Source: Flavobacterium sp.
Lineage (GTDB): Bacteria > Bacteroidota > Bacteroidia > Flavobacteriales > Flavobacteriaceae
Length of the DNA stretch: 64,000 nt
Direction: 5' to 3'
NCBI RefSeq assembly: GCF_017985075.1
Contig: NZ_JAGNYF010000001.1
Location: 90,724 to 154,723 of the forward strand
Shown here: positions 1 through 64,000 of the stretch, piece by piece
Numbering within the stretch: position 1 is the first letter of the stretch
Layout of the letters: each line of letters starts with the position of its first letter
Notes under the pieces: model-generated
Database searches by the model: none
Told to the model about the DNA's origin: nothing
Seen by the model: the letters and a program-made list of their open reading frames with translations, nothing else
Translations under genes and position numbers: made by a program

Positions 1-478
1 TTTCAGTTACATTAATGAATTCAGAATCTGCTTCTAATTTTTCACCAGCATTAATGATTTCTTTACCACCGTCTGTTGTGTCAATTTTTTTCAAAGACTT
101 TTCTATTTCTTCTAAAGTTTTTTTAGTAGTAAAATATCCAGAATCATAAACTTCAGTAATCTTACCATCTCTAATTCCCTGTTTTAAAACATCATAAAGA
201 GGTTTTCTGTCAGGGCTTAGATTTGCTTCAACTGGATAATACATTGGAAAATTTACTCTTTGGTCAACATCAATAATTTCCCAAACGGTTTTACCCATGA
301 ATACATCTCTATCTCCTATGTAACCATAAGGCAAAGGTTTATCGTTATCTGCATTTTTTTCTGCTTCGGTTTTCTTACCAATTTCAGCAGGTGTTTTTGC
401 ATTTAGTAAATTAGATTGTGCAAACGAAAGCGTGCTCAAACTAAATACTGCTACTAATAAAAAATTTCTCCAATTCAT
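1..478 (-). CDS. gldN: GldN, type IX secretion/gliding protein (3' end outside window)
   Basis: GldN is a periplasmic partner of the GldK ring in the type IX secretion system and gliding motor. The reading frame starts at 478 and runs off the window edge, giving 159 residues. It opens with a signal peptide (MNWRNFLLVAVFSLSTLSFA) and continues with the GldN-typical region containing GYIGDRDVFMGKTVWEIIDV. It is the last gene of gldKLMN and lies 20 bp after gldM. Identification rests on this sequence and on the gene order. Only the N-terminal half can be judged. Confidence 0.93.
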   Translation of the reverse strand, partial: MNWRNFLLVAVFSLSTLSFAQSNLLNAKTPAEIGKKTEAEKNADNDKPLPYGYIGDRDVFMGKTVWEIIDVDQRVNFPMYYPVEANLSPDRKPLYDVLKQGIRDGKITEVYDSGYFTTKKTLEEIEKSLKKIDTTDGGKEIINAGEKLEADSEFINVTE

Positions 479-498
479 TTTTTTATTTTATTAAAATT

Positions 499-2037
499 TT
501 ATTTTATTTCAAAAGAACATGGTGAAATTTGTTTTACAAGCTGTCCTTCAGCTCCTCCAACAAATTTCGCTTTAATGTCAAAAATACTTACAACATCTCC
601 TTTTGAAGCTTTTGCTATTGCAGATTTTGCAGCAGCATCCATTTTACTTCCGCTTACAACTTTTGAAGGTTGTCCAGGAACTTTAATTGTAAATTGTGTA
701 ACTTGAGCTTTAACAGGAAAATCAAAATCTATTAAATCTGCAGTAATTGTACAAACTTCTAAATTAGATTTAGATCCTGATGCCGATACTTCTCCTCTGA
801 TTTTACCAGTTGGAGCAGGAATTCCTTTAATTCTGAATTCTTTTTTGTCAGTAACAACCTTTCCGTCAGGTAATGTTGCAGAAACTGTTACCATTACGGT
901 ATTACCTGCACCTGGTTTTAACACGTATTTACCATCTGACCCAGACATTCCAGGAGCAGAAGCTTTTACTTTATTATTAGCAACACCTGCAAATGAAATT
1001 GTCATTGGATTTGCAACTCCACGATAAACAACATTCATTTTGTCTGCTGAAATTGTTGCTGAGTTAGGACGTGGAACAACTACATAGTTTCCTTTAAATG
1101 GTAATGGAATTGTTTTTCCATCCTCTAAAAATGAAAAAGATCCATTAATTGTTTGCTCTCCCACAGAACCAGCTGTTAAAGATATTACTGCTTGACCATT
1201 TTCTAATCTACCTGGTCCTTGAAATGATGTAGGTTTTGTGTTTTCGTCGTAACGACCTAAAACAACTTTTCCTTTAACATTCTCACCTTGAAAATATGCG
1301 TTTTTCTCTAAAACTACTATTGCTTGATAATTACTGTATGAAGCTGCCTGTACCGCTGCTTTTCCTAAAGCTGCACTAATAACATCTGACTCTCCTTTTT
1401 TTGCGTCATTTTGCCAAGCACTTAATTTTGCTAAAGATGCTACTGCTGGAAAGCCTTTGAAATGATAATTTAAATATTTATCTTTTAAACCTTCTTTATT
1501 TGCAACGTCAGCTAAATCAAATTTCTTAGTTATTTCATTTAATATTGCTGAATATTTTTTCTCATTCCCTAAAGCTGCTTTCATTTCACTTTTGTAAGTT
1601 TCAATTGCTGCAATTACTTCGTTACCTCTTTTAGAGTAACCGTCACCATTGAATAAACTGTTATCTAAATTATCAGCTTTATCCATTGCTTCATAATCTA
1701 ATTTACCTGTTTTTTCATTTACTTCTACACCATTTAACACTTCAGCTTTAATAGTTTCTACAAAAGCATAAAATTTCTTTGTTGCTGCTTCAACTTTATG
1801 AGCTGTAGCTGCTGCAACAGCAAATTCTCCTTTTGCTTCAGCTGCTTTTGCGTCTAATGCTGCCAACATTTGCTCGTTGGTTTGTTTAGATGTATTGTTA
1901 GCAGACTCGAATTTTTCATTCATTAATCCAAAAGCTGATAATACTTCTTTTGACATATTCATTGCCAACATTGCGATGAAAACCAAATACATTAGGTTAA
2001 TCATCTTCTGTCTAGGGGTTAATTTTCCTCCTGCCAT
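499..2037 (-). CDS. gldM: GldM, type IX secretion/gliding motor protein
   Basis: GldM is an inner-membrane protein with a long periplasmic arm. With GldL it forms the proton-driven motor that powers type IX secretion and gliding, and the arm contacts the GldKN ring. The 512-residue length is normal. A start region rich in K/R (MAGGKLTPRQKMINLMYLVF) leads into a single transmembrane helix at about residues 15-30. A helical section follows, then beta-rich domains from about residue 220 to the end, with repeated VKGKVVLG-like strands. It lies between gldL (52-bp gap) and gldN, and is probably co-transcribed from the promoter before gldK. Confidence 0.97.
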   Translation of the reverse strand: MAGGKLTPRQKMINLMYLVFIAMLAMNMSKEVLSAFGLMNEKFESANNTSKQTNEQMLAALDAKAAEAKGEFAVAAATAHKVEAATKKFYAFVETIKAEVLNGVEVNEKTGKLDYEAMDKADNLDNSLFNGDGYSKRGNEVIAAIETYKSEMKAALGNEKKYSAILNEITKKFDLADVANKEGLKDKYLNYHFKGFPAVASLAKLSAWQNDAKKGESDVISAALGKAAVQAASYSNYQAIVVLEKNAYFQGENVKGKVVLGRYDENTKPTSFQGPGRLENGQAVISLTAGSVGEQTINGSFSFLEDGKTIPLPFKGNYVVVPRPNSATISADKMNVVYRGVANPMTISFAGVANNKVKASAPGMSGSDGKYVLKPGAGNTVMVTVSATLPDGKVVTDKKEFRIKGIPAPTGKIRGEVSASGSKSNLEVCTITADLIDFDFPVKAQVTQFTIKVPGQPSKVVSGSKMDAAAKSAIAKASKGDVVSIFDIKAKFVGGAEGQLVKQISPCSFEIK

Positions 2038-2089
2038 TTTGTAATAATTAGTTTAGTTAATTAAATTAAATTTATTTTGATAAAACTAA

Positions 2090-2737
2090 TTATCCTTTGT
2101 TTTGCATTGCAGTTAACATTCCACCATATACAGCGTTTAATGAAGATATGTTTGATGTCATTGATTGCATTTGCTCTTTTAATTTAGATGCATTTTCTGC
2201 AATTTCTGCATTCGCATCTGCATTTTTCTGTGCACCATCAATTTGTGCTTTGTATAAATTGTTTAACGCTTCTAATGAAGTAGCTGCGCTAACCATTTGT
2301 TCTGCATATTTTGTTTGTGAAGCAATAGCATCAACTGTTGGAGCGATACCTTTAGCTGCACCTTCAAAGTTTTTAATACTATTTCCTAAGCTTGTCATTA
2401 ATTCCCCATCAATTTTAGCTTCTTTTAATAAATTATCTAATTTTTGAGATAATAAACCTTGTGCTTCTTCAGGATTTTCTTTTTTACCTGATTTTGGTTT
2501 AGCTTCACCACCAGCTAATTCTGGGTAAACTAAAGACCAATCTAATTCATGTTCTACTGGTTCAAAAGCAGATAATGCAAAGATTAATGCTTCAGTTAAT
2601 AATCCAACAGAAAGCATAACAGTTCCAGTTAACGGACCTAATTCAAAGTGAGTAATTTTGAAAAGTGCTCCAACGATTACTACTGCTGCTCCCATACCGT
2701 AAGCGAAATTCATTGCTTTTTTGCTTAAAATTGCCAT
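2090..2737 (-). CDS. gldL: GldL, type IX secretion/gliding motor protein
   Basis: GldL is the inner-membrane stator-like partner of GldM and carries the proton path of the motor. Two transmembrane helices are visible near the N-terminus, at about residues 9-25 and 34-57. Glu and His residues lie in and around them, as expected for proton coupling (ITHFELGPLTG, LLTEAL). The rest is a cytoplasmic alanine-rich helical tail with predicted coiled coil (about residues 95-210). The 215-residue length is usual. It lies between gldK and gldM with gaps of 58 and 52 bp. Confidence 0.97.
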   Translation of the reverse strand: MAILSKKAMNFAYGMGAAVVIVGALFKITHFELGPLTGTVMLSVGLLTEALIFALSAFEPVEHELDWSLVYPELAGGEAKPKSGKKENPEEAQGLLSQKLDNLLKEAKIDGELMTSLGNSIKNFEGAAKGIAPTVDAIASQTKYAEQMVSAATSLEALNNLYKAQIDGAQKNADANAEIAENASKLKEQMQSMTSNISSLNAVYGGMLTAMQNKG

Positions 2738-2795
2738 AATTTAAAATTTTAGTTAGTTAAGTTATAATTATTTAGTTAAGTTAAATTCTTGTTTG

Positions 2796-4178
2796 TTATT
2801 TTGCTTTGCTTCCCGTTGCTTCAGTACCCATATAATCTTGTACTGTTCTGAAACCGATATAGCTTCTTGCTGAATCTGCATATTCGAAATCACGAGTTGA
2901 AACTTGTAAGAAAAAAGCTACGTCTTTCCATGATCCACCACGAATTACTTTTCTTTGATTCGCTTTATCTGCAACATTAGGATTCATAGTTGAAACGAAT
3001 TCATATGCACCTGCATCGTAAGAAGATTCTGTCCATTCTGAAACATTTCCTGCCATGTTGTATAAGTTGAAATCATTTGGTTCATACGATTTTGCTTCAA
3101 CAGTATATAAAGCACCATCTGCCGCATAATCTCCTCTCATTGGTTTGAAATTCGCTAAGAAACAACCACGGTCATTTTTAGCATATGGTCCACCCCATGG
3201 ATAAGTACCTGATTCAATTCCACCTCTTGCTGCATATTCCCATTCAGCTTCAGTTGGTAAACGGAAAGAATTTACTTGATCTCTTCCTTTTTGTTTTTTA
3301 ACATATGAGTTTTTGTACATCGTTCTCCAAGCACAAAATGCTTTAGCTTGTTTCCAAGAAACACCTACTACTGGATATTCTCCATATGCTTGGTGCCAAA
3401 AATAATCATTGTGCATTGGCTCATTATACGAATATGCAAAATCTTTAATCCAAGCCGTTGTATCTGGATATATTTCTAAAGGCGGTGCATCTTCATAAAA
3501 GTTTTTACGACCTTTTTTCTTAACCGCTTTATTTAAATCTACTTGATTGTATTTGAATTTTAATTTACTTGCATCAATCGTTTTTAACCCATTAAACGAT
3601 TCTGATTCTGGTAAATACATGGAATCCATTACTTCTACATAATCCGCATCTGGATATTTAGAAGTTTCTTTAATCAATTTTACTTTTTTATTAGTTTTTC
3701 TATTTGCATACGGATCAGCTTCTGTTCCTACACTATAATAGTTTTCATACATATATTTGTCGTATGCTGTCATCTTAGCTGGATCTGCATCAGCAAAAGC
3801 AAAATCACCAATACTTCCAGTGTTTTTTCCTCCTGCAGCTGGTTTAGCACCTGACTCTTCAGCTTTGATAGCTAAATTTGTTCTTATAGTAGAATCTTTT
3901 ACCCATTCTACGAATTGACGGTATTCACTATTTGTAATTTCTGTTTCATCCATATAAAATGAACGCACAGTAACAGTTTTAGTTGGCGCATCTTGTACAT
4001 TGGCAACGTCATCATCTGACTTACCCATAATAAACGCACCTCCAGGGATAAGTGACATACCAAAAGGTTTTTCAGAAAACCATTTTTTGCCTTTAACTCC
4101 TACCAGTTCACCTTTATCGCCTTTTCCACAGCTTGTTAATAAAGCTAATGCCGCTGATAATACTAAAAACTTTTTCAT
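2796..4178 (-). CDS. gldK: GldK, type IX secretion lipoprotein
   Basis: GldK is an outer-membrane lipoprotein that forms the periplasmic ring of the type IX machine with GldN. A lipoprotein signal ends in the lipobox LLTSC, with the lipidated cysteine at residue 17. The mature part is an FGE-sulfatase (formylglycine-generating-enzyme-like) fold with the family signatures MDETEITNSEYRQFV, RLPTEAEWEYAARGG, NMAGNVSEWTES and VIRGGSW. GldK uses this fold as a scaffold. It is the first gene of the cluster, with a recognisable promoter about 40 bp upstream. Confidence 0.97.
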   Translation of the reverse strand: MKKFLVLSAALALLTSCGKGDKGELVGVKGKKWFSEKPFGMSLIPGGAFIMGKSDDDVANVQDAPTKTVTVRSFYMDETEITNSEYRQFVEWVKDSTIRTNLAIKAEESGAKPAAGGKNTGSIGDFAFADADPAKMTAYDKYMYENYYSVGTEADPYANRKTNKKVKLIKETSKYPDADYVEVMDSMYLPESESFNGLKTIDASKLKFKYNQVDLNKAVKKKGRKNFYEDAPPLEIYPDTTAWIKDFAYSYNEPMHNDYFWHQAYGEYPVVGVSWKQAKAFCAWRTMYKNSYVKKQKGRDQVNSFRLPTEAEWEYAARGGIESGTYPWGGPYAKNDRGCFLANFKPMRGDYAADGALYTVEAKSYEPNDFNLYNMAGNVSEWTESSYDAGAYEFVSTMNPNVADKANQRKVIRGGSWKDVAFFLQVSTRDFEYADSARSYIGFRTVQDYMGTEATGSKAK

Positions 4179-4216
4179 ATTAATTGGGTTATAAAATTTT
4201 ATTTTATTTTAGGCTT

Positions 4217-4247
4217 CAAACCTATCTATTTATTTTGACATATACAA
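4217..4247 (-). promoter_or_regulatory. Promoter of gldKLMN
   Basis: On the minus strand, TAGGTTTG (4217-4224) matches the Bacteroidota -7 consensus TAnnTTTG. A TTG lies 20 bp upstream (4245-4247), in the position of the -33 element. The start of gldK lies about 38 bp downstream. The match is direct; use in the cell is inferred. Confidence 0.65.
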
Positions 4248-4315
4248 TAGCAAATGAAAAATAATCTAAAAAAAAGTGTATTTTATCGATTTTTGCTATG
4301 CTTTTACCGATTTTT

Positions 4316-5458
4316 TTAATAGCTTTTTCTATGTGCTTTCCACCATCTTTCGGGGATTTCAGCATTACAAGCCGCTACATAATCATCGTTTGTACATGGT
4401 AATAACGTTTTTTTAACTGTTTTATTATAAATTGTATTGTAATTTATTTCCATCCACCATCTTTCAGATCGGTTACTTTTGTAAAAAACCAACTCTTCGT
4501 CTTCTGCTAATACTATATATCTATTATAATCTGTTTTTTCTTCAAATGGGTATTCGTAACTTCTTAAGTGATACCCTTCTATGAAATACCAAACGATTTG
4601 CGCTATAAGTAGGTTTTCATTTTTATTATAAAATTGATTGAAAATTCCAAAGGCACTAACTTTATCGCTTATACCCGCATATCTGGCTAAAGTACAAATT
4701 TCTCTTCCATCAAATCCGTTTGGATAAAATTCTGTTGTATTTCCCGAATCGGATGATTTTATAGACTTTAAATCAAGACTTATAATATCGGCATCTCTAA
4801 AAACAGGCTCTACTATAGCAGGATTTTTACTTATTTCTCCTAATCTATACGTGTCAAAATACAATTTTTCAATTAAATCTATTTCTTCTTGCGACGTGTA
4901 ATAGGTTTGATATCCAATACTGCAAAAATTATATAAATTATTTGGCTCTTCTACAATTATTCTTGATAAATACGAATCGGATTCTAGTTTTTCGTCTTTT
5001 GCAAAATCAAACTTATTATCTATTGCAACTAAATTCACCATTTGGTCCAATTGATCAAAAGCACGATACATAGCGTAAGTTAAATCTTGCGAACCACCAA
5101 CGACCAAAGGTATAATTTTTTGTTTGATTAAACTGGCACAAATGGTTTTTAATACAAAATAAGAGTCGCTTGGTTCATTTCCAACTAAAGCATCTCCTAA
5201 ATCGGCAATTCCTTTGTTCCAATTCCCTGGAAATAATTGATAAAATGCTTTTCTAAAATCGTTAAAATTGTAATTTTCATTCTCTAAATTCGCACCTCTA
5301 TTTTCGTTTACACAAATAAGTGCGATGGATATGTTTTCTAAATTAGGATAATCGGTAGCTGTATGCATTACAATTTTTTTACCTAAAGTTTGATTAGATA
5401 ATTGAGTTGTAAATTCCTGAATTTCTTCAGATACAGGTTGTAAATATTCGAATATCAT
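4316..5458 (-). CDS. Arginase-fold protein, probably non-catalytic
   Basis: The 380-residue protein belongs to the ureohydrolase (arginase/agmatinase/formimidoylglutamase) superfamily, whose active members bind two manganese ions. All three metal signatures are recognisable but altered. GGxH is GGSQ (121-124), DAHxD is DNKFD (147-151), and SxDxD is SLDLK (227-231). The key histidines and one aspartate are therefore gone, so hydrolase activity is unlikely. The gene lies between topA (4-bp gap) and gldK. It is often annotated formimidoylglutamase in this position, which the residues here do not support. A structural or regulatory role is possible but unproven. Confidence 0.8.
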   Translation of the reverse strand: MIFEYLQPVSEEIQEFTTQLSNQTLGKKIVMHTATDYPNLENISIALICVNENRGANLENENYNFNDFRKAFYQLFPGNWNKGIADLGDALVGNEPSDSYFVLKTICASLIKQKIIPLVVGGSQDLTYAMYRAFDQLDQMVNLVAIDNKFDFAKDEKLESDSYLSRIIVEEPNNLYNFCSIGYQTYYTSQEEIDLIEKLYFDTYRLGEISKNPAIVEPVFRDADIISLDLKSIKSSDSGNTTEFYPNGFDGREICTLARYAGISDKVSAFGIFNQFYNKNENLLIAQIVWYFIEGYHLRSYEYPFEEKTDYNRYIVLAEDEELVFYKSNRSERWWMEINYNTIYNKTVKKTLLPCTNDDYVAACNAEIPERWWKAHRKSY

Positions 5459-5462
5459 AAAA

Positions 5463-7970
5463 TTATTTCTTTTTAGCTACGGCTTTTTTTGCAGGCGCTT
5501 TTTTAGTCGCTGTTTTTTTAGCGGGTGTTTTTTTCTCAATCATCTCTTTTACTGTTTCAAGAGTTAATTTTGTAGCATCTATATCTTTACTAAGTTCAAT
5601 TTTAATTTTTCCTTTTGTAATTACAGATCTTCCCCAACGCGCTTTTTCTACTTTTATGCCTTCTTCTTTCCAAAAATGAAGTACTTTTTCAATTTCTTTT
5701 TGTTGTTTATCTTCAATTAATTCATTGATATCAGCTTGCGATAAATTATCAAAATTGTACTTTTTATTTACATTGATAAAAATACCATTCCATTTTAAGA
5801 AAGGTCCAAATCGGCCTACGCCTTTTTGAACAGGTAAATTGTCATAGGTAGCAATAGGTGCATCTGCCTTGGTTTTTTCATCAATCAATTCAATGGCTCT
5901 TTCCATTGTTACATCTAATGGTTCTTCGCCTTTTGATAGTGAAATAAATTGTGTTCCAAACTTCACATAAGGCCCAAAACGGCCATTGTTTACTTCAATT
6001 TCTTCCCCTTCATAAGTTCCTAAAGATTTTGGTAATAAAAATAAATCTAAAACTTCTTCTAATGTTATATTGCTAAGGTTTTGCTCGTTTCTTAAACTTG
6101 CAAATTGTTTTACTTCATCGTCAATAGCGCCAATTTGAGCCATTGCGCCGTATTTTCCTAATCGAACACTTACTGGTTTTCCTGTTTTTGGATCGGTTCC
6201 TAAAATGCGTTCTCCAGATTCACGTTCTGCGGTGGTTTCTACTTTGGTAACAATTGGATGAAAATGATTGTAAAATGTACTCATCATTTTGTGCCAATCT
6301 TCGTTTCCAGCTGCAATTTCATCAAAATCTTGTTCTACTTTAGCTGTAAAATTATAATCTAAAATACTTTCAAAGTTTTTTACTAAAAAGTCAGTCACAA
6401 TTCCTCCAATATCTGTTGGAACTAATTTTCCTTTATCGGAACCTGAGTTTTCTTTTAACGTTTGCGATTTTATTTCTTTACCAATTAAAGTTAATTGCTC
6501 GTATTTTCTTTCTGTACCTTCAAAACTTCCTTTTTCAACATAATTTCTGTTGATAATGGTGGAAATTGTTGGCGCATAAGTCGAAGGACGACCAATGCCT
6601 AATTCTTCTAATTTTTTTACTAAAGAAGCTTCTGTATATCTGCTTGCAGGTCTACTAAAACGTTCTGTTGCTGCAATGAATTTATGGTTTAGTTTTTCGT
6701 TTACTTTTAAAGCGGGTAACATACCTTCTTGTTCTTCATCATCTTCATCATTACCTTCTAAATATACTTTTAAAAAGCCATCAAATTTGATTACTTCACC
6801 AGTTGCAGAAAAATATTCGTTGTGTGTATTCGCTGCAATTTTCACATTGGTTCGTTCCAGTTGCGCATCACTCATTTGCGAGGCTAAAGTACGTTTCCAA
6901 ATTAAATCGTATAAACGCGCTTGGTCTCTATCGATATCAACCGTATGACGACTCATATCTGTAGGACGAATGGCTTCGTGTGCTTCTTGAGCGCCTTTAG
7001 ATTTGGTATTGTAATTTCTTGGTTTGCTATATGCTGCTCCGTAATACGAAGTAATTTCCGCTTGTGCTGCAGCCATAGCGTCTTGCGAAAGATTTACACT
7101 ATCCGTTCTCATATAGGTGATTAAACCGGCTTCGTACAAACGTTGTGCAATTTGCATCGTAATTCCAACAGGTAAATATAATTTACGAGCGGCTTCTTGT
7201 TGTAAAGTAGACGTCGTAAACGGTGCTGTTGGCGATTTTTTCGTTGGCTTGGTTTCTAAATCCGCTACATTAAAATTCGCATTTACATTCTTTTCTAAAA
7301 ATGCTTGAGCTTCTTCTTTTGTATTGAAATTTTTATTTAGTTTGGCTTTTACAGTTTTTCCTGCTTCATTCGTAAATTCAGCACTAATTGAATAACTTCC
7401 AACAGCTTTAAAATTCTGAATCTCTCTTTCACGCTCAACAATTAATCGAACAGAAACGGATTGCACACGTCCGGCAGATAATCCGCCTTTTACTTTTTTC
7501 CAAAGCACGGGAGACAATTCGTAACCTACCAAACGGTCTAAAACTCTACGAGCTTGTTGAGCATTTACTAAATTATAATTGATATCTCTCGGATTTTCAA
7601 TTGCTTTTAAAATGGCAGTTTTTGTAATTTCGTGAAATACAATACGTTTTGTTTTGGCAGGATCTAATTTTAATTCTTCGGCTAAATGCCAAGAAATAGC
7701 TTCTCCTTCTCGGTCTTCATCGGAAGCCAACCAAACCATATCTGCTTTTTTAGATAAGTCTTTTAGTTTTTTTACTAATGCTTTTTTATCTGTAGACACC
7801 TCATATTTAGGTTTAAAGTTATCATTTACATCTACACCAATTTCCTTTGAAGGTAAATCGGCAATATGTCCGTAACTTGATTCCACTTGGAAATCGGTTC
7901 CTAAAAATTTTTCAATGGTTTTTGCCTTTGCAGGTGACTCCACGATAACTAAATTCTTCGCCATTTTCAT
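5463..7970 (-). CDS. topA: DNA topoisomerase I (type IA)
   Basis: This enzyme relaxes negatively supercoiled DNA by cutting and rejoining one strand through a tyrosine. The Toprim domain starts at residue 5 (NLVIVESPAKAKTIEKFL), and its acidic DxDxE-type motif is seen as ASDEDREGEAI. The catalytic tyrosine lies in GLITYMRTDS. The C-terminal part has GRFGPxxK-type repeats instead of classical zinc ribbons, and ends in a Lys/Ala/Pro-rich histone-like tail (about the last 25 residues), common in Bacteroidota. MKMAKN gives two possible starts, at 7970 and 7964. The 835-residue length is normal. Confidence 0.97.
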   Translation of the reverse strand: MKMAKNLVIVESPAKAKTIEKFLGTDFQVESSYGHIADLPSKEIGVDVNDNFKPKYEVSTDKKALVKKLKDLSKKADMVWLASDEDREGEAISWHLAEELKLDPAKTKRIVFHEITKTAILKAIENPRDINYNLVNAQQARRVLDRLVGYELSPVLWKKVKGGLSAGRVQSVSVRLIVEREREIQNFKAVGSYSISAEFTNEAGKTVKAKLNKNFNTKEEAQAFLEKNVNANFNVADLETKPTKKSPTAPFTTSTLQQEAARKLYLPVGITMQIAQRLYEAGLITYMRTDSVNLSQDAMAAAQAEITSYYGAAYSKPRNYNTKSKGAQEAHEAIRPTDMSRHTVDIDRDQARLYDLIWKRTLASQMSDAQLERTNVKIAANTHNEYFSATGEVIKFDGFLKVYLEGNDEDDEEQEGMLPALKVNEKLNHKFIAATERFSRPASRYTEASLVKKLEELGIGRPSTYAPTISTIINRNYVEKGSFEGTERKYEQLTLIGKEIKSQTLKENSGSDKGKLVPTDIGGIVTDFLVKNFESILDYNFTAKVEQDFDEIAAGNEDWHKMMSTFYNHFHPIVTKVETTAERESGERILGTDPKTGKPVSVRLGKYGAMAQIGAIDDEVKQFASLRNEQNLSNITLEEVLDLFLLPKSLGTYEGEEIEVNNGRFGPYVKFGTQFISLSKGEEPLDVTMERAIELIDEKTKADAPIATYDNLPVQKGVGRFGPFLKWNGIFINVNKKYNFDNLSQADINELIEDKQQKEIEKVLHFWKEEGIKVEKARWGRSVITKGKIKIELSKDIDATKLTLETVKEMIEKKTPAKKTATKKAPAKKAVAKKK

Positions 7971-7983
7971 TTATTTGATTTGG

Positions 7984-7991
7984 CAAAAGTA
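7984..7991 (-). promoter_or_regulatory. -7 box before topA
   Basis: TACTTTTG followed by C on the minus strand matches TAnnTTTG and lies about 14 bp upstream of the topA start, which implies a very short leader. I did not find a clear -33 TTTG. Confidence 0.5.
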
Positions 7992-8125
7992 TATTATTTT
8001 TTTGATTAATATATATAGGTGTCGTTTTTTTGATTTATTAAATCGGTTTACACAAATTGTAAAAATGAGAATTCATTAATTAAAATGGCTACCATCTTAA
8101 TAATATATTTGTTTCAATTTATTTT

Positions 8126-8201
8126 GCCACAGATTTAAAGGATTTCAAAGATTTTCATCATTATATTTATAAAATCGGTGCTAATCTTTATAATCAGTGG
8201 C
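8126..8201. repeat. REP-like intergenic element with GCCAC/GTGGC ends
   Basis: The 342-bp gap between topA and the LRR gene holds a 76-bp segment. It begins GCCACAGATT and ends AATCAGTGGC, an imperfect inverted terminal repeat. Inside are short near-repeats around AAAGGATTTC and AAAGATTTTC. From general knowledge, similar 'GCCACAGATT' segments recur between genes in Flavobacterium genomes. No ORF is visible in the gap. Confidence 0.5.
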
Positions 8202-8283
8202 TTAAAAAACAAACATTTAATAAACAGAAGCCACTAAAATTTTAAAAATTATTTATTTAGAAGTGTAGGTAAATAATTTTTTT

Positions 8284-8291
8284 TATATTTG
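8284..8291 (+). promoter_or_regulatory. -7 box before the LRR protein gene
   Basis: TATATTTG matches TAnnTTTG and lies 21 bp before the ATG at 8313. No convincing -33 element was seen. Confidence 0.5.
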
Positions 8292-8312
8292 TAATACACG
8301 ATCTCAAATATT

Positions 8313-10616
8313 ATGAATAAAATCTACATTTTTTTAGCTGTGTTTATTACTTTTGTTACACAAGCACAAATTGTAAACATACCAGATGCAAATTTTAAAG
8401 CTAAATTATTACAAGCTAGTTCAAGTAATCAAATTGCGTCCTCACAAACACCTGTTTATAGTCCTAATGATGATACTTGGTATATTTCTTCTTATAACGC
8501 TATCGATACAAACGGGGATGGAGAAATACAGGTTTCAGAAGCTCAAGCTATTAAATGGCTTTCTGTTAGCAGTTCTTCAATTTCAAATCTAACGGGAATT
8601 GAAGCTTTTACAAATTTACAAGTTTTGCATTGTCAAAGCAATCAATTATCGAGTTTGAATCTTTCTGGTTTAACAAATTTAAAACAATTGAGTTGTCAAC
8701 AAAATCAATTATCGAGTTTAAATGTTTCGGGTTGTACAAATTTGCAAACTTTTAGTTGTTACAATAATCTATTAACTAGTTTAAATGTTTCGGGTTTAAC
8801 AAATTTGAAAAATTTGAATTGTATCTATAATCTGTTAACTAGTTTAAATGTTTCGGGTTTAACAAATTTGATTAAATTGTATTGTAATAATAATCAATTG
8901 CCGATTTTAATTGTTTCGGGTTTAACGAATTTGCAGTATTTGTATTGTAATAATAATCAATTGCCAAATTTAAATGTTTCGGGTTGTACAAATTTGAAAC
9001 ATTTGTTTTGTGAATATAATCTATTAACTAGTTTAAATGTTTCGGGTTTAACAAATTTGATAAGCTTGGATTGTTCATATAATCAATTAACGAGTTTGTT
9101 TATAAAAAATGTTAATTGGGCAGTTTTAGGTTTTTCTAATAATCCTAATCTACAATATATTTGTGCTGATGAAGAAGATTTAGGTGTGGTGCAAAACAAA
9201 ATCAATCAATCTGGTATGGGTTCAACTTGCCATGTGAATAGTTATTGTTCTTTTACTCCAGGTGGCACGTTTTATACTGTTAATGGTAATACTCGTTTTG
9301 ACAGTGATAACAATGGCTGTGAAAGTAGCGATGCTGTGTATTCAAATCTAAAAATTAATATATCAAACGGTACACAAACAGGCAGTTTAATTGCTAATGG
9401 GACAGGAAATTATTCTATTCCAGTTCAAGCAGGTACTCATACGCTTACACCTTTACTAGAAAACCCTAGTTATTTTAACGTTAGCCCTGCAACTACAACG
9501 TTAGTTTTTCCTTTACAAACAAGTCCTTTTACACAAAATTTTTGTATTACTCCTAATGGAGTGCACCACGATGTAGAAGTTACTTTATTTCCATTAAATC
9601 CGGCACGTCCTGGTTTTGATGCCAACTATAAAATAGTATATAAAAACAAAGGCACTTCTATTGCAAGTGGTGCTGTAGTGTTTGATTTTGATGATTGCCA
9701 CCAAATTACGGATTATGTTATAGCTACCCCAACCCCTAATGCAGTAGCATATAATGGACTTACTTTTAATTATACCAACCTGCAAACTTTTGAAAGTAGA
9801 GAAATTTTTGTTACGCTAAACGTAAATAGTCCTATGGAAACTCCAGCAGTTAATGCAGGAGATTATTTATCTATAAATGCTACTATTTCTTGTACAAACA
9901 CCGATGAAAATTTAACCAATAATGCTTTCAATATTAGGCAAATAGTGGTTAATTCTTACGATCCAAATGATAAAACGTGTTTAGAAGGATCAATAATTAA
10001 TCCTTCAAAAATAGGCGATTATCTTACTTATCAAATTCGTTTTGAGAATACGGGTACTTTTCCTGCACAAAACATCGTAGTAAAAGATATGATTGATACT
10101 GCAAAATTTGATGTTTCTACGTTACAAATAATAAATAGTAGTCATACTTGTTACGCAAAAATCACAGGTAACAAAGTAGAATTTATTTTTGAAAATATCA
10201 ACCTACCTTTTGCAGATGCTACAAATGATGGCTATGTAGTATTTAAAATTAAATCGTTGCCAACATTAACGGTAAATAGTACGGTTAGTAATTCGGCATC
10301 AATTTATTTTGATTATAATTTCCCAATTATAACTAATACGGCTACTTCTACCTATCAACTTTTAAATGCTAGTAGTTTTGTTTTTGAAAATGAATTTGTT
10401 TTATATCCTAATCCAGTGAAAGACAATTTTACGATTAAGACTAAAAACAGTTTAGAAATACAATCTTTGGAAATTTATAATACACTAGGTCAAATAGTGC
10501 TAGCTATTCCAAGATTTTCAGAAAATGTGGATGTTTCTTCGCTACAAAAAGGAACGTATTTAGTAAAAGTCAATACCGAAAAGGGTAACAGTGGTGTCAC
10601 GATAATTAAAGAGTAA
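8313..10616 (+). CDS. Secreted leucine-rich-repeat protein with type IX sorting domain
   Basis: A signal peptide (about residues 1-18, ending TQAQ) targets this 767-residue protein to the periplasm. An EF-hand-like segment (AIDTNGDGEIQVSEAQ) is followed by about eight 21-residue leucine-rich repeats (about residues 100-267) of the form TNLxxLxCxxNxLxSLNVSG. Next comes a beta-rich section including SYDPNDKTCLEG and a DUF11/CARDB-like segment typical of flavobacterial surface proteins. The last about 75 residues, with YPNPVKDNF and a Val/Lys-rich end, are a type A type IX secretion sorting domain. The protein is predicted to be exported by the Gld/Spr system and attached to, or released from, the cell surface. 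Its ligand is unknown. Confidence 0.88.
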   Translation: MNKIYIFLAVFITFVTQAQIVNIPDANFKAKLLQASSSNQIASSQTPVYSPNDDTWYISSYNAIDTNGDGEIQVSEAQAIKWLSVSSSSISNLTGIEAFTNLQVLHCQSNQLSSLNLSGLTNLKQLSCQQNQLSSLNVSGCTNLQTFSCYNNLLTSLNVSGLTNLKNLNCIYNLLTSLNVSGLTNLIKLYCNNNQLPILIVSGLTNLQYLYCNNNQLPNLNVSGCTNLKHLFCEYNLLTSLNVSGLTNLISLDCSYNQLTSLFIKNVNWAVLGFSNNPNLQYICADEEDLGVVQNKINQSGMGSTCHVNSYCSFTPGGTFYTVNGNTRFDSDNNGCESSDAVYSNLKINISNGTQTGSLIANGTGNYSIPVQAGTHTLTPLLENPSYFNVSPATTTLVFPLQTSPFTQNFCITPNGVHHDVEVTLFPLNPARPGFDANYKIVYKNKGTSIASGAVVFDFDDCHQITDYVIATPTPNAVAYNGLTFNYTNLQTFESREIFVTLNVNSPMETPAVNAGDYLSINATISCTNTDENLTNNAFNIRQIVVNSYDPNDKTCLEGSIINPSKIGDYLTYQIRFENTGTFPAQNIVVKDMIDTAKFDVSTLQIINSSHTCYAKITGNKVEFIFENINLPFADATNDGYVVFKIKSLPTLTVNSTVSNSASIYFDYNFPIITNTATSTYQLLNASSFVFENEFVLYPNPVKDNFTIKTKNSLEIQSLEIYNTLGQIVLAIPRFSENVDVSSLQKGTYLVKVNTEKGNSGVTIIKE
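8610..9113 (+). repeat. 63-bp tandem repeats encoding LRRs
   Basis: About eight consecutive 63-bp units, each starting near ACAAATTT and including AGTTTAAATGTTTCGGGT, encode 21-residue leucine-rich repeats. Several units are nearly identical, so copy number could change by recombination. Confidence 0.8.
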
Positions 10617-10623
10617 TTAAAGG

Positions 10624-10651
10624 AAAGCAATTCGAAAGAGTTGCTTTTTTT
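10624..10651 (+). terminator. Terminator after the LRR gene
   Basis: AAAGCAATTC and GAGTTGCTTT form a 10-bp stem (one G-U pair) with a GAAA loop, followed by a T run. It starts 8 bp after the stop codon. Confidence 0.85.
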
Positions 10652-10680
10652 ATTAAATTGTGTTAAACTGATGCTGACAA

Positions 10681-10713
10681 TTTGGCAGATAATGAAATTT
10701 AGTACTATCTTTG
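10681..10713 (+). promoter_or_regulatory. Promoter of miaB
   Basis: TTTG (10681-10684), a 21-bp spacer and TATCTTTG followed by C (10706-10713) match the Bacteroidota primary-sigma consensus. The ATG is 52 bp further on. Confidence 0.75.
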
Positions 10714-10765
10714 CTTTCTGAATTTTTGAAAAAACAGTTTTCGAAAATAAAATTATACACCGTTT

Positions 10766-12220
10766 ATGGAAGAAAAGATTATAGAAGAAAGTAAGCAAGG
10801 CACTTCAATGGTTTTGGAGACAAAGCAAGGAAACCAAAAGAAGTTATTTATAGAAAGCTATGGTTGCCAAATGAACTTTGCTGACAGCGAAGTTGTGGCT
10901 TCTATTTTGGCAAATGAAGGATATAATACGACTCAAGTTTTAGAAGAGGCTGATTTGGTTTTAGTTAATACTTGTTCCATAAGAGATAAAGCAGAAGTAA
11001 CGGTTCGTAAACGATTACAAATGTATAATGCTGTAAAACGCGATATCAATCCGAAAATGAAGGTTGGTGTTTTAGGTTGTATGGCAGAACGGTTAAAAGA
11101 AAAATTTTTAGATGAAGAAAAAATTGTAGATATGGTTGTAGGACCAGATGCTTACAAAGACATTCCGAATTTATTAAAAGAAGTAGAAGACGGTAGAGAT
11201 GCCATAAATGTGATTCTTTCTCGTGAAGAAACCTATGCAGATATTTCTCCAGTGCGGTTAAGCAGTAACGGAATTACAGCATTTGTATCGATAACTCGTG
11301 GTTGCGATAACATGTGTACGTTTTGCGTAGTGCCTTTTACTCGTGGAAGAGAACGTAGTCGAGAACCAGAAAGTATTATTGAAGAAATTGCTGATTTATG
11401 GAGTAAAGGGTTCAAAGAAGTAACTTTGTTAGGTCAAAATGTAGACAGTTACCTTTGGTACGGTGGTGGTTTGAAAAAAGATTTCGAAAAAGCAAGCGAA
11501 ATGCAAAAAGCCACATCGGTAGATTTTGCTCAATTGTTAGATAGATGTGCTACTCAATTTCCAAAAATGCGTTTTCGTTTTTCTACATCAAATCCGCAAG
11601 ATATGCATATTGAAGTAATTGAGGTTATGGCAAAACACCATAATATTTGCAATTACATTCACTTACCCGTTCAGAGCGGAAGTACCAGAATTTTAAAAGA
11701 AATGAACCGTCAACATACTCGTGAAGAATATATTACCTTGGTGGATACTATTTATAAATTAATTCCAGATATTACTTTATCGCAAGATATTATTGCTGGA
11801 TTTCCAACAGAAACAGAAGCAGATCATCAAGATACGTTAAGTTTGTTAGAATATGTTAGATACGATTTCGGATTTATGTTCTCGTATTCCGAAAGACCAG
11901 GAACGTTAGCGGCCAGAAAAATGGAAGATGACGTACCTGAAGAAATAAAGAAACGCAGGTTAAATGAAATTATCGATTTACAGCAACGTATCGCATTAGA
12001 ACGCACACAGCGTTTTATTGGTCAAACAGTTGAAGTATTAGTAGAAAAAGATTCTAAACGTTCCGACAAACAGTGGAGTGGAAGAAATTCGCAAAGTACG
12101 GTTGTAGTTTTTCCAAAAGAAAATTATAAACCAGGTGATTTTGTATTAGTAAAAATATCAGATTGTACCAGCGGAACATTAATAGGTGAAGCAGTAGGTT
12201 ATTCTGAAATTATGAATTAA
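10766..12220 (+). CDS. miaB: tRNA-2-methylthio-N6-isopentenyladenosine synthase MiaB
   Basis: MiaB is a radical-SAM enzyme that adds a methylthio group to i6A37 of tRNAs reading UNN codons. The N-terminal UPF0004 domain has the three auxiliary-cluster cysteines (in ESYGCQMNFADSE, NTCSIRD and GVLGCMAE). The radical-SAM motif is GCDNMCTFC (CxxxCxxC), and the TRAM domain forms the last about 65 residues. The 484-residue length is typical. A promoter lies upstream and a sigma-54-type regulator gene follows after 58 bp. Confidence 0.97.
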   Translation: MEEKIIEESKQGTSMVLETKQGNQKKLFIESYGCQMNFADSEVVASILANEGYNTTQVLEEADLVLVNTCSIRDKAEVTVRKRLQMYNAVKRDINPKMKVGVLGCMAERLKEKFLDEEKIVDMVVGPDAYKDIPNLLKEVEDGRDAINVILSREETYADISPVRLSSNGITAFVSITRGCDNMCTFCVVPFTRGRERSREPESIIEEIADLWSKGFKEVTLLGQNVDSYLWYGGGLKKDFEKASEMQKATSVDFAQLLDRCATQFPKMRFRFSTSNPQDMHIEVIEVMAKHHNICNYIHLPVQSGSTRILKEMNRQHTREEYITLVDTIYKLIPDITLSQDIIAGFPTETEADHQDTLSLLEYVRYDFGFMFSYSERPGTLAARKMEDDVPEEIKKRRLNEIIDLQQRIALERTQRFIGQTVEVLVEKDSKRSDKQWSGRNSQSTVVVFPKENYKPGDFVLVKISDCTSGTLIGEAVGYSEIMN

Positions 12221-12278
12221 AAATTAACAATGAAAATTTAGAATTATCAATTGTCAATTATTAATTATCAATTAAAAA

Positions 12279-13547
12279 ATGGAATCAGTTCAAAACATAA
12301 AACAACGCTTTGAGATTATTGGAAACGATCCAAAACTCAATCGTGCGGTAGAAAAAGCCATTCAGGTTTCTCCTACGGATATTTCTGTATTAGTAACTGG
12401 AGAAAGTGGCGTGGGTAAAGAAAGTATACCAAAAATTATTCATTCATTATCTCATAGAAAGCACGGAAAATACATTGCCGTAAACTGTGGTGCCATTCCA
12501 GAAGGAACAATAGATTCAGAGCTTTTTGGACACGAAAAAGGATCGTTTACGGGAGCTACAGGAACTCGTGAAGGATATTTTGAAGTAGCCAATGGCGGAA
12601 CCATTTTTTTAGACGAAGTTGGAGAACTACCTTTAACCACGCAAGTACGTTTATTACGTGTGTTGGAAAATGGCGAGTTTATTAAAGTAGGATCGTCTCA
12701 AGTACAAAAAACCAATGTTCGTATTGTTGCGGCTACTAACGTGAATATGTTGGAAGCAATTGAAAAGGGAAAATTCAGAGAAGATTTATATTATCGTTTA
12801 AGTACTGTTGAAATTAATTTGCCTGCTTTACGCGAAAGAAAAGAAGATATTCATTTGTTGTTTCGCAAATTTGCTGCAGATTTTGCACACAAATATAAAA
12901 TGCCTCCAATCAAATTATCAGATGATGCTGTAAATTATTTAATGCATTATCGTTGGAGCGGAAATATTAGACAATTGCGAAATTCAGCGGAGCAAATTTC
13001 TGTATTAGAAACCAATAGAGATATCTCATTGACGGCTTTAAAATCGTATTTACCTAATATGGAAAGTAATTCGCTTCAAGTTGTTGGAGAGAAAAAAAGC
13101 ACTTCCGATTTTAGTAATGAGCGCGAAATTTTGTACAAAGTACTTTTTGATATGAAAAGCGACTTAAATGATTTAAAAAAACTTACACAAGAGCTAATGC
13201 AAAATGGAAATGCTAAAGTGCAAGAAAATAACAAATCGCTTATTCAAAAAATTTATGGAAATTCTGAAGAAAAAAACACTATTTTTGAACAAGAAATAAA
13301 AAGAAATGTTTTACCTGTTGAAGAAGAAGTAGAACAAGAAGAGTTTGACGACGAAGACGATTTTAATAATAATTATCTCTATGCAGAAGCTATTGATGAA
13401 GTGGAAACCCTTAGTTTAGAAGCGAAAGAAATAGAATTAATTAAAAAATCGTTAGAAAAAAATAAAGGAAAAAGAAAAGCAGCTGCAGATGAATTAGGCA
13501 TTTCTGAAAGAACCTTATATAGAAAAATAAAACAATTTGATTTGTAG
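12279..13547 (+). CDS. Sigma-54-dependent transcriptional activator without receiver domain
   Basis: This NtrC-type AAA+ activator uses ATP to open sigma-54 promoters. The central domain begins almost at the N-terminus. Its Walker A is GESGVGKE, the sigma-54 contact loop reads GSFTGA (GAFTGA in most members), Walker B is GGTIFLDEVGELP, and an R-finger region follows. A Fis-type helix-turn-helix (RKAAADELGISERTLYRKIK) ends the 422-residue protein. An acidic coiled linker (about residues 270-380) separates the two. There is no receiver or sensor domain, so control is probably by level or by partner protein. It lies 15 bp before lptE. Confidence 0.9.
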   Translation: MESVQNIKQRFEIIGNDPKLNRAVEKAIQVSPTDISVLVTGESGVGKESIPKIIHSLSHRKHGKYIAVNCGAIPEGTIDSELFGHEKGSFTGATGTREGYFEVANGGTIFLDEVGELPLTTQVRLLRVLENGEFIKVGSSQVQKTNVRIVAATNVNMLEAIEKGKFREDLYYRLSTVEINLPALRERKEDIHLLFRKFAADFAHKYKMPPIKLSDDAVNYLMHYRWSGNIRQLRNSAEQISVLETNRDISLTALKSYLPNMESNSLQVVGEKKSTSDFSNEREILYKVLFDMKSDLNDLKKLTQELMQNGNAKVQENNKSLIQKIYGNSEEKNTIFEQEIKRNVLPVEEEVEQEEFDDEDDFNNNYLYAEAIDEVETLSLEAKEIELIKKSLEKNKGKRKAAADELGISERTLYRKIKQFDL

Positions 13548-13562
13548 TTTTAGAACAAAAAG

Positions 13563-14066
13563 ATGAAATTAAAAATTAAAATAATCGCAATTTTAACCTT
13601 GTTTTTACTCGTAAGTTGTAACGTGAAATACAATTTTACAGGAACAGGAAAAATTAATGCCAAAACGTTTCAGGTAAATTATTTTCAAAATAATGCCGAA
13701 ATTGTTGAAGTTGGTATAGAACGAACGTTTACGCAAAAATTACAGAATACCATACAAAATCAAACCAATTTAGATTTGGTAACTTCTGGAGGCGATTTAC
13801 TATATGAGGGTGAAATTGTGGAATATCGTATTACGCCAATGGCATCAAATGCGAGTCAGCAATCTTCTCAAAACAGAATGACAATTTCTATAAATGTTAG
13901 GTATTCAAGCAAAAATTCAGAAGATGATAATTTTGAAAAGCGTTTTTCATTTTATCATGATTATGATGCCAATTTATTACCTTCTGTGGTTTTAAATGAA
14001 GCGTTAGAAATTATTTATGAAAGAATCACGCAAGATATTTTTAATGAATCTTTAGCAAAATGGTAG
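13563..14066 (+). CDS. lptE: LptE-like LPS-assembly lipoprotein
   Basis: The 167-residue protein starts with a lipoprotein signal ending LLVSC (lipidated Cys19) and continues with the Bacteroidota LptE pattern (YNFTGTGKINAKTFQVNYFQ). LptE plugs the LptD barrel that inserts lipopolysaccharide into the outer membrane. A strand-rich middle and a C-terminal helix (NEALEIIYERITQDIFNESLAKW) agree with the fold. The gene starts 15 bp after the sigma-54 activator. Confidence 0.85.
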   Translation: MKLKIKIIAILTLFLLVSCNVKYNFTGTGKINAKTFQVNYFQNNAEIVEVGIERTFTQKLQNTIQNQTNLDLVTSGGDLLYEGEIVEYRITPMASNASQQSSQNRMTISINVRYSSKNSEDDNFEKRFSFYHDYDANLLPSVVLNEALEIIYERITQDIFNESLAKW

Positions 14067-14099
14067 TTTAAAATATTGTTTTTCGAGAACCCGAAGCAT

Positions 14100-14126
14100 T
14101 GTTGGCTGAGGCACTCGAAGTCAACA
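14100..14126. repeat. Intergenic hairpin
   Basis: TGTTGGCT and AGTCAACA pair over 8 bp (one G-U) around an 11-nt loop between lptE and the next gene. It resembles the Flavobacterium 'GGCTGAG...TCGAAG' intergenic palindromes. It has no U-tract, so it is probably not a terminator. Confidence 0.4.
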
Positions 14127-14148
14127 TTGAATATTATTAAAATAAAAA

Positions 14149-14979
14149 ATGAACACAAACGATTATATAAATCTACTTAATAATTCTAAAGCAATTAACG
14201 ACAAACAAACGTTAATACTTGAAACTATTGTAAATGAATTTCCATTTTACCAAAGTGCTCGTGCTTTATATTTAAAAGGATTATATAATCAAGAAAGTTT
14301 TAGATATAATTACGAATTAAAGAAAACAGCTGCTCATACAACAGATAGAAGTGTGTTGTTCGATTTTATTACTTCTGATGATTTTAAAATTTTTCAACAA
14401 GAAGTGTATGATAAATATCAAGCTGAAATCCAGAGTATAATCGTTTCAGATTTTGAATATGTTGAAGAAGAAAAAAAGCCTTTTACTTTAGATACTAAAC
14501 AAGAATCAAGCAATGTAACAGAAACAATTTCTATTTCCGAACAAAAAGAATCAAATAAAGAAGTAGAAGCAGCATTGGAAATTGGTAAACCTTTGCAATT
14601 TGAAAAAAATGAAACCCATTCCTTTTCAGAATGGCTTCAGTTGGCTAAAATCGTACCAATTGTTCGTGAAGAAGCTGAAAAACAAATCAGTGTGTCTTCA
14701 GAATTAGAAAAAAAATTCGATTTAATTGAAAAATTTATCGAATTAAATCCTAAAATTCCACAGGCAAAAGATACTACGTCAATACCAATAAACATTGCTA
14801 AAAGCAACGAAACGCCTTCTTCAATAATGACCGAAACGTTGGCGCAAATTTATCTCGAACAAAAAAAATATACCAAAGCCATACAAGCTTATGAAATATT
14901 AATTTTGAAATATCCAGAAAAAAGTAGTTTCTTTGCAGACCGAATTAAAAATATAAAAATTTTACAACAAAATAATTAA
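14149..14979 (+). CDS. Hypothetical protein with TPR-like C-terminus
   Basis: The function of this 276-residue cytoplasmic protein is not recognised. The N-terminus is helical (NDYINLLNNSKAINDKQT). The middle (about 110-160) is Glu/Ser-rich and low in complexity. The last about 45 residues (TLAQIYLEQKKYTKAIQAYE) form one clear TPR motif. It lies in the conserved Flavobacterium order lptE - this gene - secG, 10 bp before secG, and is probably co-transcribed with it. There is no signal peptide or membrane segment. A scaffold role linked to envelope biogenesis is only a guess. Confidence 0.75.
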   Translation: MNTNDYINLLNNSKAINDKQTLILETIVNEFPFYQSARALYLKGLYNQESFRYNYELKKTAAHTTDRSVLFDFITSDDFKIFQQEVYDKYQAEIQSIIVSDFEYVEEEKKPFTLDTKQESSNVTETISISEQKESNKEVEAALEIGKPLQFEKNETHSFSEWLQLAKIVPIVREEAEKQISVSSELEKKFDLIEKFIELNPKIPQAKDTTSIPINIAKSNETPSSIMTETLAQIYLEQKKYTKAIQAYEILILKYPEKSSFFADRIKNIKILQQNN

Positions 14980-14989
14980 TACAGAAGTT

Positions 14990-15328
14990 ATGTCATTTAC
15001 AATTTTTTTAGCATTAATCATCATCGTATGTTTTTTATTAATCTTAACTATTATGGTTCAGAATCCTAAGAGTGGAGGTTTATCTTCATCTTTTGGAGGT
15101 GGAGGTCAAATGGGAGGTGTAAAAAACACAACCGACTTTTTAGAAAAAACGACTTGGGTTTTAGGAGGTTCATTAATTGTTCTAATTTTATTATCAACTT
15201 TAAGTTTTAATAATGGTACAGGTGGATCTAAATTAGTAGACGAAAATGCTGCTCCAGCTATTGTTAAAGATGCTCCAGCTAAGCAAGCAACTACACCAGC
15301 TACAAAACCAGCAGATTCAGCAAAATAA
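14990..15328 (+). CDS. secG: Protein translocase subunit SecG
   Basis: SecG is the small third subunit of the SecYEG channel. Two transmembrane helices are visible, at about residues 2-22 and 54-73. The conserved loop between them has MVQNPKSGGLSSSFGGG and KTTWVLG. The C-terminal tail (about residues 85-112) is rich in Ala, Pro and Lys, as is common in Bacteroidota. A terminator follows 22 bp after the stop. Confidence 0.95.
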   Translation: MSFTIFLALIIIVCFLLILTIMVQNPKSGGLSSSFGGGGQMGGVKNTTDFLEKTTWVLGGSLIVLILLSTLSFNNGTGGSKLVDENAAPAIVKDAPAKQATTPATKPADSAK

Positions 15329-15350
15329 TTCTTGCTACATATATAATATA

Positions 15351-15380
15351 ATGCCAGCCTGTCAGTGCTGGCATTTTTAT
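15351..15380 (+). terminator. Terminator after secG
   Basis: ATGCCAGC and GCTGGCAT form an 8-bp GC-rich stem with an 8-nt loop, followed by a T-rich tail. Confidence 0.85.
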
Positions 15381-15386
15381 TTTAAG

Positions 15387-15423
15387 TAAATTTGTCAGAA
15401 ATTGGGTTTGGCACAATTTCTGA
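15387..15423 (+). promoter_or_regulatory. groSL promoter box with a CIRCE-like inverted repeat
   Basis: TAAATTTG (15387-15394) fits TAnnTTTG. Directly after it, TCAGAAATTG (15395-15404) and CAATTTCTGA (15414-15423) form a perfect 10-bp inverted repeat with a 9-bp spacer. CIRCE, the HrcA operator, has the same 9-bp spacing but a different sequence (TTAGCACTC/GAGTGCTAA). The position over the expected start site suits a heat-shock operator. The binding protein is unknown. Confidence 0.55.
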
Positions 15424-15465
15424 AATTAAATTAAGCGTTCACTAACAAACATATTCAATATAATT

Positions 15466-15741
15466 ATGGCATTAAATATTAAACCAATTGCAGACCGAGT
15501 AGTAATTGAACCATCTGCTGCAGAAACGACAACTGCTTCAGGAATTATTATTCCAGATACAGCAAAAGAAAAACCTCAAAAAGGAACTGTTGTTGCCGTT
15601 GGAACAGGTAAAACCGATTATACAATGACTGTAAAAATTGGTGATACCGTTTTGTATGGTAAATACGCTGGAACAGAATTAAAATATGAAGGTAAAGATT
15701 ACCTAATTATGCGTGAAGACGAAATTTATGCGATATTGTAG
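15466..15741 (+). CDS. groS: Co-chaperonin GroES
   Basis: GroES is the seven-subunit lid of the GroEL chaperonin. The 91 residues contain the family start [12 protein letters not shown], the mobile loop ([20 protein letters not shown]), and the conserved [13 protein letters not shown] and [13 protein letters not shown]. It lies 98 bp before groL and shares its promoter region. Confidence 0.98.
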
Positions 15742-15827
15742 CAATAGGCTTTAAGCAATTAGCTTCAACTAAATAATATAAAATTAACAGCAGTTGGTTT
15801 GCGTAAAGCATTAAGCCTTCTGCCTAA

Positions 15828-17465
<1,638 letters not shown>

Positions 17466-17515
17466 GTCGAGAGTTTCGACACCCAATTATTCCATCTTTG
17501 TTAATAAATTAATAT

Positions 17516-17553
17516 AAAAAATCCGTCAAGAAAACTTTTTTGACGGATTTTTT
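17516..17553 (+). terminator. Terminator after groL
   Basis: ATCCGTCAA and TTGACGGAT pair perfectly, flanked by A and T runs that lengthen the stem, and end in a T run. This is a strong intrinsic terminator, possibly bidirectional. Confidence 0.9.
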
Positions 17554-17602
17554 CATTGTAAATGAAACAGTTACAAACAAATCAATAAAATACACTTGTT
17601 TC

Positions 17603-17633
17603 TTTGGTAGTTAAGAATAAATATGTATATTTG
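17603..17633 (+). promoter_or_regulatory. Promoter of the initiator tRNA gene
   Basis: TTTG (17603-17606), a 19-bp spacer and TATATTTG followed by C (17626-17633) give an almost ideal Bacteroidota promoter. The tRNA begins 62 bp later. Confidence 0.75.
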
Positions 17634-17694
17634 CAGTCGAATTAAGTAATACATATTCTGGTTTCTAATGATAGAAATAGAATTAAACATACAT

Positions 17695-17767
17695 CGCGGG
17701 ATAGAGCAGTAGGCAGCTCGTCGGGCTCATAACCCGAAGGTCACAGGTTCGAGTCCTGTTCCCGCTA
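17695..17767 (+). tRNA. Initiator tRNA-fMet (CAU)
   Basis: The 73-nt sequence folds as a cloverleaf with the anticodon loop CTCATAA (anticodon CAU). The anticodon stem TCGGG/CCCGA has the three consecutive G-C pairs that mark initiator tRNAs. The first acceptor position is mismatched (C1 opposite U72), another initiator hallmark. The T arm is ACAGG-TTCGAGT-CCTGT. CCA is not encoded (A73 is followed by CTA). Its 3' end is the left attachment site of the island, and the serine recombinase gene reads into it antisense. Confidence 0.93.
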
Positions 17768-19364
17768 CTAAAGAGGACCCATCCCATTTTTGAGGATGGG
17801 TTTTTTGTTTTTCAGAATTATAACTCTCTGAAATACATTTAGTTAACTCGAACAAAGCATTGGTTTTTGATGTTCGATATTTTCTATTTTGGATCGAATA
17901 ATGAAACCCTTCTGGAAACACCAAATATTGGAACTTTCTTTTTTTATTATAATCCAAAGAATCATAGAATTTACTAGGGTTTTGGACGATTTTTAGAAAA
18001 TATTTCGTAGCATTTTCATTGTTCGATATTTTTGTTGGTAAAAAATCAAGTTCTTTTGTTTTTTCAATAATTGCGTCATTGATTTTTTTACTTTGTCTGT
18101 CAAAAATATCTTTTGAAATTTCATTAATTGCATATCGATATTCCATTTTATCATAACTTTCTTTCAGGTTATTTAATTCCATAGAAGCAAGTCTTTTTTT
18201 CTCAGAAAAATCAGACAATTCATTGTCGATTATTTTTTTTAATTGAGCCGAAAACAAACCTTTTAAATTATCCGAAAATTTAAATTCGTCTAGAACCTGT
18301 TTAAATTCGTTATTTAGACCAACATTTTGAGAGCTTTTAGTGCTTTCAGCATTCACGGTTTTGTGGCAAGAATTACATTTATAATAATGTATATTTCTGC
18401 TTTTATTTAAATAGGCGGTCATAGTATCGTCACAATCGGAACACATAGCAAATTTTGGAACAAGAGGAGTTTCTTCTTTACCTGTAATTTTTACAACACC
18501 AAACTGCTTTGAACCTTCGAGAATTCGTTGCAATTGATTATATTCTTTAACAGTTATCATTGGTTCCCAAGACCCCTTAATTATTCTACCTTCCAATAAC
18601 GAATTGAATATTCTTCCAGTATAAAACGGATTGCGCCAAATCTCAGAAATCCTTTGTTTTCTCATTTGAACTCCTTTTGAATTTAACCAATGTATAATTT
18701 CAGAATCGGTGTAAGATTTATAAATTTTTAATTTGAAGGCTTCTTTTAAGAATTGACCTTCAGTACTTATCTTAATCTCTTGAAATGCTTGAACTTTAAT
18801 TGGGTCTTTTACTCGTGGACCATAATGGTCGTATCCTCTTGGAGTTTTTCCAAATACTTTGCCATTTTCCAATGCGTTTATTAAACCAGGAATGACTGTG
18901 TCCTGACGATTGAAATTTTCCTTTTGAGCATAAAGTAGCTGAGTTGAAAATTCATTTTCTGCTCTTTCGTTAAACGTATGATTATCTGTACTTACAGAAT
19001 ACAGAAAAACATTATATTCTTTTCTAAGTTTCACAAAAAGTTGAATATGTTCCGCTCCAGCTCTACCAAATCTACTTGGGGACCATATTAGTATCATTTT
19101 TGGGCGTTTAGAGATAGAAGTTTTCTTTATCCTATCCATAAGCTCTTTTAGCGTACTTTGCGTGTTTATTCGCTTAGAACTTTCATACTCAGCATCAAAC
19201 TCTTGGGTTATGATTAATTGATTTTCCTTTGCAAAATCTTTAATTTTGTTTACTTGTGTTTCAATACTTCCATTATTTACAAATTGGTCTTTAGTGGATA
19301 CCCTGGTGTAAGACCAAACAATTGCATTTTTAAAATCACTTAGTTTTAAGTTGTTGTTCTTCAT
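17727..19364 (-). CDS. Large serine recombinase (island integrase)
   Basis: This enzyme would cut and rejoin attachment sites through a serine. The resolvase-type catalytic domain occupies about residues 14-165, with the nucleophile Ser23 in YTRVSTKDQ and the arginine motif WSPSRFGR. A recombinase domain (about 175-280) and a zinc ribbon follow (CSDC ... CNSC, about 308-336). A coiled coil (about 370-430) lies before the C-terminus. Total length is 545 residues. The last residues (VAGTGLEPVTFGL) are encoded antisense to the tRNA-fMet, so this tail depends on integration at that tRNA. It overlaps the small upstream gene by 29 bp. Confidence 0.92.
   Translation of the reverse strand: MKNNNLKLSDFKNAIVWSYTRVSTKDQFVNNGSIETQVNKIKDFAKENQLIITQEFDAEYESSKRINTQSTLKELMDRIKKTSISKRPKMILIWSPSRFGRAGAEHIQLFVKLRKEYNVFLYSVSTDNHTFNERAENEFSTQLLYAQKENFNRQDTVIPGLINALENGKVFGKTPRGYDHYGPRVKDPIKVQAFQEIKISTEGQFLKEAFKLKIYKSYTDSEIIHWLNSKGVQMRKQRISEIWRNPFYTGRIFNSLLEGRIIKGSWEPMITVKEYNQLQRILEGSKQFGVVKITGKEETPLVPKFAMCSDCDDTMTAYLNKSRNIHYYKCNSCHKTVNAESTKSSQNVGLNNEFKQVLDEFKFSDNLKGLFSAQLKKIIDNELSDFSEKKRLASMELNNLKESYDKMEYRYAINEISKDIFDRQSKKINDAIIEKTKELDFLPTKISNNENATKYFLKIVQNPSKFYDSLDYNKKRKFQYLVFPEGFHYSIQNRKYRTSKTNALFELTKCISESYNSEKQKTHPQKWDGSSLVAGTGLEPVTFGL
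17777..17806 (+). terminator. Terminator just inside the left island end
   Basis: ACCCATCC and GGATGGGT form an 8-bp stem with a 9-nt loop and a T6 tail, 9 bp after the tRNA. It now ends the tRNA transcript but lies within the 3' end of the recombinase gene, on the opposite strand. Confidence 0.8.
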
Positions 19365-19530
19365 TTTTGTATTGTTCGTAAATTATTCTTGTAAATTCGT
19401 ATAATTGTTTTGAAAATTCAAATGAATTTTCCTGTGTTAGTTTGTCTTTTAATGTTGGAACTATTTTTATGAGTTCTTCATAATTTAAGAAGTAGTCCGC
19501 TTCATTTGATATTAAATGTTTTTGGCCCAT
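19336..19530 (-). CDS. Small hypothetical protein upstream of the recombinase
   Basis: The product is a 64-residue helical, charged protein (MGQKHLISNEADYFLNYEEL...). Its 3' end overlaps the recombinase start by 29 bp, which suggests translational coupling. It could be a recombination directionality factor or a small regulator, but no family is recognised. There is no signal peptide or membrane segment. Confidence 0.55.
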   Translation of the reverse strand: MGQKHLISNEADYFLNYEELIKIVPTLKDKLTQENSFEFSKQLYEFTRIIYEQYKNEEQQLKTK

Positions 19531-19592
19531 ACCGTATTTGTATGTTCACGGGCTGTAATTTCAGGGACCGATTCGGTTTTACATTTTGCATA

Positions 19593-20447
19593 TTACTTTG
19601 ATTTTATCGTTATTTTATAGTTGCCTTGTGGTCTTGGTTCAATCATAATTTTAGAACCTAGTGGTAATTTGTTGGTTAAAAAAAACTTGGCTAACTCTTC
19701 GGTTTTTTTATGTTCTTCGGTGATTTTGATAATTTTTGGTGATTCACCTTGTTGAACTTCAATTTCTAAGAGTTTAGGTTTGTCAAAAAACAACACTCTT
19801 CGGATTTGGTTTTCTATAGAAGATAAATACTCCAAATCTGTATTGCTCTTTCCAATTTCAATTCCAACTAATTTTGAAATTAAAGGAAGGAATGGAATAA
19901 CTATTAAGGTTTCCCCAAAATACAAGTTATTCAAATCAGCTGTCAAACCAACATTGCTAAAATTAAAAGAATGTTCACCTGTCTTAGGGCAATAAATTAA
20001 TGACACAACACTTCTATTTGAAATTAAACAACTTTTGAATGCATCAGTAAAAGGATTTATTTCTTTTCTAAAAATTGTATTCATTATGGGGTCGGACTTT
20101 ATTAACTCTTCTATTGATTTTTTCTCAGATAAATCTAAATCTACAGAATTAAGAGCTTCTTTAAAAACACCATCTGCATATTTTTTTTCAAATGGAACTA
20201 CCCAAATGTTATTAGAAAGACTTTGTAATTTTTTTGTGTTTACACCAATATTTGATAATTCATTAATTATTAATATCCAAAGTGCCTCCGACATATTCAT
20301 ATATCCTTTTTTTTCCTTTAAGAAAAAAGGCAAGACATTACAATTTCTCCAATAATTAAATTGTCTTGCGGTTATGTTTAAGTTTTCGGGCAAAAAGCAA
20401 TCGTTTGATATCAATCGCCCTATTTTTATTCTCTCATTTTTGTTCAT
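19593..20447 (-). CDS. MerR-like winged-helix regulator
   Basis: The N-terminal about 70 residues resemble a MerR-type DNA-binding domain: an ITARQFNYWRNCNVLPFF helix-turn-helix segment, a wing (KKGYMNM), then a helix. The remaining about 200 residues have no recognised ligand domain. A short segment (PRPQGNYKITIKSK) ends the 284-residue protein. It is divergent from the gene at 20547, and the gap contains the palindrome ACCAATTGGT, a candidate operator. It may control the island's own genes. Confidence 0.65.
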   Translation of the reverse strand: MNKNERIKIGRLISNDCFLPENLNITARQFNYWRNCNVLPFFLKEKKGYMNMSEALWILIINELSNIGVNTKKLQSLSNNIWVVPFEKKYADGVFKEALNSVDLDLSEKKSIEELIKSDPIMNTIFRKEINPFTDAFKSCLISNRSVVSLIYCPKTGEHSFNFSNVGLTADLNNLYFGETLIVIPFLPLISKLVGIEIGKSNTDLEYLSSIENQIRRVLFFDKPKLLEIEVQQGESPKIIKITEEHKKTEELAKFFLTNKLPLGSKIMIEPRPQGNYKITIKSK

Positions 20448-20486
20448 AAATCAAATTATTTTTGTAATTTAAGTAAATAGAAGATA

Positions 20487-20523
20487 ACCAATTGGTAAAT
20501 ATATAAATTATTTTTTATATTTG
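20487..20523 (+). promoter_or_regulatory. Promoter and palindromic operator candidate
   Basis: ACCAATTGGT (20487-20496) is a perfect 10-bp palindrome overlapping the -33 TTG (20492-20494). A 21-bp spacer leads to TATATTTG (20516-20523). The ATG of the next gene is at 20547. A regulator bound here would block the promoter. The nearby MerR-like protein is the obvious candidate, by inference only. Confidence 0.6.
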
Positions 20524-20546
20524 AAAAAAATTTAAAGGATATTTTT

Positions 20547-20984
20547 ATGATAAAGAAAAATTCAAACAGGCAAAGGTTTTCTAATAGAACCTATCCACAA
20601 AAGTTATGTAAAAAACCCGACTGCAACATGGAATTTGTACCAACAGATGGTCGACAAGTTTATTGTTCTTCTCAACATCGCATCGATAGCAACAATGATA
20701 AAAGAAAAGTAATAGATGCAATTGAACGTAATTTCACATCAAGAGTTAAAAACAACGAAAAAATACTAATTAAAATTATTGGTAGTCCTTTTTATATTAA
20801 AAATGGTTTTACACACACTTTTTTTCTGGAGCACGAGTATTACGATTTTGAGACTTACCACACTATAGAGTATGATGAAGCGACAAATAGAGAAATACAT
20901 TTTTGTTACAATCACGGTATCTTTATAATTGACGCAGAAAAAAAATATTTAAAAATAATAATAAAAGAAAAAAATGAAGACTAG
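20547..20984 (+). CDS. Small zinc-ribbon-like hypothetical protein
   Basis: The product has 145 residues and no recognised family. The N-terminal about 45 residues are basic, with cysteines in LCKKPDCNMEF and VYCSSQHR. This C-x4-C...C-x3-H arrangement suggests a small zinc finger as in DNA-binding helper proteins. The rest is strand-rich and acidic. Its end overlaps the next gene by 11 bp, so the two are co-translated. Confidence 0.6.
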   Translation: MIKKNSNRQRFSNRTYPQKLCKKPDCNMEFVPTDGRQVYCSSQHRIDSNNDKRKVIDAIERNFTSRVKNNEKILIKIIGSPFYIKNGFTHTFFLEHEYYDFETYHTIEYDEATNREIHFCYNHGIFIIDAEKKYLKIIIKEKNED

Positions 20985-21300
20985 AAAACCAACATTCGAA
21001 GAATTATTTCCTGTTGCCCACCAACAGGATTTGCTAAAAAAACAATCGGCACATTTTACAAACCAGTCCATTTCAAAAATGAGTATTGAAAGTGGCTATG
21101 AAAATTTGCCAACTAAATTATTTAATGAACAAGTAAACCATGATATTCCAACTCATCCAAATTCTCCAACAAAATTATTTGACAATTATGTAAAAAACAA
21201 TTGGAAGCCACTTTTATTAATGATATTATTAGGAGGTGTTTTGACATATGCACTGATTCATACAAGCAACAACAAAAAACAAAAGAAGAAACTAGATTGA
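20974..21300 (+). CDS. Single-pass membrane protein, hypothetical
   Basis: The 108-residue protein has a hydrophilic N-terminal about 75 residues and one hydrophobic segment near the C-terminus (WKPLLLMILLGGVLTYALI, about 79-97). A short basic tail follows. The pattern resembles a tail-anchored membrane protein. A near-duplicate phrase (PTKLFNEQV and PTKLFDNYV) occurs twice in the soluble part. It overlaps the zinc-ribbon-like gene. Function is unknown. Confidence 0.55.
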   Translation: MKTRKPTFEELFPVAHQQDLLKKQSAHFTNQSISKMSIESGYENLPTKLFNEQVNHDIPTHPNSPTKLFDNYVKNNWKPLLLMILLGGVLTYALIHTSNNKKQKKKLD

Positions 21301-21326
21301 AAATCAATATAAATCAATACGAATAG

Positions 21327-21374
21327 TTACAAATAGTTACGAATCGATTCAAATCAACACGTAACTATTTGTAA
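21327..21374. repeat. 15-bp perfect inverted repeat between convergent genes
   Basis: TTACAAATAGTTACG (21327-21341) and CGTAACTATTTGTAA (21360-21374) are perfect inverted repeats, followed by T5. Upstream lie short direct repeats (AAATCAATA twice, AATAGTTAC twice). Between convergent genes it probably serves as a bidirectional terminator. The iterated repeats could also mark an origin or transfer site. Confidence 0.6.
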
Positions 21375-21402
21375 TTTTTAATATAACATAAATCATTTAA
21401 AA

Positions 21403-21969
21403 CTACATCCATTCTAAATCAATTTCATTTAAATCAACATCAGGAAAATTGTAACTATCAATTAACTTTGACTTATTGTACTTAATTTTTTTTGGGTTAA
21501 TACAAAATTGCAATATTTTCTCAATTTTCTTTAAATCTTTAATCAATAGTTTATTCGGATTATTTAACAATTTAGAGAATAAGTTAAATTCGGCAGATGT
21601 AGCATAGATATTGTCATTACATGTTACTAATTTTTGAGCCAACAATCTATAATGCAATAAGCAATAAAAAATAGTAATAATTTCCGATGACTTTATTGTT
21701 ACTATATTACTTTTAGATTTTATTTTACTCAAAAATTTGTTTGATTCTTTAAAATTGTCCCATCTTTCCGCTTGAATGTCAGAAATAAAGCACCCGTTTT
21801 TAAAATTAATATAACTACAATGAATTTCTAATGCATTCATAAGCGCATTTATGATTTGTAGTCTATATAAACGTGGTGGATTTTCTTTAAATTTTTCTAA
21901 TGACCAAGTTTCAATTTCACTATCGTAGTTATATAAATCAATAAAGGTTTTTAATAATTTTTTTTCCAT
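21403..21969 (-). CDS. Hypothetical helical protein
   Basis: This 188-residue soluble protein is not recognised. It appears mostly helical (RLYRLQIINALMNALEIHCSY, FYCLLHYRLLAQKL) and Lys/Ile/Asn-rich. The helical repeats and length could suit a HEPN- or MNT-like fold, but no RxxxxH motif is present. It follows the DUF2130 gene by 22 bp on the same strand and is likely in its transcript. Confidence 0.55.
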   Translation of the reverse strand: MEKKLLKTFIDLYNYDSEIETWSLEKFKENPPRLYRLQIINALMNALEIHCSYINFKNGCFISDIQAERWDNFKESNKFLSKIKSKSNIVTIKSSEIITIFYCLLHYRLLAQKLVTCNDNIYATSAEFNLFSKLLNNPNKLLIKDLKKIEKILQFCINPKKIKYNKSKLIDSYNFPDVDLNEIDLEWM

Positions 21970-21991
21970 GCCTTAAAATTAAAAAATGCTT

Positions 21992-23209
21992 TTAGTTTTC
22001 ATCATTATTTGTGTTTAACTCATCAAATTTAGCTTTCATTGTTGGATTATTATGCGTTAATTTTTTAATTGTTAAATCTTCTGTTTTTTCATTTGCTAGG
22101 CGTAGATTGTTTTCAGAGGATAATAATGCGGCTTTAGTTTTTTCTAACTCTTTAATTGTTTTATCAATGCCGTCAATAGCTTCATTAAACTTTCGACTGG
22201 CTAAATCATAGTTTCTTGCAAAACCTTCTTTGAATTTATTCATTTTATCTTCAAAATGGGTAATATCGATGTTTTGACTTCGCACTAGTGCCAATTCAGA
22301 TTTGTATTGCATCGAACTCATAGCTGCATTGCGTAATAACGTTATGATTGGAATAAAAAACTGAGGACGCACCACATACATTTTAGGATATTTATAAGAC
22401 ACATCAACTATACCCGTATTATATAATTCGCTTTCCGATTCTAACATAGATACTAAAACAGCATATTCGCATTTTTTTTCAGTACGATCTTTGTCTAATT
22501 CTTTTATGAAATCATCGTTACGTTTTTTTGAAGCAGTTGTATCTGCTTCATTTTTCATTTCAAACATTATAGAGATGATTTCATTGCCTTGTTCATCAAA
22601 TTCTTTATAAATATAATCTCCTTTACTTCCGGACCTAGCGTCGTTATCTTTTTCAAAATAGGCTTTTGGAAAAGCTGTTGGTCGCAATTTGTTAAACTCA
22701 TTCTCGCAATGTAATTCTAAAGTTTCACCAATCATTTTGGTAGAAAGTTTCGCTTTCATATCTTTAACACGCGCAATTTCTTCTTCTTTGTATTTGATGA
22801 TGGCTTCTTTATTTTGTAATTCAGTAGTGAATTGCTGTTTTAATGTACTCTCTAAATTTTGTTTCTCGAGTTCTTTGGTTTTAACTTCATTGGCTAATGT
22901 ATCTCGTTCTTTTTCAATTTTTTGAACGGCTTCAGTAACAGAAAGTTTTTTTTGAATTTCTGCATTATCCAATTGTGCTTTAAATTGAGCAATCTCATTT
23001 TCTTTCTTTTGAATAGTATCTTGAAATGAATTTTTTATTGTAGCTTCTGCTAATTTAACGGCACTTTCTTTTTCTCTTTCAGCTATCGAAAGGCGTTTCT
23101 GAATTTCTTCTTCAAACAAATGGTCCTTAATTTGTTTAGCAATATCAGCGTAACCACTCTCGTCAATTGTAAATGGCGTTTTACAATTTGGACAGATTAT
23201 TTCTTTCAT
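21992..23209 (-). CDS. DUF2130 protein (zinc ribbon, coiled coil, nuclease-like domain)
   Basis: The N-terminal CPNC motif (residues 6-9) begins a zinc-ribbon-like section. A long coiled coil (about 30-150) is followed by the DUF2130 domain (about 150-300), with [17 protein letters not shown] and [27 protein letters not shown]. The E...GDYI...FEMK pattern looks like a PD-(D/E)XK-type active site. Another coiled coil ends the 405 residues. Members are widespread in mobile and defence-associated regions, and the role is not established. It is probably co-transcribed with genes on both sides. Confidence 0.8.
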
Positions 23210-23230
23210 AAGTTTATTTCTTTATATTAA

Positions 23231-23653
23231 TTATAATTTACTTATTAATTCTTCTTTTTCAATAACAGAAATGATATCTGTATTTTCAATTTCTAAATTA
23301 AAATTAAAAATATGAAATCCATCCATTTCATATTTTATTTCAAGTATAAAATCACCGTTCAATATGACTTTATTTTCATTGATATTGCATCCTTTTAAAT
23401 GAATACCCAAATACAATAAATCAGAACCATTTAAAACTATATTCTTTAAATCACTGCTCACAAAGTCTTTATGTTTTCCATCAGGTGTTTCAAACTCCAT
23501 TTCAATTACATATTTTCCTTCATGATTTGGTAGTAATAATTCACAATCAATACTTCTTGTTTTAGCATCGTAAACTTTCTTAAAATCTTGTTCATTATAC
23601 CCTGTTTCTTTATAAGTATAATTAAATTTGCCTTTAAAATTATTTGTTTCCAT
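23231..23653 (-). CDS. Hypothetical beta-rich small protein
   Basis: The 140-residue protein has many beta-strand-like segments and no signal peptide or known motif. Its start overlaps the stop of the upstream membrane gene by 14 bp, which implies translational coupling. The two could form a membrane/soluble pair. It lies between that gene and the DUF2130 gene (21-bp gap). Confidence 0.5.
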   Translation of the reverse strand: METNNFKGKFNYTYKETGYNEQDFKKVYDAKTRSIDCELLLPNHEGKYVIEMEFETPDGKHKDFVSSDLKNIVLNGSDLLYLGIHLKGCNINENKVILNGDFILEIKYEMDGFHIFNFNLEIENTDIISVIEKEELISKL

Positions 23654-23975
23654 TTTTGATTGTTTTTTTAGAAGTTAAGTTGGAACTACTGATTATATCA
23701 TATATTAATCCCACGACAATATACAAAAATGCTAGCAATAAATAAATTTTGTAAAAAAAACGAACCATTTCCGTTTTGCCATCAACCAAATGGTAGGTTA
23801 TTACAATATAGAAAAAGGAGCCTATAAATAAGCATGTGAACAATATAAATGTCCGAGCTTTAACAACCTCTCTGTTGTTATGATTCCAAAATAATTTTAC
23901 GATTCCTCGAGTGGCGAAGTAAAAGATAAAAATTATGATTAGTGAGTTCAAATAGGAACGGATAGTTTTTTCCAT
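23640..23975 (-). CDS. Small multi-pass membrane protein
   Basis: The 111 residues hold about three transmembrane segments (about 8-25, 44-62 and 75-95). No family is recognised. It lies 5 bp after the AAA+ ATPase gene on the same strand and overlaps the next gene by 14 bp, so it is probably translated together with both. Confidence 0.5.
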   Translation of the reverse strand: MEKTIRSYLNSLIIIFIFYFATRGIVKLFWNHNNREVVKARTFILFTCLFIGSFFYIVITYHLVDGKTEMVRFFYKIYLLLAFLYIVVGLIYDIISSSNLTSKKTIKNGNK

Positions 23976-23980
23976 TGTTT

Positions 23981-25633
23981 CTAGTTATTAATGTTAAATC
24001 CGATTTTTTGACTGGTCTTTGTTTCTGATTCTTCTTTACAAAGTTTGATGAAAAGTTCATCTAAATTAACATCCTCAATGATGCATTGCATGATATATTT
24101 TTTACGGATATTATAAATTTGGCCGCCTGTAAAGGAATAGTCTTCTAAAATAGTGTTGATTGTATCCTTTGAGATGTTTTGAAAAGCATTGGATAGCAAA
24201 CTAAATTGCGTTTCTTTTGTAGGTTTTTCAAATTCGACTTTATAAAGAAAACGTCTTTCGAATGCTTTGTCCAATTTTTCTGCATGGTTACTGGTAACAA
24301 TTGAAATTCCTGAAAATTGCTCCATTTGTTCTAACAAAATATTCTGCATGCTGTTGTGCGTTCGATCGGAGGAATGCCCCACATCAACGCGCTTTGAAAA
24401 GATACTATCTTCGTTGAAGAATAGGATAGGAGTTAGTTCACATTGATTGGAAAACTCGTAATATTCATCGAAGATTTTCTTGGTATTTTTTTCTGAATCG
24501 CCAATCCATTTGTTAGCAATTTTTTCTACATCCACACAAAATAGAGGGCGATTTGTAATTTTAGCTAAGCGTTTAGCAGTAGCCGTTTTTCCAGTACCAG
24601 AAGAGCCATTAAAAATTATAGAAATTCCTTTTGCTAATCCATTATCCATTAATTGATTTACAACTAATTGGTGCTTTTCTTTACTCAATATCTTTTCTAT
24701 TGTATTGATTTGTTGCCATTCTGATTCATTGTAAAATAACTCCTCTAAAAATATATCTTCTGGCTGTAATATTGTAGCTGTTGAAAATGCTTTCTTTTTT
24801 GCTTTATTGGTTTCCTTTTGAAACAAAGCATTTTTGGATTTTTCTGTTAATCCTACAAATTCATCAAAAACAAAACCATCTTCTTCTTTAAGAAGTAAAT
24901 CGTTTGTTACTAATGAAGAAGTCTTATTTGCAATACTATCCCTAAATGCTTTTTGTTTTGAAAAATTGTCTTCAATTTGTTTAATGTGAAATTCTAAATC
25001 GATTTGTTCCTCATCTTTTTGATGGGTATAGGCAGCAAATAGAAATAGAATTTTATCCTCAAGTGTTAAATTTGAAAAACTGTTCAGCCAATTAAGTGAC
25101 TCATCTTTTGTTGCAGCGTTTAATTCTCGCTCAACGAGTTTTTTTAACGTTGTAGCATCAAAACATCCATCTTTTCGCTTTCTGAAAATTTCATTTACAT
25201 TTTTTAATAATTGATTGAAGTTTTCGGCAGGTTTAAATTCCAGTCTTTCTTGCTTATTTTCCAATAAAGCCTCATAGATTTTCTCATCTACTTGAAACGT
25301 TTGTTTGATTAGGGTTTTGCTAAACTTATTTTTTGTGGTTGATACCACATATCCTTTGGAAATTAGAGAATGTAGGGCCTTATTAATATGTTTTATACCA
25401 GATAATCCACCGCCAAAGTATTCCAAAAAGGCATCAATACCCAGTTCTTCTTGGCGAATTCCACCTTCTATGAGTATGGAAAGAACTACCAACTCATTGT
25501 AATTAATTTTAAAGAATTTTTGTAGTTCTTTAATCTCAGTTTGTTGCATGAGTGTCTCGTTGTTATTAGTGCCAAAACTTTCTCCAACAACATACTCAAT
25601 GAATTTTAATTTGTCGAATTGTAAATTACTCAT
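23981..25633 (-). CDS. AAA+ ATPase with N-terminal winged-helix region (copy 1)
   Basis: This 550-residue protein has a long N-terminal part (about 1-300) with winged-helix-like segments and a C-terminal AAA+ domain. Walker A is GSSGTGKT (about 344-351). The Walker B region is ILFFNEDSIFSKR (about 403-415), with Asn in place of the usual Asp. Compared with copy 2 (59542-61197, LFFNECDA) it lacks one residue after NE. The putative Arg fingers FERRFLYK and the GGQIYNIRKKY sensor-2 region agree between copies. It may remodel a protein or nucleic-acid target. A tRNA-like RNA lies 20 bp upstream in its leader, and the gene is divergent from a WYL regulator. Confidence 0.82.
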   Translation of the reverse strand: MSNLQFDKLKFIEYVVGESFGTNNNETLMQQTEIKELQKFFKINYNELVVLSILIEGGIRQEELGIDAFLEYFGGGLSGIKHINKALHSLISKGYVVSTTKNKFSKTLIKQTFQVDEKIYEALLENKQERLEFKPAENFNQLLKNVNEIFRKRKDGCFDATTLKKLVERELNAATKDESLNWLNSFSNLTLEDKILFLFAAYTHQKDEEQIDLEFHIKQIEDNFSKQKAFRDSIANKTSSLVTNDLLLKEEDGFVFDEFVGLTEKSKNALFQKETNKAKKKAFSTATILQPEDIFLEELFYNESEWQQINTIEKILSKEKHQLVVNQLMDNGLAKGISIIFNGSSGTGKTATAKRLAKITNRPLFCVDVEKIANKWIGDSEKNTKKIFDEYYEFSNQCELTPILFFNEDSIFSKRVDVGHSSDRTHNSMQNILLEQMEQFSGISIVTSNHAEKLDKAFERRFLYKVEFEKPTKETQFSLLSNAFQNISKDTINTILEDYSFTGGQIYNIRKKYIMQCIIEDVNLDELFIKLCKEESETKTSQKIGFNINN

Positions 25634-25653
25634 AGAATAGTGATTTAAATTAG

Positions 25654-25762
25654 TGCAAGAGGGAGGTCTCGCACCTCCAAGAATTAAATTAATCCACTAA
25701 CACTAGGTTAGCGCGTCTACTTTTTGGTTCTGTGCACCGATACCAAATTCCGCCACTCTTGC
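25654..25762 (-). ncRNA. tRNA-Leu-like RNA with shortened anticodon loop and D-loop insertion
   Basis: Read on the minus strand this 109-nt segment folds like a class II (leucine-type) tRNA. The acceptor GCAAGAG/CTCTTGC has 7 pairs and is followed by A73. The D stem is GCG/CGC, the anticodon stem CTAAC/GTTAG, the long variable arm GGATT/AATTC (one G-U), and the T arm GGAGG-TGCGAGA-CCTCC. Two features rule out normal decoding: the anticodon loop is only 5 nt (CTAGT), and about 22 nt are inserted in the D loop, where TTTGGT and ACCAAA can pair. Every stem is nonetheless intact. A TAnnTTTG box lies just upstream, and the AAA+ gene starts 20 bp downstream. It could be a decoy or leader element, or a decayed tRNA. 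Confidence 0.65.
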
Positions 25763-25793
25763 TTTGATGGGACAAATTTATTATATAACTTTG
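25763..25793 (+). promoter_or_regulatory. Promoter of WYL regulator 1
   Basis: TTTG (25763-25766), a 19-bp spacer and TAACTTTG followed by C (25786-25793) make an ideal promoter, 23 bp before ATG 25817. It shows that the real start is 25817, not an upstream in-frame ATG within the tRNA-like sequence. Confidence 0.75.
25773..25780 (-). promoter_or_regulatory. -7 box for the tRNA-like RNA and AAA+ gene
   Basis: On the minus strand TAAATTTG fits TAnnTTTG, and its G lies 11 nt before the first base of the tRNA-like RNA. It overlaps the spacer of the divergent WYL promoter, so the two transcripts are likely mutually regulated. No clear -33 was found. Confidence 0.5.
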
Positions 25794-25816
25794 CCAAAAA
25801 ATGTCAATCTTCTATT

Positions 25817-26860
25817 ATGAGTGATATAAAAAATGAAGCTGTACGATTAAAGATGATTCCAAGTATTATAAAAAATAATCATGTTAATCTTAACGGACTT
25901 ACAGAATTGGTGAATGAAAAATTGATTCACGACAATCTGAAAGGGGTCTCAGAAAGAACCATTTCACGTGATATTATTGTATTAAAATCAAAAGGCTATG
26001 AAATTCTATCTAAAAAAGGTTATAAAAATAAAAACTATTATTTCATAGAATCAGTAGATGATGATTTAGATTTCTTGACTGAAAACGAAATAAAATCACT
26101 TCCAATACTTATGGGTTTACTTAAAACAGAAGAAAATTTAAGCATTACTAAGTGGTTGAAAGATAAACTAAAAAATGAATTTAATTTTACTTCTAAAGAA
26201 TTGGACCCAAGTCCTTATTTTATAAAAACTAACCCTTCAATTAACTTCAAAGAAGATTTAATGTTATTAACCGCTGAAATTTTAGAATTTATAAAGAAAG
26301 GACAGGCAATTTACTTTGAATATTTTAACTCAAAACAAAATAAATCCAAGTATATAGCTCCATTACAAGTAAGGTATTACGACGGTAGATACTACTTATT
26401 GGGAACTGAAATAGAAGAGAATAATGACTATAATCCAAAATCATTATTAACTACATATAGTATAGATAATATTGTAAATTTATCTGTAGTACCTGCTATA
26501 AAAGAAGAAACTCATAATCATGGTGAACACATTTTTTTTGATTATAAAAAATTATATAAAGAAAGTCATTTAGAAATTTTGTTAAAAAATAGTTTTGGTA
26601 TTATTTACAATTCCATTTTAGATCGAAATAGAATAAAAAAATACCGTTTTAAGTTTACTAACTGGGCTATAAGTTATGTTGAAAATAAAATTTTTCATCC
26701 CTCTCAGCGAGTAATTGAAAAAACAAACGATTATATCATAATTGAACTTACCCTTTGGGAAATAATGGATAATAAAAGTCAAGGAATAGAAATATGGGAC
26801 AACAAAGAGGTTGATTTTTTTGTGGGTAGATTTGGGGATAAATGTGAGAGGTTGAATTAA
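25817..26860 (+). CDS. WYL-domain transcriptional regulator (copy 1)
   Basis: The protein (347 residues from this start) has an N-terminal HTH_11/DeoR-like winged helix (KMIPSIIKNNHVNLNGLTEL, VSERTISRDIIVLKSKG). A WYL domain follows, with YYDGRYYLLGTE in place of the WYL signature, and a C-terminal extension (FTNWAISYVENKIFHPSQ). WYL proteins often bind ligands or nucleotides and control defence or mobile-element genes. It is divergent from AAA+ copy 1 and resembles the WYL regulator at 57425-58492. The 3' end overlaps the glycosylase-like gene by 4 bp, tail to tail. Confidence 0.82.
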   Translation: MSDIKNEAVRLKMIPSIIKNNHVNLNGLTELVNEKLIHDNLKGVSERTISRDIIVLKSKGYEILSKKGYKNKNYYFIESVDDDLDFLTENEIKSLPILMGLLKTEENLSITKWLKDKLKNEFNFTSKELDPSPYFIKTNPSINFKEDLMLLTAEILEFIKKGQAIYFEYFNSKQNKSKYIAPLQVRYYDGRYYLLGTEIEENNDYNPKSLLTTYSIDNIVNLSVVPAIKEETHNHGEHIFFDYKKLYKESHLEILLKNSFGIIYNSILDRNRIKKYRFKFTNWAISYVENKIFHPSQRVIEKTNDYIIIELTLWEIMDNKSQGIEIWDNKEVDFFVGRFGDKCERLN

Positions 26861-27435
26861 ATATTAATTTTTGAAATCCAATCAATTGATTTTTTGACAC
26901 TTCCACCTCCATAATTTGCAGGTGTTTTAAGTAAGTTATAATTTATATTGTTTGTTTTACAATATTCCTCTATTTTATTCCATTCAATTGCAATTTTATT
27001 TATTCCATTTAAAGTTGATCTTGTTAAATAAACACCTTTAATTGATTTATTATTTTTTATTAAATCTAAAATATTGTTTGTATTAAAATCGAGTTCATAT
27101 TTATTTAAAATATTATCTGAAAATTTTTTTGTCAAATTATTAACATCAACTTCAGAAGCAATAGAAGCATTTTTTACAGATAGAATCAAATCTGTAATAC
27201 CAATTTTTTTATTTTTTAAAAAAAGTAATTTATCTTTTTTTGATTTATATTTTAAATTTTCACACCCAAAAACAATCGATACAATACTCCAAAAATTATT
27301 TCTTTTTCTCCCATAAAAATAATCCGCTTGAACTGCATTATTTTCATTCCATTCAGGATTAAAAGTTCCAACAAAAAGATGTTCTATTTCCCATTTTGGA
27401 ATTAATTCTTTATAAAATCTGTGATTACATGGCAT
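26857..27435 (-). CDS. Uracil-DNA glycosylase superfamily-like protein
   Basis: The 192-residue protein has a motif-A-like start (IEHLFVGTFNPEWN, compare G.NPG in Mug/TDG proteins). A YFYGRKRNNFW segment corresponds to the P/R-N-x-F-W part of these enzymes. A C-terminal TPANYGGG region sits where a PSPS-type loop would be. These suggest a DNA-base glycosylase fold, but key residues differ and the family is not certain. It might repair or attack modified bases in foreign DNA. It stands alone on the minus strand. Confidence 0.6.
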   Translation of the reverse strand: MPCNHRFYKELIPKWEIEHLFVGTFNPEWNENNAVQADYFYGRKRNNFWSIVSIVFGCENLKYKSKKDKLLFLKNKKIGITDLILSVKNASIASEVDVNNLTKKFSDNILNKYELDFNTNNILDLIKNNKSIKGVYLTRSTLNGINKIAIEWNKIEEYCKTNNINYNLLKTPANYGGGSVKKSIDWISKINI

Positions 27436-27599
27436 GTTTTTATTTTTTTTAAAATTAATTAAAAGTTATCAATTTCACAAATCTCCTTCAAATGCTAGTG
27501 TATCTTGAAAATGCGTTATTTCAAATCACCTTTTAGACTTCAAAATTAATATTTTTTGAAAACGTTCTCTTAGTCTTTCTTTTAATATATTTATTTTTA

Positions 27600-28320
27600 T
27601 TATTCACGATTTCCATTTTTTTCTTTTACCAATTCCGAGTATAACTTACCAAAAAAGTTACAATATTGACATGTATCATTTTTATTTGGAATTCTAGGAT
27701 TAGATAAACAACTGTGTAAATCATTAATAGCTTGACTTATCCAACTATCATTTCCTTCGTAAGGAATAATATGAGAGTGAAATTCAATTTTATTATTAAA
27801 GCATTCGGCATTATTATCTCCTGTGCAATAAACAAAATAAGCCGTATTGGATACTTTTAAGCCGTTTTTTCTGAGTAACCATTGGTACACTTCCATCTGC
27901 CGCTTGTAACCTGCTGTCCAATCTGCTAATTCTGTTACAGGAGTTTCTTTAGCTGTTGCTTTGTAATCCACTATATGGTACTCTCCATCTGAATTAATCC
28001 ATAAATCATCAATTCCTCCATAAATATGTAACTCTCTTTCAATGTCTTTAAATATTACCCCCATGCTGCATAGATTGTCTCCATTTATCAATCATTGGAT
28101 GATTGGCAGGAATAGCATCAATATCAAACTCAATTTGTATGGGATGTTTAGTCCCAGCTTCTCGATGACGATCAAATTCTTTTTTTAATAAGCTATCAAC
28201 TGCGTTATTAAGGTTGAAAGGAAATCCTGGAGGTCTTTTTATTTTTTTTTGAATGTCTAAGTAAAAACATCTAGGGCACTCTAAAAATAAATCTATTTTG
28301 CTGCGAGAAATTTTTATCAT
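27600..28320 (-). pseudogene. Cas4-like PD-(D/E)XK nuclease interrupted by a frameshift
   Basis: Two overlapping minus-strand frames encode the halves of one protein. 28320-28048 begins MIKISRSKIDLFLECPRCFYLD, and 28091-27600 includes GGIDDLW, HIVDYKA and a C-terminal CQYC. The D...DYK pair and the N- and C-terminal cysteines are typical of Cas4/AddB-like iron-sulfur nucleases. The frames join at a run of five G (complement of C5 at 28058-28062). Removing one G would give a continuous protein of about 239 residues. It is broken as read. A sequencing error or slippage in the homopolymer cannot be excluded. Confidence 0.75.
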
Positions 28321-28384
28321 CGTTTGATTTATTTCATTATTTTAGTAAATATATATAATTTAATCTTTTTTAGAAAAATTATGT

Positions 28385-28392
28385 TATTTTTG
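28385..28392 (+). promoter_or_regulatory. -7 box before the plus-strand MoxR/STAND operon
   Basis: TATTTTTG matches TAnnTTTG, 34 bp before ATG 28427. No clear -33 and no AGACnAAnTnTGTCT palindrome is nearby, so this operon appears to be controlled differently from the 51-57 kb regulon. Confidence 0.5.
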
Positions 28393-28426
28393 ATACTTTC
28401 TACAAAGTTTTTAAATTTTTTTATTT

Positions 28427-29218
28427 ATGAAGAAATATTATTTATGGCTATTATTAATTGCGGTACTTCCGATTCACTCACAGATTTTAAATGTAGATAG
28501 AATTTCAGAGAATGACTCTGTTTTCAAAAAATGGACAGGATATACAGATGTATCATTTAGTTCTGATAAATTAAAAAAAAATGTACTTGATGGTAGTACA
28601 AAGTTTGAACTAAATCACTTTTTAAAAAATAATTATTTTTTTGTTTTTGCTTTGAACAATGATTTTACGCTAAATGGTAAAGACATGATTCAGAATGAGG
28701 GATTTATTCAAGTTCGTTTTAGAGACAAAGATTCAAGAGAATGGAGTAACGAATCATATGCACAATACCAATGGAATGGAGCTTTAGGTATGGAATATAG
28801 AAAAGTAATTGGTTCGAATGTTAGAAAACGTTTCTTTGAAAAAAAGAAGTTAGATTTATATGCTGGTTTAGGTGTTTTTCACGAATCGGAGCAATGGAAT
28901 TGGAGTGGCGTAACTAATTACGAACTATTAGAAACTACACCCACGCTTAATCGTGCCCTTTTTCGTTTAAATAATTATTGGAAAATGGCTTATAAAATTA
29001 ATGAGAATGTGGATATTTCAGCTATTTCTTATTTTCAATTACCTATGAATAGGGGTTTTCTTAATATGAGGTGGTTTATGGATATAAATACATACATTAA
29101 AATGTCTAAAAATTTGAGTTTTGTCATACATTATGACCATACAATAGATAATTACAGATTAGTACCTGTAGCAAACTTTTATTATTCGTTAAACTTTGGA
29201 ATTCAACTAAAATGGTAA
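28427..29218 (+). CDS. DUF481-like outer-membrane protein
   Basis: The 263-residue protein has a signal peptide (ends LPIHSQ, about residue 19). Its mature part is rich in alternating strands, with FELNHFLKNNYFFVFALNN and LDLYAGLGVFHESEQWNW and an aromatic C-terminal strand ending FGIQLKW. This matches small outer-membrane beta-barrels of the DUF481 type. It is the first gene of the operon and its stop lies within the start of the next gene. Whether it is an anchor, receptor or pore for the operon's other products is unknown. Confidence 0.72.
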   Translation: MKKYYLWLLLIAVLPIHSQILNVDRISENDSVFKKWTGYTDVSFSSDKLKKNVLDGSTKFELNHFLKNNYFFVFALNNDFTLNGKDMIQNEGFIQVRFRDKDSREWSNESYAQYQWNGALGMEYRKVIGSNVRKRFFEKKKLDLYAGLGVFHESEQWNWSGVTNYELLETTPTLNRALFRLNNYWKMAYKINENVDISAISYFQLPMNRGFLNMRWFMDINTYIKMSKNLSFVIHYDHTIDNYRLVPVANFYYSLNFGIQLKW

Positions 29219-30525
29219 CTATGAGCCAAGATTATACTCAGTATACAATAGATAATTATATCCTTAAAATTACTGGGGTATTTAATTATGATAAAGATTT
29301 TCAAAAGAAAGCTAATGAAGCTACTTATGAAGAGTTGCAGTTTTCTGAAGATTCAGAAAAATTCAGTAAAGATTTTTTTTATCCTGATTTAAGAAATCAA
29401 TTTTTTAATAATAATAAAAAAAGACATTCAATATTAGTTAAAAAAAATACTGAAAACTCAATTGTAGATTTATTTACTTATCAATTTGATGGAAAAACTA
29501 AATCCAAAGAAGTTCAGTTAAAAATAATTGATAGTCGATTGGATTTATTTGAAGAAGGATTTGGATTATTTACTTTAAATATAAAAATAGAAACTGAGAA
29601 AACAGATTTATCAAAATTTTCAGATGCGGCATTTTTAGCACGTAACTTTGAAACTAACATTGAACATTCACACTATGATAAATGGCATCAATATATTGAG
29701 AAAGAAATATTGGTTGGTGCTAGTACTAGAGGAAATTCAATTAAAGTTGATGAATATTCTGGTTCAAAGTACAAACTTTACATGATATTAGATATTCCTG
29801 AGCTTACCGAAAAAAATGAAATGAAATCGTTACTTTTTGATATTGGTACATTATCTAGAATAGGTTCTGCAATTGGAAATAACTATGATTCAATGGATAA
29901 AGATTATGTAAAGCAATTGACCAATAAAAATGCAATATCTATATTTAATAACTGGGAAGGATTGGCTTTACTTGACACCTATACCGTAGTTGGAAATAAA
30001 ATATTAGATACCGATTGGAAAAAAAGTACTTATTTAAACATTTACCATGGTATTTATCTTTATTGCTTATTTATTAAATATAATCTATTTAAATACAATT
30101 TTGAAATTGCCGATTTAGATGAAGACAGAAGGTCTAATTTTCAAGATTTTCTGGCTAAATATTACTTTAATTATATTTCGTATAATTTTTTACCAACCGA
30201 AATTTATAATAAAATTAGGACTTCACTTGATATAGAAAAAGAACTACAATTACTTAATGAGAAAATCGTTGCAGTAGGGCAAAAAATTCAAGAGGAACAA
30301 CAAGATAAAACCAATAAAATTTTAGGGATTGTTACCGTTCTTACCTCAGTATCTTCTGTACAGCCGGTTTATGATTATTTAATTGAAGGACAAAAAATAC
30401 TAGGATGGAGCTCAGAAATTTATTGGGTAACCACTATTTCAATTGTTCTAGTGCTTGGCGGAGGAGTTGGGTTTTATGTATTTGGAAAAAATATATTGAA
30501 GTGGATTAAAAAAAGGAATAAATAA
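29212..30525 (+). CDS. Membrane protein with large soluble domain, hypothetical
   Basis: The 437 residues begin at ATG 29212, overlapping the previous stop, or at ATG 29221 (MSQDYTQY), which is equally plausible. Residues 1-340 are soluble and helical, then come a coiled coil (about 340-370) and two hydrophobic segments (IVTVLTSVSSVQPVYDYL and YWVTTISIVLVLGGGVGFYV). A basic tail follows. The coiled coil-TM-TM layout resembles CorA-like proteins, but no GMN motif is seen. It is 3 bp before the next gene. Confidence 0.65.
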   Translation: MVTMSQDYTQYTIDNYILKITGVFNYDKDFQKKANEATYEELQFSEDSEKFSKDFFYPDLRNQFFNNNKKRHSILVKKNTENSIVDLFTYQFDGKTKSKEVQLKIIDSRLDLFEEGFGLFTLNIKIETEKTDLSKFSDAAFLARNFETNIEHSHYDKWHQYIEKEILVGASTRGNSIKVDEYSGSKYKLYMILDIPELTEKNEMKSLLFDIGTLSRIGSAIGNNYDSMDKDYVKQLTNKNAISIFNNWEGLALLDTYTVVGNKILDTDWKKSTYLNIYHGIYLYCLFIKYNLFKYNFEIADLDEDRRSNFQDFLAKYYFNYISYNFLPTEIYNKIRTSLDIEKELQLLNEKIVAVGQKIQEEQQDKTNKILGIVTVLTSVSSVQPVYDYLIEGQKILGWSSEIYWVTTISIVLVLGGGVGFYVFGKNILKWIKKRNK

Positions 30526-30528
30526 TAC

Positions 30529-32790
30529 ATGGAACAAATTACCTACTATAGCACTTTTCTTAAAGGTATTTTAGATGCCAATCCATGGATTTGGCATGCG
30601 CTTCAGGTATTTATGTTATTAACCTTTTTCCCTAATAAATTTTATTATACATTTCCAAAACCAATTTCAAAGTTTTTAAATTTTTTTGCAACGTACCACT
30701 ATATTTATTTAATATTATTCATTTTTAATAAAATAGAAATATGGGGCTTAATTGTTTATGTCCTAGTAATTATTATTGATAAATTATTTGAAAAATCAAA
30801 AGACGAAAAAAATATAGAAACTGGAGATTATTACATATTTACAGTAATGTGGTATAGTCTCAGAATATTATTAATTTGTTCAATTGTTTTTGCATTAAAA
30901 GGAGAGTTTTCTTTAAAATATAGATTAATTATATTATTAATTCATTTATATTATTTCTTTAATCATTTTTTTATTTATACAAGAACTAGGAAATACGAAA
31001 TTCAAGAAAATTTTGTGTCTACCGGTTATTTAAGGTTTTTTTCTCCTAAGTGGATTGGTTTGGTATTAATGCCTTTTTCATGGGCTTTATGGATACTTAT
31101 GATTATGAGTTTTTTTGACAAATCGGATGATGAAATACATCCAAAATTTGATTTGGCAAATAGAAACACATTAATAGATGACTGGAAAAACAATAGTAGT
31201 CATCATACACTTTATTTTATGTTAAATGTATGTGCTATAATTTTTTTAGGTTTTAGTATAGATGCATTTGTATTAATTGGATTAATAAATTTCATTTTAT
31301 ATTTCTATTATAATCGAAAATCTAATAATCCTTTAAAAGATTACATCAGTTTTTCTATAATTACGGGGAATCAAAATTATTTAAACAATCTTGTGATTTC
31401 AAAAAAAATTACCTTTTTGGTTCAAAGAATTTTGATTAAAATTACCGAGGACAGCACTTATGGTGTGTTAGTAAGTCCATATGAAAAAGTAGTTAATTTT
31501 AATAAAGTTCAACATATTGATGAAATATCTAAAGGAGCTCATCATTTGGTGTTAATTGATGGTGGAGATGAATCTGATAAAATTATTAGAATTGAAAATG
31601 ATTTCACAAATTTTTTAGGTCGAGTAGATACAGTAATTGACTATTTTTTTATTGCAAATCAAACTATAGATACATATTCAAAACCTATAGAAACCGAACA
31701 GGCAAATTGCATTAGAGAACGGATTGCTGTTAAACAAGCAATTATTGATGAAAAGGCATTTGTTTTAGATGATAATCCTGAAGAAGAAGCAAAAACAATT
31801 GATACATTTATCAATTCAATCAATACCGAATCGGTGCGAATTAATATGTTGGTTCGGGAATACTTTAAAGAAAATAAGACTGATTATGAGCAGTTGCAAT
31901 CGGAATTGATAAATAATGGACCTTTTGAAATTAATACCCTGTTAAGACAAATGCGCGAAGGTGGTTCGGTGCCTTCTCGATTTGTAGATGCGCTTTCTAT
32001 TGCCGAAATAGCAGCCAGGTATTTGTTTAGTTTAACAAATGAATTTAATAATTATTTAGAAAAAAACGAGAATAGTATTGAAGATCGAAACTCAAAATAT
32101 AGTCAATTATCCTTTGGACCATGTGTAGGTTTTTTAAGAACAATTAGCGAAAAAGGAAAACTAAATGCATTTGAGAAATCGATAAAAGTACTTCTAAAAA
32201 CAAAGTATACAGATAGTGATAATTTTGAAAGATTAAAAAAGTACTTAATTACAGATTTACATTACGACAAAAAAGTGTCTGATGAACCAATCCTATTCGA
32301 TTTATTTAATTATTTGGCTTATATTCGAAATAAAACAAGAGGTCATGGAACGCCAAGTAAAGTGGAATTTGAATTTTATGTAACCTTAGATTTAATCTCT
32401 ATATTTATAGTTCATTGTATTTCGAAAATCGAAATTGAAACCTTCAGCAGACAAATAATCAACGACAAAGAATGGTTGTTGTATTATAATGCTGGTGGAA
32501 ATGTTGTTTTACATCCGTTAGATACCAATGAAAATTTAGAATATTGGAAAGATTCTTTTGATTGGAAGTATCTAGACAAAATGGAGGAAGCTAAAAACAT
32601 TATTCAGAAAACTAATCAATCGGTCTATTTAAAGATTAAATATCAGGAAGAAATTCATTGGATTAAAGCAGAAACCTTTTTTAAATGTAAAGAAGGAATC
32701 ATTTACATGTATGACGGCATTAATAAAGACGAAGCCGAGTGGATAAGTTTTACAACTGGTGCTGTAATTAGACCATATAGAATTAATTAA
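30529..32790 (+). CDS. Polytopic membrane protein with HEPN-like cytoplasmic domain
   Basis: The 753-residue protein has about eight transmembrane segments in residues 10-270 and a soluble C-terminal part. At residues 600-606 it has RNKTRGH within YLAYIRNKTRGHGTP. This R-N-x4-H form fits the Rx4-6H motif of HEPN ribonucleases, and a very similar segment occurs in the STAND protein two genes downstream. The surrounding helical sequence (LSFGPCVGFLRTISEKG) also resembles that protein. A membrane-tethered HEPN-like effector or adaptor is inferred. No other motif is recognised. Confidence 0.62.
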   Translation: MEQITYYSTFLKGILDANPWIWHALQVFMLLTFFPNKFYYTFPKPISKFLNFFATYHYIYLILFIFNKIEIWGLIVYVLVIIIDKLFEKSKDEKNIETGDYYIFTVMWYSLRILLICSIVFALKGEFSLKYRLIILLIHLYYFFNHFFIYTRTRKYEIQENFVSTGYLRFFSPKWIGLVLMPFSWALWILMIMSFFDKSDDEIHPKFDLANRNTLIDDWKNNSSHHTLYFMLNVCAIIFLGFSIDAFVLIGLINFILYFYYNRKSNNPLKDYISFSIITGNQNYLNNLVISKKITFLVQRILIKITEDSTYGVLVSPYEKVVNFNKVQHIDEISKGAHHLVLIDGGDESDKIIRIENDFTNFLGRVDTVIDYFFIANQTIDTYSKPIETEQANCIRERIAVKQAIIDEKAFVLDDNPEEEAKTIDTFINSINTESVRINMLVREYFKENKTDYEQLQSELINNGPFEINTLLRQMREGGSVPSRFVDALSIAEIAARYLFSLTNEFNNYLEKNENSIEDRNSKYSQLSFGPCVGFLRTISEKGKLNAFEKSIKVLLKTKYTDSDNFERLKKYLITDLHYDKKVSDEPILFDLFNYLAYIRNKTRGHGTPSKVEFEFYVTLDLISIFIVHCISKIEIETFSRQIINDKEWLLYYNAGGNVVLHPLDTNENLEYWKDSFDWKYLDKMEEAKNIIQKTNQSVYLKIKYQEEIHWIKAETFFKCKEGIIYMYDGINKDEAEWISFTTGAVIRPYRIN

Positions 32791-32800
32791 AAATACTCAA

Positions 32801-33019
32801 ATGATAAAAAATTATAAAGTAATGCCTTTAGGTATTAAGATAGATGAGAAAGCTAGTGCGTCTGATGTAGCAAAAAAACTGCAAGATTTTATCAATGCAA
32901 ATTCTGGAAATAAGTCAGAATTTATAAAATTTGAAACTGTTCCCGTAAAAGTTATCAATAGTGTTGATGGTGCTCAAACTTCAAAAGAGTATACAGTTTG
33001 TATTTTTAAAGAGTTATAA
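32801..33019 (+). CDS. Small conserved hypothetical protein
   Basis: The product has 72 residues, is soluble and probably alpha/beta (VMPLGIKIDEKASASDVAKK, FIKFETVPVKVI, YTVCIFKEL). The pattern recalls DUF4177-like small proteins, without certainty. It sits 10 bp after the membrane protein and touches the STAND gene with no gap, so a 1:1 partner is likely. Confidence 0.55.
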   Translation: MIKNYKVMPLGIKIDEKASASDVAKKLQDFINANSGNKSEFIKFETVPVKVINSVDGAQTSKEYTVCIFKEL

Positions 33020-36000
33020 ATGAGTTTCAATTGTCAAACCCCATCTTGCGCTATTGCAATTTCTAAAGCTGAGTTTCCAGTAGCGATAAATTGTCCTGTA
33101 TGTCAAACACCACTTTCGGAAGTTGTTGATTCTTTATCACAAGAAGATATAGCTTTAATTGATTCACTTCCTTATGTTATTGCTTATCCATTACAACAGA
33201 CACTTTTAGAAAAAAACGCATCTCAACGGTTGAATTTTTTGAGAGATACTTTTTTGAATTACCTCAAATATTTAGGATTGCTGACCGCCTCTGAATTCTT
33301 CAATAGTCCTTTTAAAGATCGAAAAATAGTAGATTTATTTTTACAAAATTTAGCGCAACCTTCTTTCGGTTCTTGGAATGCTTTTACTAGAGAATGCTTA
33401 TTATATTTAAAAACTCAAAAGCATGTTTTTTTCTGTCCTGATTTATTGGAATATTATGATACCGTTGAAACAGGCAAAAAAAGAAAAATATATAATGGGG
33501 AAATAGAGGTAATTGATTCTTATAATGGTGGAGAAATTAAACAAATAAAGCAAACCGCTACTGGGATTGGTATGCTTATTAATTTTAGAAATCGCTATTT
33601 AGGTCATGGATTAACTTTGGATTCGGTAATTTCTGAAAACTTATGGAATGACTATTTTCCTATTTTTAGAACATTATTAGAGCAACTTACTTTTAGTGAA
33701 AAGTTTCCAATGTTGAAACAAGAAGCAACAGTTTATTTTTCCTTACAAGGAATCGAAATAAAACCATTTGAAACCAATATCACTATTGATTCTAATGTTT
33801 CTATTTACAATAGAGATACTAATGCAAGTATGCCTATTATCCCGTTTTTTATTATTCCTGGTGAATTAGCTATTGAAAGTTATGAAAAAGCCAATATTAT
33901 GTCTTATGAATCTAATAACGGTAAAACTATTACTTTTTTTAGTCCTGAAGGCATAATAAAGCAAACTTCGGGAAAACTATTAGAACGGCTTAATTTATTG
34001 TTGCGAGATAAACAAAAAGAAATTCCTTTTACTCCTGAAACTTTTACAAAAGAGGTATTTGTAGAACGCATCGCCGAAGAAAATAAATTAATGTTGAAAT
34101 CATTACTTAATGAAAAAAAAGTAATCGAAGGAATTTACCAATATCGGGAAGAGATGGAAATCAAATTGCGCGAATGGATTGGTGCTCGTGCCAATATCTT
34201 TTTTATTGCAGCTGAGGCTGGTAGTGGAAAAACCAATTTGTTAGTTGAAATGCAAAAGCAATATGTAGAACGTAATTTAACAAGTTTGTTAATTCGTGCT
34301 TCGCGCATGGAAAAATCCTCTTTAAAAGAAGAATTATGTTTCCAATTGAATATGGATTATTCTTTGGATATAGCAAGATATACTGCATTGGCCGGAACGC
34401 AATTCGAACCTTCTTTTATTTTGATAGATGGATTAAATGAATCCTCAAATGCAGAAGCTTTTTGGCAAGAAATTCTTGAAATTTCTAGTGCTTTCGAACC
34501 AGGATGTCTTAAGTTTGTTATTACTAACAGAGCCAATACAAGAACAGATTTAGACCGCTATGTTATTACCGAAGACCAAATGCAATATATCTATGGTGAA
34601 AACAAAGGTCATGAAGCCAGAATAAGTGCTTTTACTTTTTGGTTAACGCCTCTAGATATGAAGGAAATGGAGAGTGCATGGGATAGTTACGTTACAAAAG
34701 ATAAAAATCGTTTCAAACCATTATTTTCATTTAATGACATTGCCACTTTTGATAGAGGATTATACCTGCAAATTAACAACCCTTTGGTTTTGCGTATTTT
34801 CTTAGAAACGTATAAAGGTAAAAACCTTCCCAAAAAAGGCACGAAACACTTACACGTTTGGAAAGACTGGTTCGCAACCTTCTCAATTGAAGAACAAAAA
34901 TTTATGACTCTTTTAGCGGATGCTGTTTGGGAACAAGGCGAAAATGAATTGTTGTTGGATACGGTATTAAACAATAAAAACTTACAACTATATTTTCTAA
35001 ATGATACTACTAATGCTCCATATCAACGTTTATTAACTTTAGGTTGGATAAGCCGATATATAAAAGATTTAACAGTTTATGTGAGTTTTACCGTAGAAGG
35101 GCTTTTATTGTATTTATTAGGCACAAAATTAAACCAACTAAATCCGATACTTACAACAGTTGCAATTGATGAAATATTAGCAAAAGGAACCAAACTACAA
35201 AAATCTGCGATTGAATCTTTTTTATGCGAACAAGCCTTAGAAGGTAAAATTGATTTGATTGCACAATTAATAGATGAAGGAAAAGAAAAGTTAGACTTGT
35301 GTGTAACTCCTTTATTGTATTTTTTGAAGTCTCAAGGTGTAGAAAAAACTGTTGATAAGCTTTTAGAGAATCCTACCGAGAATGATTGGGTCTTATTAGA
35401 ATTATTAAGAAAAGAAATAAAAAAAAATCAACTGCATAATTTACAGATTCAATTTGACAAACATATTTATAAAATTGAAGGTATTGGCTTTTTTAGTCAA
35501 GACTTGATAAAATTATCTTGTTTAGAGTTATATGACGCTGAATTTAAACTTTCAGAAATTGAGAATATATTATTGCAGAAAACATTTTATAATTATCTCG
35601 AAATTGATAAAAAAAAATACCTATTTTACCTTATAGATTTAGTTTGTGTAATTTCACCTAAAACTGCAATTGAAATTTATAATGAATATTTAAAAAATCA
35701 AGTGAATGAATATATTTCACTAGAATATTTAAAGCTATTACAAAATATTGGGCAGGCATATTATAAATTGCCAAATAATATTGATTATGCTTTAGAAAAC
35801 TTTATTAAAGGTAACGAGTTATTAGGTGATAAAAAAGGGTTTGACTATCAAATTCAAAAATTAGAATTTTTAAATAGTATTGCTTGTTGTAAACTTCAAA
35901 AAAAGGAATTTATTGAAAGCGAAATTATTTTTAAAAATGCAATCGATTACACAAATAAATTTTTAGGACACAATCATTTTCTTTTTATAATGATTTATTC

Positions 36001-37156
36001 GAATTATGCAGAGTTATTACGATTACTGAATAGATTTAGTGAATCGGAAAAACTATTATTGAAATGCTTAGATATAGCCAAAGAAGTTGTTCCAAAAGAT
36101 AGTATATCTTTTATGAATATATATTCCAGTTTAGGGTGGAATTATATTGCACAAGTTAATTTTGAAAGTGCTATAGAATGTTTTAAAAAATGCATAGTTA
36201 TAAATAGTAAATTATTTGGTGAAAAAAGCATAAACACAGCAAATTCTTATAACAATTTAGGAGTTGCTTTTCAACACTATCAAAATTCAGAAAATGCTTT
36301 AGAAAATTATTTAAAAGCAACTGAAATATATAAGTTAAATAATTTTGAAAATCCAACGTCAATAGCTAATGTGGGTTCAATTTTTTTTGATAAAGAAGAA
36401 TATGAACTTGCTTTAAGTTATTTTGAGATGGCAAATCACATTCAGCCAAATAATTCTTTGACAATACGTAAAATGGGACTTGTTTACTTTGCCAAAAATG
36501 AAATTGAAAATGCATTAAAATTTTTTAATGAAAGTGAAAAAATATTACTAGAGATACAAAATGACTCAGCCAAATTAGAACTGGCATATTTATATTCAAA
36601 TTATGCTTTAATTTTTGAAGAGCTTGAAGATTTCAATAAGTGTATAGAATATTGCAATAAATGTATAGATATTTATTCAACTATATTTGATGACTTTCAT
36701 GAATATGTTAATTCAACCGTTTATAATCTGGGAAGGTATTATTATTTAAATGATGATTTTGAGAATGCTATTATTAACTATCAGAAATTACTCTTTATTC
36801 AATTAAAAAATTTAGGTACAGAGAATGATGAGGTGGCGACTTCAAATTTTAATATTGGTAATTGTTATATGGCTTTATTTGATTATGAAGAGGCATTAAA
36901 ATTTTATAAAAAAGCATTTGAAAAATTAAAAAAAGGAGGGGTTTCATTTCAAATAGCCAAATGTTACGAAGAACTCAATCAACCAAACGAATCACTAGAT
37001 TATTACATTCAATCAGCAGAAATTAGAAAAGATGACCAAGATATTGGTATAGAACACGAAGCAACTCAAGAAGCCATAACAAATGCAAATCGTTTAGCTA
37101 AAGAGCTAGGTAATGAAGATGAGTTACCCGATTGGATGAAATTATATAAACATTAA
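33020..37156 (+). CDS. STAND NTPase with zinc ribbon, HEPN-like and TPR domains
   Basis: This 1378-residue protein starts with a zinc ribbon (cysteines 5, 10, 25 and 28). A helical HEPN-like region includes RNRYLGHG (R190, H196). An NTPase core follows, with Walker A AEAGSGKT (about 399-406) and Walker B FILIDGLNE (about 467-475). The last about 450 residues form TPR repeats (for example NTANSYNNLGVAFQHYQNSE). This effector-STAND-sensor order is that of bacterial immune NTPases of the Avs/NLR type, where target binding by the repeats activates an N-terminal effector. By analogy the effector would cut RNA. It is the largest gene of the operon and is followed after 16 bp by the LRR gene. Confidence 0.75.
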   Translation: MSFNCQTPSCAIAISKAEFPVAINCPVCQTPLSEVVDSLSQEDIALIDSLPYVIAYPLQQTLLEKNASQRLNFLRDTFLNYLKYLGLLTASEFFNSPFKDRKIVDLFLQNLAQPSFGSWNAFTRECLLYLKTQKHVFFCPDLLEYYDTVETGKKRKIYNGEIEVIDSYNGGEIKQIKQTATGIGMLINFRNRYLGHGLTLDSVISENLWNDYFPIFRTLLEQLTFSEKFPMLKQEATVYFSLQGIEIKPFETNITIDSNVSIYNRDTNASMPIIPFFIIPGELAIESYEKANIMSYESNNGKTITFFSPEGIIKQTSGKLLERLNLLLRDKQKEIPFTPETFTKEVFVERIAEENKLMLKSLLNEKKVIEGIYQYREEMEIKLREWIGARANIFFIAAEAGSGKTNLLVEMQKQYVERNLTSLLIRASRMEKSSLKEELCFQLNMDYSLDIARYTALAGTQFEPSFILIDGLNESSNAEAFWQEILEISSAFEPGCLKFVITNRANTRTDLDRYVITEDQMQYIYGENKGHEARISAFTFWLTPLDMKEMESAWDSYVTKDKNRFKPLFSFNDIATFDRGLYLQINNPLVLRIFLETYKGKNLPKKGTKHLHVWKDWFATFSIEEQKFMTLLADAVWEQGENELLLDTVLNNKNLQLYFLNDTTNAPYQRLLTLGWISRYIKDLTVYVSFTVEGLLLYLLGTKLNQLNPILTTVAIDEILAKGTKLQKSAIESFLCEQALEGKIDLIAQLIDEGKEKLDLCVTPLLYFLKSQGVEKTVDKLLENPTENDWVLLELLRKEIKKNQLHNLQIQFDKHIYKIEGIGFFSQDLIKLSCLELYDAEFKLSEIENILLQKTFYNYLEIDKKKYLFYLIDLVCVISPKTAIEIYNEYLKNQVNEYISLEYLKLLQNIGQAYYKLPNNIDYALENFIKGNELLGDKKGFDYQIQKLEFLNSIACCKLQKKEFIESEIIFKNAIDYTNKFLGHNHFLFIMIYSNYAELLRLLNRFSESEKLLLKCLDIAKEVVPKDSISFMNIYSSLGWNYIAQVNFESAIECFKKCIVINSKLFGEKSINTANSYNNLGVAFQHYQNSENALENYLKATEIYKLNNFENPTSIANVGSIFFDKEEYELALSYFEMANHIQPNNSLTIRKMGLVYFAKNEIENALKFFNESEKILLEIQNDSAKLELAYLYSNYALIFEELEDFNKCIEYCNKCIDIYSTIFDDFHEYVNSTVYNLGRYYYLNDDFENAIINYQKLLFIQLKNLGTENDEVATSNFNIGNCYMALFDYEEALKFYKKAFEKLKKGGVSFQIAKCYEELNQPNESLDYYIQSAEIRKDDQDIGIEHEATQEAITNANRLAKELGNEDELPDWMKLYKH

Positions 37157-37172
37157 ATATTGAATAAAAAAA

Positions 37173-39896
37173 ATGAGCACAAACTATAAAATCAGTCAAT
37201 TACGAGATTTGTTTAACGATTGGGAAACCGGTTTGGACCAAGCAGTAACACTAATACCCTTATTTCCAATAGAAGTTATTAATGAATACTGGTCTATGGG
37301 TTGGATACAAAATCCAGCTAATCCAGATGACAGATGGAAATCCGATTGGATTAGAGCCGTATTAATGGCTTTTTCTTCTGAAGGAAGTTTGCCAAATGAA
37401 GCAAAAAAACAGGATAGAATAAGGCATAGAAAAGAAAAATCTTACTATGATTCTACAGATAAATTTGACCAACTTTCACTAACTTCAGATTGGAACCATT
37501 TATCAGATCAATTACTACATGATATTATTAAAAATTTAGGGGTTACAAAACTTGAATTTAAAAGTATTGAACTTTTTGAAAGATATCTGAGACAACCTGC
37601 CGATGTATTTGAAATTTCAGTATTTTTCAATATTTATAATAATGCTCCAACTTCAATAAAGGACAATGACCTTGCTAAAACAATTTCTGAGCGAATTCCT
37701 AGAGGGTTAGAAAGCTTCAATTTATCTATTGATGATAATTATAAAATTAATTTTTCTGAAAACGCACTTTCTGAATTAAAAAACCTAAAATCATTTACCT
37801 TCGAGAGTAATTCTAATAATGGTGTACTAAATTTTTCAAACAATTTACTCCTTGAAGAGATTACTATTAAATTGAAAAGTAAAGAAGATAACATTACTAT
37901 TAAAGGGCTTAATAATTGCTCACAATTAAGAAGTATAACTATTGATGGAGAATCAAAAGGTAGTAATATTATTGAACCTATAGAAATTGACAAGTTACCC
38001 AATTTAGTGTCTTTCAATATTTCAAATGCAATACATCTAGGAGATATCAAAGGGATTATTAAAAATGAACTTAATTTAAATAATTTTTATAATAGTGGTG
38101 ATGGTGTAGAGGGAATAAAACATATTGATGTAGAATTATGTCCTAGTATTGATTACAATACCAATGAAGTAGAATTAAACGGTGTTTTAGATTTAGAAAC
38201 TTTAAAAATTAAAGGAGAGGCAAATGATGTAGAACTTATTATGCTTCCAAAATTAGTAGAACTCAATATTAATTTGGTTGGAGATGGGAGGTCCATTTAT
38301 ATAGATTCTTCAATAGAATTAAATTCAAAACCTCAAATTGCTGCTAATAAATTAGCCTTATTATCTTTAATAAATTATAAAAACAAAGAGTTTCCATTAG
38401 TTGCTGTTAATGCAATAGGTGATAGACCTCACCGTCATTTTTATAGTGATGTCTATCAAAGTACAAAAGAGGAACGCTTATTTATAAATATTGATAAATC
38501 ATCACTTGAAACTTTAGATGGAATTGAAAAAATAAAATGTGATACCGTTTTAATTTTAAATGCGAACAACGAACTTAAAAAACTATTTAAAGACCCAAAT
38601 ATTCGTTGCGAAAGCGTTAAAAAATTACTTATCACCAATTCAACAATAACAAATCTGGAAGGGATACATCAGTTCCCAAATATTACTGAATTGGTGTTAA
38701 ACGATTTGAATCAACTCGAAAACATTAACGGTTTAGAAAATTTAACACAACTTAAAACTATCGATTTAACTAATTGTAGCTTAATTACTTCTTTAGAACC
38801 ATTAGTAAATTTGTCAACGATAACCGACATGAAATTATCAGGATGTTTGGCTATAAAGCCAAAACCAAAGCGATTAAATCTTTCGGGAATGCAAGTTTTT
38901 GATGAGCTAAATAGGCACAATAAATCAAAACCTAAAAAAAATGAAGCTAATTCTGGTGTCTCCATCAGTAAAATAATTGACTTTTTTAAAGCAGCAGACG
39001 CAGATAGCATCAATCAAGGTTTTATGTTATTAAGTCTATGCAATCCAGAGGAATTAAACCGATTATATAATTCTGTTGACTATAATGAAAGGGATGGAAA
39101 ATTAGTTTTTACTTATCTGCCAAAATCAATACTAGAAGATGAAAATAATGCTAGACTAATCAGTTTACTTCTATTATTTGAAGCTCCTGAAGAATCTTTG
39201 GCTGGACAATTTAGAAATAAAATTGAAGCTTTGTTTTTGAATTGTGATGTTGAAGTGAAGAAGGCCAAAATTTCTTTAGGTTCGGAAAACAATATTGATT
39301 TTACTCCTTATATAAATTCTATTGGAAAGTTTTCAAAATTTAAAAAATTAAAACAAATTCAAATTGAAGAATTTGCTTCTTTCGATTTTATAGATATGAC
39401 TGAGGTTCCATCAATTGTAGATATTCATATTTCAAATATTAAAGAGATAATGAATTTTGATAGTATGGCTATTAACAAAAACCTCGTTAAATTGACAATT
39501 CAAGAACAATATTATGTCGGCCAATCTGCTGCCAATGCAACACACCTTCTTGATGTTGCTTTTTCAAGTAACTTTGCGAGTTTAGAGTATCTAAAATTAA
39601 ATCTAAATTGCAATTCTATTACTGGCTTAGAACTTTTAGTAAACTGCAATGATTTAAGATTAATTATCCACGCTGCATTAAATAGGCTTACCTTAAATAG
39701 TTCTATGAAAAAATTGGAATATATCTATCTAAAAGGTTGGTTTTATTCTGTTGAAAATATTGAACAACTATCAAAATTAACGAAATTAGATATAACGCAA
39801 GCATTTTTACATGAACCAAAATTTCTTATTAAATTACTATCTAACGAAGACTTTGTTTTAAATAATGGAATTTTAGAAAATACAAAATTATCATGA
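37173..39896 (+). CDS. Large leucine-rich-repeat protein, hypothetical
   Basis: The 907-residue soluble protein has a helical N-terminal region (about 1-190, with WYDSTDKFDQLSLTSDWNH-like Trp/Tyr-rich stretches). The rest is rich in irregular leucine-rich repeats, for example NLEGIHQFPNITELVLNDL, INGLENLTQLKTIDLTNCS and LEPLVNLSTITDMKLSGC. No signal peptide is present, so it is cytoplasmic. LRRs usually bind proteins. It could be a target sensor for the STAND or MoxR proteins. Its stop overlaps the MoxR start (ATGA). Confidence 0.72.
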   Translation: MSTNYKISQLRDLFNDWETGLDQAVTLIPLFPIEVINEYWSMGWIQNPANPDDRWKSDWIRAVLMAFSSEGSLPNEAKKQDRIRHRKEKSYYDSTDKFDQLSLTSDWNHLSDQLLHDIIKNLGVTKLEFKSIELFERYLRQPADVFEISVFFNIYNNAPTSIKDNDLAKTISERIPRGLESFNLSIDDNYKINFSENALSELKNLKSFTFESNSNNGVLNFSNNLLLEEITIKLKSKEDNITIKGLNNCSQLRSITIDGESKGSNIIEPIEIDKLPNLVSFNISNAIHLGDIKGIIKNELNLNNFYNSGDGVEGIKHIDVELCPSIDYNTNEVELNGVLDLETLKIKGEANDVELIMLPKLVELNINLVGDGRSIYIDSSIELNSKPQIAANKLALLSLINYKNKEFPLVAVNAIGDRPHRHFYSDVYQSTKEERLFINIDKSSLETLDGIEKIKCDTVLILNANNELKKLFKDPNIRCESVKKLLITNSTITNLEGIHQFPNITELVLNDLNQLENINGLENLTQLKTIDLTNCSLITSLEPLVNLSTITDMKLSGCLAIKPKPKRLNLSGMQVFDELNRHNKSKPKKNEANSGVSISKIIDFFKAADADSINQGFMLLSLCNPEELNRLYNSVDYNERDGKLVFTYLPKSILEDENNARLISLLLLFEAPEESLAGQFRNKIEALFLNCDVEVKKAKISLGSENNIDFTPYINSIGKFSKFKKLKQIQIEEFASFDFIDMTEVPSIVDIHISNIKEIMNFDSMAINKNLVKLTIQEQYYVGQSAANATHLLDVAFSSNFASLEYLKLNLNCNSITGLELLVNCNDLRLIIHAALNRLTLNSSMKKLEYIYLKGWFYSVENIEQLSKLTKLDITQAFLHEPKFLIKLLSNEDFVLNNGILENTKLS

Positions 39897-41050
39897 GTAC
39901 AACTAACCAAGAAGGATGCCTAGGCGCTCGATTAGGTGGAGCTGAAATGCAAAGAGTTTTAAATCAACTTTTTGAAGCCAACCTAGCATTAGAGGAAAAA
40001 ACGGGGAAACGTCCAACGCCAATTTGTATTTGGGGAACCCATGGTATGGGTAAAACTCAAATTGCGATGGATATTGCCAAATCTAAAAAATGGAAAATTG
40101 CCTATTGTGCTCCGGCGCAATTTGAAGAAATGGGTGATTTACATGGATTACCATTCAAAATAGACCCAGACCCAACTAAAATTGGAGACGAACGAACTGC
40201 CTATATGCCACCAGATTGGGTGCCTACAGATGAAGGTCCTGGAATATTATTATTAGACGATATGAATCGTGCCGATGATAGAATTCTAAGGGGAACGATG
40301 CAGTTATTACAAAATTTTGAAATGTTTTCTTGGTCGTTGCCACCAAAATGGCAAATTATTGCTACAGCAAATCCAGATAGTGGCGATTATTCGGTTACAC
40401 CAATGGATGACGCAATGCTAACAAGAATGTTGCACCTGACATTAAATTTTGATGTTAAATCGTGGGCAGAATGGGCAATAAAAAATGGAATTGATGGAAG
40501 AGGAGTCGATTTTATTTTAACTTATCCAGAAGTAATCACTTTCAGACGAACTACCCCTAGGTCATTGGTTCAATTTTTCGGTCAAATACATACAATTCCT
40601 GATTTAGCAGCGTCGATTGATTTGGTATCAATTATTGCATCTAGCTGTTTGGACGATGAAACAGTAACTAGTTTTATTACATTTATTCAAAGTGCGCTTA
40701 CAAAAATTCCAAATCCATCGATAATATTAAACGCTGAAAAACCAGATGATTTTATAGCTATTGTAAATGAATTAGCAACAGGAGATGGAGGATTTAAGAG
40801 AATAGATTTAGTAAATACTTTGTGCACTAGAATTACTATTGAACTTAAAAATTCAGATTTTACACCGCACAAAAATTTAGCAACTAACTTAACATCTTTC
40901 CTTTTAATGGATATAATTCCTGGCGATTTAAGATTTGCTTTGCATCGTGATTTATCTGGAATTGGAAGTAGTAATTTGCCTTCATCAAAAGGGGTATTAG
41001 AAGCATGCAAAAATCCTAAAGTTGGAGAAGCAATTGTAAAGATGATTTAA
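39893..41050 (+). CDS. MoxR-family AAA+ ATPase
   Basis: The 385-residue ATPase has Walker A GTHGMGKT (residues 48-55), Walker B ILLLDDMNR (about 119-127) and a sensor-1 segment ATANPDSGDYSV. The pre-sensor LTRMLHL and RTTPRSLV regions are as in MoxR proteins. MoxR ATPases act as chaperones that load or activate partner proteins, typically together with a von Willebrand A protein. Here the gene overlaps the LRR gene by 4 bp, and the next gene, a metallopeptidase-like/vWA protein, starts 1 bp after the stop, a classical pairing. Confidence 0.9.
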   Translation: MSTTNQEGCLGARLGGAEMQRVLNQLFEANLALEEKTGKRPTPICIWGTHGMGKTQIAMDIAKSKKWKIAYCAPAQFEEMGDLHGLPFKIDPDPTKIGDERTAYMPPDWVPTDEGPGILLLDDMNRADDRILRGTMQLLQNFEMFSWSLPPKWQIIATANPDSGDYSVTPMDDAMLTRMLHLTLNFDVKSWAEWAIKNGIDGRGVDFILTYPEVITFRRTTPRSLVQFFGQIHTIPDLAASIDLVSIIASSCLDDETVTSFITFIQSALTKIPNPSIILNAEKPDDFIAIVNELATGDGGFKRIDLVNTLCTRITIELKNSDFTPHKNLATNLTSFLLMDIIPGDLRFALHRDLSGIGSSNLPSSKGVLEACKNPKVGEAIVKMI

Positions 41051-41051
41051 T

Positions 41052-42269
41052 ATGCCAAAGGAAATCGATAATCAAATAATAAATAAAGCAAATGATGCTG
41101 TTGCAAAAGCTGGTGTAGAGTTATTACGAAAAGAGCCTTTTTATGCACATGTATTATCCGGATTGTCGAGAATAGTTACTGAAGAAATACCAACTATGGC
41201 TGTTTCTTACAAAAATGATGGATTTTGTTTATGGATAAATCCTATATTTACAATAAAAGAATTATCCGACAAAGAACGAATTGCAGTATTAAAACATGAA
41301 CTGTTACATTTAGTTTTCAAACATTTATTTAGAGGAAGAGGAATTGATAGAGAATTAGAAAACATTGCTGCTGATTTAGTAGTTAATCAATATGTAAGTC
41401 CATGGCCTTTACCTCAAGGAGCACTATTGTTAACTAGTTTCCCAGATTTAGATTTACTACCAGAACAAACTTTTGAATGGTATTATGAAAAATTAAGAAA
41501 ATTAAGAAGTTCAAATGCGGCAGAAAAACACCCAAAAAGTAAAAGTACCTTAGATTCAATTGAAACAAATAAAAATTCTAGAGGTAATCATGATTTGTGG
41601 GGTGCTGAAAAAAAAGATGGACAAAACACCAATGAAAAAGTACTTGATGTTGCAATAAAAAAATTAATTGGTCAAGCTTTACAAAAATCTGGGACTAAAA
41701 ACATTGGAAGTTTACCTCTAGAAATTCAAAGAGAATTAACCAGGCTAAATGAAAAACCAAAAGTATCTTGGAAAAGAATACTTCGTATATTTTCAAATTC
41801 ATGTGGTAAAACCAAATTAGAATCAACAAGACGAAAAGAAAGCACTCGCTTTCCTGGGAACCCAGGAACCAAAATAAAGCGACTTCAACATATTGCAGTT
41901 GCCATTGACACCTCGGGCTCTATAGATGAAAAAACTTTGCAGTTATTTTGGAATGAAATAATTGGTATTCAAAAAGCAGGTGCCAAAATCACCATTATTG
42001 AATGTGATTGTCAAATTCACAAAGTTTGGGAATTAAATAGAAAATCCACACTTCCTGAACTTAAAGGCGGAGGAGGTACCAATTTTGACCCAGTGATTAC
42101 TTGGTTAAATAAAAACAGAAATTTAGGGATAGGAGGATGTGTGTATTTCACAGATGGTTATGCAACAAAACCAACAATAAAACCAAATTGTTCAATATTA
42201 TGGACATTATATGGCGCAGCTGAAGACACATCGCATTTAACTCCTGGTAAAGTGATAAGGATTGAGTAA
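41052..42269 (+). CDS. Metallopeptidase-like domain plus von Willebrand A protein (DUF2201-like)
   Basis: The 405-residue protein has an N-terminal domain with HELLH (82-86) and His90, as in DUF2201 putative metallopeptidases. The C-terminal vWA domain has the MIDAS residues DTSGS (286-290), a Thr in GGGGTNF (about 338-344) and a YFTDGYA strand (about 363-370). MoxR-vWA pairs remodel or activate other complexes. In conflict systems a third protein, here perhaps the STAND or LRR protein, often joins. It ends the plus operon 10 bp before the end of the minus operon. Confidence 0.88.
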   Translation: MPKEIDNQIINKANDAVAKAGVELLRKEPFYAHVLSGLSRIVTEEIPTMAVSYKNDGFCLWINPIFTIKELSDKERIAVLKHELLHLVFKHLFRGRGIDRELENIAADLVVNQYVSPWPLPQGALLLTSFPDLDLLPEQTFEWYYEKLRKLRSSNAAEKHPKSKSTLDSIETNKNSRGNHDLWGAEKKDGQNTNEKVLDVAIKKLIGQALQKSGTKNIGSLPLEIQRELTRLNEKPKVSWKRILRIFSNSCGKTKLESTRRKESTRFPGNPGTKIKRLQHIAVAIDTSGSIDEKTLQLFWNEIIGIQKAGAKITIIECDCQIHKVWELNRKSTLPELKGGGGTNFDPVITWLNKNRNLGIGGCVYFTDGYATKPTIKPNCSILWTLYGAAEDTSHLTPGKVIRIE

Positions 42270-42279
42270 AATTAATTTC

Positions 42280-42915
42280 TTAAACTATATGCAAAATATA
42301 TGCAACTATCAATAAGACAAGTAAAGAAATACTTAAGTTTTTCAAGTTTAAATATTTACCAGGTTGAATACCTTCAAATTTCGCTTTGGGAAAATTCTTA
42401 ATAATTGATTTATAAATTTGAGTAACATAAGAATCTAAAGAACTTGTATGCAAATTTATTTCTAATTCTTCATTTTTTTCATTTTTAAATAAAACTACAT
42501 AATCTGTTGCTTCAGATTGTATTGTGAGGCGGTCACTTTTTACTTTTTTAATAGAAATAAAATTTGGTGCCTCAATAGATAAAGTTTTCCCTTCGTTATT
42601 TATATAAATGATATTGTCCTTACCAATTTGAATTTCACAATTTCTATTTTTGAAAGTAGTATAAATTCTACTAGCCCAAGTAATAATAAATATAATTGTC
42701 ATAAACCAACCATACCATGGAATATCTTTTATATAATACAATTGAGCTATAATTAATATCCCGATTAACCCAATTTGAAAAAACTCATAAAAGAAGTGTC
42801 TGTTCAAAATTAAAACATAACCTTTTCGTGTTCCATTAAAATAATAATTGTCTAATAGATAATCGACAATTAAATAAACATTGACAAATAATAATATTAT
42901 GATAAGGGTTTCCAT
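42280..42915 (-). CDS. Membrane protein with PH-like middle domain, hypothetical
   Basis: The 211 residues hold about three N-terminal transmembrane helices (about 3-20, 42-60 and 66-82), a soluble beta-rich part (about 95-170, possibly PH-like) and a C-terminal helix (about 192-209). No named family is certain. It is the last gene of the minus operon, reached after 26 bp, and its stop faces the vWA gene's stop. Confidence 0.5.
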   Translation of the reverse strand: METLIIILLFVNVYLIVDYLLDNYYFNGTRKGYVLILNRHFFYEFFQIGLIGILIIAQLYYIKDIPWYGWFMTIIFIITWASRIYTTFKNRNCEIQIGKDNIIYINNEGKTLSIEAPNFISIKKVKSDRLTIQSEATDYVVLFKNEKNEELEINLHTSSLDSYVTQIYKSIIKNFPKAKFEGIQPGKYLNLKNLSISLLVLLIVAYILHIV

Positions 42916-42941
42916 GGTAGTTATTTATTAATTTATTTTTT

Positions 42942-43433
42942 TTACCAACTAGTCGAAAAAGGCCAATAAATCGAATTTAGTTGTTCTAAAATCTTAATTG
43001 GAAATTTTGGTGTAGTATAAAATGTAGTGTCCTTTATTTCTTCATTTTCAAAGTTTAAAATAAAACAATCTTCCTCGTCGCTATACAGAAGATATTTATT
43101 AATTATTGTTTGAAATTCTTTAAAAACTTCCTTATCCATTTCGTCAAGTTCTATTGAAACTTCATTGATTTCTTCATTGAAATGTTCGTACTCCCAATCT
43201 GTAGGAAAAGAAGAATAGGCTCTATTAATTTTGGAGGTATTAGGGTTGGAACCATACTTTACATAAGAACATTCTTCTTGACAACCTCCACCAGAATAAC
43301 CAATCACAACAACATAGTGACGAAAGGAATTTGAATCTGGTAAAAATTTTCTTTTATAACCTGCAAAAATTCTTAAATTTCGAATGGATTGATTTTCTAT
43401 ACAATCATTTGAATATTGAATTAGAAATTCCAT
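42942..43433 (-). CDS. Hypothetical acidic protein
   Basis: This 163-residue soluble protein is not recognised. It is acidic with conserved-looking aromatic stretches (WEYEHFNEEINEVSIELDE). Cysteines occur as CQEECSY. It lies 9 bp after the next upstream gene in the minus operon, suggesting a cytoplasmic partner of the membrane components. Confidence 0.5.
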   Translation of the reverse strand: MEFLIQYSNDCIENQSIRNLRIFAGYKRKFLPDSNSFRHYVVVIGYSGGGCQEECSYVKYGSNPNTSKINRAYSSFPTDWEYEHFNEEINEVSIELDEMDKEVFKEFQTIINKYLLYSDEEDCFILNFENEEIKDTTFYTTPKFPIKILEQLNSIYWPFSTSW

Positions 43434-43442
43434 TTAATAATA

Positions 43443-43793
43443 TTAAATATTAGATAGGTAAGAATCCTGTTTGCCAACTTCTTGTTCGATCCATTCTGAA
43501 TCTTCATCATACCAATATCCTTTTCTTATATGGGTTGAATGGTCATAAACTATTACATATAATTCTGTTTCATTTGCAAAATCATATAATTCATCCCAAA
43601 ACGAAAAATCATTTAATGATAAATCTTTGTAGTAAAACAACAAAGAATATCCAGCTTCTGGATCTGATTCATCTTCATTTACAATTGTTGTTTTATCGGG
43701 AGTGCCTATAGTACCCTCAATAAATTCTGTACATTGTGTTTCTAAATCTTCTTGGCCTGGCCAAAAAATATTAAAGTCAAGTGTAATTGCCAT
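43443..43793 (-). CDS. Small acidic hypothetical protein
   Basis: The 116 residues are strongly acidic and aromatic (ESDPEAGYSLLFYYKDL), with no signal or membrane segment. Such small acidic proteins are often immunity or inhibitor-like partners, but nothing proves that here. It lies 36 bp after the DUF350-like gene and 9 bp before the gene at 43433. Confidence 0.5.
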   Translation of the reverse strand: MAITLDFNIFWPGQEDLETQCTEFIEGTIGTPDKTTIVNEDESDPEAGYSLLFYYKDLSLNDFSFWDELYDFANETELYVIVYDHSTHIRKGYWYDEDSEWIEQEVGKQDSYLSNI

Positions 43794-43829
43794 AATTGTT
43801 TTTTGATGTTTAATTATTTTATTTAGTTA

Positions 43830-44336
43830 TTAATAAAACTTAGGTATTGCAGGGTAAGGAATAAGTGTTTCGCAAAGCGCCCCTACGTATTCATCAACTA
43901 TTATTGATAAGCCTAAAATTATTGCTATTGTAATCAATGATATTCCTATATTGTTTTTTCGAATTTCTTCTCCTTCATTTACTTTGGTAAGTTGAAACAA
44001 TACTAATAATCCCGAGCCAATCACTAAAATGGTACAAAAAAGTCCAATCAACACAAACATCGTTATGTATCCAAAAGAACTAATTATTGATTGTGATGTA
44101 AAATTATTATCAGGATTTAAAAAACGCATGGCATTTAATGCAGGACTTATAATTGCAGATAATATAAAAGCACCCGAAATTACTATTCCAGTTTGAAAAA
44201 TGGCAAATGATGTGTTTTCTTCTTCTATTTTGTAAAAACGTTTCATTAAAAATGTAATTACTTTAAAAAGTATAAATAACGAGCCAATACCTATCCCAAA
44301 GGCTAATAAAAATTGAATAATACTAATAGTCTTCAT
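43830..44336 (-). CDS. DUF350-family membrane protein
   Basis: Four transmembrane helices span the 168 residues. Two internal halves resemble each other: EEENTSFAIFQTGIVISGAF and NEGEEIRKNNIGISLITIAI. This is the DUF350 (YjfL/UPF0719) pattern, a polar E-[x]-G/N before a helix repeated twice. Its role is unknown, but DUF350 genes are often near envelope and conflict genes. It follows the transglutaminase gene after 8 bp. Confidence 0.72.
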   Translation of the reverse strand: MKTISIIQFLLAFGIGIGSLFILFKVITFLMKRFYKIEEENTSFAIFQTGIVISGAFILSAIISPALNAMRFLNPDNNFTSQSIISSFGYITMFVLIGLFCTILVIGSGLLVLFQLTKVNEGEEIRKNNIGISLITIAIILGLSIIVDEYVGALCETLIPYPAIPKFY

Positions 44337-44344
44337 AATTAAAT

Positions 44345-45937
44345 TTATTTAAAATTGTTAAAATATAATGCGATATCCCAATTTGACATATCTCTTTGTT
44401 GAGGTGAAATAACACCTAAACGAAATCCTTTACTTGTTAATTCTACTCCGTAATGATTTAATCCATTAACGCTTTTAGATACTCCATTTCCAACAGGAAG
44501 TCCAACGCCTAAGATACTATGCCCATAAGCTTGACTAACCCATACAGAAGCAGAGATATTCATTTTCTTTAATATTGCATATCCCAAAAGACTTCTAGTA
44601 TCACAATCGCCTTTTAAGTTGTGTAAAAATTCATAAGGTGATTGTACGCCTCCAGGAATATTAGGTAAACAAGGTTTTTTATCTTGATGGTAAGTTACAA
44701 TAAAAGAATCTTCTTTATCTGAATGCATTACCTGTTCGCAACTATTTTGATGTACCAATACATAAGGGATTTCTTGAATAAAAGCAACTACCATTTCAGC
44801 GGTTTGAATTTGGTTTAACTTTTTATCCGTTGCTTTTTTAACCAAAACCTTTACTATAGAGTCGATTTTTTTATTATCAAATTCTTCAAGATTACTATAT
44901 AATTTATTAAAATAGGAAATTGGGTTTTTTGATGTTTTACTATATAGATTATCAACTTTACTATGATTTTTTTGAGTTTCAAAAAACGATTTTACAGTTG
45001 TAATATATTTTAACCCATACTTATTTGTAATGAAATCATACCAATTTATTTCTTTTTCAATTTCATAATCCGGGTCATCAAAGTTGGAATCATCCGTTTT
45101 TACTTGTTTTGGAGGACTTATTTTAATTGTACCATCTTTTTTTGGAATAGTGGGATCTATCAGCGAACCTTTATTTGAAAACAAGGTTGCTAAAAACATC
45201 AAAAATACAGCGCCAAAAATTAAATTAAATGCTGTTTTTAAAAATCTATTGGTTAAAAATCTTGATATTAACCAACCAATAGCTCCAAAAAGCGCAAAAT
45301 AGAAATATTGATGTAAAAATAACCAAAAGAAACTTAAAAGAAACAACCAAAAAAAGATACCAAAAATCTTAGATAACCAATTTCTAGAAACAGTTGGAAA
45401 TGTGGTTGAAATAGTACTTGGTGCTACATTTATTTTTTCAATAGAATTTACTACATCTTCTACAAATGTAGAAGTATATTCTATTGTAGCATTATCTTCA
45501 ATTTTTTCAGATCGATTTGTGCCAATTGTTAAAGTAGGTGTTACGATAGGTTTAATTACAGGTTGTTTAATCTTAAAATATATAGTACCAGTTAACTCAA
45601 TAAAATCTTTTTTTATGTAACCTTGGCCAGTACCATCCATTTTGAAATCTTTAACAATCACTTCATGTAATTCACCTTCAAAGAAATGTTCTTCAGTAAC
45701 AGGTATAAAGATATCTGGCGAATTTCTTCTCCAAAAATTTTTAGAATTTATTTGTTTATTATAATAAAAATCTCCAATTTTTTCTTTTTCAACATCATAT
45801 TCATTTATAGCTACAATATCTGTAATTTTAATATATGACCAATTAAAATTATAAAAGTTATGTTTCCCTAGACTAAGAACTAAATCTTTAGTATTAGAAA
45901 TACCAGTAAAATTACCTTTAAAACATTTGTAGTTCAT
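44345..45937 (-). CDS. Membrane protein with transglutaminase-like cysteine protease domain
   Basis: The 530-residue protein has an N-terminal strand-rich domain (about 1-130), three transmembrane helices (about 190-260) and a C-terminal transglutaminase-like domain (about 320-525). That domain shows the catalytic Cys445 in KGDCDTRSLLGY and His473 in QAYGHSILGV. This papain-like fold could cleave or crosslink proteins or peptides. The N-terminal domain resembles the start of the OmpA-like neighbour. It starts 7 bp after that gene in the minus operon. Confidence 0.72.
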   Translation of the reverse strand: MNYKCFKGNFTGISNTKDLVLSLGKHNFYNFNWSYIKITDIVAINEYDVEKEKIGDFYYNKQINSKNFWRRNSPDIFIPVTEEHFFEGELHEVIVKDFKMDGTGQGYIKKDFIELTGTIYFKIKQPVIKPIVTPTLTIGTNRSEKIEDNATIEYTSTFVEDVVNSIEKINVAPSTISTTFPTVSRNWLSKIFGIFFWLFLLSFFWLFLHQYFYFALFGAIGWLISRFLTNRFLKTAFNLIFGAVFLMFLATLFSNKGSLIDPTIPKKDGTIKISPPKQVKTDDSNFDDPDYEIEKEINWYDFITNKYGLKYITTVKSFFETQKNHSKVDNLYSKTSKNPISYFNKLYSNLEEFDNKKIDSIVKVLVKKATDKKLNQIQTAEMVVAFIQEIPYVLVHQNSCEQVMHSDKEDSFIVTYHQDKKPCLPNIPGGVQSPYEFLHNLKGDCDTRSLLGYAILKKMNISASVWVSQAYGHSILGVGLPVGNGVSKSVNGLNHYGVELTSKGFRLGVISPQQRDMSNWDIALYFNNFK

Positions 45938-45944
45938 ACTTCTA

Positions 45945-47264
45945 TTAATTTTTTCTAGTTCTTTTATTTGTCTCTTTTACTTTTTCAGTTTCAGAAAGTC
46001 GAAGTTCAACACGACGATTCATAGCTCTGCCTTCAGGTGTGTCATTTGAAGTTTTTGGTTCCGACTCGCCTTTACCAATTGCTTTGATTCTATTTCCATC
46101 AACTCCTCCTTTTATTAGGTACTGACGAACACTTTCTGCGCGTGCTTGTGAAAGTTGTTGATTAACCTGGTCATCACCTAAATTATCTGTATGTCCGATA
46201 ATTTCAGCTTTTACATCTTTATTTTCTAATAAGTGTTTTGTTAATTTATTTAATTCTTCTTTAGATGAATCCAATAACTTCGCTTTTGCTTGTTCAAATT
46301 GAACATTTGGCAAGCTTACTACACTTACTTTAGTCTTTGTAGTTTTATCTTCGTAAATGATAGTATCATTTTTGATAATGGTATCAATTTTAGCTTTATT
46401 CACTTCAATATAAACCGTATCATGAATTACTTTCGTATCAGTTATAGTTTGTTGTCTATTTTCATTACATTTTCCTAATAGTAAACACCATATTAACCAA
46501 AATAAAAATCCTAAGGCTAGTAAAAGGGATAAACATCCACATCCAAACTGAGAACAACCGCTACTGGTGCAACCAGTTGGTAACATTGAATTAAAACAAC
46601 CCGCATTTGTAGGTGCATCATTAATTAAATTCTTTTTAAAAACTTTAGAGGAAAAACTATTAATTAAGCTTTTTATTTTAGAGTTTATACCAAAAATTAA
46701 ATTGACCAAAGGTTGGAAAATAGTCACTAACCATTTCATGCAGCCACTATTTTCTGATAAATTTATTTCAGAATCATTAAGCTTATTTAGGAAACTGTCT
46801 GGTTTTTTAATAATTTCATTATTATTTTCATCAAATTGTTTTATTACTTTGCAATACGCTATCCCACTTATTTTTCCATGTTGATTCCCTGGTTGTGTGG
46901 ATAAAAAGTTTTGTCCTTTTAAATTATTATTATTTAAAGTTGCTTCAAAATCACTAATAAATAAATTTTCATTTTCGTCTTTTAGGATTAATAAGATTTC
47001 AGATGCGAAATATCGAGCATCTTTTTCCGTTTTAGATTTAAAAAAGCATTCTATAGGATATAATTCTCCAAGTTGATGAATAAATGAGGCTGAATCAGGA
47101 AGTTCAGAAATAGGAAAAATTGCTGCCTTTTCCACTTCAGTTAATCTAAATCGCTCTTCTAATTTAATTCTAGAAAACTTATAAGTAGAACTAAGTGATT
47201 GTTTATCTGCATCAACGAATTGACACTCTAAATGTCCCTTGTATATGGTAATTTCTTCTCTCAA
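45945..47264 (-). CDS. Transmembrane protein with C-terminal OmpA domain
   Basis: The 439-residue protein has a soluble N-terminal domain (about 1-165), one transmembrane helix (CGCLSLLLALGFLFWLIWCL, about 245-264) and a C-terminal OmpA/MotB peptidoglycan-binding domain. The last contains AEIIGHTDNLGDDQVN, LSQARAESVRQYL and MNRRVELRL. It probably links the inner membrane to the cell wall. The N-terminal part seems related to that of the transglutaminase protein. The gene is 1 bp from the next upstream gene. Confidence 0.82.
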   Translation of the reverse strand: MREEITIYKGHLECQFVDADKQSLSSTYKFSRIKLEERFRLTEVEKAAIFPISELPDSASFIHQLGELYPIECFFKSKTEKDARYFASEILLILKDENENLFISDFEATLNNNNLKGQNFLSTQPGNQHGKISGIAYCKVIKQFDENNNEIIKKPDSFLNKLNDSEINLSENSGCMKWLVTIFQPLVNLIFGINSKIKSLINSFSSKVFKKNLINDAPTNAGCFNSMLPTGCTSSGCSQFGCGCLSLLLALGFLFWLIWCLLLGKCNENRQQTITDTKVIHDTVYIEVNKAKIDTIIKNDTIIYEDKTTKTKVSVVSLPNVQFEQAKAKLLDSSKEELNKLTKHLLENKDVKAEIIGHTDNLGDDQVNQQLSQARAESVRQYLIKGGVDGNRIKAIGKGESEPKTSNDTPEGRAMNRRVELRLSETEKVKETNKRTRKN

Positions 47265-47265
47265 T

Positions 47266-48423
47266 TTATTTGGTGCTAAAACTATTAATAAATTCTATCG
47301 ATGATAGTTTTTTTGAAGGGGTTTTATATTCTTTCATTTTAGAATTGAAAGGAGGGTCAGTGTAATAAGAATTAGTAATTAATGACTCATAATAATTTAC
47401 TGTTGTAATGCCAAAAAAGTTGGAATTGTATTTTTTTTGCAGTGTTTTTTTTATTTGTATTTCATTTGTTTTATAATCCTCTAAAGCCAATTCGTAATAA
47501 TATTTGTTTGCTAAAATATAATAATTATTTGTAGGATGAAGTAACTTGTACTTTTGAACATGACTTAAAATAAATAAAAAACTAACCAAAATAAGAGCAA
47601 ACCAAAAAATAGGTTTATTTTCAATAAATCTGTATGAATATATAATGAAATTTTTGTTGGCTATATTTTTTTCATATTGAAAAATAACATTTTGTTTTTC
47701 TTCATCCCATTCTGCTACTAGTTGCTTTTGTAGTAACAACTCCTCTTTTAGCTCAGCAGTATAAAGTGCATTTTGGTTCAAAGCATTTTTCTGTTTCAAT
47801 TTATTAATTTTCAAATCTAACGAATTGCTTTTACTAGTAAAATTAGCATTCTGATTTTCCTTAAATCTTGCAATTAATTGAATTCTTTTCTCATTATTAA
47901 TTTTATCTATTGCATCCTGATTTATAAAACAAGCAAATGGCAATACAATAAATAATATTAAGATTCCATTTATTAGCATGCGTATAAATAATTCAAAAGA
48001 AAAAAAATGGAACACTTTAAATAATGCATTCTTAACATTAGTAAGAAATGTTGATGAAGTGTTTAATGCTAAATCTGAATTTTCAGTTGGGGTACTAATT
48101 AAATTTTGTTTATCAGTGATATTAGTTTCTATTACTGGTTCATAATAAATTGGATTTTGAATAGTAAATATTGAAAATCGAAAAATATTAATTAGTATGA
48201 GTGAAAACAATGTCCCAACGACAATTGCCATGATTAAATTATTTAACAATAACATAAAAAACTCATACATCCCTAAAAATGTAATAACAGAAAGTATTAG
48301 AATAAATATTGTTACTCTATAAAATTTTTGTTTTTCTAAAGTGTCAATTTTATTCCAAATAAATTCTTCAATGCCAAAAAAAGCAAAAGTGAAATAATTT
48401 AATATTTTGGTTACATCAAGCAT
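47266..48423 (-). CDS. DUF4407-like membrane protein with coiled coil
   Basis: The 385-residue protein has two or three N-terminal transmembrane helices, one at about 143-165, a long coiled coil (about 170-250) and a helix at about 262-282. This is the layout of DUF4407 proteins, including the one encoded just upstream, although residue identity is low. I infer a diverged paralogue forming a pair with it. It lies 21 bp from the DUF4407 gene. Confidence 0.6.
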   Translation of the reverse strand: MLDVTKILNYFTFAFFGIEEFIWNKIDTLEKQKFYRVTIFILILSVITFLGMYEFFMLLLNNLIMAIVVGTLFSLILINIFRFSIFTIQNPIYYEPVIETNITDKQNLISTPTENSDLALNTSSTFLTNVKNALFKVFHFFSFELFIRMLINGILILFIVLPFACFINQDAIDKINNEKRIQLIARFKENQNANFTSKSNSLDLKINKLKQKNALNQNALYTAELKEELLLQKQLVAEWDEEKQNVIFQYEKNIANKNFIIYSYRFIENKPIFWFALILVSFLFILSHVQKYKLLHPTNNYYILANKYYYELALEDYKTNEIQIKKTLQKKYNSNFFGITTVNYYESLITNSYYTDPPFNSKMKEYKTPSKKLSSIEFINSFSTK

Positions 48424-48444
48424 TATTTTTAATAGTAATAAAAA

Positions 48445-49713
48445 TTATTTTTCTTGATTTAAGAATGCATCCGGATTATCATTAATCTCTTCCATTTTTT
48501 TCTCGCCCCATTTACTTACAATTTGAGAAGTAATTTTTTTCTGTTCTTCTAGTTTAGCTTCTCTTTCGTGTTTTGCTAATTCAACATCAGCATAACGATA
48601 TTTTTCCATATGAATTAAACCATTACGTCCTTCATATAATTTGTCCTCTTTAAAAACACCATTTTCTGTTTGAATTTTATGATTAAAATTTTCAACCATA
48701 TAATCATATGGCCCCTTTGACATCATCATTTTGAAGAAAATAGGTCCCATTTCGATGCAAAGAAGAATAGCGGTAATTGCTAAACCTAACCAAAATCCAA
48801 TCTCATGACTAATGTCTAATCTTGCTAATAAACCATCAAGCTTTCTAGCTTTCTCTTTGTTTTTTACATTTAATTCATAATTTTGATCTTTTAGTAGTTG
48901 AGCACGATCTGATTTTAATGAACTTAATTGAAATTTATTTTTTTTATCAAACTCAATAATACTTTTCTTTTTATCATCCCATATAATCTTTAGTCGTTTT
49001 GCGATTGGTCCGTCTCCAATTTTTCCGCCTGAACGGCCTTCCATTTGGTCAGTGTACTTTTTGTCAGCATTTCTTTCAATTTCAACTAATGAACTTCTTT
49101 CTTTTTCTATTTTGTTTAGTTCATTATCTAAAAATGATATTTGCTTTTCATATTTTGCACGAGTTAGTAAGTCATACTGTTCTCTCTTTTTTTGTTGCTT
49201 AATTCCTAATTCCACATCAATTTCAGATTTTAGCATTAATATTTCAAGGGGTTTTGAAATGGAAAACCCTAAAACAAGAGCTATTAGAATTCTTGGAATA
49301 GCTTGTGCAAATTCAGGTCCTGTTATTTTGTCTGTTCCATCACCTTTTCCAGTACTTGAAACAATAAAACGGTCTAAATTAAATATTAAAATTCCCCAAA
49401 TTACGGCAAAAATTGAACTAATAATCCAAAAATTCTCCTGTATTCCAGTAAGTTTTGTATGGGTTTCTCCATCTAATGTTTTTGGACCGAACATAGTATC
49501 AACAGCAATAAATCCTGAAACTCCAGCTAAAAGTCCTGTAAAAAAAACAATAGCTCCAATACCTGCATATTTTACTCTATCTTGTTTTGGTGATTGTTTT
49601 AAGAAAAATTCATCTGCTCCAGCACACCACCATAAAAATTTAGTAATTCTTGATGGATTACTATTGATATTCATGTATTCATTGGTATCCATAATATTTT
49701 GATTGGTATTCAT
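48445..49713 (-). CDS. DUF4407 membrane protein
   Basis: The 422-residue protein has the DUF4407 start (RITKFLWWCAGADEFFLKQ). Transmembrane helices lie at about 45-65, 92-112 and 140-158. A long Lys/Glu-rich coiled coil spans about 170-290 and a further helix about 300-320. The C-terminal part is cytoplasmic. DUF4407 proteins are common in Bacteroidota and occur beside OmpA-like and MoxR/vWA genes, but their function is not known. The coiled coil may span the periplasm or form a scaffold. Confidence 0.88.
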   Translation of the reverse strand: MNTNQNIMDTNEYMNINSNPSRITKFLWWCAGADEFFLKQSPKQDRVKYAGIGAIVFFTGLLAGVSGFIAVDTMFGPKTLDGETHTKLTGIQENFWIISSIFAVIWGILIFNLDRFIVSSTGKGDGTDKITGPEFAQAIPRILIALVLGFSISKPLEILMLKSEIDVELGIKQQKKREQYDLLTRAKYEKQISFLDNELNKIEKERSSLVEIERNADKKYTDQMEGRSGGKIGDGPIAKRLKIIWDDKKKSIIEFDKKNKFQLSSLKSDRAQLLKDQNYELNVKNKEKARKLDGLLARLDISHEIGFWLGLAITAILLCIEMGPIFFKMMMSKGPYDYMVENFNHKIQTENGVFKEDKLYEGRNGLIHMEKYRYADVELAKHEREAKLEEQKKITSQIVSKWGEKKMEEINDNPDAFLNQEK

Positions 49714-49734
49714 ATAATTATATTTTAATTATGA

Positions 49735-50376
49735 TTAATAGTATTTTAATAATTCTTTAGTATTTATACTGCAAATTGGTTGTTTAATTTTGGCATCTAT
49801 TTGTAAATTATTTATCTCAGTAATATTTAATTTAATGTACAAAGGTCTAATAGCCTCTAATGTTTGGTTGTCAATTTTTACTTTGTCAGGAACTATTACA
49901 ACTTTAGGTGATTCAATTCTATCTTCGATAACATCCACATTATTTATGTTTAATTTCAATTTTTTGACTTTAATTCCTAAACCAAAACCTATGAAAAGGA
50001 ATCCAGGATGTTGGTAGTTTGCTGAGGTTTGAAGTGTCGAATTGTTTTTTTTTATTTTAATTTGATTGTCCCAAATACTATTTCTTTTTCGATTATATTT
50101 ATAGGCAGTGCCAGGATATTCAAAAGTTGTAGCTAAAATAGATTTGTTTTTAAATCCAGGAAAACTTTTAAGGATTAAAAAATTATAAAAATAAATAAAA
50201 GGTGCAGTATAAAAGGTTCCAGTAAGAAATTTATGAAGCCATAATTTTGTATGAGTTTCCTTATACCTAACTATTGTAAACAAACAGTAAGGCATGTGAA
50301 ATTTAATTTGCAAATCCTGTCCATGAATTAAATATTCATAGTTTTCGGAATTGTTAATTTCAAATTTTATACTCAT
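49735..50376 (-). CDS. Hypothetical beta-rich protein
   Basis: This 213-residue protein has no signal peptide, a short hydrophobic stretch around residues 50-70 (FYTAPFIYFYNFLILK) and mostly beta-strand segments. No family is recognised. It lies 21 bp before the DUF4407 gene and belongs to the minus operon. Confidence 0.5.
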   Translation of the reverse strand: MSIKFEINNSENYEYLIHGQDLQIKFHMPYCLFTIVRYKETHTKLWLHKFLTGTFYTAPFIYFYNFLILKSFPGFKNKSILATTFEYPGTAYKYNRKRNSIWDNQIKIKKNNSTLQTSANYQHPGFLFIGFGLGIKVKKLKLNINNVDVIEDRIESPKVVIVPDKVKIDNQTLEAIRPLYIKLNITEINNLQIDAKIKQPICSINTKELLKYY

Positions 50377-50427
50377 AATTATAACATAATGTCCGTAAAT
50401 ATATTAAAATTTATTAAAAATAAAATA

Positions 50428-50853
50428 TTATTTTGCAATATAAACATCCAAAGTTGCTTCACCAGCTTCGATTTCTAATTGGTCTTTTGCATCAGGATTA
50501 ACCTTGTACCAAATGGTTCCTGGTAGCGGTATGAAATCTTTTTTAAGTGCGTCAGCGTACAAAGTTTTAAAAACAACCACACCCGCACTTGGGTCTCCAT
50601 CACCTAAATCCACATTTCGTTTATCTGGTTTGGTAATGGTGCCTTGAAGAATGTATATGGGTTGCCCACTTTGATGGTATTCGTTTTTATTTGCATAACA
50701 TAATAAGGTAATTTTAGTTTTATGTACAATTGAGGTATAAAACCACCCGTATTCATAAAAATGACTGATTTTGTAATCTAAATCATTTTGAGTTTGGCCA
50801 TGATTATTTAAGGTAAATAGCATAAAGAAAAGGATGCCTAGGATTTTTTTCAT
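50428..50853 (-). CDS. Secreted hypothetical protein
   Basis: A signal peptide (ending NNHGQ, about residue 19) marks this 141-residue protein as exported. The mature protein is rich in strands and Asp. It starts 52 bp after an interrupted small membrane gene and precedes the next gene by 51 bp. No family is recognised. Its position suggests a periplasmic partner of the DUF4407/OmpA assembly. Confidence 0.6.
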   Translation of the reverse strand: MKKILGILFFMLFTLNNHGQTQNDLDYKISHFYEYGWFYTSIVHKTKITLLCYANKNEYHQSGQPIYILQGTITKPDKRNVDLGDGDPSAGVVVFKTLYADALKKDFIPLPGTIWYKVNPDAKDQLEIEAGEATLDVYIAK

Positions 50854-50905
50854 TTTATTTAGTAGTTAGATTAATTTAATTTTTTAAATTATTATGTACA
50901 ATAAA

Positions 50906-51109
50906 TCAATTATCATATTTATAAAAATAGGATACAATTACTGTAACCATTACAAGAGGCCAACACATTGTACATCCCCAAATTTATAATAATGTTAAAC
51001 GAGCAGTAGTTTTAGTTCGGTAACAAATAAAATCTAATAATGCTGCAATTACAATACCTATTGATAAGTAGGGAATTGAAAAAATTGTATTTATAATACT
51101 TACTATCAT
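50906..51109 (-). pseudogene. Small two-helix membrane protein interrupted by an in-frame stop
   Basis: From ATG 51109 the minus strand encodes 41 residues with a hydrophobic helix, ending in TAA (50986-50984). The same frame continues with a second hydrophobic segment containing CTMCWPLVMVTVIVSY and a natural stop at 50906-50908. Without the TAA it would be a 67-residue protein with two helices, like the small protein at 54999-55190. Its promoter carries the regulon palindrome. The stop may be a point mutation, or the first 41 residues may suffice. Confidence 0.6.
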
Positions 51110-51163
51110 AATATTTTATTATTTAATTAAAAACTAAAAATCATTTTTGATTCAATTGTAAAA

Positions 51164-51196
51164 CAAATTTAATTACTAAATAGACAAAATATGTCT
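51164..51196 (-). promoter_or_regulatory. Palindrome-controlled promoter (site a)
   Basis: AGACAAAATATGTCT (51182-51196) is a palindrome. On the minus strand it is followed after exactly 10 bp by TAAATTTG (51164-51171), a -7 box. This promoter reads into the small interrupted gene and, with no other promoter seen before 50853, perhaps the whole minus operon. Confidence 0.7.
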
Positions 51197-51299
51197 AGCT
51201 ATTATTTTTTATAGTAACTCATTAATTTAAAACAATGAATAAGTTTAATATTTAACATCATAAATTATTCTGAGTTAAAAACTCTTATTATGCTTTTAT

Positions 51300-51378
51300 A
51301 TTTAACGGTTTGCGTGTAGGCGATAATGCCTTGTGTTACGCCTGCGGTAAGTCAATATTGCTTACACGCTGTTAGTGG
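51300..51378. repeat. attC-like imperfect palindrome
   Basis: Read from the adjacent gene (minus strand), the element begins CACTAAC-like and ends GTTAAAT, a perfect match to the attC end consensus GTTRRRY. Inner arms GCGTGTA and TACACGC pair, with asymmetric spacers as in attC sites. It lies 18 bp downstream of the stop of the PD-(D/E)XK gene, the expected place for a cassette. The start matches the consensus only partly and no integron integrase is present. Confidence 0.45.
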
Positions 51379-51396
51379 TTAGGCCTTGGTTTCATT

Positions 51397-51972
51397 TCAG
51401 ATTTCAAGCACATAATATTTCCATGTTGTATTATGAACATCCACATAGTTATTCCAAATTCCTTGATATTGATTATTAAGTTGTATCCCACCTTTTTTAT
51501 GTAAAAAATTTGGCAAATGTGCTACTTCAATAGTTTGGATATTTACATGTTGTCCATTAAATAATTGATAGATACCTGCATTAGCTTGTGGTGCTTGCCA
51601 AAAAGCTTGGCGCTCCGTTAACAAAATAGCATAACAACCATCTAAATGATTTTGTCTCAACTGCTCAAGAAATTTTACATCTTGAATAGCACGGTACATT
51701 TCATTTGGCGTACCACAATCATCTTTTGGCATCTTTAATTCAATCACATAACGCTGACCATCTTGTGTCGTTATATAAATATCAATTTCTTTTTTTATTA
51801 AATCAGGTAATGGGTTAAATATTCTCGGGGTTGGGTATTCAAGTCTGACAATTAAGTCAGGAAAATTACTTCTCAAAAAAATTGCAAGTTCATGCTGTAG
51901 TCCGAACTCACTATAAAGCTCAATTGGCGTTTGTTGAATTGTATCGAAAAATCTATTTATTTTATCTAACAT
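51397..51972 (-). CDS. PD-(D/E)XK nuclease-like protein
   Basis: The 191-residue protein has a core pattern of Asp64 in KKEIDIYI and Glu78-Leu-Lys80 in RYVIELKMP. This fits the D...ExK active site of PD-(D/E)XK nucleases. An upstream Glu (ELAIFLR) may complete it. Such proteins are common in defence regions. The gene follows the next upstream gene by 6 bp and an attC-like element follows it. It could be a cargo cassette. Confidence 0.65.
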   Translation of the reverse strand: MLDKINRFFDTIQQTPIELYSEFGLQHELAIFLRSNFPDLIVRLEYPTPRIFNPLPDLIKKEIDIYITTQDGQRYVIELKMPKDDCGTPNEMYRAIQDVKFLEQLRQNHLDGCYAILLTERQAFWQAPQANAGIYQLFNGQHVNIQTIEVAHLPNFLHKKGGIQLNNQYQGIWNNYVDVHNTTWKYYVLEI

Positions 51973-51978
51973 AATGTT

Positions 51979-52326
51979 TTACATTTTCGTTTTTAGGCTT
52001 ATCACTAACTCATTAATATATTTTACAAATTCTGAAATATTCTTTGGATAATAAACTCCTAAAATATTAGAATCATAAACAATATCTATAACAGGTGTTC
52101 CGTCGTCATCACCTCTGACTATAATTTCATAATTGCTCACATTTATTTTCATTTGGGTTAACCAAAAAACTTCATCTGAACTTCCTTCTTCACAATCAAG
52201 CTCAACTTCAGATGTGTTTTCGAATTTATTAGAAACAATTTCTAAAAATTCAATTTCCATTTCATCTAATTCTGGTTCAGTGAATTCAAATTTGTTTTTT
52301 TCATAAAAATCGTTTAATGCACTCAT
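51979..52326 (-). CDS. Small acidic hypothetical protein
   Basis: A longer frame (to 52419) exists, but ATG 52326 (MSALNDFYEKN) is preferred because the extra N-terminus overlaps the DUF2779 gene end and looks non-coding. The product (115 residues) is acidic with a WLTQMKINVSNYEIIVRGDD segment. No family is recognised. It lies 82 bp after the DUF2779 gene and 6 bp before the nuclease-like gene, with no separate promoter seen, so it belongs to that operon. Confidence 0.55.
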   Translation of the reverse strand: MSALNDFYEKNKFEFTEPELDEMEIEFLEIVSNKFENTSEVELDCEEGSSDEVFWLTQMKINVSNYEIIVRGDDDGTPVIDIVYDSNILGVYYPKNISEFVKYINELVISLKTKM

Positions 52327-52408
52327 AATGTTATTTTGTTTAATTATATTGAAACTCTTTTTTGTGTTTTTGCTTACTTCATTAATATTTATAAAAATAG
52401 TAAAAATT

Positions 52409-54418
52409 TTAAGATTCACAAATTTCTCTCAAATGTTCATAAATGATAACCATTGCTATAGTGTCTAATTCACAATACTTCAATAGCGAAGCTTTTAACT
52501 TATTTCGCTCTTCATCGCTCATGTTTGTGTATTGTGTTAAACCATAAGCTGTAAGAGCAGCGCCGCCGTTATTAATTTCATCAATATCCGTCATTCTATC
52601 AAAATCCGCATTCCATTCTTCAAATGGTTTTCCTAAAATTTTATATGGGTCAATAACTTCTCCTTGTTCATCAAATGTTAACCATATGTGTTGTGGGCCA
52701 AAATTCTTTGAGGAAAGATTAATTTCACTAATAGGTTTACTGTATTGTTGTCGAATTAAGTTTGAAGTTTTAAAAATAGCAGGTAAAACTTGTTTTATAG
52801 AGTTACTCCCTTTTGTATGTGGATTATAATAATAAGCCTTAATCACTTCACATAAATCAACCATGCCTCTTGAAGGATTCCATTTTTCACTTTTATAATC
52901 TGTGTCTTTAGGAGGTGTGGTTAGTGTTTTTATGAAAGTAATTAGCGTTTCCTTGTCCGCTTCATTTGAAGTTTCTAATTGAACTTTTATTTGGTTTAAT
53001 GTCGAATTTTCATATGGTGAATACTGAAAAACGGTTCCTTCATTTTGATTCAATGCTTTTTGCAGAGCTCTCACAAATTCAAAGTTTGGAAAAACACCAG
53101 CTTCCACATTAATATATTCGTTTGCATGTTCAATGCTACCATCTTCATAATAAATATGATGTGAGAATTGAAACACTACTTTTTCATAGGGTTTTTGTCC
53201 AGCATAAAAAGGTAAAGCCACTGTTGATGCTTCAAAATCAATGAAGTTTAGTGGAAAGTTCCAAGTGTCTATTTCGGCTTTCAAAGATTCTTTCAATAAA
53301 TATGGTTTACCATCTTTTTCTATTGATTTATGTTTTTGAATTAATTGTCGTTCATAAGTTGACATCCCGTTAAGAACTTTAGATGATTTTGATTTAGGCT
53401 TAAATAATTCATCATCAATATCTTTAAGTTTTAATATTTGTAAATCATTGAAATAAGTTAACTTGGTGTGATGTAGTTTTCCTATTTCAAAAGCATTTGG
53501 TTTATTAAAATCATCTTCTGTCCAATTTAATTTTCTTTTGAAACAATTTTCAAAACCCGATTTTAAATGTGGTTTTTTCTCATCCTTTTTAAATTCACAT
53601 TTTTTACAAGCGTTAAATTTTAAGTCATAATCAAAAAAGCGATCGTCTTCATAAGCTTTAGCAAATAGTTGAATGGCATCTTCAAAATCATATTCTTCTA
53701 TTATTCTCTCTTCACCTGAAGAAATTCTATCAACTAGCAACGAAACATCTATTTTAGTTAAAACCGAATCATTTTCAATATTCAAACTAGCTATTTGTTC
53801 TTTTATTTTTACTATACCAGTTCTATTGCCTGAATTTTTAGTAATTCTAAACATTTGGTTCAGACCATCTACAGAAGTGCTTTTGTCCTTATCAGCAAGC
53901 ATCAAATAAGGAATAACCTGATAATCAGGAAAAGATTTTTTAATAACGTATTGTTGAAAAGCAACATCAAATAAGTAGGCTTTCCATTTTGAATCTATTT
54001 TTAATTTATCATTTGCAAATTCGGATACTCCATTTGAACTTTTAAAAGACTTAGCTTTAACTTCAATTAGTTTGACTTGATTGCCCTTTTTTTCTAAAAT
54101 ATCAACTCTAATAAACAAGTTTTTATATAAAAAAGCCGCTTCAAATATGACTACATTTTCTTGTTGAAGTAGACTATTCGTTTGAGCTACTTTTTCAAAA
54201 TAATCGTAGTTTAAAGGGTCAGTACTATCTTCAATCAAAATACCATTTGGATAATGTAATCTTGCTAATTCTTCTACTTGAAACCCGCCAGAGGCTAATG
54301 CTTCCAAAAAAGGATTATTAGATTTATTATTGGCATATACTTCTTCTTTGTGCGTATAATACAATTTATTAGGGCATTCAAGGCCTAATTTAAAACGGGA
54401 TTTTGTTAAAACTCTCAT
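52409..54418 (-). CDS. DUF2779 nuclease-like protein (Cas4-like plus exonuclease-like)
   Basis: This 669-residue protein starts with a Cas4-like domain: Cys15 in LECPNKLYY, Asp in IRVDILEKKG and Lys in VKLIEVKAK, with a later cysteine cluster KACKKCEF typical of iron-sulfur PD-(D/E)XK enzymes. The C-terminal DUF2779 domain (about 370-660) contains FIDFEAST, a DxE motif of DEDD exonucleases. The family is linked to DNA or RNA processing in defence regions. It has its own palindrome-controlled promoter and probably a two-gene tail downstream. Confidence 0.82.
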   Translation of the reverse strand: MRVLTKSRFKLGLECPNKLYYTHKEEVYANNKSNNPFLEALASGGFQVEELARLHYPNGILIEDSTDPLNYDYFEKVAQTNSLLQQENVVIFEAAFLYKNLFIRVDILEKKGNQVKLIEVKAKSFKSSNGVSEFANDKLKIDSKWKAYLFDVAFQQYVIKKSFPDYQVIPYLMLADKDKSTSVDGLNQMFRITKNSGNRTGIVKIKEQIASLNIENDSVLTKIDVSLLVDRISSGEERIIEEYDFEDAIQLFAKAYEDDRFFDYDLKFNACKKCEFKKDEKKPHLKSGFENCFKRKLNWTEDDFNKPNAFEIGKLHHTKLTYFNDLQILKLKDIDDELFKPKSKSSKVLNGMSTYERQLIQKHKSIEKDGKPYLLKESLKAEIDTWNFPLNFIDFEASTVALPFYAGQKPYEKVVFQFSHHIYYEDGSIEHANEYINVEAGVFPNFEFVRALQKALNQNEGTVFQYSPYENSTLNQIKVQLETSNEADKETLITFIKTLTTPPKDTDYKSEKWNPSRGMVDLCEVIKAYYYNPHTKGSNSIKQVLPAIFKTSNLIRQQYSKPISEINLSSKNFGPQHIWLTFDEQGEVIDPYKILGKPFEEWNADFDRMTDIDEINNGGAALTAYGLTQYTNMSDEERNKLKASLLKYCELDTIAMVIIYEHLREICES

Positions 54419-54499
54419 ATAAGTATAATTTTTATGTAAAAATAAAGCAGAACCTTGACAATTATCGTCTTACTTAATGTATAACTTTTTTATTTAATA

Positions 54500-54532
54500 C
54501 AAACTTAAATTCTTTATCGACAAATTATGTCT
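54500..54532 (-). promoter_or_regulatory. Palindrome-controlled promoter (site b) for the DUF2779 gene
   Basis: CGACAAATTATGTCT (54518-54532, first base deviating) is the operator. On the minus strand, 10 bp later, TAAGTTTG (54500-54507) is the -7 box. Confidence 0.7.
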
Positions 54533-54552
54533 ATGCATATTTATTTTTTAAA

Positions 54553-54585
54553 AGACATAATTTGTCTATATTCGTAATAAATTTG
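54553..54585 (+). promoter_or_regulatory. Palindrome-controlled promoter (site c) for gene 54603
   Basis: AGACATAATTTGTCT (54553-54567) is followed after 10 bp by TAAATTTG plus C (54578-54585). Together with site b, 20 bp away, it forms a back-to-back pair of operators. Confidence 0.7.
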
Positions 54586-54602
54586 CACATAAATATACTA
54601 AT

Positions 54603-54965
54603 ATGGATTATAAATTTTACGAAGAATTATTAGACAATATGGTTTCTCATATTTATGGAAGTAAAATTACTGTAGATGTGAAAGGCATTTTTGAATGGAA
54701 TAAAAATGTTGATGGTACTATATCGTATCGTTCAATAAAAAAGTTACACAATTTTAAAGTTCCAAAAGAAAAAGAGAAAACTCAAGAATCTAAAGGAAAA
54801 GTTTCTTATCAAACATTCAAAAATAGTTTTTATATTTCGGAAATATCACCTGAAAATACTTTTGATATATATTCATCTGGTGGTGGAATGGTGAAAAGAT
54901 ATACGTTTAGAAAAGTTGGCTCTAAAATTGAAAAATTAGCGGATAAAGTAATTATGATTCGATAA
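54603..54965 (+). CDS. Hypothetical protein in the palindrome regulon
   Basis: The 120-residue soluble protein is not recognised. It is Lys/Glu-rich with strand-like segments (ITVDVKGIFEWNKNVDGTI, VKRYTFRKVGSKIEKL) and contains no signal or membrane segment. Divergent from the DUF2779 gene and under operator site c. Confidence 0.5.
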   Translation: MDYKFYEELLDNMVSHIYGSKITVDVKGIFEWNKNVDGTISYRSIKKLHNFKVPKEKEKTQESKGKVSYQTFKNSFYISEISPENTFDIYSSGGGMVKRYTFRKVGSKIEKLADKVIMIR

Positions 54966-54998
54966 TTCTTTTTACTATTTCTTTATGTATAACTAATA

Positions 54999-55190
54999 TT
55001 ATTCCATATTTAATAAAGGCTTTATGAATGCCGGCCAAAAGAAAAATACGACCAAATAATCAATCCCGTTAAAATTTGGTTTTTCCGTTGATAATTTTTC
55101 AAGTAAAAAAAAGAAACTGATAAATAAAAAACCAATAAAAAAATAGTTTTTTACCATTGGCCAAATTGCATAAATAATAATCTCTGTCAT
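54999..55190 (-). CDS. Small two-helix membrane protein
   Basis: The 63-residue protein has two hydrophobic helices (about 3-28 and 43-59), the second with FFFWPAFIKPLL. This resembles the second helix (CTMCWPLVMVTVIV) of the interrupted gene at 50906-51109, also a small two-helix protein. It lies 22 bp after the HAD gene and is probably transcribed from the same promoter. Small membrane proteins of this size can be toxins, holins or regulators; none is proved. Confidence 0.6.
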   Translation of the reverse strand: MTEIIIYAIWPMVKNYFFIGFLFISFFFLLEKLSTEKPNFNGIDYLVVFFFWPAFIKPLLNME

Positions 55191-55212
55191 AATTTTATAA
55201 TTTAAGGTGTAA

Positions 55213-55671
55213 TTAATAACGCAAAATTTCTGTAATTATTTTTTCAAGTCCGATATCTGTCGCCGAACCTCTGAATTCATTAGGTATTAGAAAAATAATA
55301 TTTTCGTTTGTATTTATCCATACATTTGGACTGTCATCAATAATGATAATTTTATAATATTCTTTTAGCCATTCATTTTTTAGTATTTTTTTAAAATTCC
55401 TATTTATCAAATAACAATTTTTTCTACTGAGTATTTCTAATGGTTGAATATTAAGTCTTTTAGAAATTTTAGTGGCATAAGGTTTCAAAGCTGTTGTATA
55501 AATTATAATATCTCCAAATTCTTTACATGCCAAAATTAACTCATCAACAAAAGGTCTCTTATATACTTTTAGAAATGAACTATAATGAAACAACAATTCG
55601 GCCGTTTCTTTTTCAGCATAAGAACCATAAATAAGTGTATGGTCTAAATCTAGAATTATTAGTTTTTTCAT
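55213..55671 (-). CDS. HAD-superfamily phosphatase, NIF/CTD type
   Basis: This 152-residue protein has the HAD motif I DLDHT (residues 8-12, nucleophile Asp8 and acid/base Asp10), a motif-II-like TTALKPYA with a threonine, and motif III IIIDDSP with metal-binding aspartates. This is the FCP1/NIF-like small HAD pattern. The substrate is unknown. It shares operator site d with the divergent HTH gene. Confidence 0.75.
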   Translation of the reverse strand: MKKLIILDLDHTLIYGSYAEKETAELLFHYSSFLKVYKRPFVDELILACKEFGDIIIYTTALKPYATKISKRLNIQPLEILSRKNCYLINRNFKKILKNEWLKEYYKIIIIDDSPNVWINTNENIIFLIPNEFRGSATDIGLEKIITEILRY

Positions 55672-55691
55672 TTATGTTTTAGAATTTCAAA

Positions 55692-55742
55692 CAAAATTAT
55701 TTCACAAACAGACAAATTGTGTCTAACTAATAATTACATTTG
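55692..55742. promoter_or_regulatory. Bidirectional operator-promoter (site d)
   Basis: One palindrome AGACAAATTGTGTCT (55710-55724) serves both directions. On the plus strand a 10-bp gap leads to TACATTTG (55735-55742). On the minus strand a 10-bp gap leads to TAATTTTG (55692-55699). This symmetry is the clearest sign of a shared regulator. Confidence 0.75.
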
Positions 55743-55758
55743 TATAAAAACTAATGCT

Positions 55759-56136
55759 ATGGCTTTTTCAGAAGGAATTTCAAGATTACAACGAATAATT
55801 AATCTTATTTCTATCGACTATAGAAGTAAAAAGGAGATAATGGCGTATTTGAGAGAATACAATATTATAATATCTTATAAAACTTTGGAAAGAGATTTAA
55901 AACAAATCAAAGAGGAACTGGGGTTTGATTTAGAATACAAGCGAAATGTGGGTTATAGATGTGAAAACGAAAATGTGTTACAAACAACATTAATTTCTAT
56001 TGATAGTAGTACTTGTAAAGTGGGTTTTGAAAACGAACTTTATATAATTATAAATGTGTTTACTCACAATGGAAAAACCTATTGTAATTGCATGGATAAA
56101 AGGAGTAAAAAAGTAATTTTAGTAGTTATAACTTAA
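55759..56136 (+). CDS. HTH protein, likely regulator of the palindrome regulon
   Basis: The start is ATG 55759, since the promoter and operator occupy 55710-55742, which rules out the longer frame. The 125 residues begin with an HTH_11/DeoR-like domain (LISIDYRSKKEIMAYLREYN, SYKTLERDLKQIKEELGFD) like those of WYL regulators. They lack a WYL domain and carry instead a short C-terminal part with CNCMDKRSKK. It sits directly behind operator d, so autoregulation and control of the five sites is the simplest model. This is inference. Confidence 0.65.
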   Translation: MAFSEGISRLQRIINLISIDYRSKKEIMAYLREYNIIISYKTLERDLKQIKEELGFDLEYKRNVGYRCENENVLQTTLISIDSSTCKVGFENELYIIINVFTHNGKTYCNCMDKRSKKVILVVIT

Positions 56137-56173
56137 AAATTAAATATATCTAGTTATTAAATAATCTTATAAC

Positions 56174-56503
56174 CTAATTTTTATTTTTATAACCTGCTTC
56201 TGATTTCTTTAATGTGTAATACACTATTAAATCTGCTTCTTCTTTAACTTTTACTTGATATAATTCCATAGCGTTTTTAAATAATACCGGATTTTCAACT
56301 ATATACCATAATCCAGCACCAATAGCTTCATAATATTTTTTGGTCTTAAATACAAAAAGTGTTGCTTCTGATGGGATTTGAGTAATGTAAACTCGGTATT
56401 TAGCTTTTAACGGGTTTTTAATAAACTTCACAATTTGTCCATTAACACTTGATAGGAAAAGGCAGAAAAATAATGTAAAAATTAACTTTTTATAGGTTTT
56501 CAT
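56174..56503 (-). CDS. Secreted small protein, septknot/DUF6150-like
   Basis: A signal peptide (ends SSVNGQ, about residue 22) precedes a compact 87-residue domain (KYRVYITQIPSEATLFVFKT, AGLWYIVENPVLFKNAMELY). This matches my memory of the '7(1) septoil knot' proteins of Bacteroidota. Such proteins are periplasmic or secreted and the role is unknown. Divergent from the gene at 56719 with operator e between. Confidence 0.6.
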   Translation of the reverse strand: MKTYKKLIFTLFFCLFLSSVNGQIVKFIKNPLKAKYRVYITQIPSEATLFVFKTKKYYEAIGAGLWYIVENPVLFKNAMELYQVKVKEEADLIVYYTLKKSEAGYKNKN

Positions 56504-56660
56504 ATAAATTTATTGTTTAAGACGAATTTAAAATTTGATATATTTCAATAATCAAAAAAATATTTTCAGTAAAATAAAACCCAAATTTACAGATTTATTT
56601 AGTCAGATACAATTTCTTTGAAATAACAATATCAAGTAATACACAACGTTATTTTTAAAT

Positions 56661-56694
56661 AGACGAAATATGTCTGCGTAAAACAGTATTTTTG
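56661..56694 (+). promoter_or_regulatory. Palindrome-controlled promoter (site e)
   Basis: AGACGAAATATGTCT (56661-56675) with an 11-bp gap to TATTTTTG (56687-56694) drives the plus-strand gene. On the minus strand TAACGTTG, 9 bp away, is a weaker -7 match for the septknot-like gene. Confidence 0.6.
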
Positions 56695-56718
56695 AAAAAC
56701 TAATCTATTAATTCACCA

Positions 56719-57282
56719 TTGAAAAAAATTAAAATTCAATTAATTGGTTCCTTTATTTATTATAAAGTGGTTGTTCTCGATGCTATTGAATTGGAGTATT
56801 TTTCAGCTATAGCAAAAAGAATGAACTGCACATTAGAAATGGCATTAATTGACCCTTTTTTTTATTATAATTTAAAATTATCAAAATATCAAAGTTATAA
56901 TGATTTAAATGGGAAGGTTTTTTTCGGATTAGATGTAAATTCATTTCATCAAATCGAAGTTTTTGTAGATGGACACAAAAAGCAAAAGTTTAGTTATTTT
57001 GATTTGAATCCTAATAATTTGCTTTTCCCATTATATCCTTCAAAGTTAGATTTTCCAATGCTCTCTATAAATGAAATAATAATTAGGTCAAAAGAGAAAG
57101 GTAGTGTTAATTATGTGTTTACTATTACTGAGGAACAATTACTTGAAGACATGGTTTTATTTGGTTTTTCAAAAATTGAAAATAACTTATTGTTTTCTAA
57201 TGTAAAATTTGAGTCAAATGAAGTGCCAATTAAAAGAACTGATACTGTTGTAATTGAACAACTTGTAATAATTAACAAATAA
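56719..57282 (+). CDS. Hypothetical protein with TTG start
   Basis: The frame begins with TTG (56719), as no upstream ATG is in frame. MKKIKIQLIGSFIYYK gives a plausible start after promoter site e. The 187-residue protein has no recognised family, no signal and no motif. It is strand-rich and acidic at intervals. The start context lacks any Shine-Dalgarno. Confidence 0.5.
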   Translation: MKKIKIQLIGSFIYYKVVVLDAIELEYFSAIAKRMNCTLEMALIDPFFYYNLKLSKYQSYNDLNGKVFFGLDVNSFHQIEVFVDGHKKQKFSYFDLNPNNLLFPLYPSKLDFPMLSINEIIIRSKEKGSVNYVFTITEEQLLEDMVLFGFSKIENNLLFSNVKFESNEVPIKRTDTVVIEQLVIINK

Positions 57283-57424
57283 AAGTAATTTAAAACTAAA
57301 AAATCCATTTTTATGTTCATTAACAATTATTCAGAATATGTAATTATAAAATTTTTAAGAATAATTAGACTATAAAGTAATTATTGATAAAAGAATCTTT
57401 TTCATGTAAAGAAATTTTAAAACA

Positions 57425-58492
57425 TTATGGAGTTTTTTCTATTGTAATTATTTTATAATTATTCCTAAATCTACTTAATGTAAACGCCAATTCTTTTGAA
57501 ATATTTTCTATCTCAAATGGAGGTGTTGGTTCATTATCTAACAATAATTGTATAGTTACTTCAACACTTTTATCTGCATTATTAATTAATAAAGTTTGAG
57601 TTTTATGAATGGGTTTGTAAGTTACATATTGGGCTGCCCATTCTGTAAAACTAATTTTTATAGTATAAATATTGTTTGAATTTGGTCGCCAAACTCCAAA
57701 TGAGTAATCAAAATAGCCTTCGTTAAAATTATCTTTAATAAACTTTATCTTGGAAGAATTTAATATTGTATTTGCTTTTTCAATTTTAGTTTTTATTTGG
57801 TCTATTCTACAAGTAATAATTTTTTCTTTTTTGATATCGTATGCAATTAAATAATATAATTCTTCATGTATTCGTAATTGAAGTGGTAGTACTTTATAAT
57901 TAATTGTATCATTGATGTTGCGAGCTATATTATTTACTTTTATATAATTAAATGTAATAATAGTATTTAGTTCAATCTGTTTTAGTATTTCTGTACTTTT
58001 CATTACTAGATTACTAATAATATCTTTATGTAAAATATAATTTGTAGTAACAACTGCGGATTTATATTTTTTTGATTCAAAATCAATCGGATAAAATTCT
58101 TTAATTTTTTCAACTATTTTTTTTATGCCAGCCAATTCTCTATATGGTGCCAAAATGCCTTCGATAAAAGGTAATGTTAAATCTTCTTCTAGTGTGTTTT
58201 TATTGAATTTTGGAATGAGATAGTTTTCGTCAAAATAATAAATATTTTTACGTTTATCATATTCTAATTTAAAAAGTTCTTCTTTTTTCTTTTTACTTAC
58301 ATTATTTGAAAATTCAAAATCACCCGTTCTAATTTTATTTATATCGGCTTCAATAGTTCGCTTACTATATTTTTTTTTCTTGTTAATTATACTTTGTTTT
58401 TCTAATCTACTATTAACAAAATCTATAATTGTTTCTAAATTGGATGGAACACTTAGTGCTTCACAAATCCATTCTATTCTTTGTTGCTGCAT
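57425..58492 (-). CDS. WYL-domain transcriptional regulator (copy 2)
   Basis: The 355 residues begin with a helical HTH-type region (about 1-60, RLEKQSIINKKKKYSKRTIE). A WYL-like domain follows (LRIHEELYYLIAYD) and a C-terminal FTEWAAQYVTYKPIHKTQ segment that corresponds to FTNWAISYVENKIFHPSQ of copy 1. Divergent from gene 58605. Its promoter -7 box is so close to the ATG that the message may be nearly leaderless, and a CCGCAA/TTGCGG palindrome lies just upstream. Confidence 0.8.
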   Translation of the reverse strand: MQQQRIEWICEALSVPSNLETIIDFVNSRLEKQSIINKKKKYSKRTIEADINKIRTGDFEFSNNVSKKKKEELFKLEYDKRKNIYYFDENYLIPKFNKNTLEEDLTLPFIEGILAPYRELAGIKKIVEKIKEFYPIDFESKKYKSAVVTTNYILHKDIISNLVMKSTEILKQIELNTIITFNYIKVNNIARNINDTINYKVLPLQLRIHEELYYLIAYDIKKEKIITCRIDQIKTKIEKANTILNSSKIKFIKDNFNEGYFDYSFGVWRPNSNNIYTIKISFTEWAAQYVTYKPIHKTQTLLINNADKSVEVTIQLLLDNEPTPPFEIENISKELAFTLSRFRNNYKIITIEKTP

Positions 58493-58497
58493 GGTTT

Positions 58498-58537
58498 CAA
58501 ATATATGATTTTCTTACTTGTCCGCAATGTTTTGCGG
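58498..58537 (-). promoter_or_regulatory. Promoter and operator candidate of WYL copy 2
   Basis: TATATTTG on the minus strand (58498-58505) is the -7 box, only about 6 nt before the ATG at 58492. The perfect 6-bp inverted repeat CCGCAA-TGTT-TTGCGG (about 58520-58537; coordinates may be off by 2) lies in the -33 region and may be the autoregulatory site. Confidence 0.5.
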
Positions 58538-58604
58538 TATGTTTTTTCAAATTATTTTTTTTTCCTGTAATCCGAATGTAGTTTTGTCCTCTAAATCTTT
58601 AATT

Positions 58605-58985
58605 ATGAAAAATTTAAAAAAAGTATTAGTTCCTATTTCAAACCATTGTCTAACCTTTAATTTAATTAAAAAAAGATTTCCAACCACCCCTAGTCCTAAA
58701 AATAAAAGTGGCTATAATTATTCTATGCAACTTGATTCTAAAGCGACTAAATTACTTTTAAAATCTATAATAAAAGAGCTGCCTAATAGAGAAGGCACCT
58801 TAATTATTCTAGCCTCTCAGAATTCTATTGATTATAAAACTATTAAAATTATTTCATCTCCTACTAATTTAAAAAGTAACTTTTGTAAAGAACAAAATTT
58901 CCTAGAAACGTATAATTTTTATTATGATTTACTTATAAATAATAAGTATACTTCTTTAAAATTTCAACTTGCTAAAACAAGTTGA
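58605..58985 (+). CDS. Hypothetical small protein
   Basis: The start ATG 58605 (MKNLKKVLVPISNH) follows a TAGTTTTG box (58579-58586). The longer frame to 58518 has no plausible start and overlaps the operator. The 126 residues are basic and not recognised. The last codons lie in a 17-bp perfect inverted repeat that serves as terminator. Confidence 0.5.
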   Translation: MKNLKKVLVPISNHCLTFNLIKKRFPTTPSPKNKSGYNYSMQLDSKATKLLLKSIIKELPNREGTLIILASQNSIDYKTIKIISSPTNLKSNFCKEQNFLETYNFYYDLLINNKYTSLKFQLAKTS

Positions 58986-58994
58986 AATTTTAAA
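58955..58994 (+). terminator. 17-bp inverted repeat overlapping the stop codon
   Basis: TTTAAAATTTCAACTTG (58955-58971) and CAAGTTGAAATTTTAAA (58978-58994) pair perfectly over 17 bp with a 6-nt loop. The stop codon of the preceding gene lies inside the second arm. There is little T run, so termination strength is uncertain. Confidence 0.6.
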
Positions 58995-59034
58995 AATATA
59001 ATGCCTTTTTTTAACTAATCTAAATTTTTTAAAC

Positions 59035-59538
59035 ATGAAAAAACACCATTTATTTTTTGTTGCATTTTTATTTTTCGTTAAAATTACCTTTGCTCAAAAG
59101 CATAATTATAAAATTTCATTAGAATCAAATTTTTTTATTATTGAACCTATCGATACTATAAATCCAAATGATATTAGTTTTTACTTAGAAAGTGATGATA
59201 ATAATGAGTTTGAATTAAAAGCAGCACCTGTTGTCCTTGGAAAATGCCTTTATGAAGATTTTTTAACTAATCAAGAAAAATTTATTGCTTATTTTCAAAA
59301 CAAAGTTTATGAGGCGGGTTTCCTAGATAGTAGTGTGATTTATGAAGTAGATCAATTTAATGGTTTGCAATCTAAAGTTATTTTTTATTATTATCAAACA
59401 AATGTATGGGGAACTATACCAATAAGATGTAGTTATGAATCAGGCATATTTAATTTAGTAATTTATTCTAATCATATAGCGGTTTTAAGTTTACCTATTC
59501 AAATTAAAGACAATAAAATAATCTTAATAAATAATTAA
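59035..59538 (+). CDS. Secreted hypothetical protein
   Basis: A signal peptide (MKKHHLFFVAFLFFVKITFA, then Q) exports this 167-residue strand-rich protein. It shows no recognised family. It is 3 bp from the AAA+ gene, so it is first in the operon 59035-63125. A secreted protein coupled to a cytoplasmic ATPase suggests an envelope signal or target. Confidence 0.55.
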   Translation: MKKHHLFFVAFLFFVKITFAQKHNYKISLESNFFIIEPIDTINPNDISFYLESDDNNEFELKAAPVVLGKCLYEDFLTNQEKFIAYFQNKVYEAGFLDSSVIYEVDQFNGLQSKVIFYYYQTNVWGTIPIRCSYESGIFNLVIYSNHIAVLSLPIQIKDNKIILINN

Positions 59539-59541
59539 TTT

Positions 59542-61197
59542 ATGAACAATCAATTAGATAATATAATTTTAACTAGTGTTGGAGAAATTTATGAACATAA
59601 ACACAAATCTCTTTTTTGCTCGGATATTTTTTTAGAAAAATTACAAAAGGACTTATTGCTTGTTGCTATTTTTTTTAATGTTGATATTAAATCTGCTGCT
59701 GTTTTTTCTATTATTATTTGCGACCAATTAAGTGGTGAAACGGATTCAATTACTACAATTATGAAATCATTAGGGTTCAAGCCAATGGATTTTATAACTA
59801 CATTAGAAGTTTTAAAACAATGGAAAATTAAAGGACTCGTCCGACTACGAGTTGTAAGAAGTAACCGTTCAACAAATGATTATTTGTTTACAGACGAAGT
59901 AATTGATGGTGTAATAAACAATGATGCTTCTCGTTTTATTTTTTCAATTCCAAAAAATCAAAATGAGGCATTTTTAAATATTAAACATTTTATTAGTAAA
60001 TCATTATATGCTGTTGAAAAAGATATATTAACTGATACTATTTTAAATTATGTTTCAAAATTTTCTGAATTTCAATTAATACGAGAGGTGTTAGATTCCA
60101 AAGTATTAAATTTTGAGGAAAAAGCCGTTTTGTTTTATATTATTTCGCACCATCAGTATGGAATTCAAGAGTTTGATTTAGAACAAATATTAGACTATTT
60201 TGATGATGATTCTTCTTTAAGTTTTAGATTTAAACAACGAATTGTTTCAGAAAAAAGCATTTTGTTTTCTGAGGAATATCTAGAATTTGAAACGCCAGAA
60301 TTTGTTGATTTTACATTAGTATTACCTGGTGAAAAAATTAAGAAACATATAGTTTCTCATGAGGTTTGTCCTGATAATAAAAATTTCACAACCAAATATG
60401 CTGTTCAAATTAAACCCGAAGAAATTGAAAATGTTGATTTGTTTTTTAATGAGCAAACAAATCAATCCATTACTCAAATATTTGAGTTAACATCAGATAA
60501 GTACAGAGACATTAGTAAAAAATTTGAATTAAATGGTCTAAAATCTGGCTTAACAATGCTTTTTTATGGATTTCCAGGTACTGGTAAAACAGAATTAGTG
60601 AAGCAGATTGCTAAAAAGAATAATAGGGTATTATTATTAGTAGATGTTGCTGCTATTAAATCAAAATGGGTTGGTGAAAGTGAGCGTAACATAAAAAGAG
60701 TTTTTCATGAATATAATTTAGCACTTAAATTTTATGAAAAAGAACCAATCTTATTTTTTAATGAGTGCGACGCCTTAATTAGTAAACGTAATACCGTTAC
60801 ATCATCTGTCGACCAAATGAACAATGCCATGCAGAATATTGTATTGCAAGAATTAGAAGATTTTAAAGGCATTTTTATTGCTACAACCAATTTAATTCAA
60901 AATATAGACACAGCATTTGATAGAAGAATTTTATATAAGTTGCCATTTGATAAGCCCGAACAGCCCACAAGATTGAAAATATTAAAAAGCCAGTTTCCGC
61001 AATTTAGTAATGAATCATTAACTAATGTGAGTTTTAAATATGACCTTTCTGGTGGCCAAATTCAAAACATTAAAAAAAAATATTTAGTAGAAGAAATACT
61101 TTTTAACAATACTAACTCAACTTCTGATAATTTAACTGAATATATAGAATCTGAAGTGAACTTTCGAATAACTTCAAAAAAAACTATAGGTTTTTAA
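59542..61197 (+). CDS. AAA+ ATPase with N-terminal winged-helix region (copy 2)
   Basis: The 551-residue protein parallels copy 1: an N-terminal region of about 300 residues, then an AAA+ domain. Walker A is GFPGTGKT (about 343-350). Walker B is ILFFNECDA (about 403-411), again with Asn in place of Asp. The putative Arg fingers are FDRRILYK and the sensor-2 region GGQIQNIKKKY. Both copies have about 550 residues and are next to WYL regulators, so they form a duplicated module. It lies in an operon with a secreted protein and a rhomboid-like protein. Confidence 0.84.
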   Translation: MNNQLDNIILTSVGEIYEHKHKSLFCSDIFLEKLQKDLLLVAIFFNVDIKSAAVFSIIICDQLSGETDSITTIMKSLGFKPMDFITTLEVLKQWKIKGLVRLRVVRSNRSTNDYLFTDEVIDGVINNDASRFIFSIPKNQNEAFLNIKHFISKSLYAVEKDILTDTILNYVSKFSEFQLIREVLDSKVLNFEEKAVLFYIISHHQYGIQEFDLEQILDYFDDDSSLSFRFKQRIVSEKSILFSEEYLEFETPEFVDFTLVLPGEKIKKHIVSHEVCPDNKNFTTKYAVQIKPEEIENVDLFFNEQTNQSITQIFELTSDKYRDISKKFELNGLKSGLTMLFYGFPGTGKTELVKQIAKKNNRVLLLVDVAAIKSKWVGESERNIKRVFHEYNLALKFYEKEPILFFNECDALISKRNTVTSSVDQMNNAMQNIVLQELEDFKGIFIATTNLIQNIDTAFDRRILYKLPFDKPEQPTRLKILKSQFPQFSNESLTNVSFKYDLSGGQIQNIKKKYLVEEILFNNTNSTSDNLTEYIESEVNFRITSKKTIGF

Positions 61198-61213
61198 CTT
61201 TAATTTTATTAAA

Positions 61214-61768
61214 ATGAATATACTAAATATAATAGATTTTAAGACGCCTGTATTACTTTTTTTAAAAGTAATATCAATTATGTTAGTGGTTAATTTAATA
61301 TATGAAATAGCATTATTTTTTTTTGAACCGGAAATAGTTCAATACCTATTTGTTTGGAATCCAATTTTATGCGGTTTTATACATTCTAGTCCATCACATT
61401 TTTTTTACAATATTTTATTATTATTTATATTATTCCTACCTAAAATTAATTATGCAATAGGATTAAAAAAAGTTATTTGTTATATAATCTTAATTTCATT
61501 GATTTGTTTCCCGTTTATAGCTCTTAGAATATCTTTACCATTTGTTGGTGTTTCAGGATTTTACTTTTTTTTACTTACAAATTACATCTTATCAATTGAA
61601 AAATATAAATTAGGAATTAGAATTCTTTTTGGAATATTTATGTTTAGTGAAATAGGGTTAATGGGAAATAATGATACAGTTTCACATTTGTGTCATGTTG
61701 TTGGGTTTTTAATAGCAAGCACCATATATTTTAAAAAAAACATTAATTTTGAAAAAACATTAATTTAA
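61214..61768 (+). CDS. Rhomboid-like intramembrane serine protease
   Basis: The 184-residue protein has about six hydrophobic segments. Rhomboid signatures are HSSPSHFFYN (about 54-63), GVSG with the candidate Ser114 and a distal His in VSHLCHVVGF (about 156-165). A Ser-His dyad within the membrane is the rhomboid mechanism. It follows AAA+ copy 2 after 16 bp. It may release a membrane protein, possibly as the effector of the module. Confidence 0.72.
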   Translation: MNILNIIDFKTPVLLFLKVISIMLVVNLIYEIALFFFEPEIVQYLFVWNPILCGFIHSSPSHFFYNILLLFILFLPKINYAIGLKKVICYIILISLICFPFIALRISLPFVGVSGFYFFLLTNYILSIEKYKLGIRILFGIFMFSEIGLMGNNDTVSHLCHVVGFLIASTIYFKKNINFEKTLI

Positions 61769-61787
61769 ATAATTATTAAAGAAAAAT

Positions 61788-62411
61788 ATGAATAACGAAC
61801 AAATAAATTTTATAAGTACACAATTTACTAAATTAGAAAATCTTGAATTAACTGATAAAAATTTGAATTCATTTTTATTAAATTTAGAAAATCAAATTTT
61901 AGATATTAATACTTGTATTGAGAATGAAATACAATATTGGGTCAACCCAATTAGATTAATCATATTGAGTGAAGCACCATTGTCGTTCAATAAATTTTTT
62001 TATAATACACAAGGTAATTTTTTGCAAGGACTTATGAATTATTATAATTCAACAGTTTTAAATTTTAAACCAGTTTTAAGAGAAAATGGTATTTTTGTGT
62101 TAGACGTATACCGTTTTCCAATTAAAACTGGATATTATGACAATAATGTAGGGAATAATATATTGTTTGAAACGGATTACTTAAATAGTAGATTTGAACA
62201 TTTGAGAAATATTGGATTAATTAATGAACATACTAGAATTGTTTTTAGGTATAAAAAACTTTTTAGGAGAAATTATATTTTAAATAATGAGAATGTTGTT
62301 AATAATTATATTAAAAATATTAATAATGAACCAATTAGTTTGTATGCAAATGGAGAATACGGTGTTCCAATAATATCCCAGGAAGTAATCGATTTTTTAG
62401 AAACTAATTAA
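61788..62411 (+). CDS. Hypothetical protein of the AAA+ copy 2 operon
   Basis: The 207-residue soluble protein has IRLIILSEAPLSFNKFFYNTQ, which slightly resembles uracil-DNA-glycosylase family starts (G-E-A-P-G), but no second motif supports this. It lies 19 bp after the rhomboid gene and 12 bp before the next. Confidence 0.5.
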   Translation: MNNEQINFISTQFTKLENLELTDKNLNSFLLNLENQILDINTCIENEIQYWVNPIRLIILSEAPLSFNKFFYNTQGNFLQGLMNYYNSTVLNFKPVLRENGIFVLDVYRFPIKTGYYDNNVGNNILFETDYLNSRFEHLRNIGLINEHTRIVFRYKKLFRRNYILNNENVVNNYIKNINNEPISLYANGEYGVPIISQEVIDFLETN

Positions 62412-62423
62412 AATTAACACCAT

Positions 62424-63125
62424 ATGTTCGATACAATAATTACTGAGGATATTTCTACTAAAACTACTTTTTTTTATCCTTGTTCAGGTATGGATGTTCA
62501 GTCAATAATTCAATTATTGGATGAGGAAATTAATTTAAATATTGAAAATTTTATTCTTGTAGATTTAAATATGGACTATGATATGATTCAAAATAATCTT
62601 GAATTAACAGGTTATTTTGGGTTAGAAAGGGAGTTTAGTTTTTTTGATAATAAATTAGGTCTATATGGTATAAGAATTATAGATAAAATTCAATACGACC
62701 TTGATGAAATTGAAAAATTTATTGGGGATGAATTGAAAGAGTACAAAACAATATCAAGGTTTAATGATTTAGTTGGAATGGTAGTTGAACCAAAAGCAAT
62801 AAGATATCAGCTAACATATAATTCACATGAATTTACACTTTATTTAATTCATTATGAAGCTACTGTTATTTCAGAAAAAATTAGTTTAATTAAAAACCTA
62901 TGCTTTGGTTTAATTTTAGTGCACCATGTTAATGGAGCATATTTAGATGATTTTTTTATGAGTAAAATGGAATCATTAAAACCTTTGTTTTTATTTAGTC
63001 AACAAAATCCAGATAGATTTTTCACGAATTACAAAATGGTTAATAACAATATGAATCTATATTCAAAAGACCCTTTATTAGCAATAAAAACTTTAAGAGT
63101 AAAAAACGCGCTTAAATTTATTTAA
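62424..63125 (+). CDS. Hypothetical protein at the end of the operon
   Basis: The 233-residue protein is soluble with mixed alpha/beta segments and no recognised family. It is the last gene of the operon, 12 bp after its neighbour. A gap of about 640 bp up to the next chromosomal gene holds a small ORF, two terminators and the right end of the island. Confidence 0.5.
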   Translation: MFDTIITEDISTKTTFFYPCSGMDVQSIIQLLDEEINLNIENFILVDLNMDYDMIQNNLELTGYFGLEREFSFFDNKLGLYGIRIIDKIQYDLDEIEKFIGDELKEYKTISRFNDLVGMVVEPKAIRYQLTYNSHEFTLYLIHYEATVISEKISLIKNLCFGLILVHHVNGAYLDDFFMSKMESLKPLFLFSQQNPDRFFTNYKMVNNNMNLYSKDPLLAIKTLRVKNALKFI

Positions 63126-63190
63126 TTTAAAAATTTCAAGTAAATTAAATAAATCAAAGTGCGGTTTATAAGTGAAAATGTGGTGATCCT

Positions 63191-63355
63191 ATGGCACCAA
63201 TTTCAATTTTAATAAATTTATCTGGAATAGGAACCTTGTTTCTTATAACTAAATTTTATAAATATTGTTATTTATGTTATATAATTTTGGGGTTATCTTA
63301 TTTTTCATTTGAAACTTTCAAACAGTATTTCGATTTATTAATTAAAAAGTTTTGA
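63191..63355 (+). CDS. Small membrane protein, hypothetical
   Basis: The 54-residue ORF has hydrophobic stretches (ISILINLSGIGTLFLITKFY and YCYLCYIILGLSYF), like the other small membrane proteins of the island. It is too short for routine callers. It has an ATG and a normal stop but no visible promoter, so confidence is limited. Confidence 0.4.
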   Translation: MAPISILINLSGIGTLFLITKFYKYCYLCYIILGLSYFSFETFKQYFDLLIKKF

Positions 63356-63525
63356 TTATCTTTTGTTTTTATAAACCTAACAAAATAAGTTCAATTTGTT
63401 GTTTTTGAATCATTTTTGTAAAATATTTCATTGTTGCTGCCTTGCTTTTCTAATATTATCAAAAAGCTCTAATTCTTCAAAAAGACAGTGAGATTTTTCA
63501 CTTGATATGGGTATTTTTATGAACC

Positions 63526-63557
63526 AAAAACCTCTAAAGAAATTTAGAGGTTTTTTT
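63526..63557 (+). terminator. Terminator inside the right island end
   Basis: AAAAACCTCTAAA and its complement pair over 13 bp around GAAA, followed by T7. Strong and probably bidirectional. Confidence 0.85.
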
Positions 63558-63624
63558 GCTTTCATAAAACATCAAAAACTGCTCATAATCTTTATGTAAA
63601 TTGTTCGAGATGCTGTCTGACAAG

Positions 63625-63631
63625 GCTACTA
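63625..63631. other. Candidate right attachment core (attR)
   Basis: GCTACTA is repeated from the tRNA 3' end (17764-17770). It is followed by AAGC-type terminator DNA, which could be the original tRNA-fMet terminator. GTTCGAG lies about 16 bp upstream, as in the T loop of the tRNA. Confidence 0.45.
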
Positions 63632-63633
63632 GA

Positions 63634-63662
63634 AAGCTTCACAGAAATGTGAGGCTTTTTTT
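63634..63662 (+). terminator. Terminator outside the right island end
   Basis: AAGCTTCACA and TGTGAGGCTT pair over 10 bp (one G-U) around GAAA, followed by T6. It is likely the original terminator of the tRNA-fMet transcript. Confidence 0.8.
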
Positions 63663-63739
63663 ATGTAATTAATTCAATAATAAATGATTATGTTTTTGCG
63701 TTGTTTCGATTTTTCTTGTGTAATTAAAGAATAAATCAC

Positions 63740-63747
63740 TATTTTTG
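63740..63747 (+). promoter_or_regulatory. -7 box before the J-domain gene
   Basis: TATTTTTG followed by C matches TAnnTTTG, 21 bp before the ATG at 63769. Confidence 0.55.
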
Positions 63748-63768
63748 CACTTTTATTTTCAAAATTAT

Positions 63769-64000
63769 ATGACTACACAGAAAATTATTGGGTACAGAAA
63801 GTTACTTAATGTTACCAGAGATGCAACATTAAAAGAATTAAAAACAATATATAGAAATAGCATGAAGGAAGACCATCCTGATACTATTGCAGATCCAGTT
63901 GAACGTTTAGCAGCTGAAGAAAGAAGTAAAAACATTATTGAAGCCTACCACTTTTTAGTAAGTATCGCTCCAGAAACAAGAGAGAAAGTAAAGGCAGAAT
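63769..64000 (+). CDS. J-domain (KTSC-type) protein, 5' part only
   Basis: The first 77 residues form a DnaJ-like domain (YRKLLNVTRDATLKELKTIY, with the HPD tripeptide in MKEDHPDTIAD). In Flavobacterium this start continues in a KTSC-domain protein, which recruits a chaperone or binds RNA-linked substrates. The C-terminal part is outside the window. It marks the return to ordinary chromosome. Confidence 0.8.
   Translation, partial: MTTQKIIGYRKLLNVTRDATLKELKTIYRNSMKEDHPDTIADPVERLAAEERSKNIIEAYHFLVSIAPETREKVKAE

Follow-up and report, generated by a model that had tools for sequence, protein, structure and literature searches.

A candidate bipartite conflict system joining a MoxR-vWA/HEPN-STAND operon to a DUF4407/OmpA envelope operon on a putative mobile island

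Introduction

MoxR-vWA pairs were already known to assemble or mature complexes, and in the iSTAND ternary systems, known from Bacteroidetes, a MoxR AAA+ protein and a vWA protein are accompanied by a STAND partner (Kaur et al. 2020, PMC7159879). Some of the iSTAND systems described in that work also contain OmpA and membrane segments, and their peptidases are varied. The locus described here has in common with the iSTAND type a MoxR AAA+ protein, a vWA protein, and a STAND-type partner (PMC7159879), and it shares the MoxR-vWA pair plus a third component with the VMAP, FtsH, beta-propeller, iSTAND2, and TERNS3 systems as they are presented in PMC7159879 and PMC8195603.

Results

The window (the whole 64,000-nt stretch of DNA that was analyzed) contains, at 28427-51109, two convergent operons whose stop codons are separated by 10 bp (42270-42279), as the original prediction had stated, and the coordinates of the eight plus-strand and ten minus-strand genes agreed with it as well. 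Neighbors within either operon overlap or are spaced by 0 to 51 bp. The minus-strand genes run from 42280-42915 to 50428-50853, and no ORF of at least 60 aa is listed in the 256 bp between the last of them and position 51109. The operons lie in a region of lowered GC content (a low-GC island) next to a tRNA-Met and a serine recombinase, and a MoxR match was absent from 36 genomes of the same genus; the island has the look of a mobile element, in a Flavobacterium-like host. Shared island residence could imitate a functional link, and it was counted against reading the operons as a bipartite system.

Table 1. Genes of the two convergent operons, with positions in the window and supporting matches.
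Gene	Position	Strand	Description	Basis
p1	28427..29218	+	secreted protein, weakly DUF481-like, possible outer-membrane barrel	Pfam DUF481 E=0.0028, fails cut-off
p2	29212..30525	+	CorA-like protein, C-terminal membrane segment	PADLOC CorA models 1.5e-13, 4.6e-11
p3	30529..32790	+	multi-pass membrane N-terminus, HEPN motif RNKTRGHG in C-terminal part	motif in 4/4 cluster members
p3b	32801..33019	+	72-aa ORF	ORF list
p4	33020..37156	+	Cys-rich N-terminus, HEPN motif RNRYLGHG, STAND-type NTPase, TPR repeats	Pfam TPR_12 1.7e-45, NPHP3_N 1.5e-3
p5	37173..39896	+	leucine-rich-repeat protein, 907 aa	Pfam LRR_EndoS 9.3e-9
p6	39893..41050	+	MoxR-family AAA+ ATPase	Pfam AAA_5 2.1e-5
p7	41052..42269	+	zinc metallopeptidase motif (HELLH) and vWA domain	Pfam DUF2201_N 3.9e-17, DUF2201 8.2e-18
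m1	42280..42915	-	small membrane protein	ORF
m2	42942..43433	-	protein without assigned family	ORF
m3	43443..43793	-	protein without assigned family	two homologs in G457 (42%, 34%)
m4	43830..44336	-	DUF350 membrane protein	Pfam 2.2e-11
m5	44345..45937	-	membrane-anchored transglutaminase-like protein	Pfam DUF553 2e-3 (weak)
m6	45945..47264	-	TM segment and C-terminal OmpA peptidoglycan-binding domain	Pfam OmpA 6.9e-23
m7	47266..48423	-	second, divergent DUF4407-like membrane protein	Pfam 1.9e-3 (weak)
m8	48445..49713	-	DUF4407 membrane/long-helix protein	Pfam 4.7e-57
m9	49735..50376	-	protein without assigned family, conserved upstream of m8	46% in G451
m10	50428..50853	-	141-aa protein, signal-like start	ORF

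The contents foreseen for the two operons were borne out by a Pfam scan of 17 of the 18 genes (all except the 72-aa ORF p3b), with transmembrane counts taken from a hydropathy window. The plus operon carries MoxR, a vWA-metallopeptidase, a STAND-TPR protein with a HEPN-like motif (RNRYLGH), an LRR protein, and membrane proteins; the minus operon carries a DUF4407 pair, TM-OmpA, TM-transglutaminase, and DUF350, the matches of the second DUF4407 protein and the transglutaminase being weak. The best PDB match of p6 was the Midasin AAA (7e-15). The only Pfam matches of p7 were DUF2201_N, DUF2201, and a weak PhageMetallopep, and its vWA domain match stops at residue 404 of 405. In m5, the Cys and His did not vary across an alignment of four sequences, that of the window and those of three relatives, and m6 matched a PADLOC ZorB model at 1e-11, for which the OmpA domain alone could account. 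The predicted model of the DUF4407 protein had a pLDDT of 59.5, too low for use.

The HEPN superfamily is marked by the motif R-[N/H/D]-x4-6-H. The R-N-x4-H form occurs at residue 190 of p4 and, missed by the original prediction, at residue 600 of p3 (RNKTRGH). The four p3 cluster members that retain it comprise the window, L035 (with two copies), and L036. A loose p4 cluster of 10 proteins contains four with the motif (window, L035, L046, and L055) and six that lack it and had been joined by NTPase/TPR similarity; the motif is also present in G456 and G457, and a profile of the p4 HEPN region matched 0 of 394 other Bacteroidota genomes. The predicted model of the p4 N-terminus (pLDDT 66) gave no significant fold match and so did not confirm a HEPN fold. 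The HEPN-motif proteins are likely RNA-cutting toxins. The Walker A (AEAGSGKT) and Walker B (ILIDGL) motifs of the p4 STAND region were intact in all four relatives examined, including the window. Between p3 and its L035 counterpart, identity was 84-91% over residues 401-753 (the HEPN part) and 30-39% over residues 1-300 (the membrane part); for p4 residues 801-1300 against L035/G451 it was 20-32%, compared with 91% for MoxR. In one pairwise comparison, divergence is far greater in the p4 TPRs and the p3 membrane part than in the HEPN part of p3, MoxR, and the NTPase.

Within the MoxR family, Walker A and DDxNRA were present in 73 of 73 clustered members, including the window, and the vWA partners (cluster members of at least 330 aa, n = 55) had HExxH in 52 cases and DxSxS in 54. 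Neighboring genes vary among the 80 loci of the family. In 36 of 71 loci an LRR gene lay three genes or fewer from MoxR, a count based on clusters and a crude pattern, and the LRR protein is a commoner neighbor of MoxR-vWA in this family than DUF4407. The LRR-MoxR-vWA core shares operons with retron-type RTs and with HEPN-STAND proteins.

The neighborhood search that had been proposed for MoxR with DUF4407 gave a positive result: five of the 80 loci (L036, L038, L071, L079, and L101), which come from Flavobacteriia and the betaproteobacterium Polynucleobacter, have DUF4407 no more than 10 kb away from MoxR-vWA, and all five fall among the 36 loci with at least 8 kb on both sides. L048 was outside the search, and L041 and L065 belong to one genome. 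The envelope operon begins 306 and 111 bp past vWA on the same strand in L036 and L101, respectively. In the Polynucleobacter loci no transglutaminase relative was found, and a caspase-like membrane protein follows DUF4407. Envelope-type DUF4407 (threshold ∼1e-85, chosen after the scores were seen) occurred in 11 of 78 MoxR-bearing genomes, leaving 67 in which none was found, versus 3 of 394 other sampled Bacteroidota (Fisher 3e-7); when the five genomes that had gone into the profile were removed, the counts were 6/73 versus 3/394 (7e-4), and both tests count related genomes as independent and set a several-phyla sample against a Bacteroidota one. One 30-genome set included 10 genomes with a DUF4407 match at 1e-30, only one of which passes the envelope-type threshold. 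On the MoxR tree (n = 73), the label, given to 11 rows with L111 left out (its genome has the weakest match), changed 4 times compared with a shuffled mean of 10.4, and 0 of 500 shuffles were as low; this clustering is partly kinship within Flavobacteriales, and the tree carries a long-branch warning.

In G455 the two gene sets share a contig, and G456 has part of the envelope set in the same arrangement. In G451 the homologs of p1-p7 share one contig and those of m4-m9 lie on a second. Homologs of m4 were found in G451 (83%), G456 (54%), G455 (51%), and G099 (47%); that of m7 in G451 (42%) has the identical operon position, and the m9 match in G099 is weak (32% over 60 aa). No homologs of p3b, m2, or m10 were detected among the loci compared. 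Among the 394 other sampled Bacteroidota genomes, only G099 had p2 at E ≤ 1e-8, and there it lies 1.3 kb from DUF4407; of 10 MoxR-locus genomes tested, 4 had a p2 homolog. Three of five p2 homologs are beside envelope genes, one is ∼39 kb off on the same contig, and one is on another contig. In G451 (66%) and G457 (38%), relatives of p1 lie close to p2 homologs, and in G099 (39%) one adjoins the envelope operon. G457 also has a distant m1 homolog (21%, 2e-4) adjoining its p1/p2 homologs, and one of its two m3 homologs adjoins p1 and p4 homologs. Homologs of plus-operon genes adjoin envelope genes in G099, G455, and G456. The two operons are cross-wired, with p1 and p2 homologs flanking the G099 envelope operon.

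DUF4407-transglutaminase operons without MoxR within 19 kb were found in G099, G309, and G126, genomes that had no MoxR match at 1e-10; no OmpA relative was seen in G309 or G126. Genes resembling, by eye, TPR kinases and response regulators flank the DUF4407 operons of G309, G126, and G431. The envelope module is common to differing cytosolic modules (retron-type RT, ligase-like, and STAND), and since it is also found without MoxR, it is an exchangeable partner; the MoxR-envelope association is modular, not obligatory. The original prediction proposed the two operons as a candidate single system, and set against this a picture in which they lie apart and never together. They do recur together, in the five loci, in G455, and partly in G456, but not as a fixed pair, given the MoxR-free envelope operons of three genomes.

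Discussion

A predicted cytosolic module (LRR, MoxR, vWA-metallopeptidase, HEPN-motif STAND-TPR, membrane HEPN-motif, and CorA-like proteins) and an envelope module recur together and share components. On these sequence grounds, the two operons probably constitute one bipartite, mobile conflict system of the abortive-infection type, with a presumed function in defense. The best reading is an envelope sensor resembling that of Zorya, coupled to an abortive-infection module of LRR-MoxR-vWA/HEPN-STAND type, in which both the defensive role and the direction of the signal are suppositions. The DUF4407/OmpA complex would be a peptidoglycan-anchored assembly of the inner membrane and would sense phage injection or envelope damage. 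Its signal, possibly with transglutaminase processing, would pass to the cytosolic STAND/LRR receptors, which the MoxR-vWA pair, as a threshold-setting chaperone and protease, would hold and then release. Activated HEPN domains would cut RNA and the CorA-like protein may act as a membrane effector, the outcome being growth arrest or cell death.

The flow could be the opposite, with LRR/STAND receptors sensing phage components, MoxR-vWA licensing the response, and the envelope complex (transglutaminase, DUF4407, CorA-like, and DUF481-like proteins) breaking the envelope. The sharing of one envelope module by retron-type RT, ligase-like, and STAND modules fits such a scheme, and the caspase-like membrane protein in place of the missing transglutaminase counts for an envelope executioner because effectors get swapped in such systems. 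We regard this version as rather unlikely, however: the HEPN-motif proteins already provide a likely toxin, an OmpA anchor suits sensing no less than killing, and the kinase- and regulator-like genes around DUF4407 operons suit a sensor. It is improbable that a MoxR-vWA/HEPN-STAND defense system and a module for envelope maintenance or stress are independent accessory systems sharing islands by chance, as the MoxR-free envelope operons and the 67 MoxR-bearing genomes without envelope-type DUF4407 might suggest; codirectional adjacency in two phyla, the common p1/p2 components, and the enrichment argue against it. Least credible of all is that MoxR-vWA takes no part in conflict and is simply a chaperone for assembly of the envelope complex. 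That idea draws on the known activity of MoxR-vWA pairs on complexes (PMC7159879), but it sits poorly with the HEPN-motif proteins, the mobile island, the sporadic distribution, the fast-diverging regions, and the occurrence of envelope operons without MoxR.

Beyond the bipartite, sensor-led reading, we tentatively suggest a new immune architecture, in which an exchangeable envelope-spanning DUF4407/OmpA/peptidase device may serve as a common periplasm-to-cytosol infection alarm; its plug-in partners might be HEPN-STAND or retron-type RT with LRR-MoxR-vWA, ligase-like proteins with MoxR-vWA, or HEPN/STAND alone. If the bipartite reading is right, chaperone-gated NLR-like receptors and envelope-anchored sensors would be joined in one genetic unit, and DUF4407 and DUF350, for neither of which a stated role was found, would gain a testable function.

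The locus resembles a MoxR/vWA conflict system, as had been proposed, in its MoxR Walker A/B motifs, its adjoining vWA with MIDAS, and its variable architecture with fast-evolving sensor/effector parts. It nonetheless does not correspond to any of the four ternary types named in PMC7159879, because no VMAP, FtsH, or propeller was matched by Pfam in 17 of the 18 operon genes and the STAND motifs are intact. VMAP-C (PF20028) gave no match at E ≤ 0.1 in these 17 genes, nor in a whole-genome search in which the control genomes were silent too. The iSTAND type, as described in PMC7159879, denotes a catalytically inactive STAND, in contrast to the intact Walker motifs here; the window differs further in the HEPN motif of its STAND protein, its LRR partner, its separate multi-gene envelope operon, and a vWA N-terminus that is an HExxH metallopeptidase (DUF2201_N) rather than the 4-helical CoxE-type that tends to occur there. 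The vWA protein of the window is also without the C-terminal effector fusion, with variable effectors, of the MoxR-vWA conflict systems of Kaur et al. (PMC7159879). Zorya is similar in having a membrane complex, an OmpA-type peptidoglycan anchor, and cytosolic effectors (PMC11890865), and m6 matches ZorB models, although its OmpA domain alone could explain that match. Neither m7 nor m8 gave a PADLOC match to ZorA at E ≤ 0.01, with models that were not checked on true ZorA, and no other Zorya protein was matched among the ten proteins scanned. Unlike Zorya, the window has DUF4407, transglutaminase, MoxR-vWA, and LRR proteins. STAND/NLR-like defense proteins (Avs and kin) combine an N-terminal effector, an NTPase, and a repeat sensor. 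This layout is shared by p4, which is set apart from Avs and kin by its HEPN motif, its Cys-rich start, and its MoxR-vWA-LRR companions.

The two operons and the surrounding island

ORF and Pfam checks of the window recovered every gene that the original prediction had assigned to the convergent operons (p1-p7, plus strand; m1-m10, minus strand), with close spacing within each operon and 10 bp between the convergent stops. To these we add a HEPN-type motif in the membrane protein p3, a CorA-like match for p2, a weak resemblance of p1 to a secreted barrel protein, and a 72-aa ORF between p3 and p4 (HEPN-STAND-TPR). The chromosome was Flavobacterium-like up to about 17.7 kb of the window, with gldKLMN-type genes and groEL (named by eye); at the tRNA-Met and serine recombinase genes the GC content, taken per 2 kb, shifted from 0.29-0.36 to 0.23-0.34, and the window beyond reads as a mobile island. 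The MoxR gene (p6) was found in 0 of 36 same-genus genomes within a set of 60 and matched in 6 of 395 sampled Bacteroidota, source genome counted, the others being two strong (G079, same genus, and G095) and three weak matches. Two IetA-like AAA genes share the island with the operons.

Features of the window and of compared loci (L) and genomes (G)
Feature	Location	Strand	Remarks
tRNA-Met	window 17695-17768		
Serine recombinase gene	window 17727-19364	minus	overlaps tRNA-Met gene
IetA-like AAA gene	window 23981-25633		PADLOC 8e-25
p2	window 29212-30525	plus	CorA-like models matched (defence library)
p3	window 30529-32790	plus	motif RNKTRGHG, C-terminal of membrane part
IetA-like AAA gene	window 59542-61197		PADLOC 4.5e-29
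p3 tandem duplication	L035:2-3031		one copy cut by locus start
Retron-type reverse transcriptase	L036:4357-8715		one operon with LRR, MoxR, vWA; likewise L037, L038, L039, L050
Thioesterase-like gene	L038:12920-13471		also G099, G451, G460, G457 loci
ATP-dependent ligase-like protein	L101:7169-9925		PF01068 3.8e-7 (domain scan of L101 alone)
Large protein, start resembling LEPSYLRYIYDGL	L146:7620-10742		also L185, L168

Neighbors of MoxR relatives

A profile of three MoxR proteins was searched against genome contigs and the best 80 of 203 relatives were kept; gene calling recovered the main-cluster MoxR in 71. Among these 71, a vWA-metallopeptidase lay within three genes of MoxR in 49, an LRR protein lay at that distance in 36, and both were present in 31. 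The same crude test scored LRR in 3 of 290 genes lying more than five genes from MoxR. HExxH and MIDAS motifs occurred in 52 and 54, respectively, of the 55 vWA proteins of at least 330 aa. The remaining neighbors differed from locus to locus. HEPN-STAND proteins like p4 were seen at L035, L046, and L055, and a reverse transcriptase domain protein (1,417-1,452 aa, YSDD in 5/5) at L036-L039 and L050; the L036 protein, for which model matching was run, matched RVT_1 (1.7e-15) and the retron RT_III-A model (1.4e-73). With about 1,100 residues beyond the RT, these proteins and their LRR, MoxR, and vWA partners possibly form an undescribed retron-linked system. The ligase-like protein and/or its conserved companions were near MoxR-vWA at L101, L079, L047, L053, L054, L056-L058, L062, and L083.

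The envelope module beside and apart from MoxR

A neighborhood check of MoxR with DUF4407, proposed with the original prediction, found both sets close together at L036, L038, L071, L079, and L101, a proximity that is constant while orientation varies. At L036 and L038 (Flavobacteriia), envelope genes follow MoxR-vWA on the same strand, at L038 after two opposite-strand genes. They encode a pair of one-TM proteins, DUF4407, and two related TM proteins, of which at L036 the first has an OmpA domain and the second lacks it; the set also includes a DUF4407-like protein with 4 TM segments, a transglutaminase-like protein, and a protein weakly similar to DUF350, the last lying in L036 itself and, for L038, on the adjoining stretch. 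L071 carries a comparable set directly upstream of MoxR, with the vWA gene inverted and one OmpA-cluster protein whose alignment excludes the OmpA part. At L079 and L101 (Polynucleobacter), vWA is followed by genes for TM-OmpA, a protein of 215 aa, DUF4407, a caspase-like membrane protein, and a DUF4407-like protein.

One set of 48 MoxR-bearing genomes had envelope-type DUF4407 (profile match past about 1e-85, set after the scores were seen) in 10 members, and a second set of 30 had it in 1; the resulting 11/78 versus 3/394 other Bacteroidota (Fisher 3e-7) compares a several-phyla sample with a Bacteroidota sample, and the Fisher tests take related genomes as independent. The plus and minus operons are not an obligate unit, because 67 of the 78 genomes had no envelope-type DUF4407, G099, G309, and G126 carry such DUF4407 operons with no MoxR match at 1e-10, and the association is confined mostly to a few lineages of the MoxR tree, in which long branches were flagged. 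No OmpA relative was seen at the G309 and G126 operons. In G453, G460, and G461 (the genomes of L037, L050, and L039), the envelope operon and MoxR are on different contigs, as are the m4-m9 homologs with a serine recombinase (contig 26) and the p1-p7 homologs (contig 24) of G451, the L035 genome, whose MoxR is 91% identical to the window's.

Chance hitchhiking explains poorly why homologs of plus-operon genes are found with envelope genes in other genomes. In G099, p1 and p2 homologs adjoin, on the opposite strand, an envelope operon (identities: m8 45%, m6 40%, m5 35%, m4 47%) with no MoxR within 19 kb; downstream are two proteins with HEPN-like motifs, one matching a STAND-type NTPase (NPHP3_N, 6e-13), the other weakly matching HEPN (7e-3). 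A p2 homolog in G455 adjoins two envelope operons, one L071-like and one window-like, with HEPN-STAND and MoxR-LRR-vWA some 30-45 kb away on the same contig. Transglutaminase, DUF350, p2, and p4 homologs lie at most 8 kb apart on the MoxR contig of G456, a genome in which DUF4407 was not found, and one G457 contig holds p1, p2, m3, and p4 homologs at 3-17 kb and DUF4407 and MoxR at about 44-51 kb. Among the 394 other sampled genomes, the p2 homolog occurred only in G099 and the p4 HEPN region in none.

Several further genes were seen around these operons. A thioesterase-like gene (about 181-213 aa, named by eye) lay near the envelope operon or p2 at five loci, where it may be a component or mark an insertion site. 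A family of large proteins whose start resembles LEPSYLRYIYDGL recurred near envelope operons (G099, G451, G457/L071); the one member scanned had no Pfam match. At L162 (G458, Polynucleobacter), two large proteins come after the envelope operon; they are relatives of STAND proteins from L047, L056, and L066, with a common FLSSTF/FISSTF start of DUF4062 type. DUF4407 operons of G309, G126, and G431 (L147-L150, L153) have near them genes that, by eye, resemble those of TPR histidine kinases and response regulators.

Uneven divergence and a proposed mechanism

Between the window and L035/G451, a single genome pair, MoxR and LRR were 91% and 80% identical. Identity in p4 was 61-78% over residues 301-700 (NTPase), 39-60% in the HEPN region, and 20-32% over residues 801-1300 (mostly TPR); the HEPN part of p3 kept 84-91% and its membrane part 30-39%, and m8 residues 201-300 (long helix) kept 34%. 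The fast-diverging p4 TPR, p3 membrane part, and m8 helix may be read as signs of conflict.

From the observed gene content, motifs, and recurrence of the two modules, we propose that the envelope proteins would sit in the membrane and at the peptidoglycan, where their module would sense infection; MoxR-vWA would gate the response and HEPN proteins would cleave RNA, with cell arrest as the probable outcome. The reverse flow, in which sensing is cytosolic and the envelope complex kills, is a less probable alternative. We favor sensing at the envelope and killing in the cytosol because the envelope module is constant while the cytosolic modules vary, and because the HEPN proteins are already candidate toxins.

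Relation to known systems

The literature searched held no description of this two-operon system. In outline it would work much as Zorya does; because the match of m6 to ZorB can come from its common OmpA domain alone and no ZorA match was seen among the proteins scanned against defence models, we kept the system out of Zorya. The original prediction of a MoxR-vWA conflict system, possibly of a new type, stood in its broader part: the two operons fit none of the VMAP, iSTAND, FtsH, or propeller ternary types, but, judged by what they contain, they belong to the broad class of conflict systems centered on MoxR-vWA.
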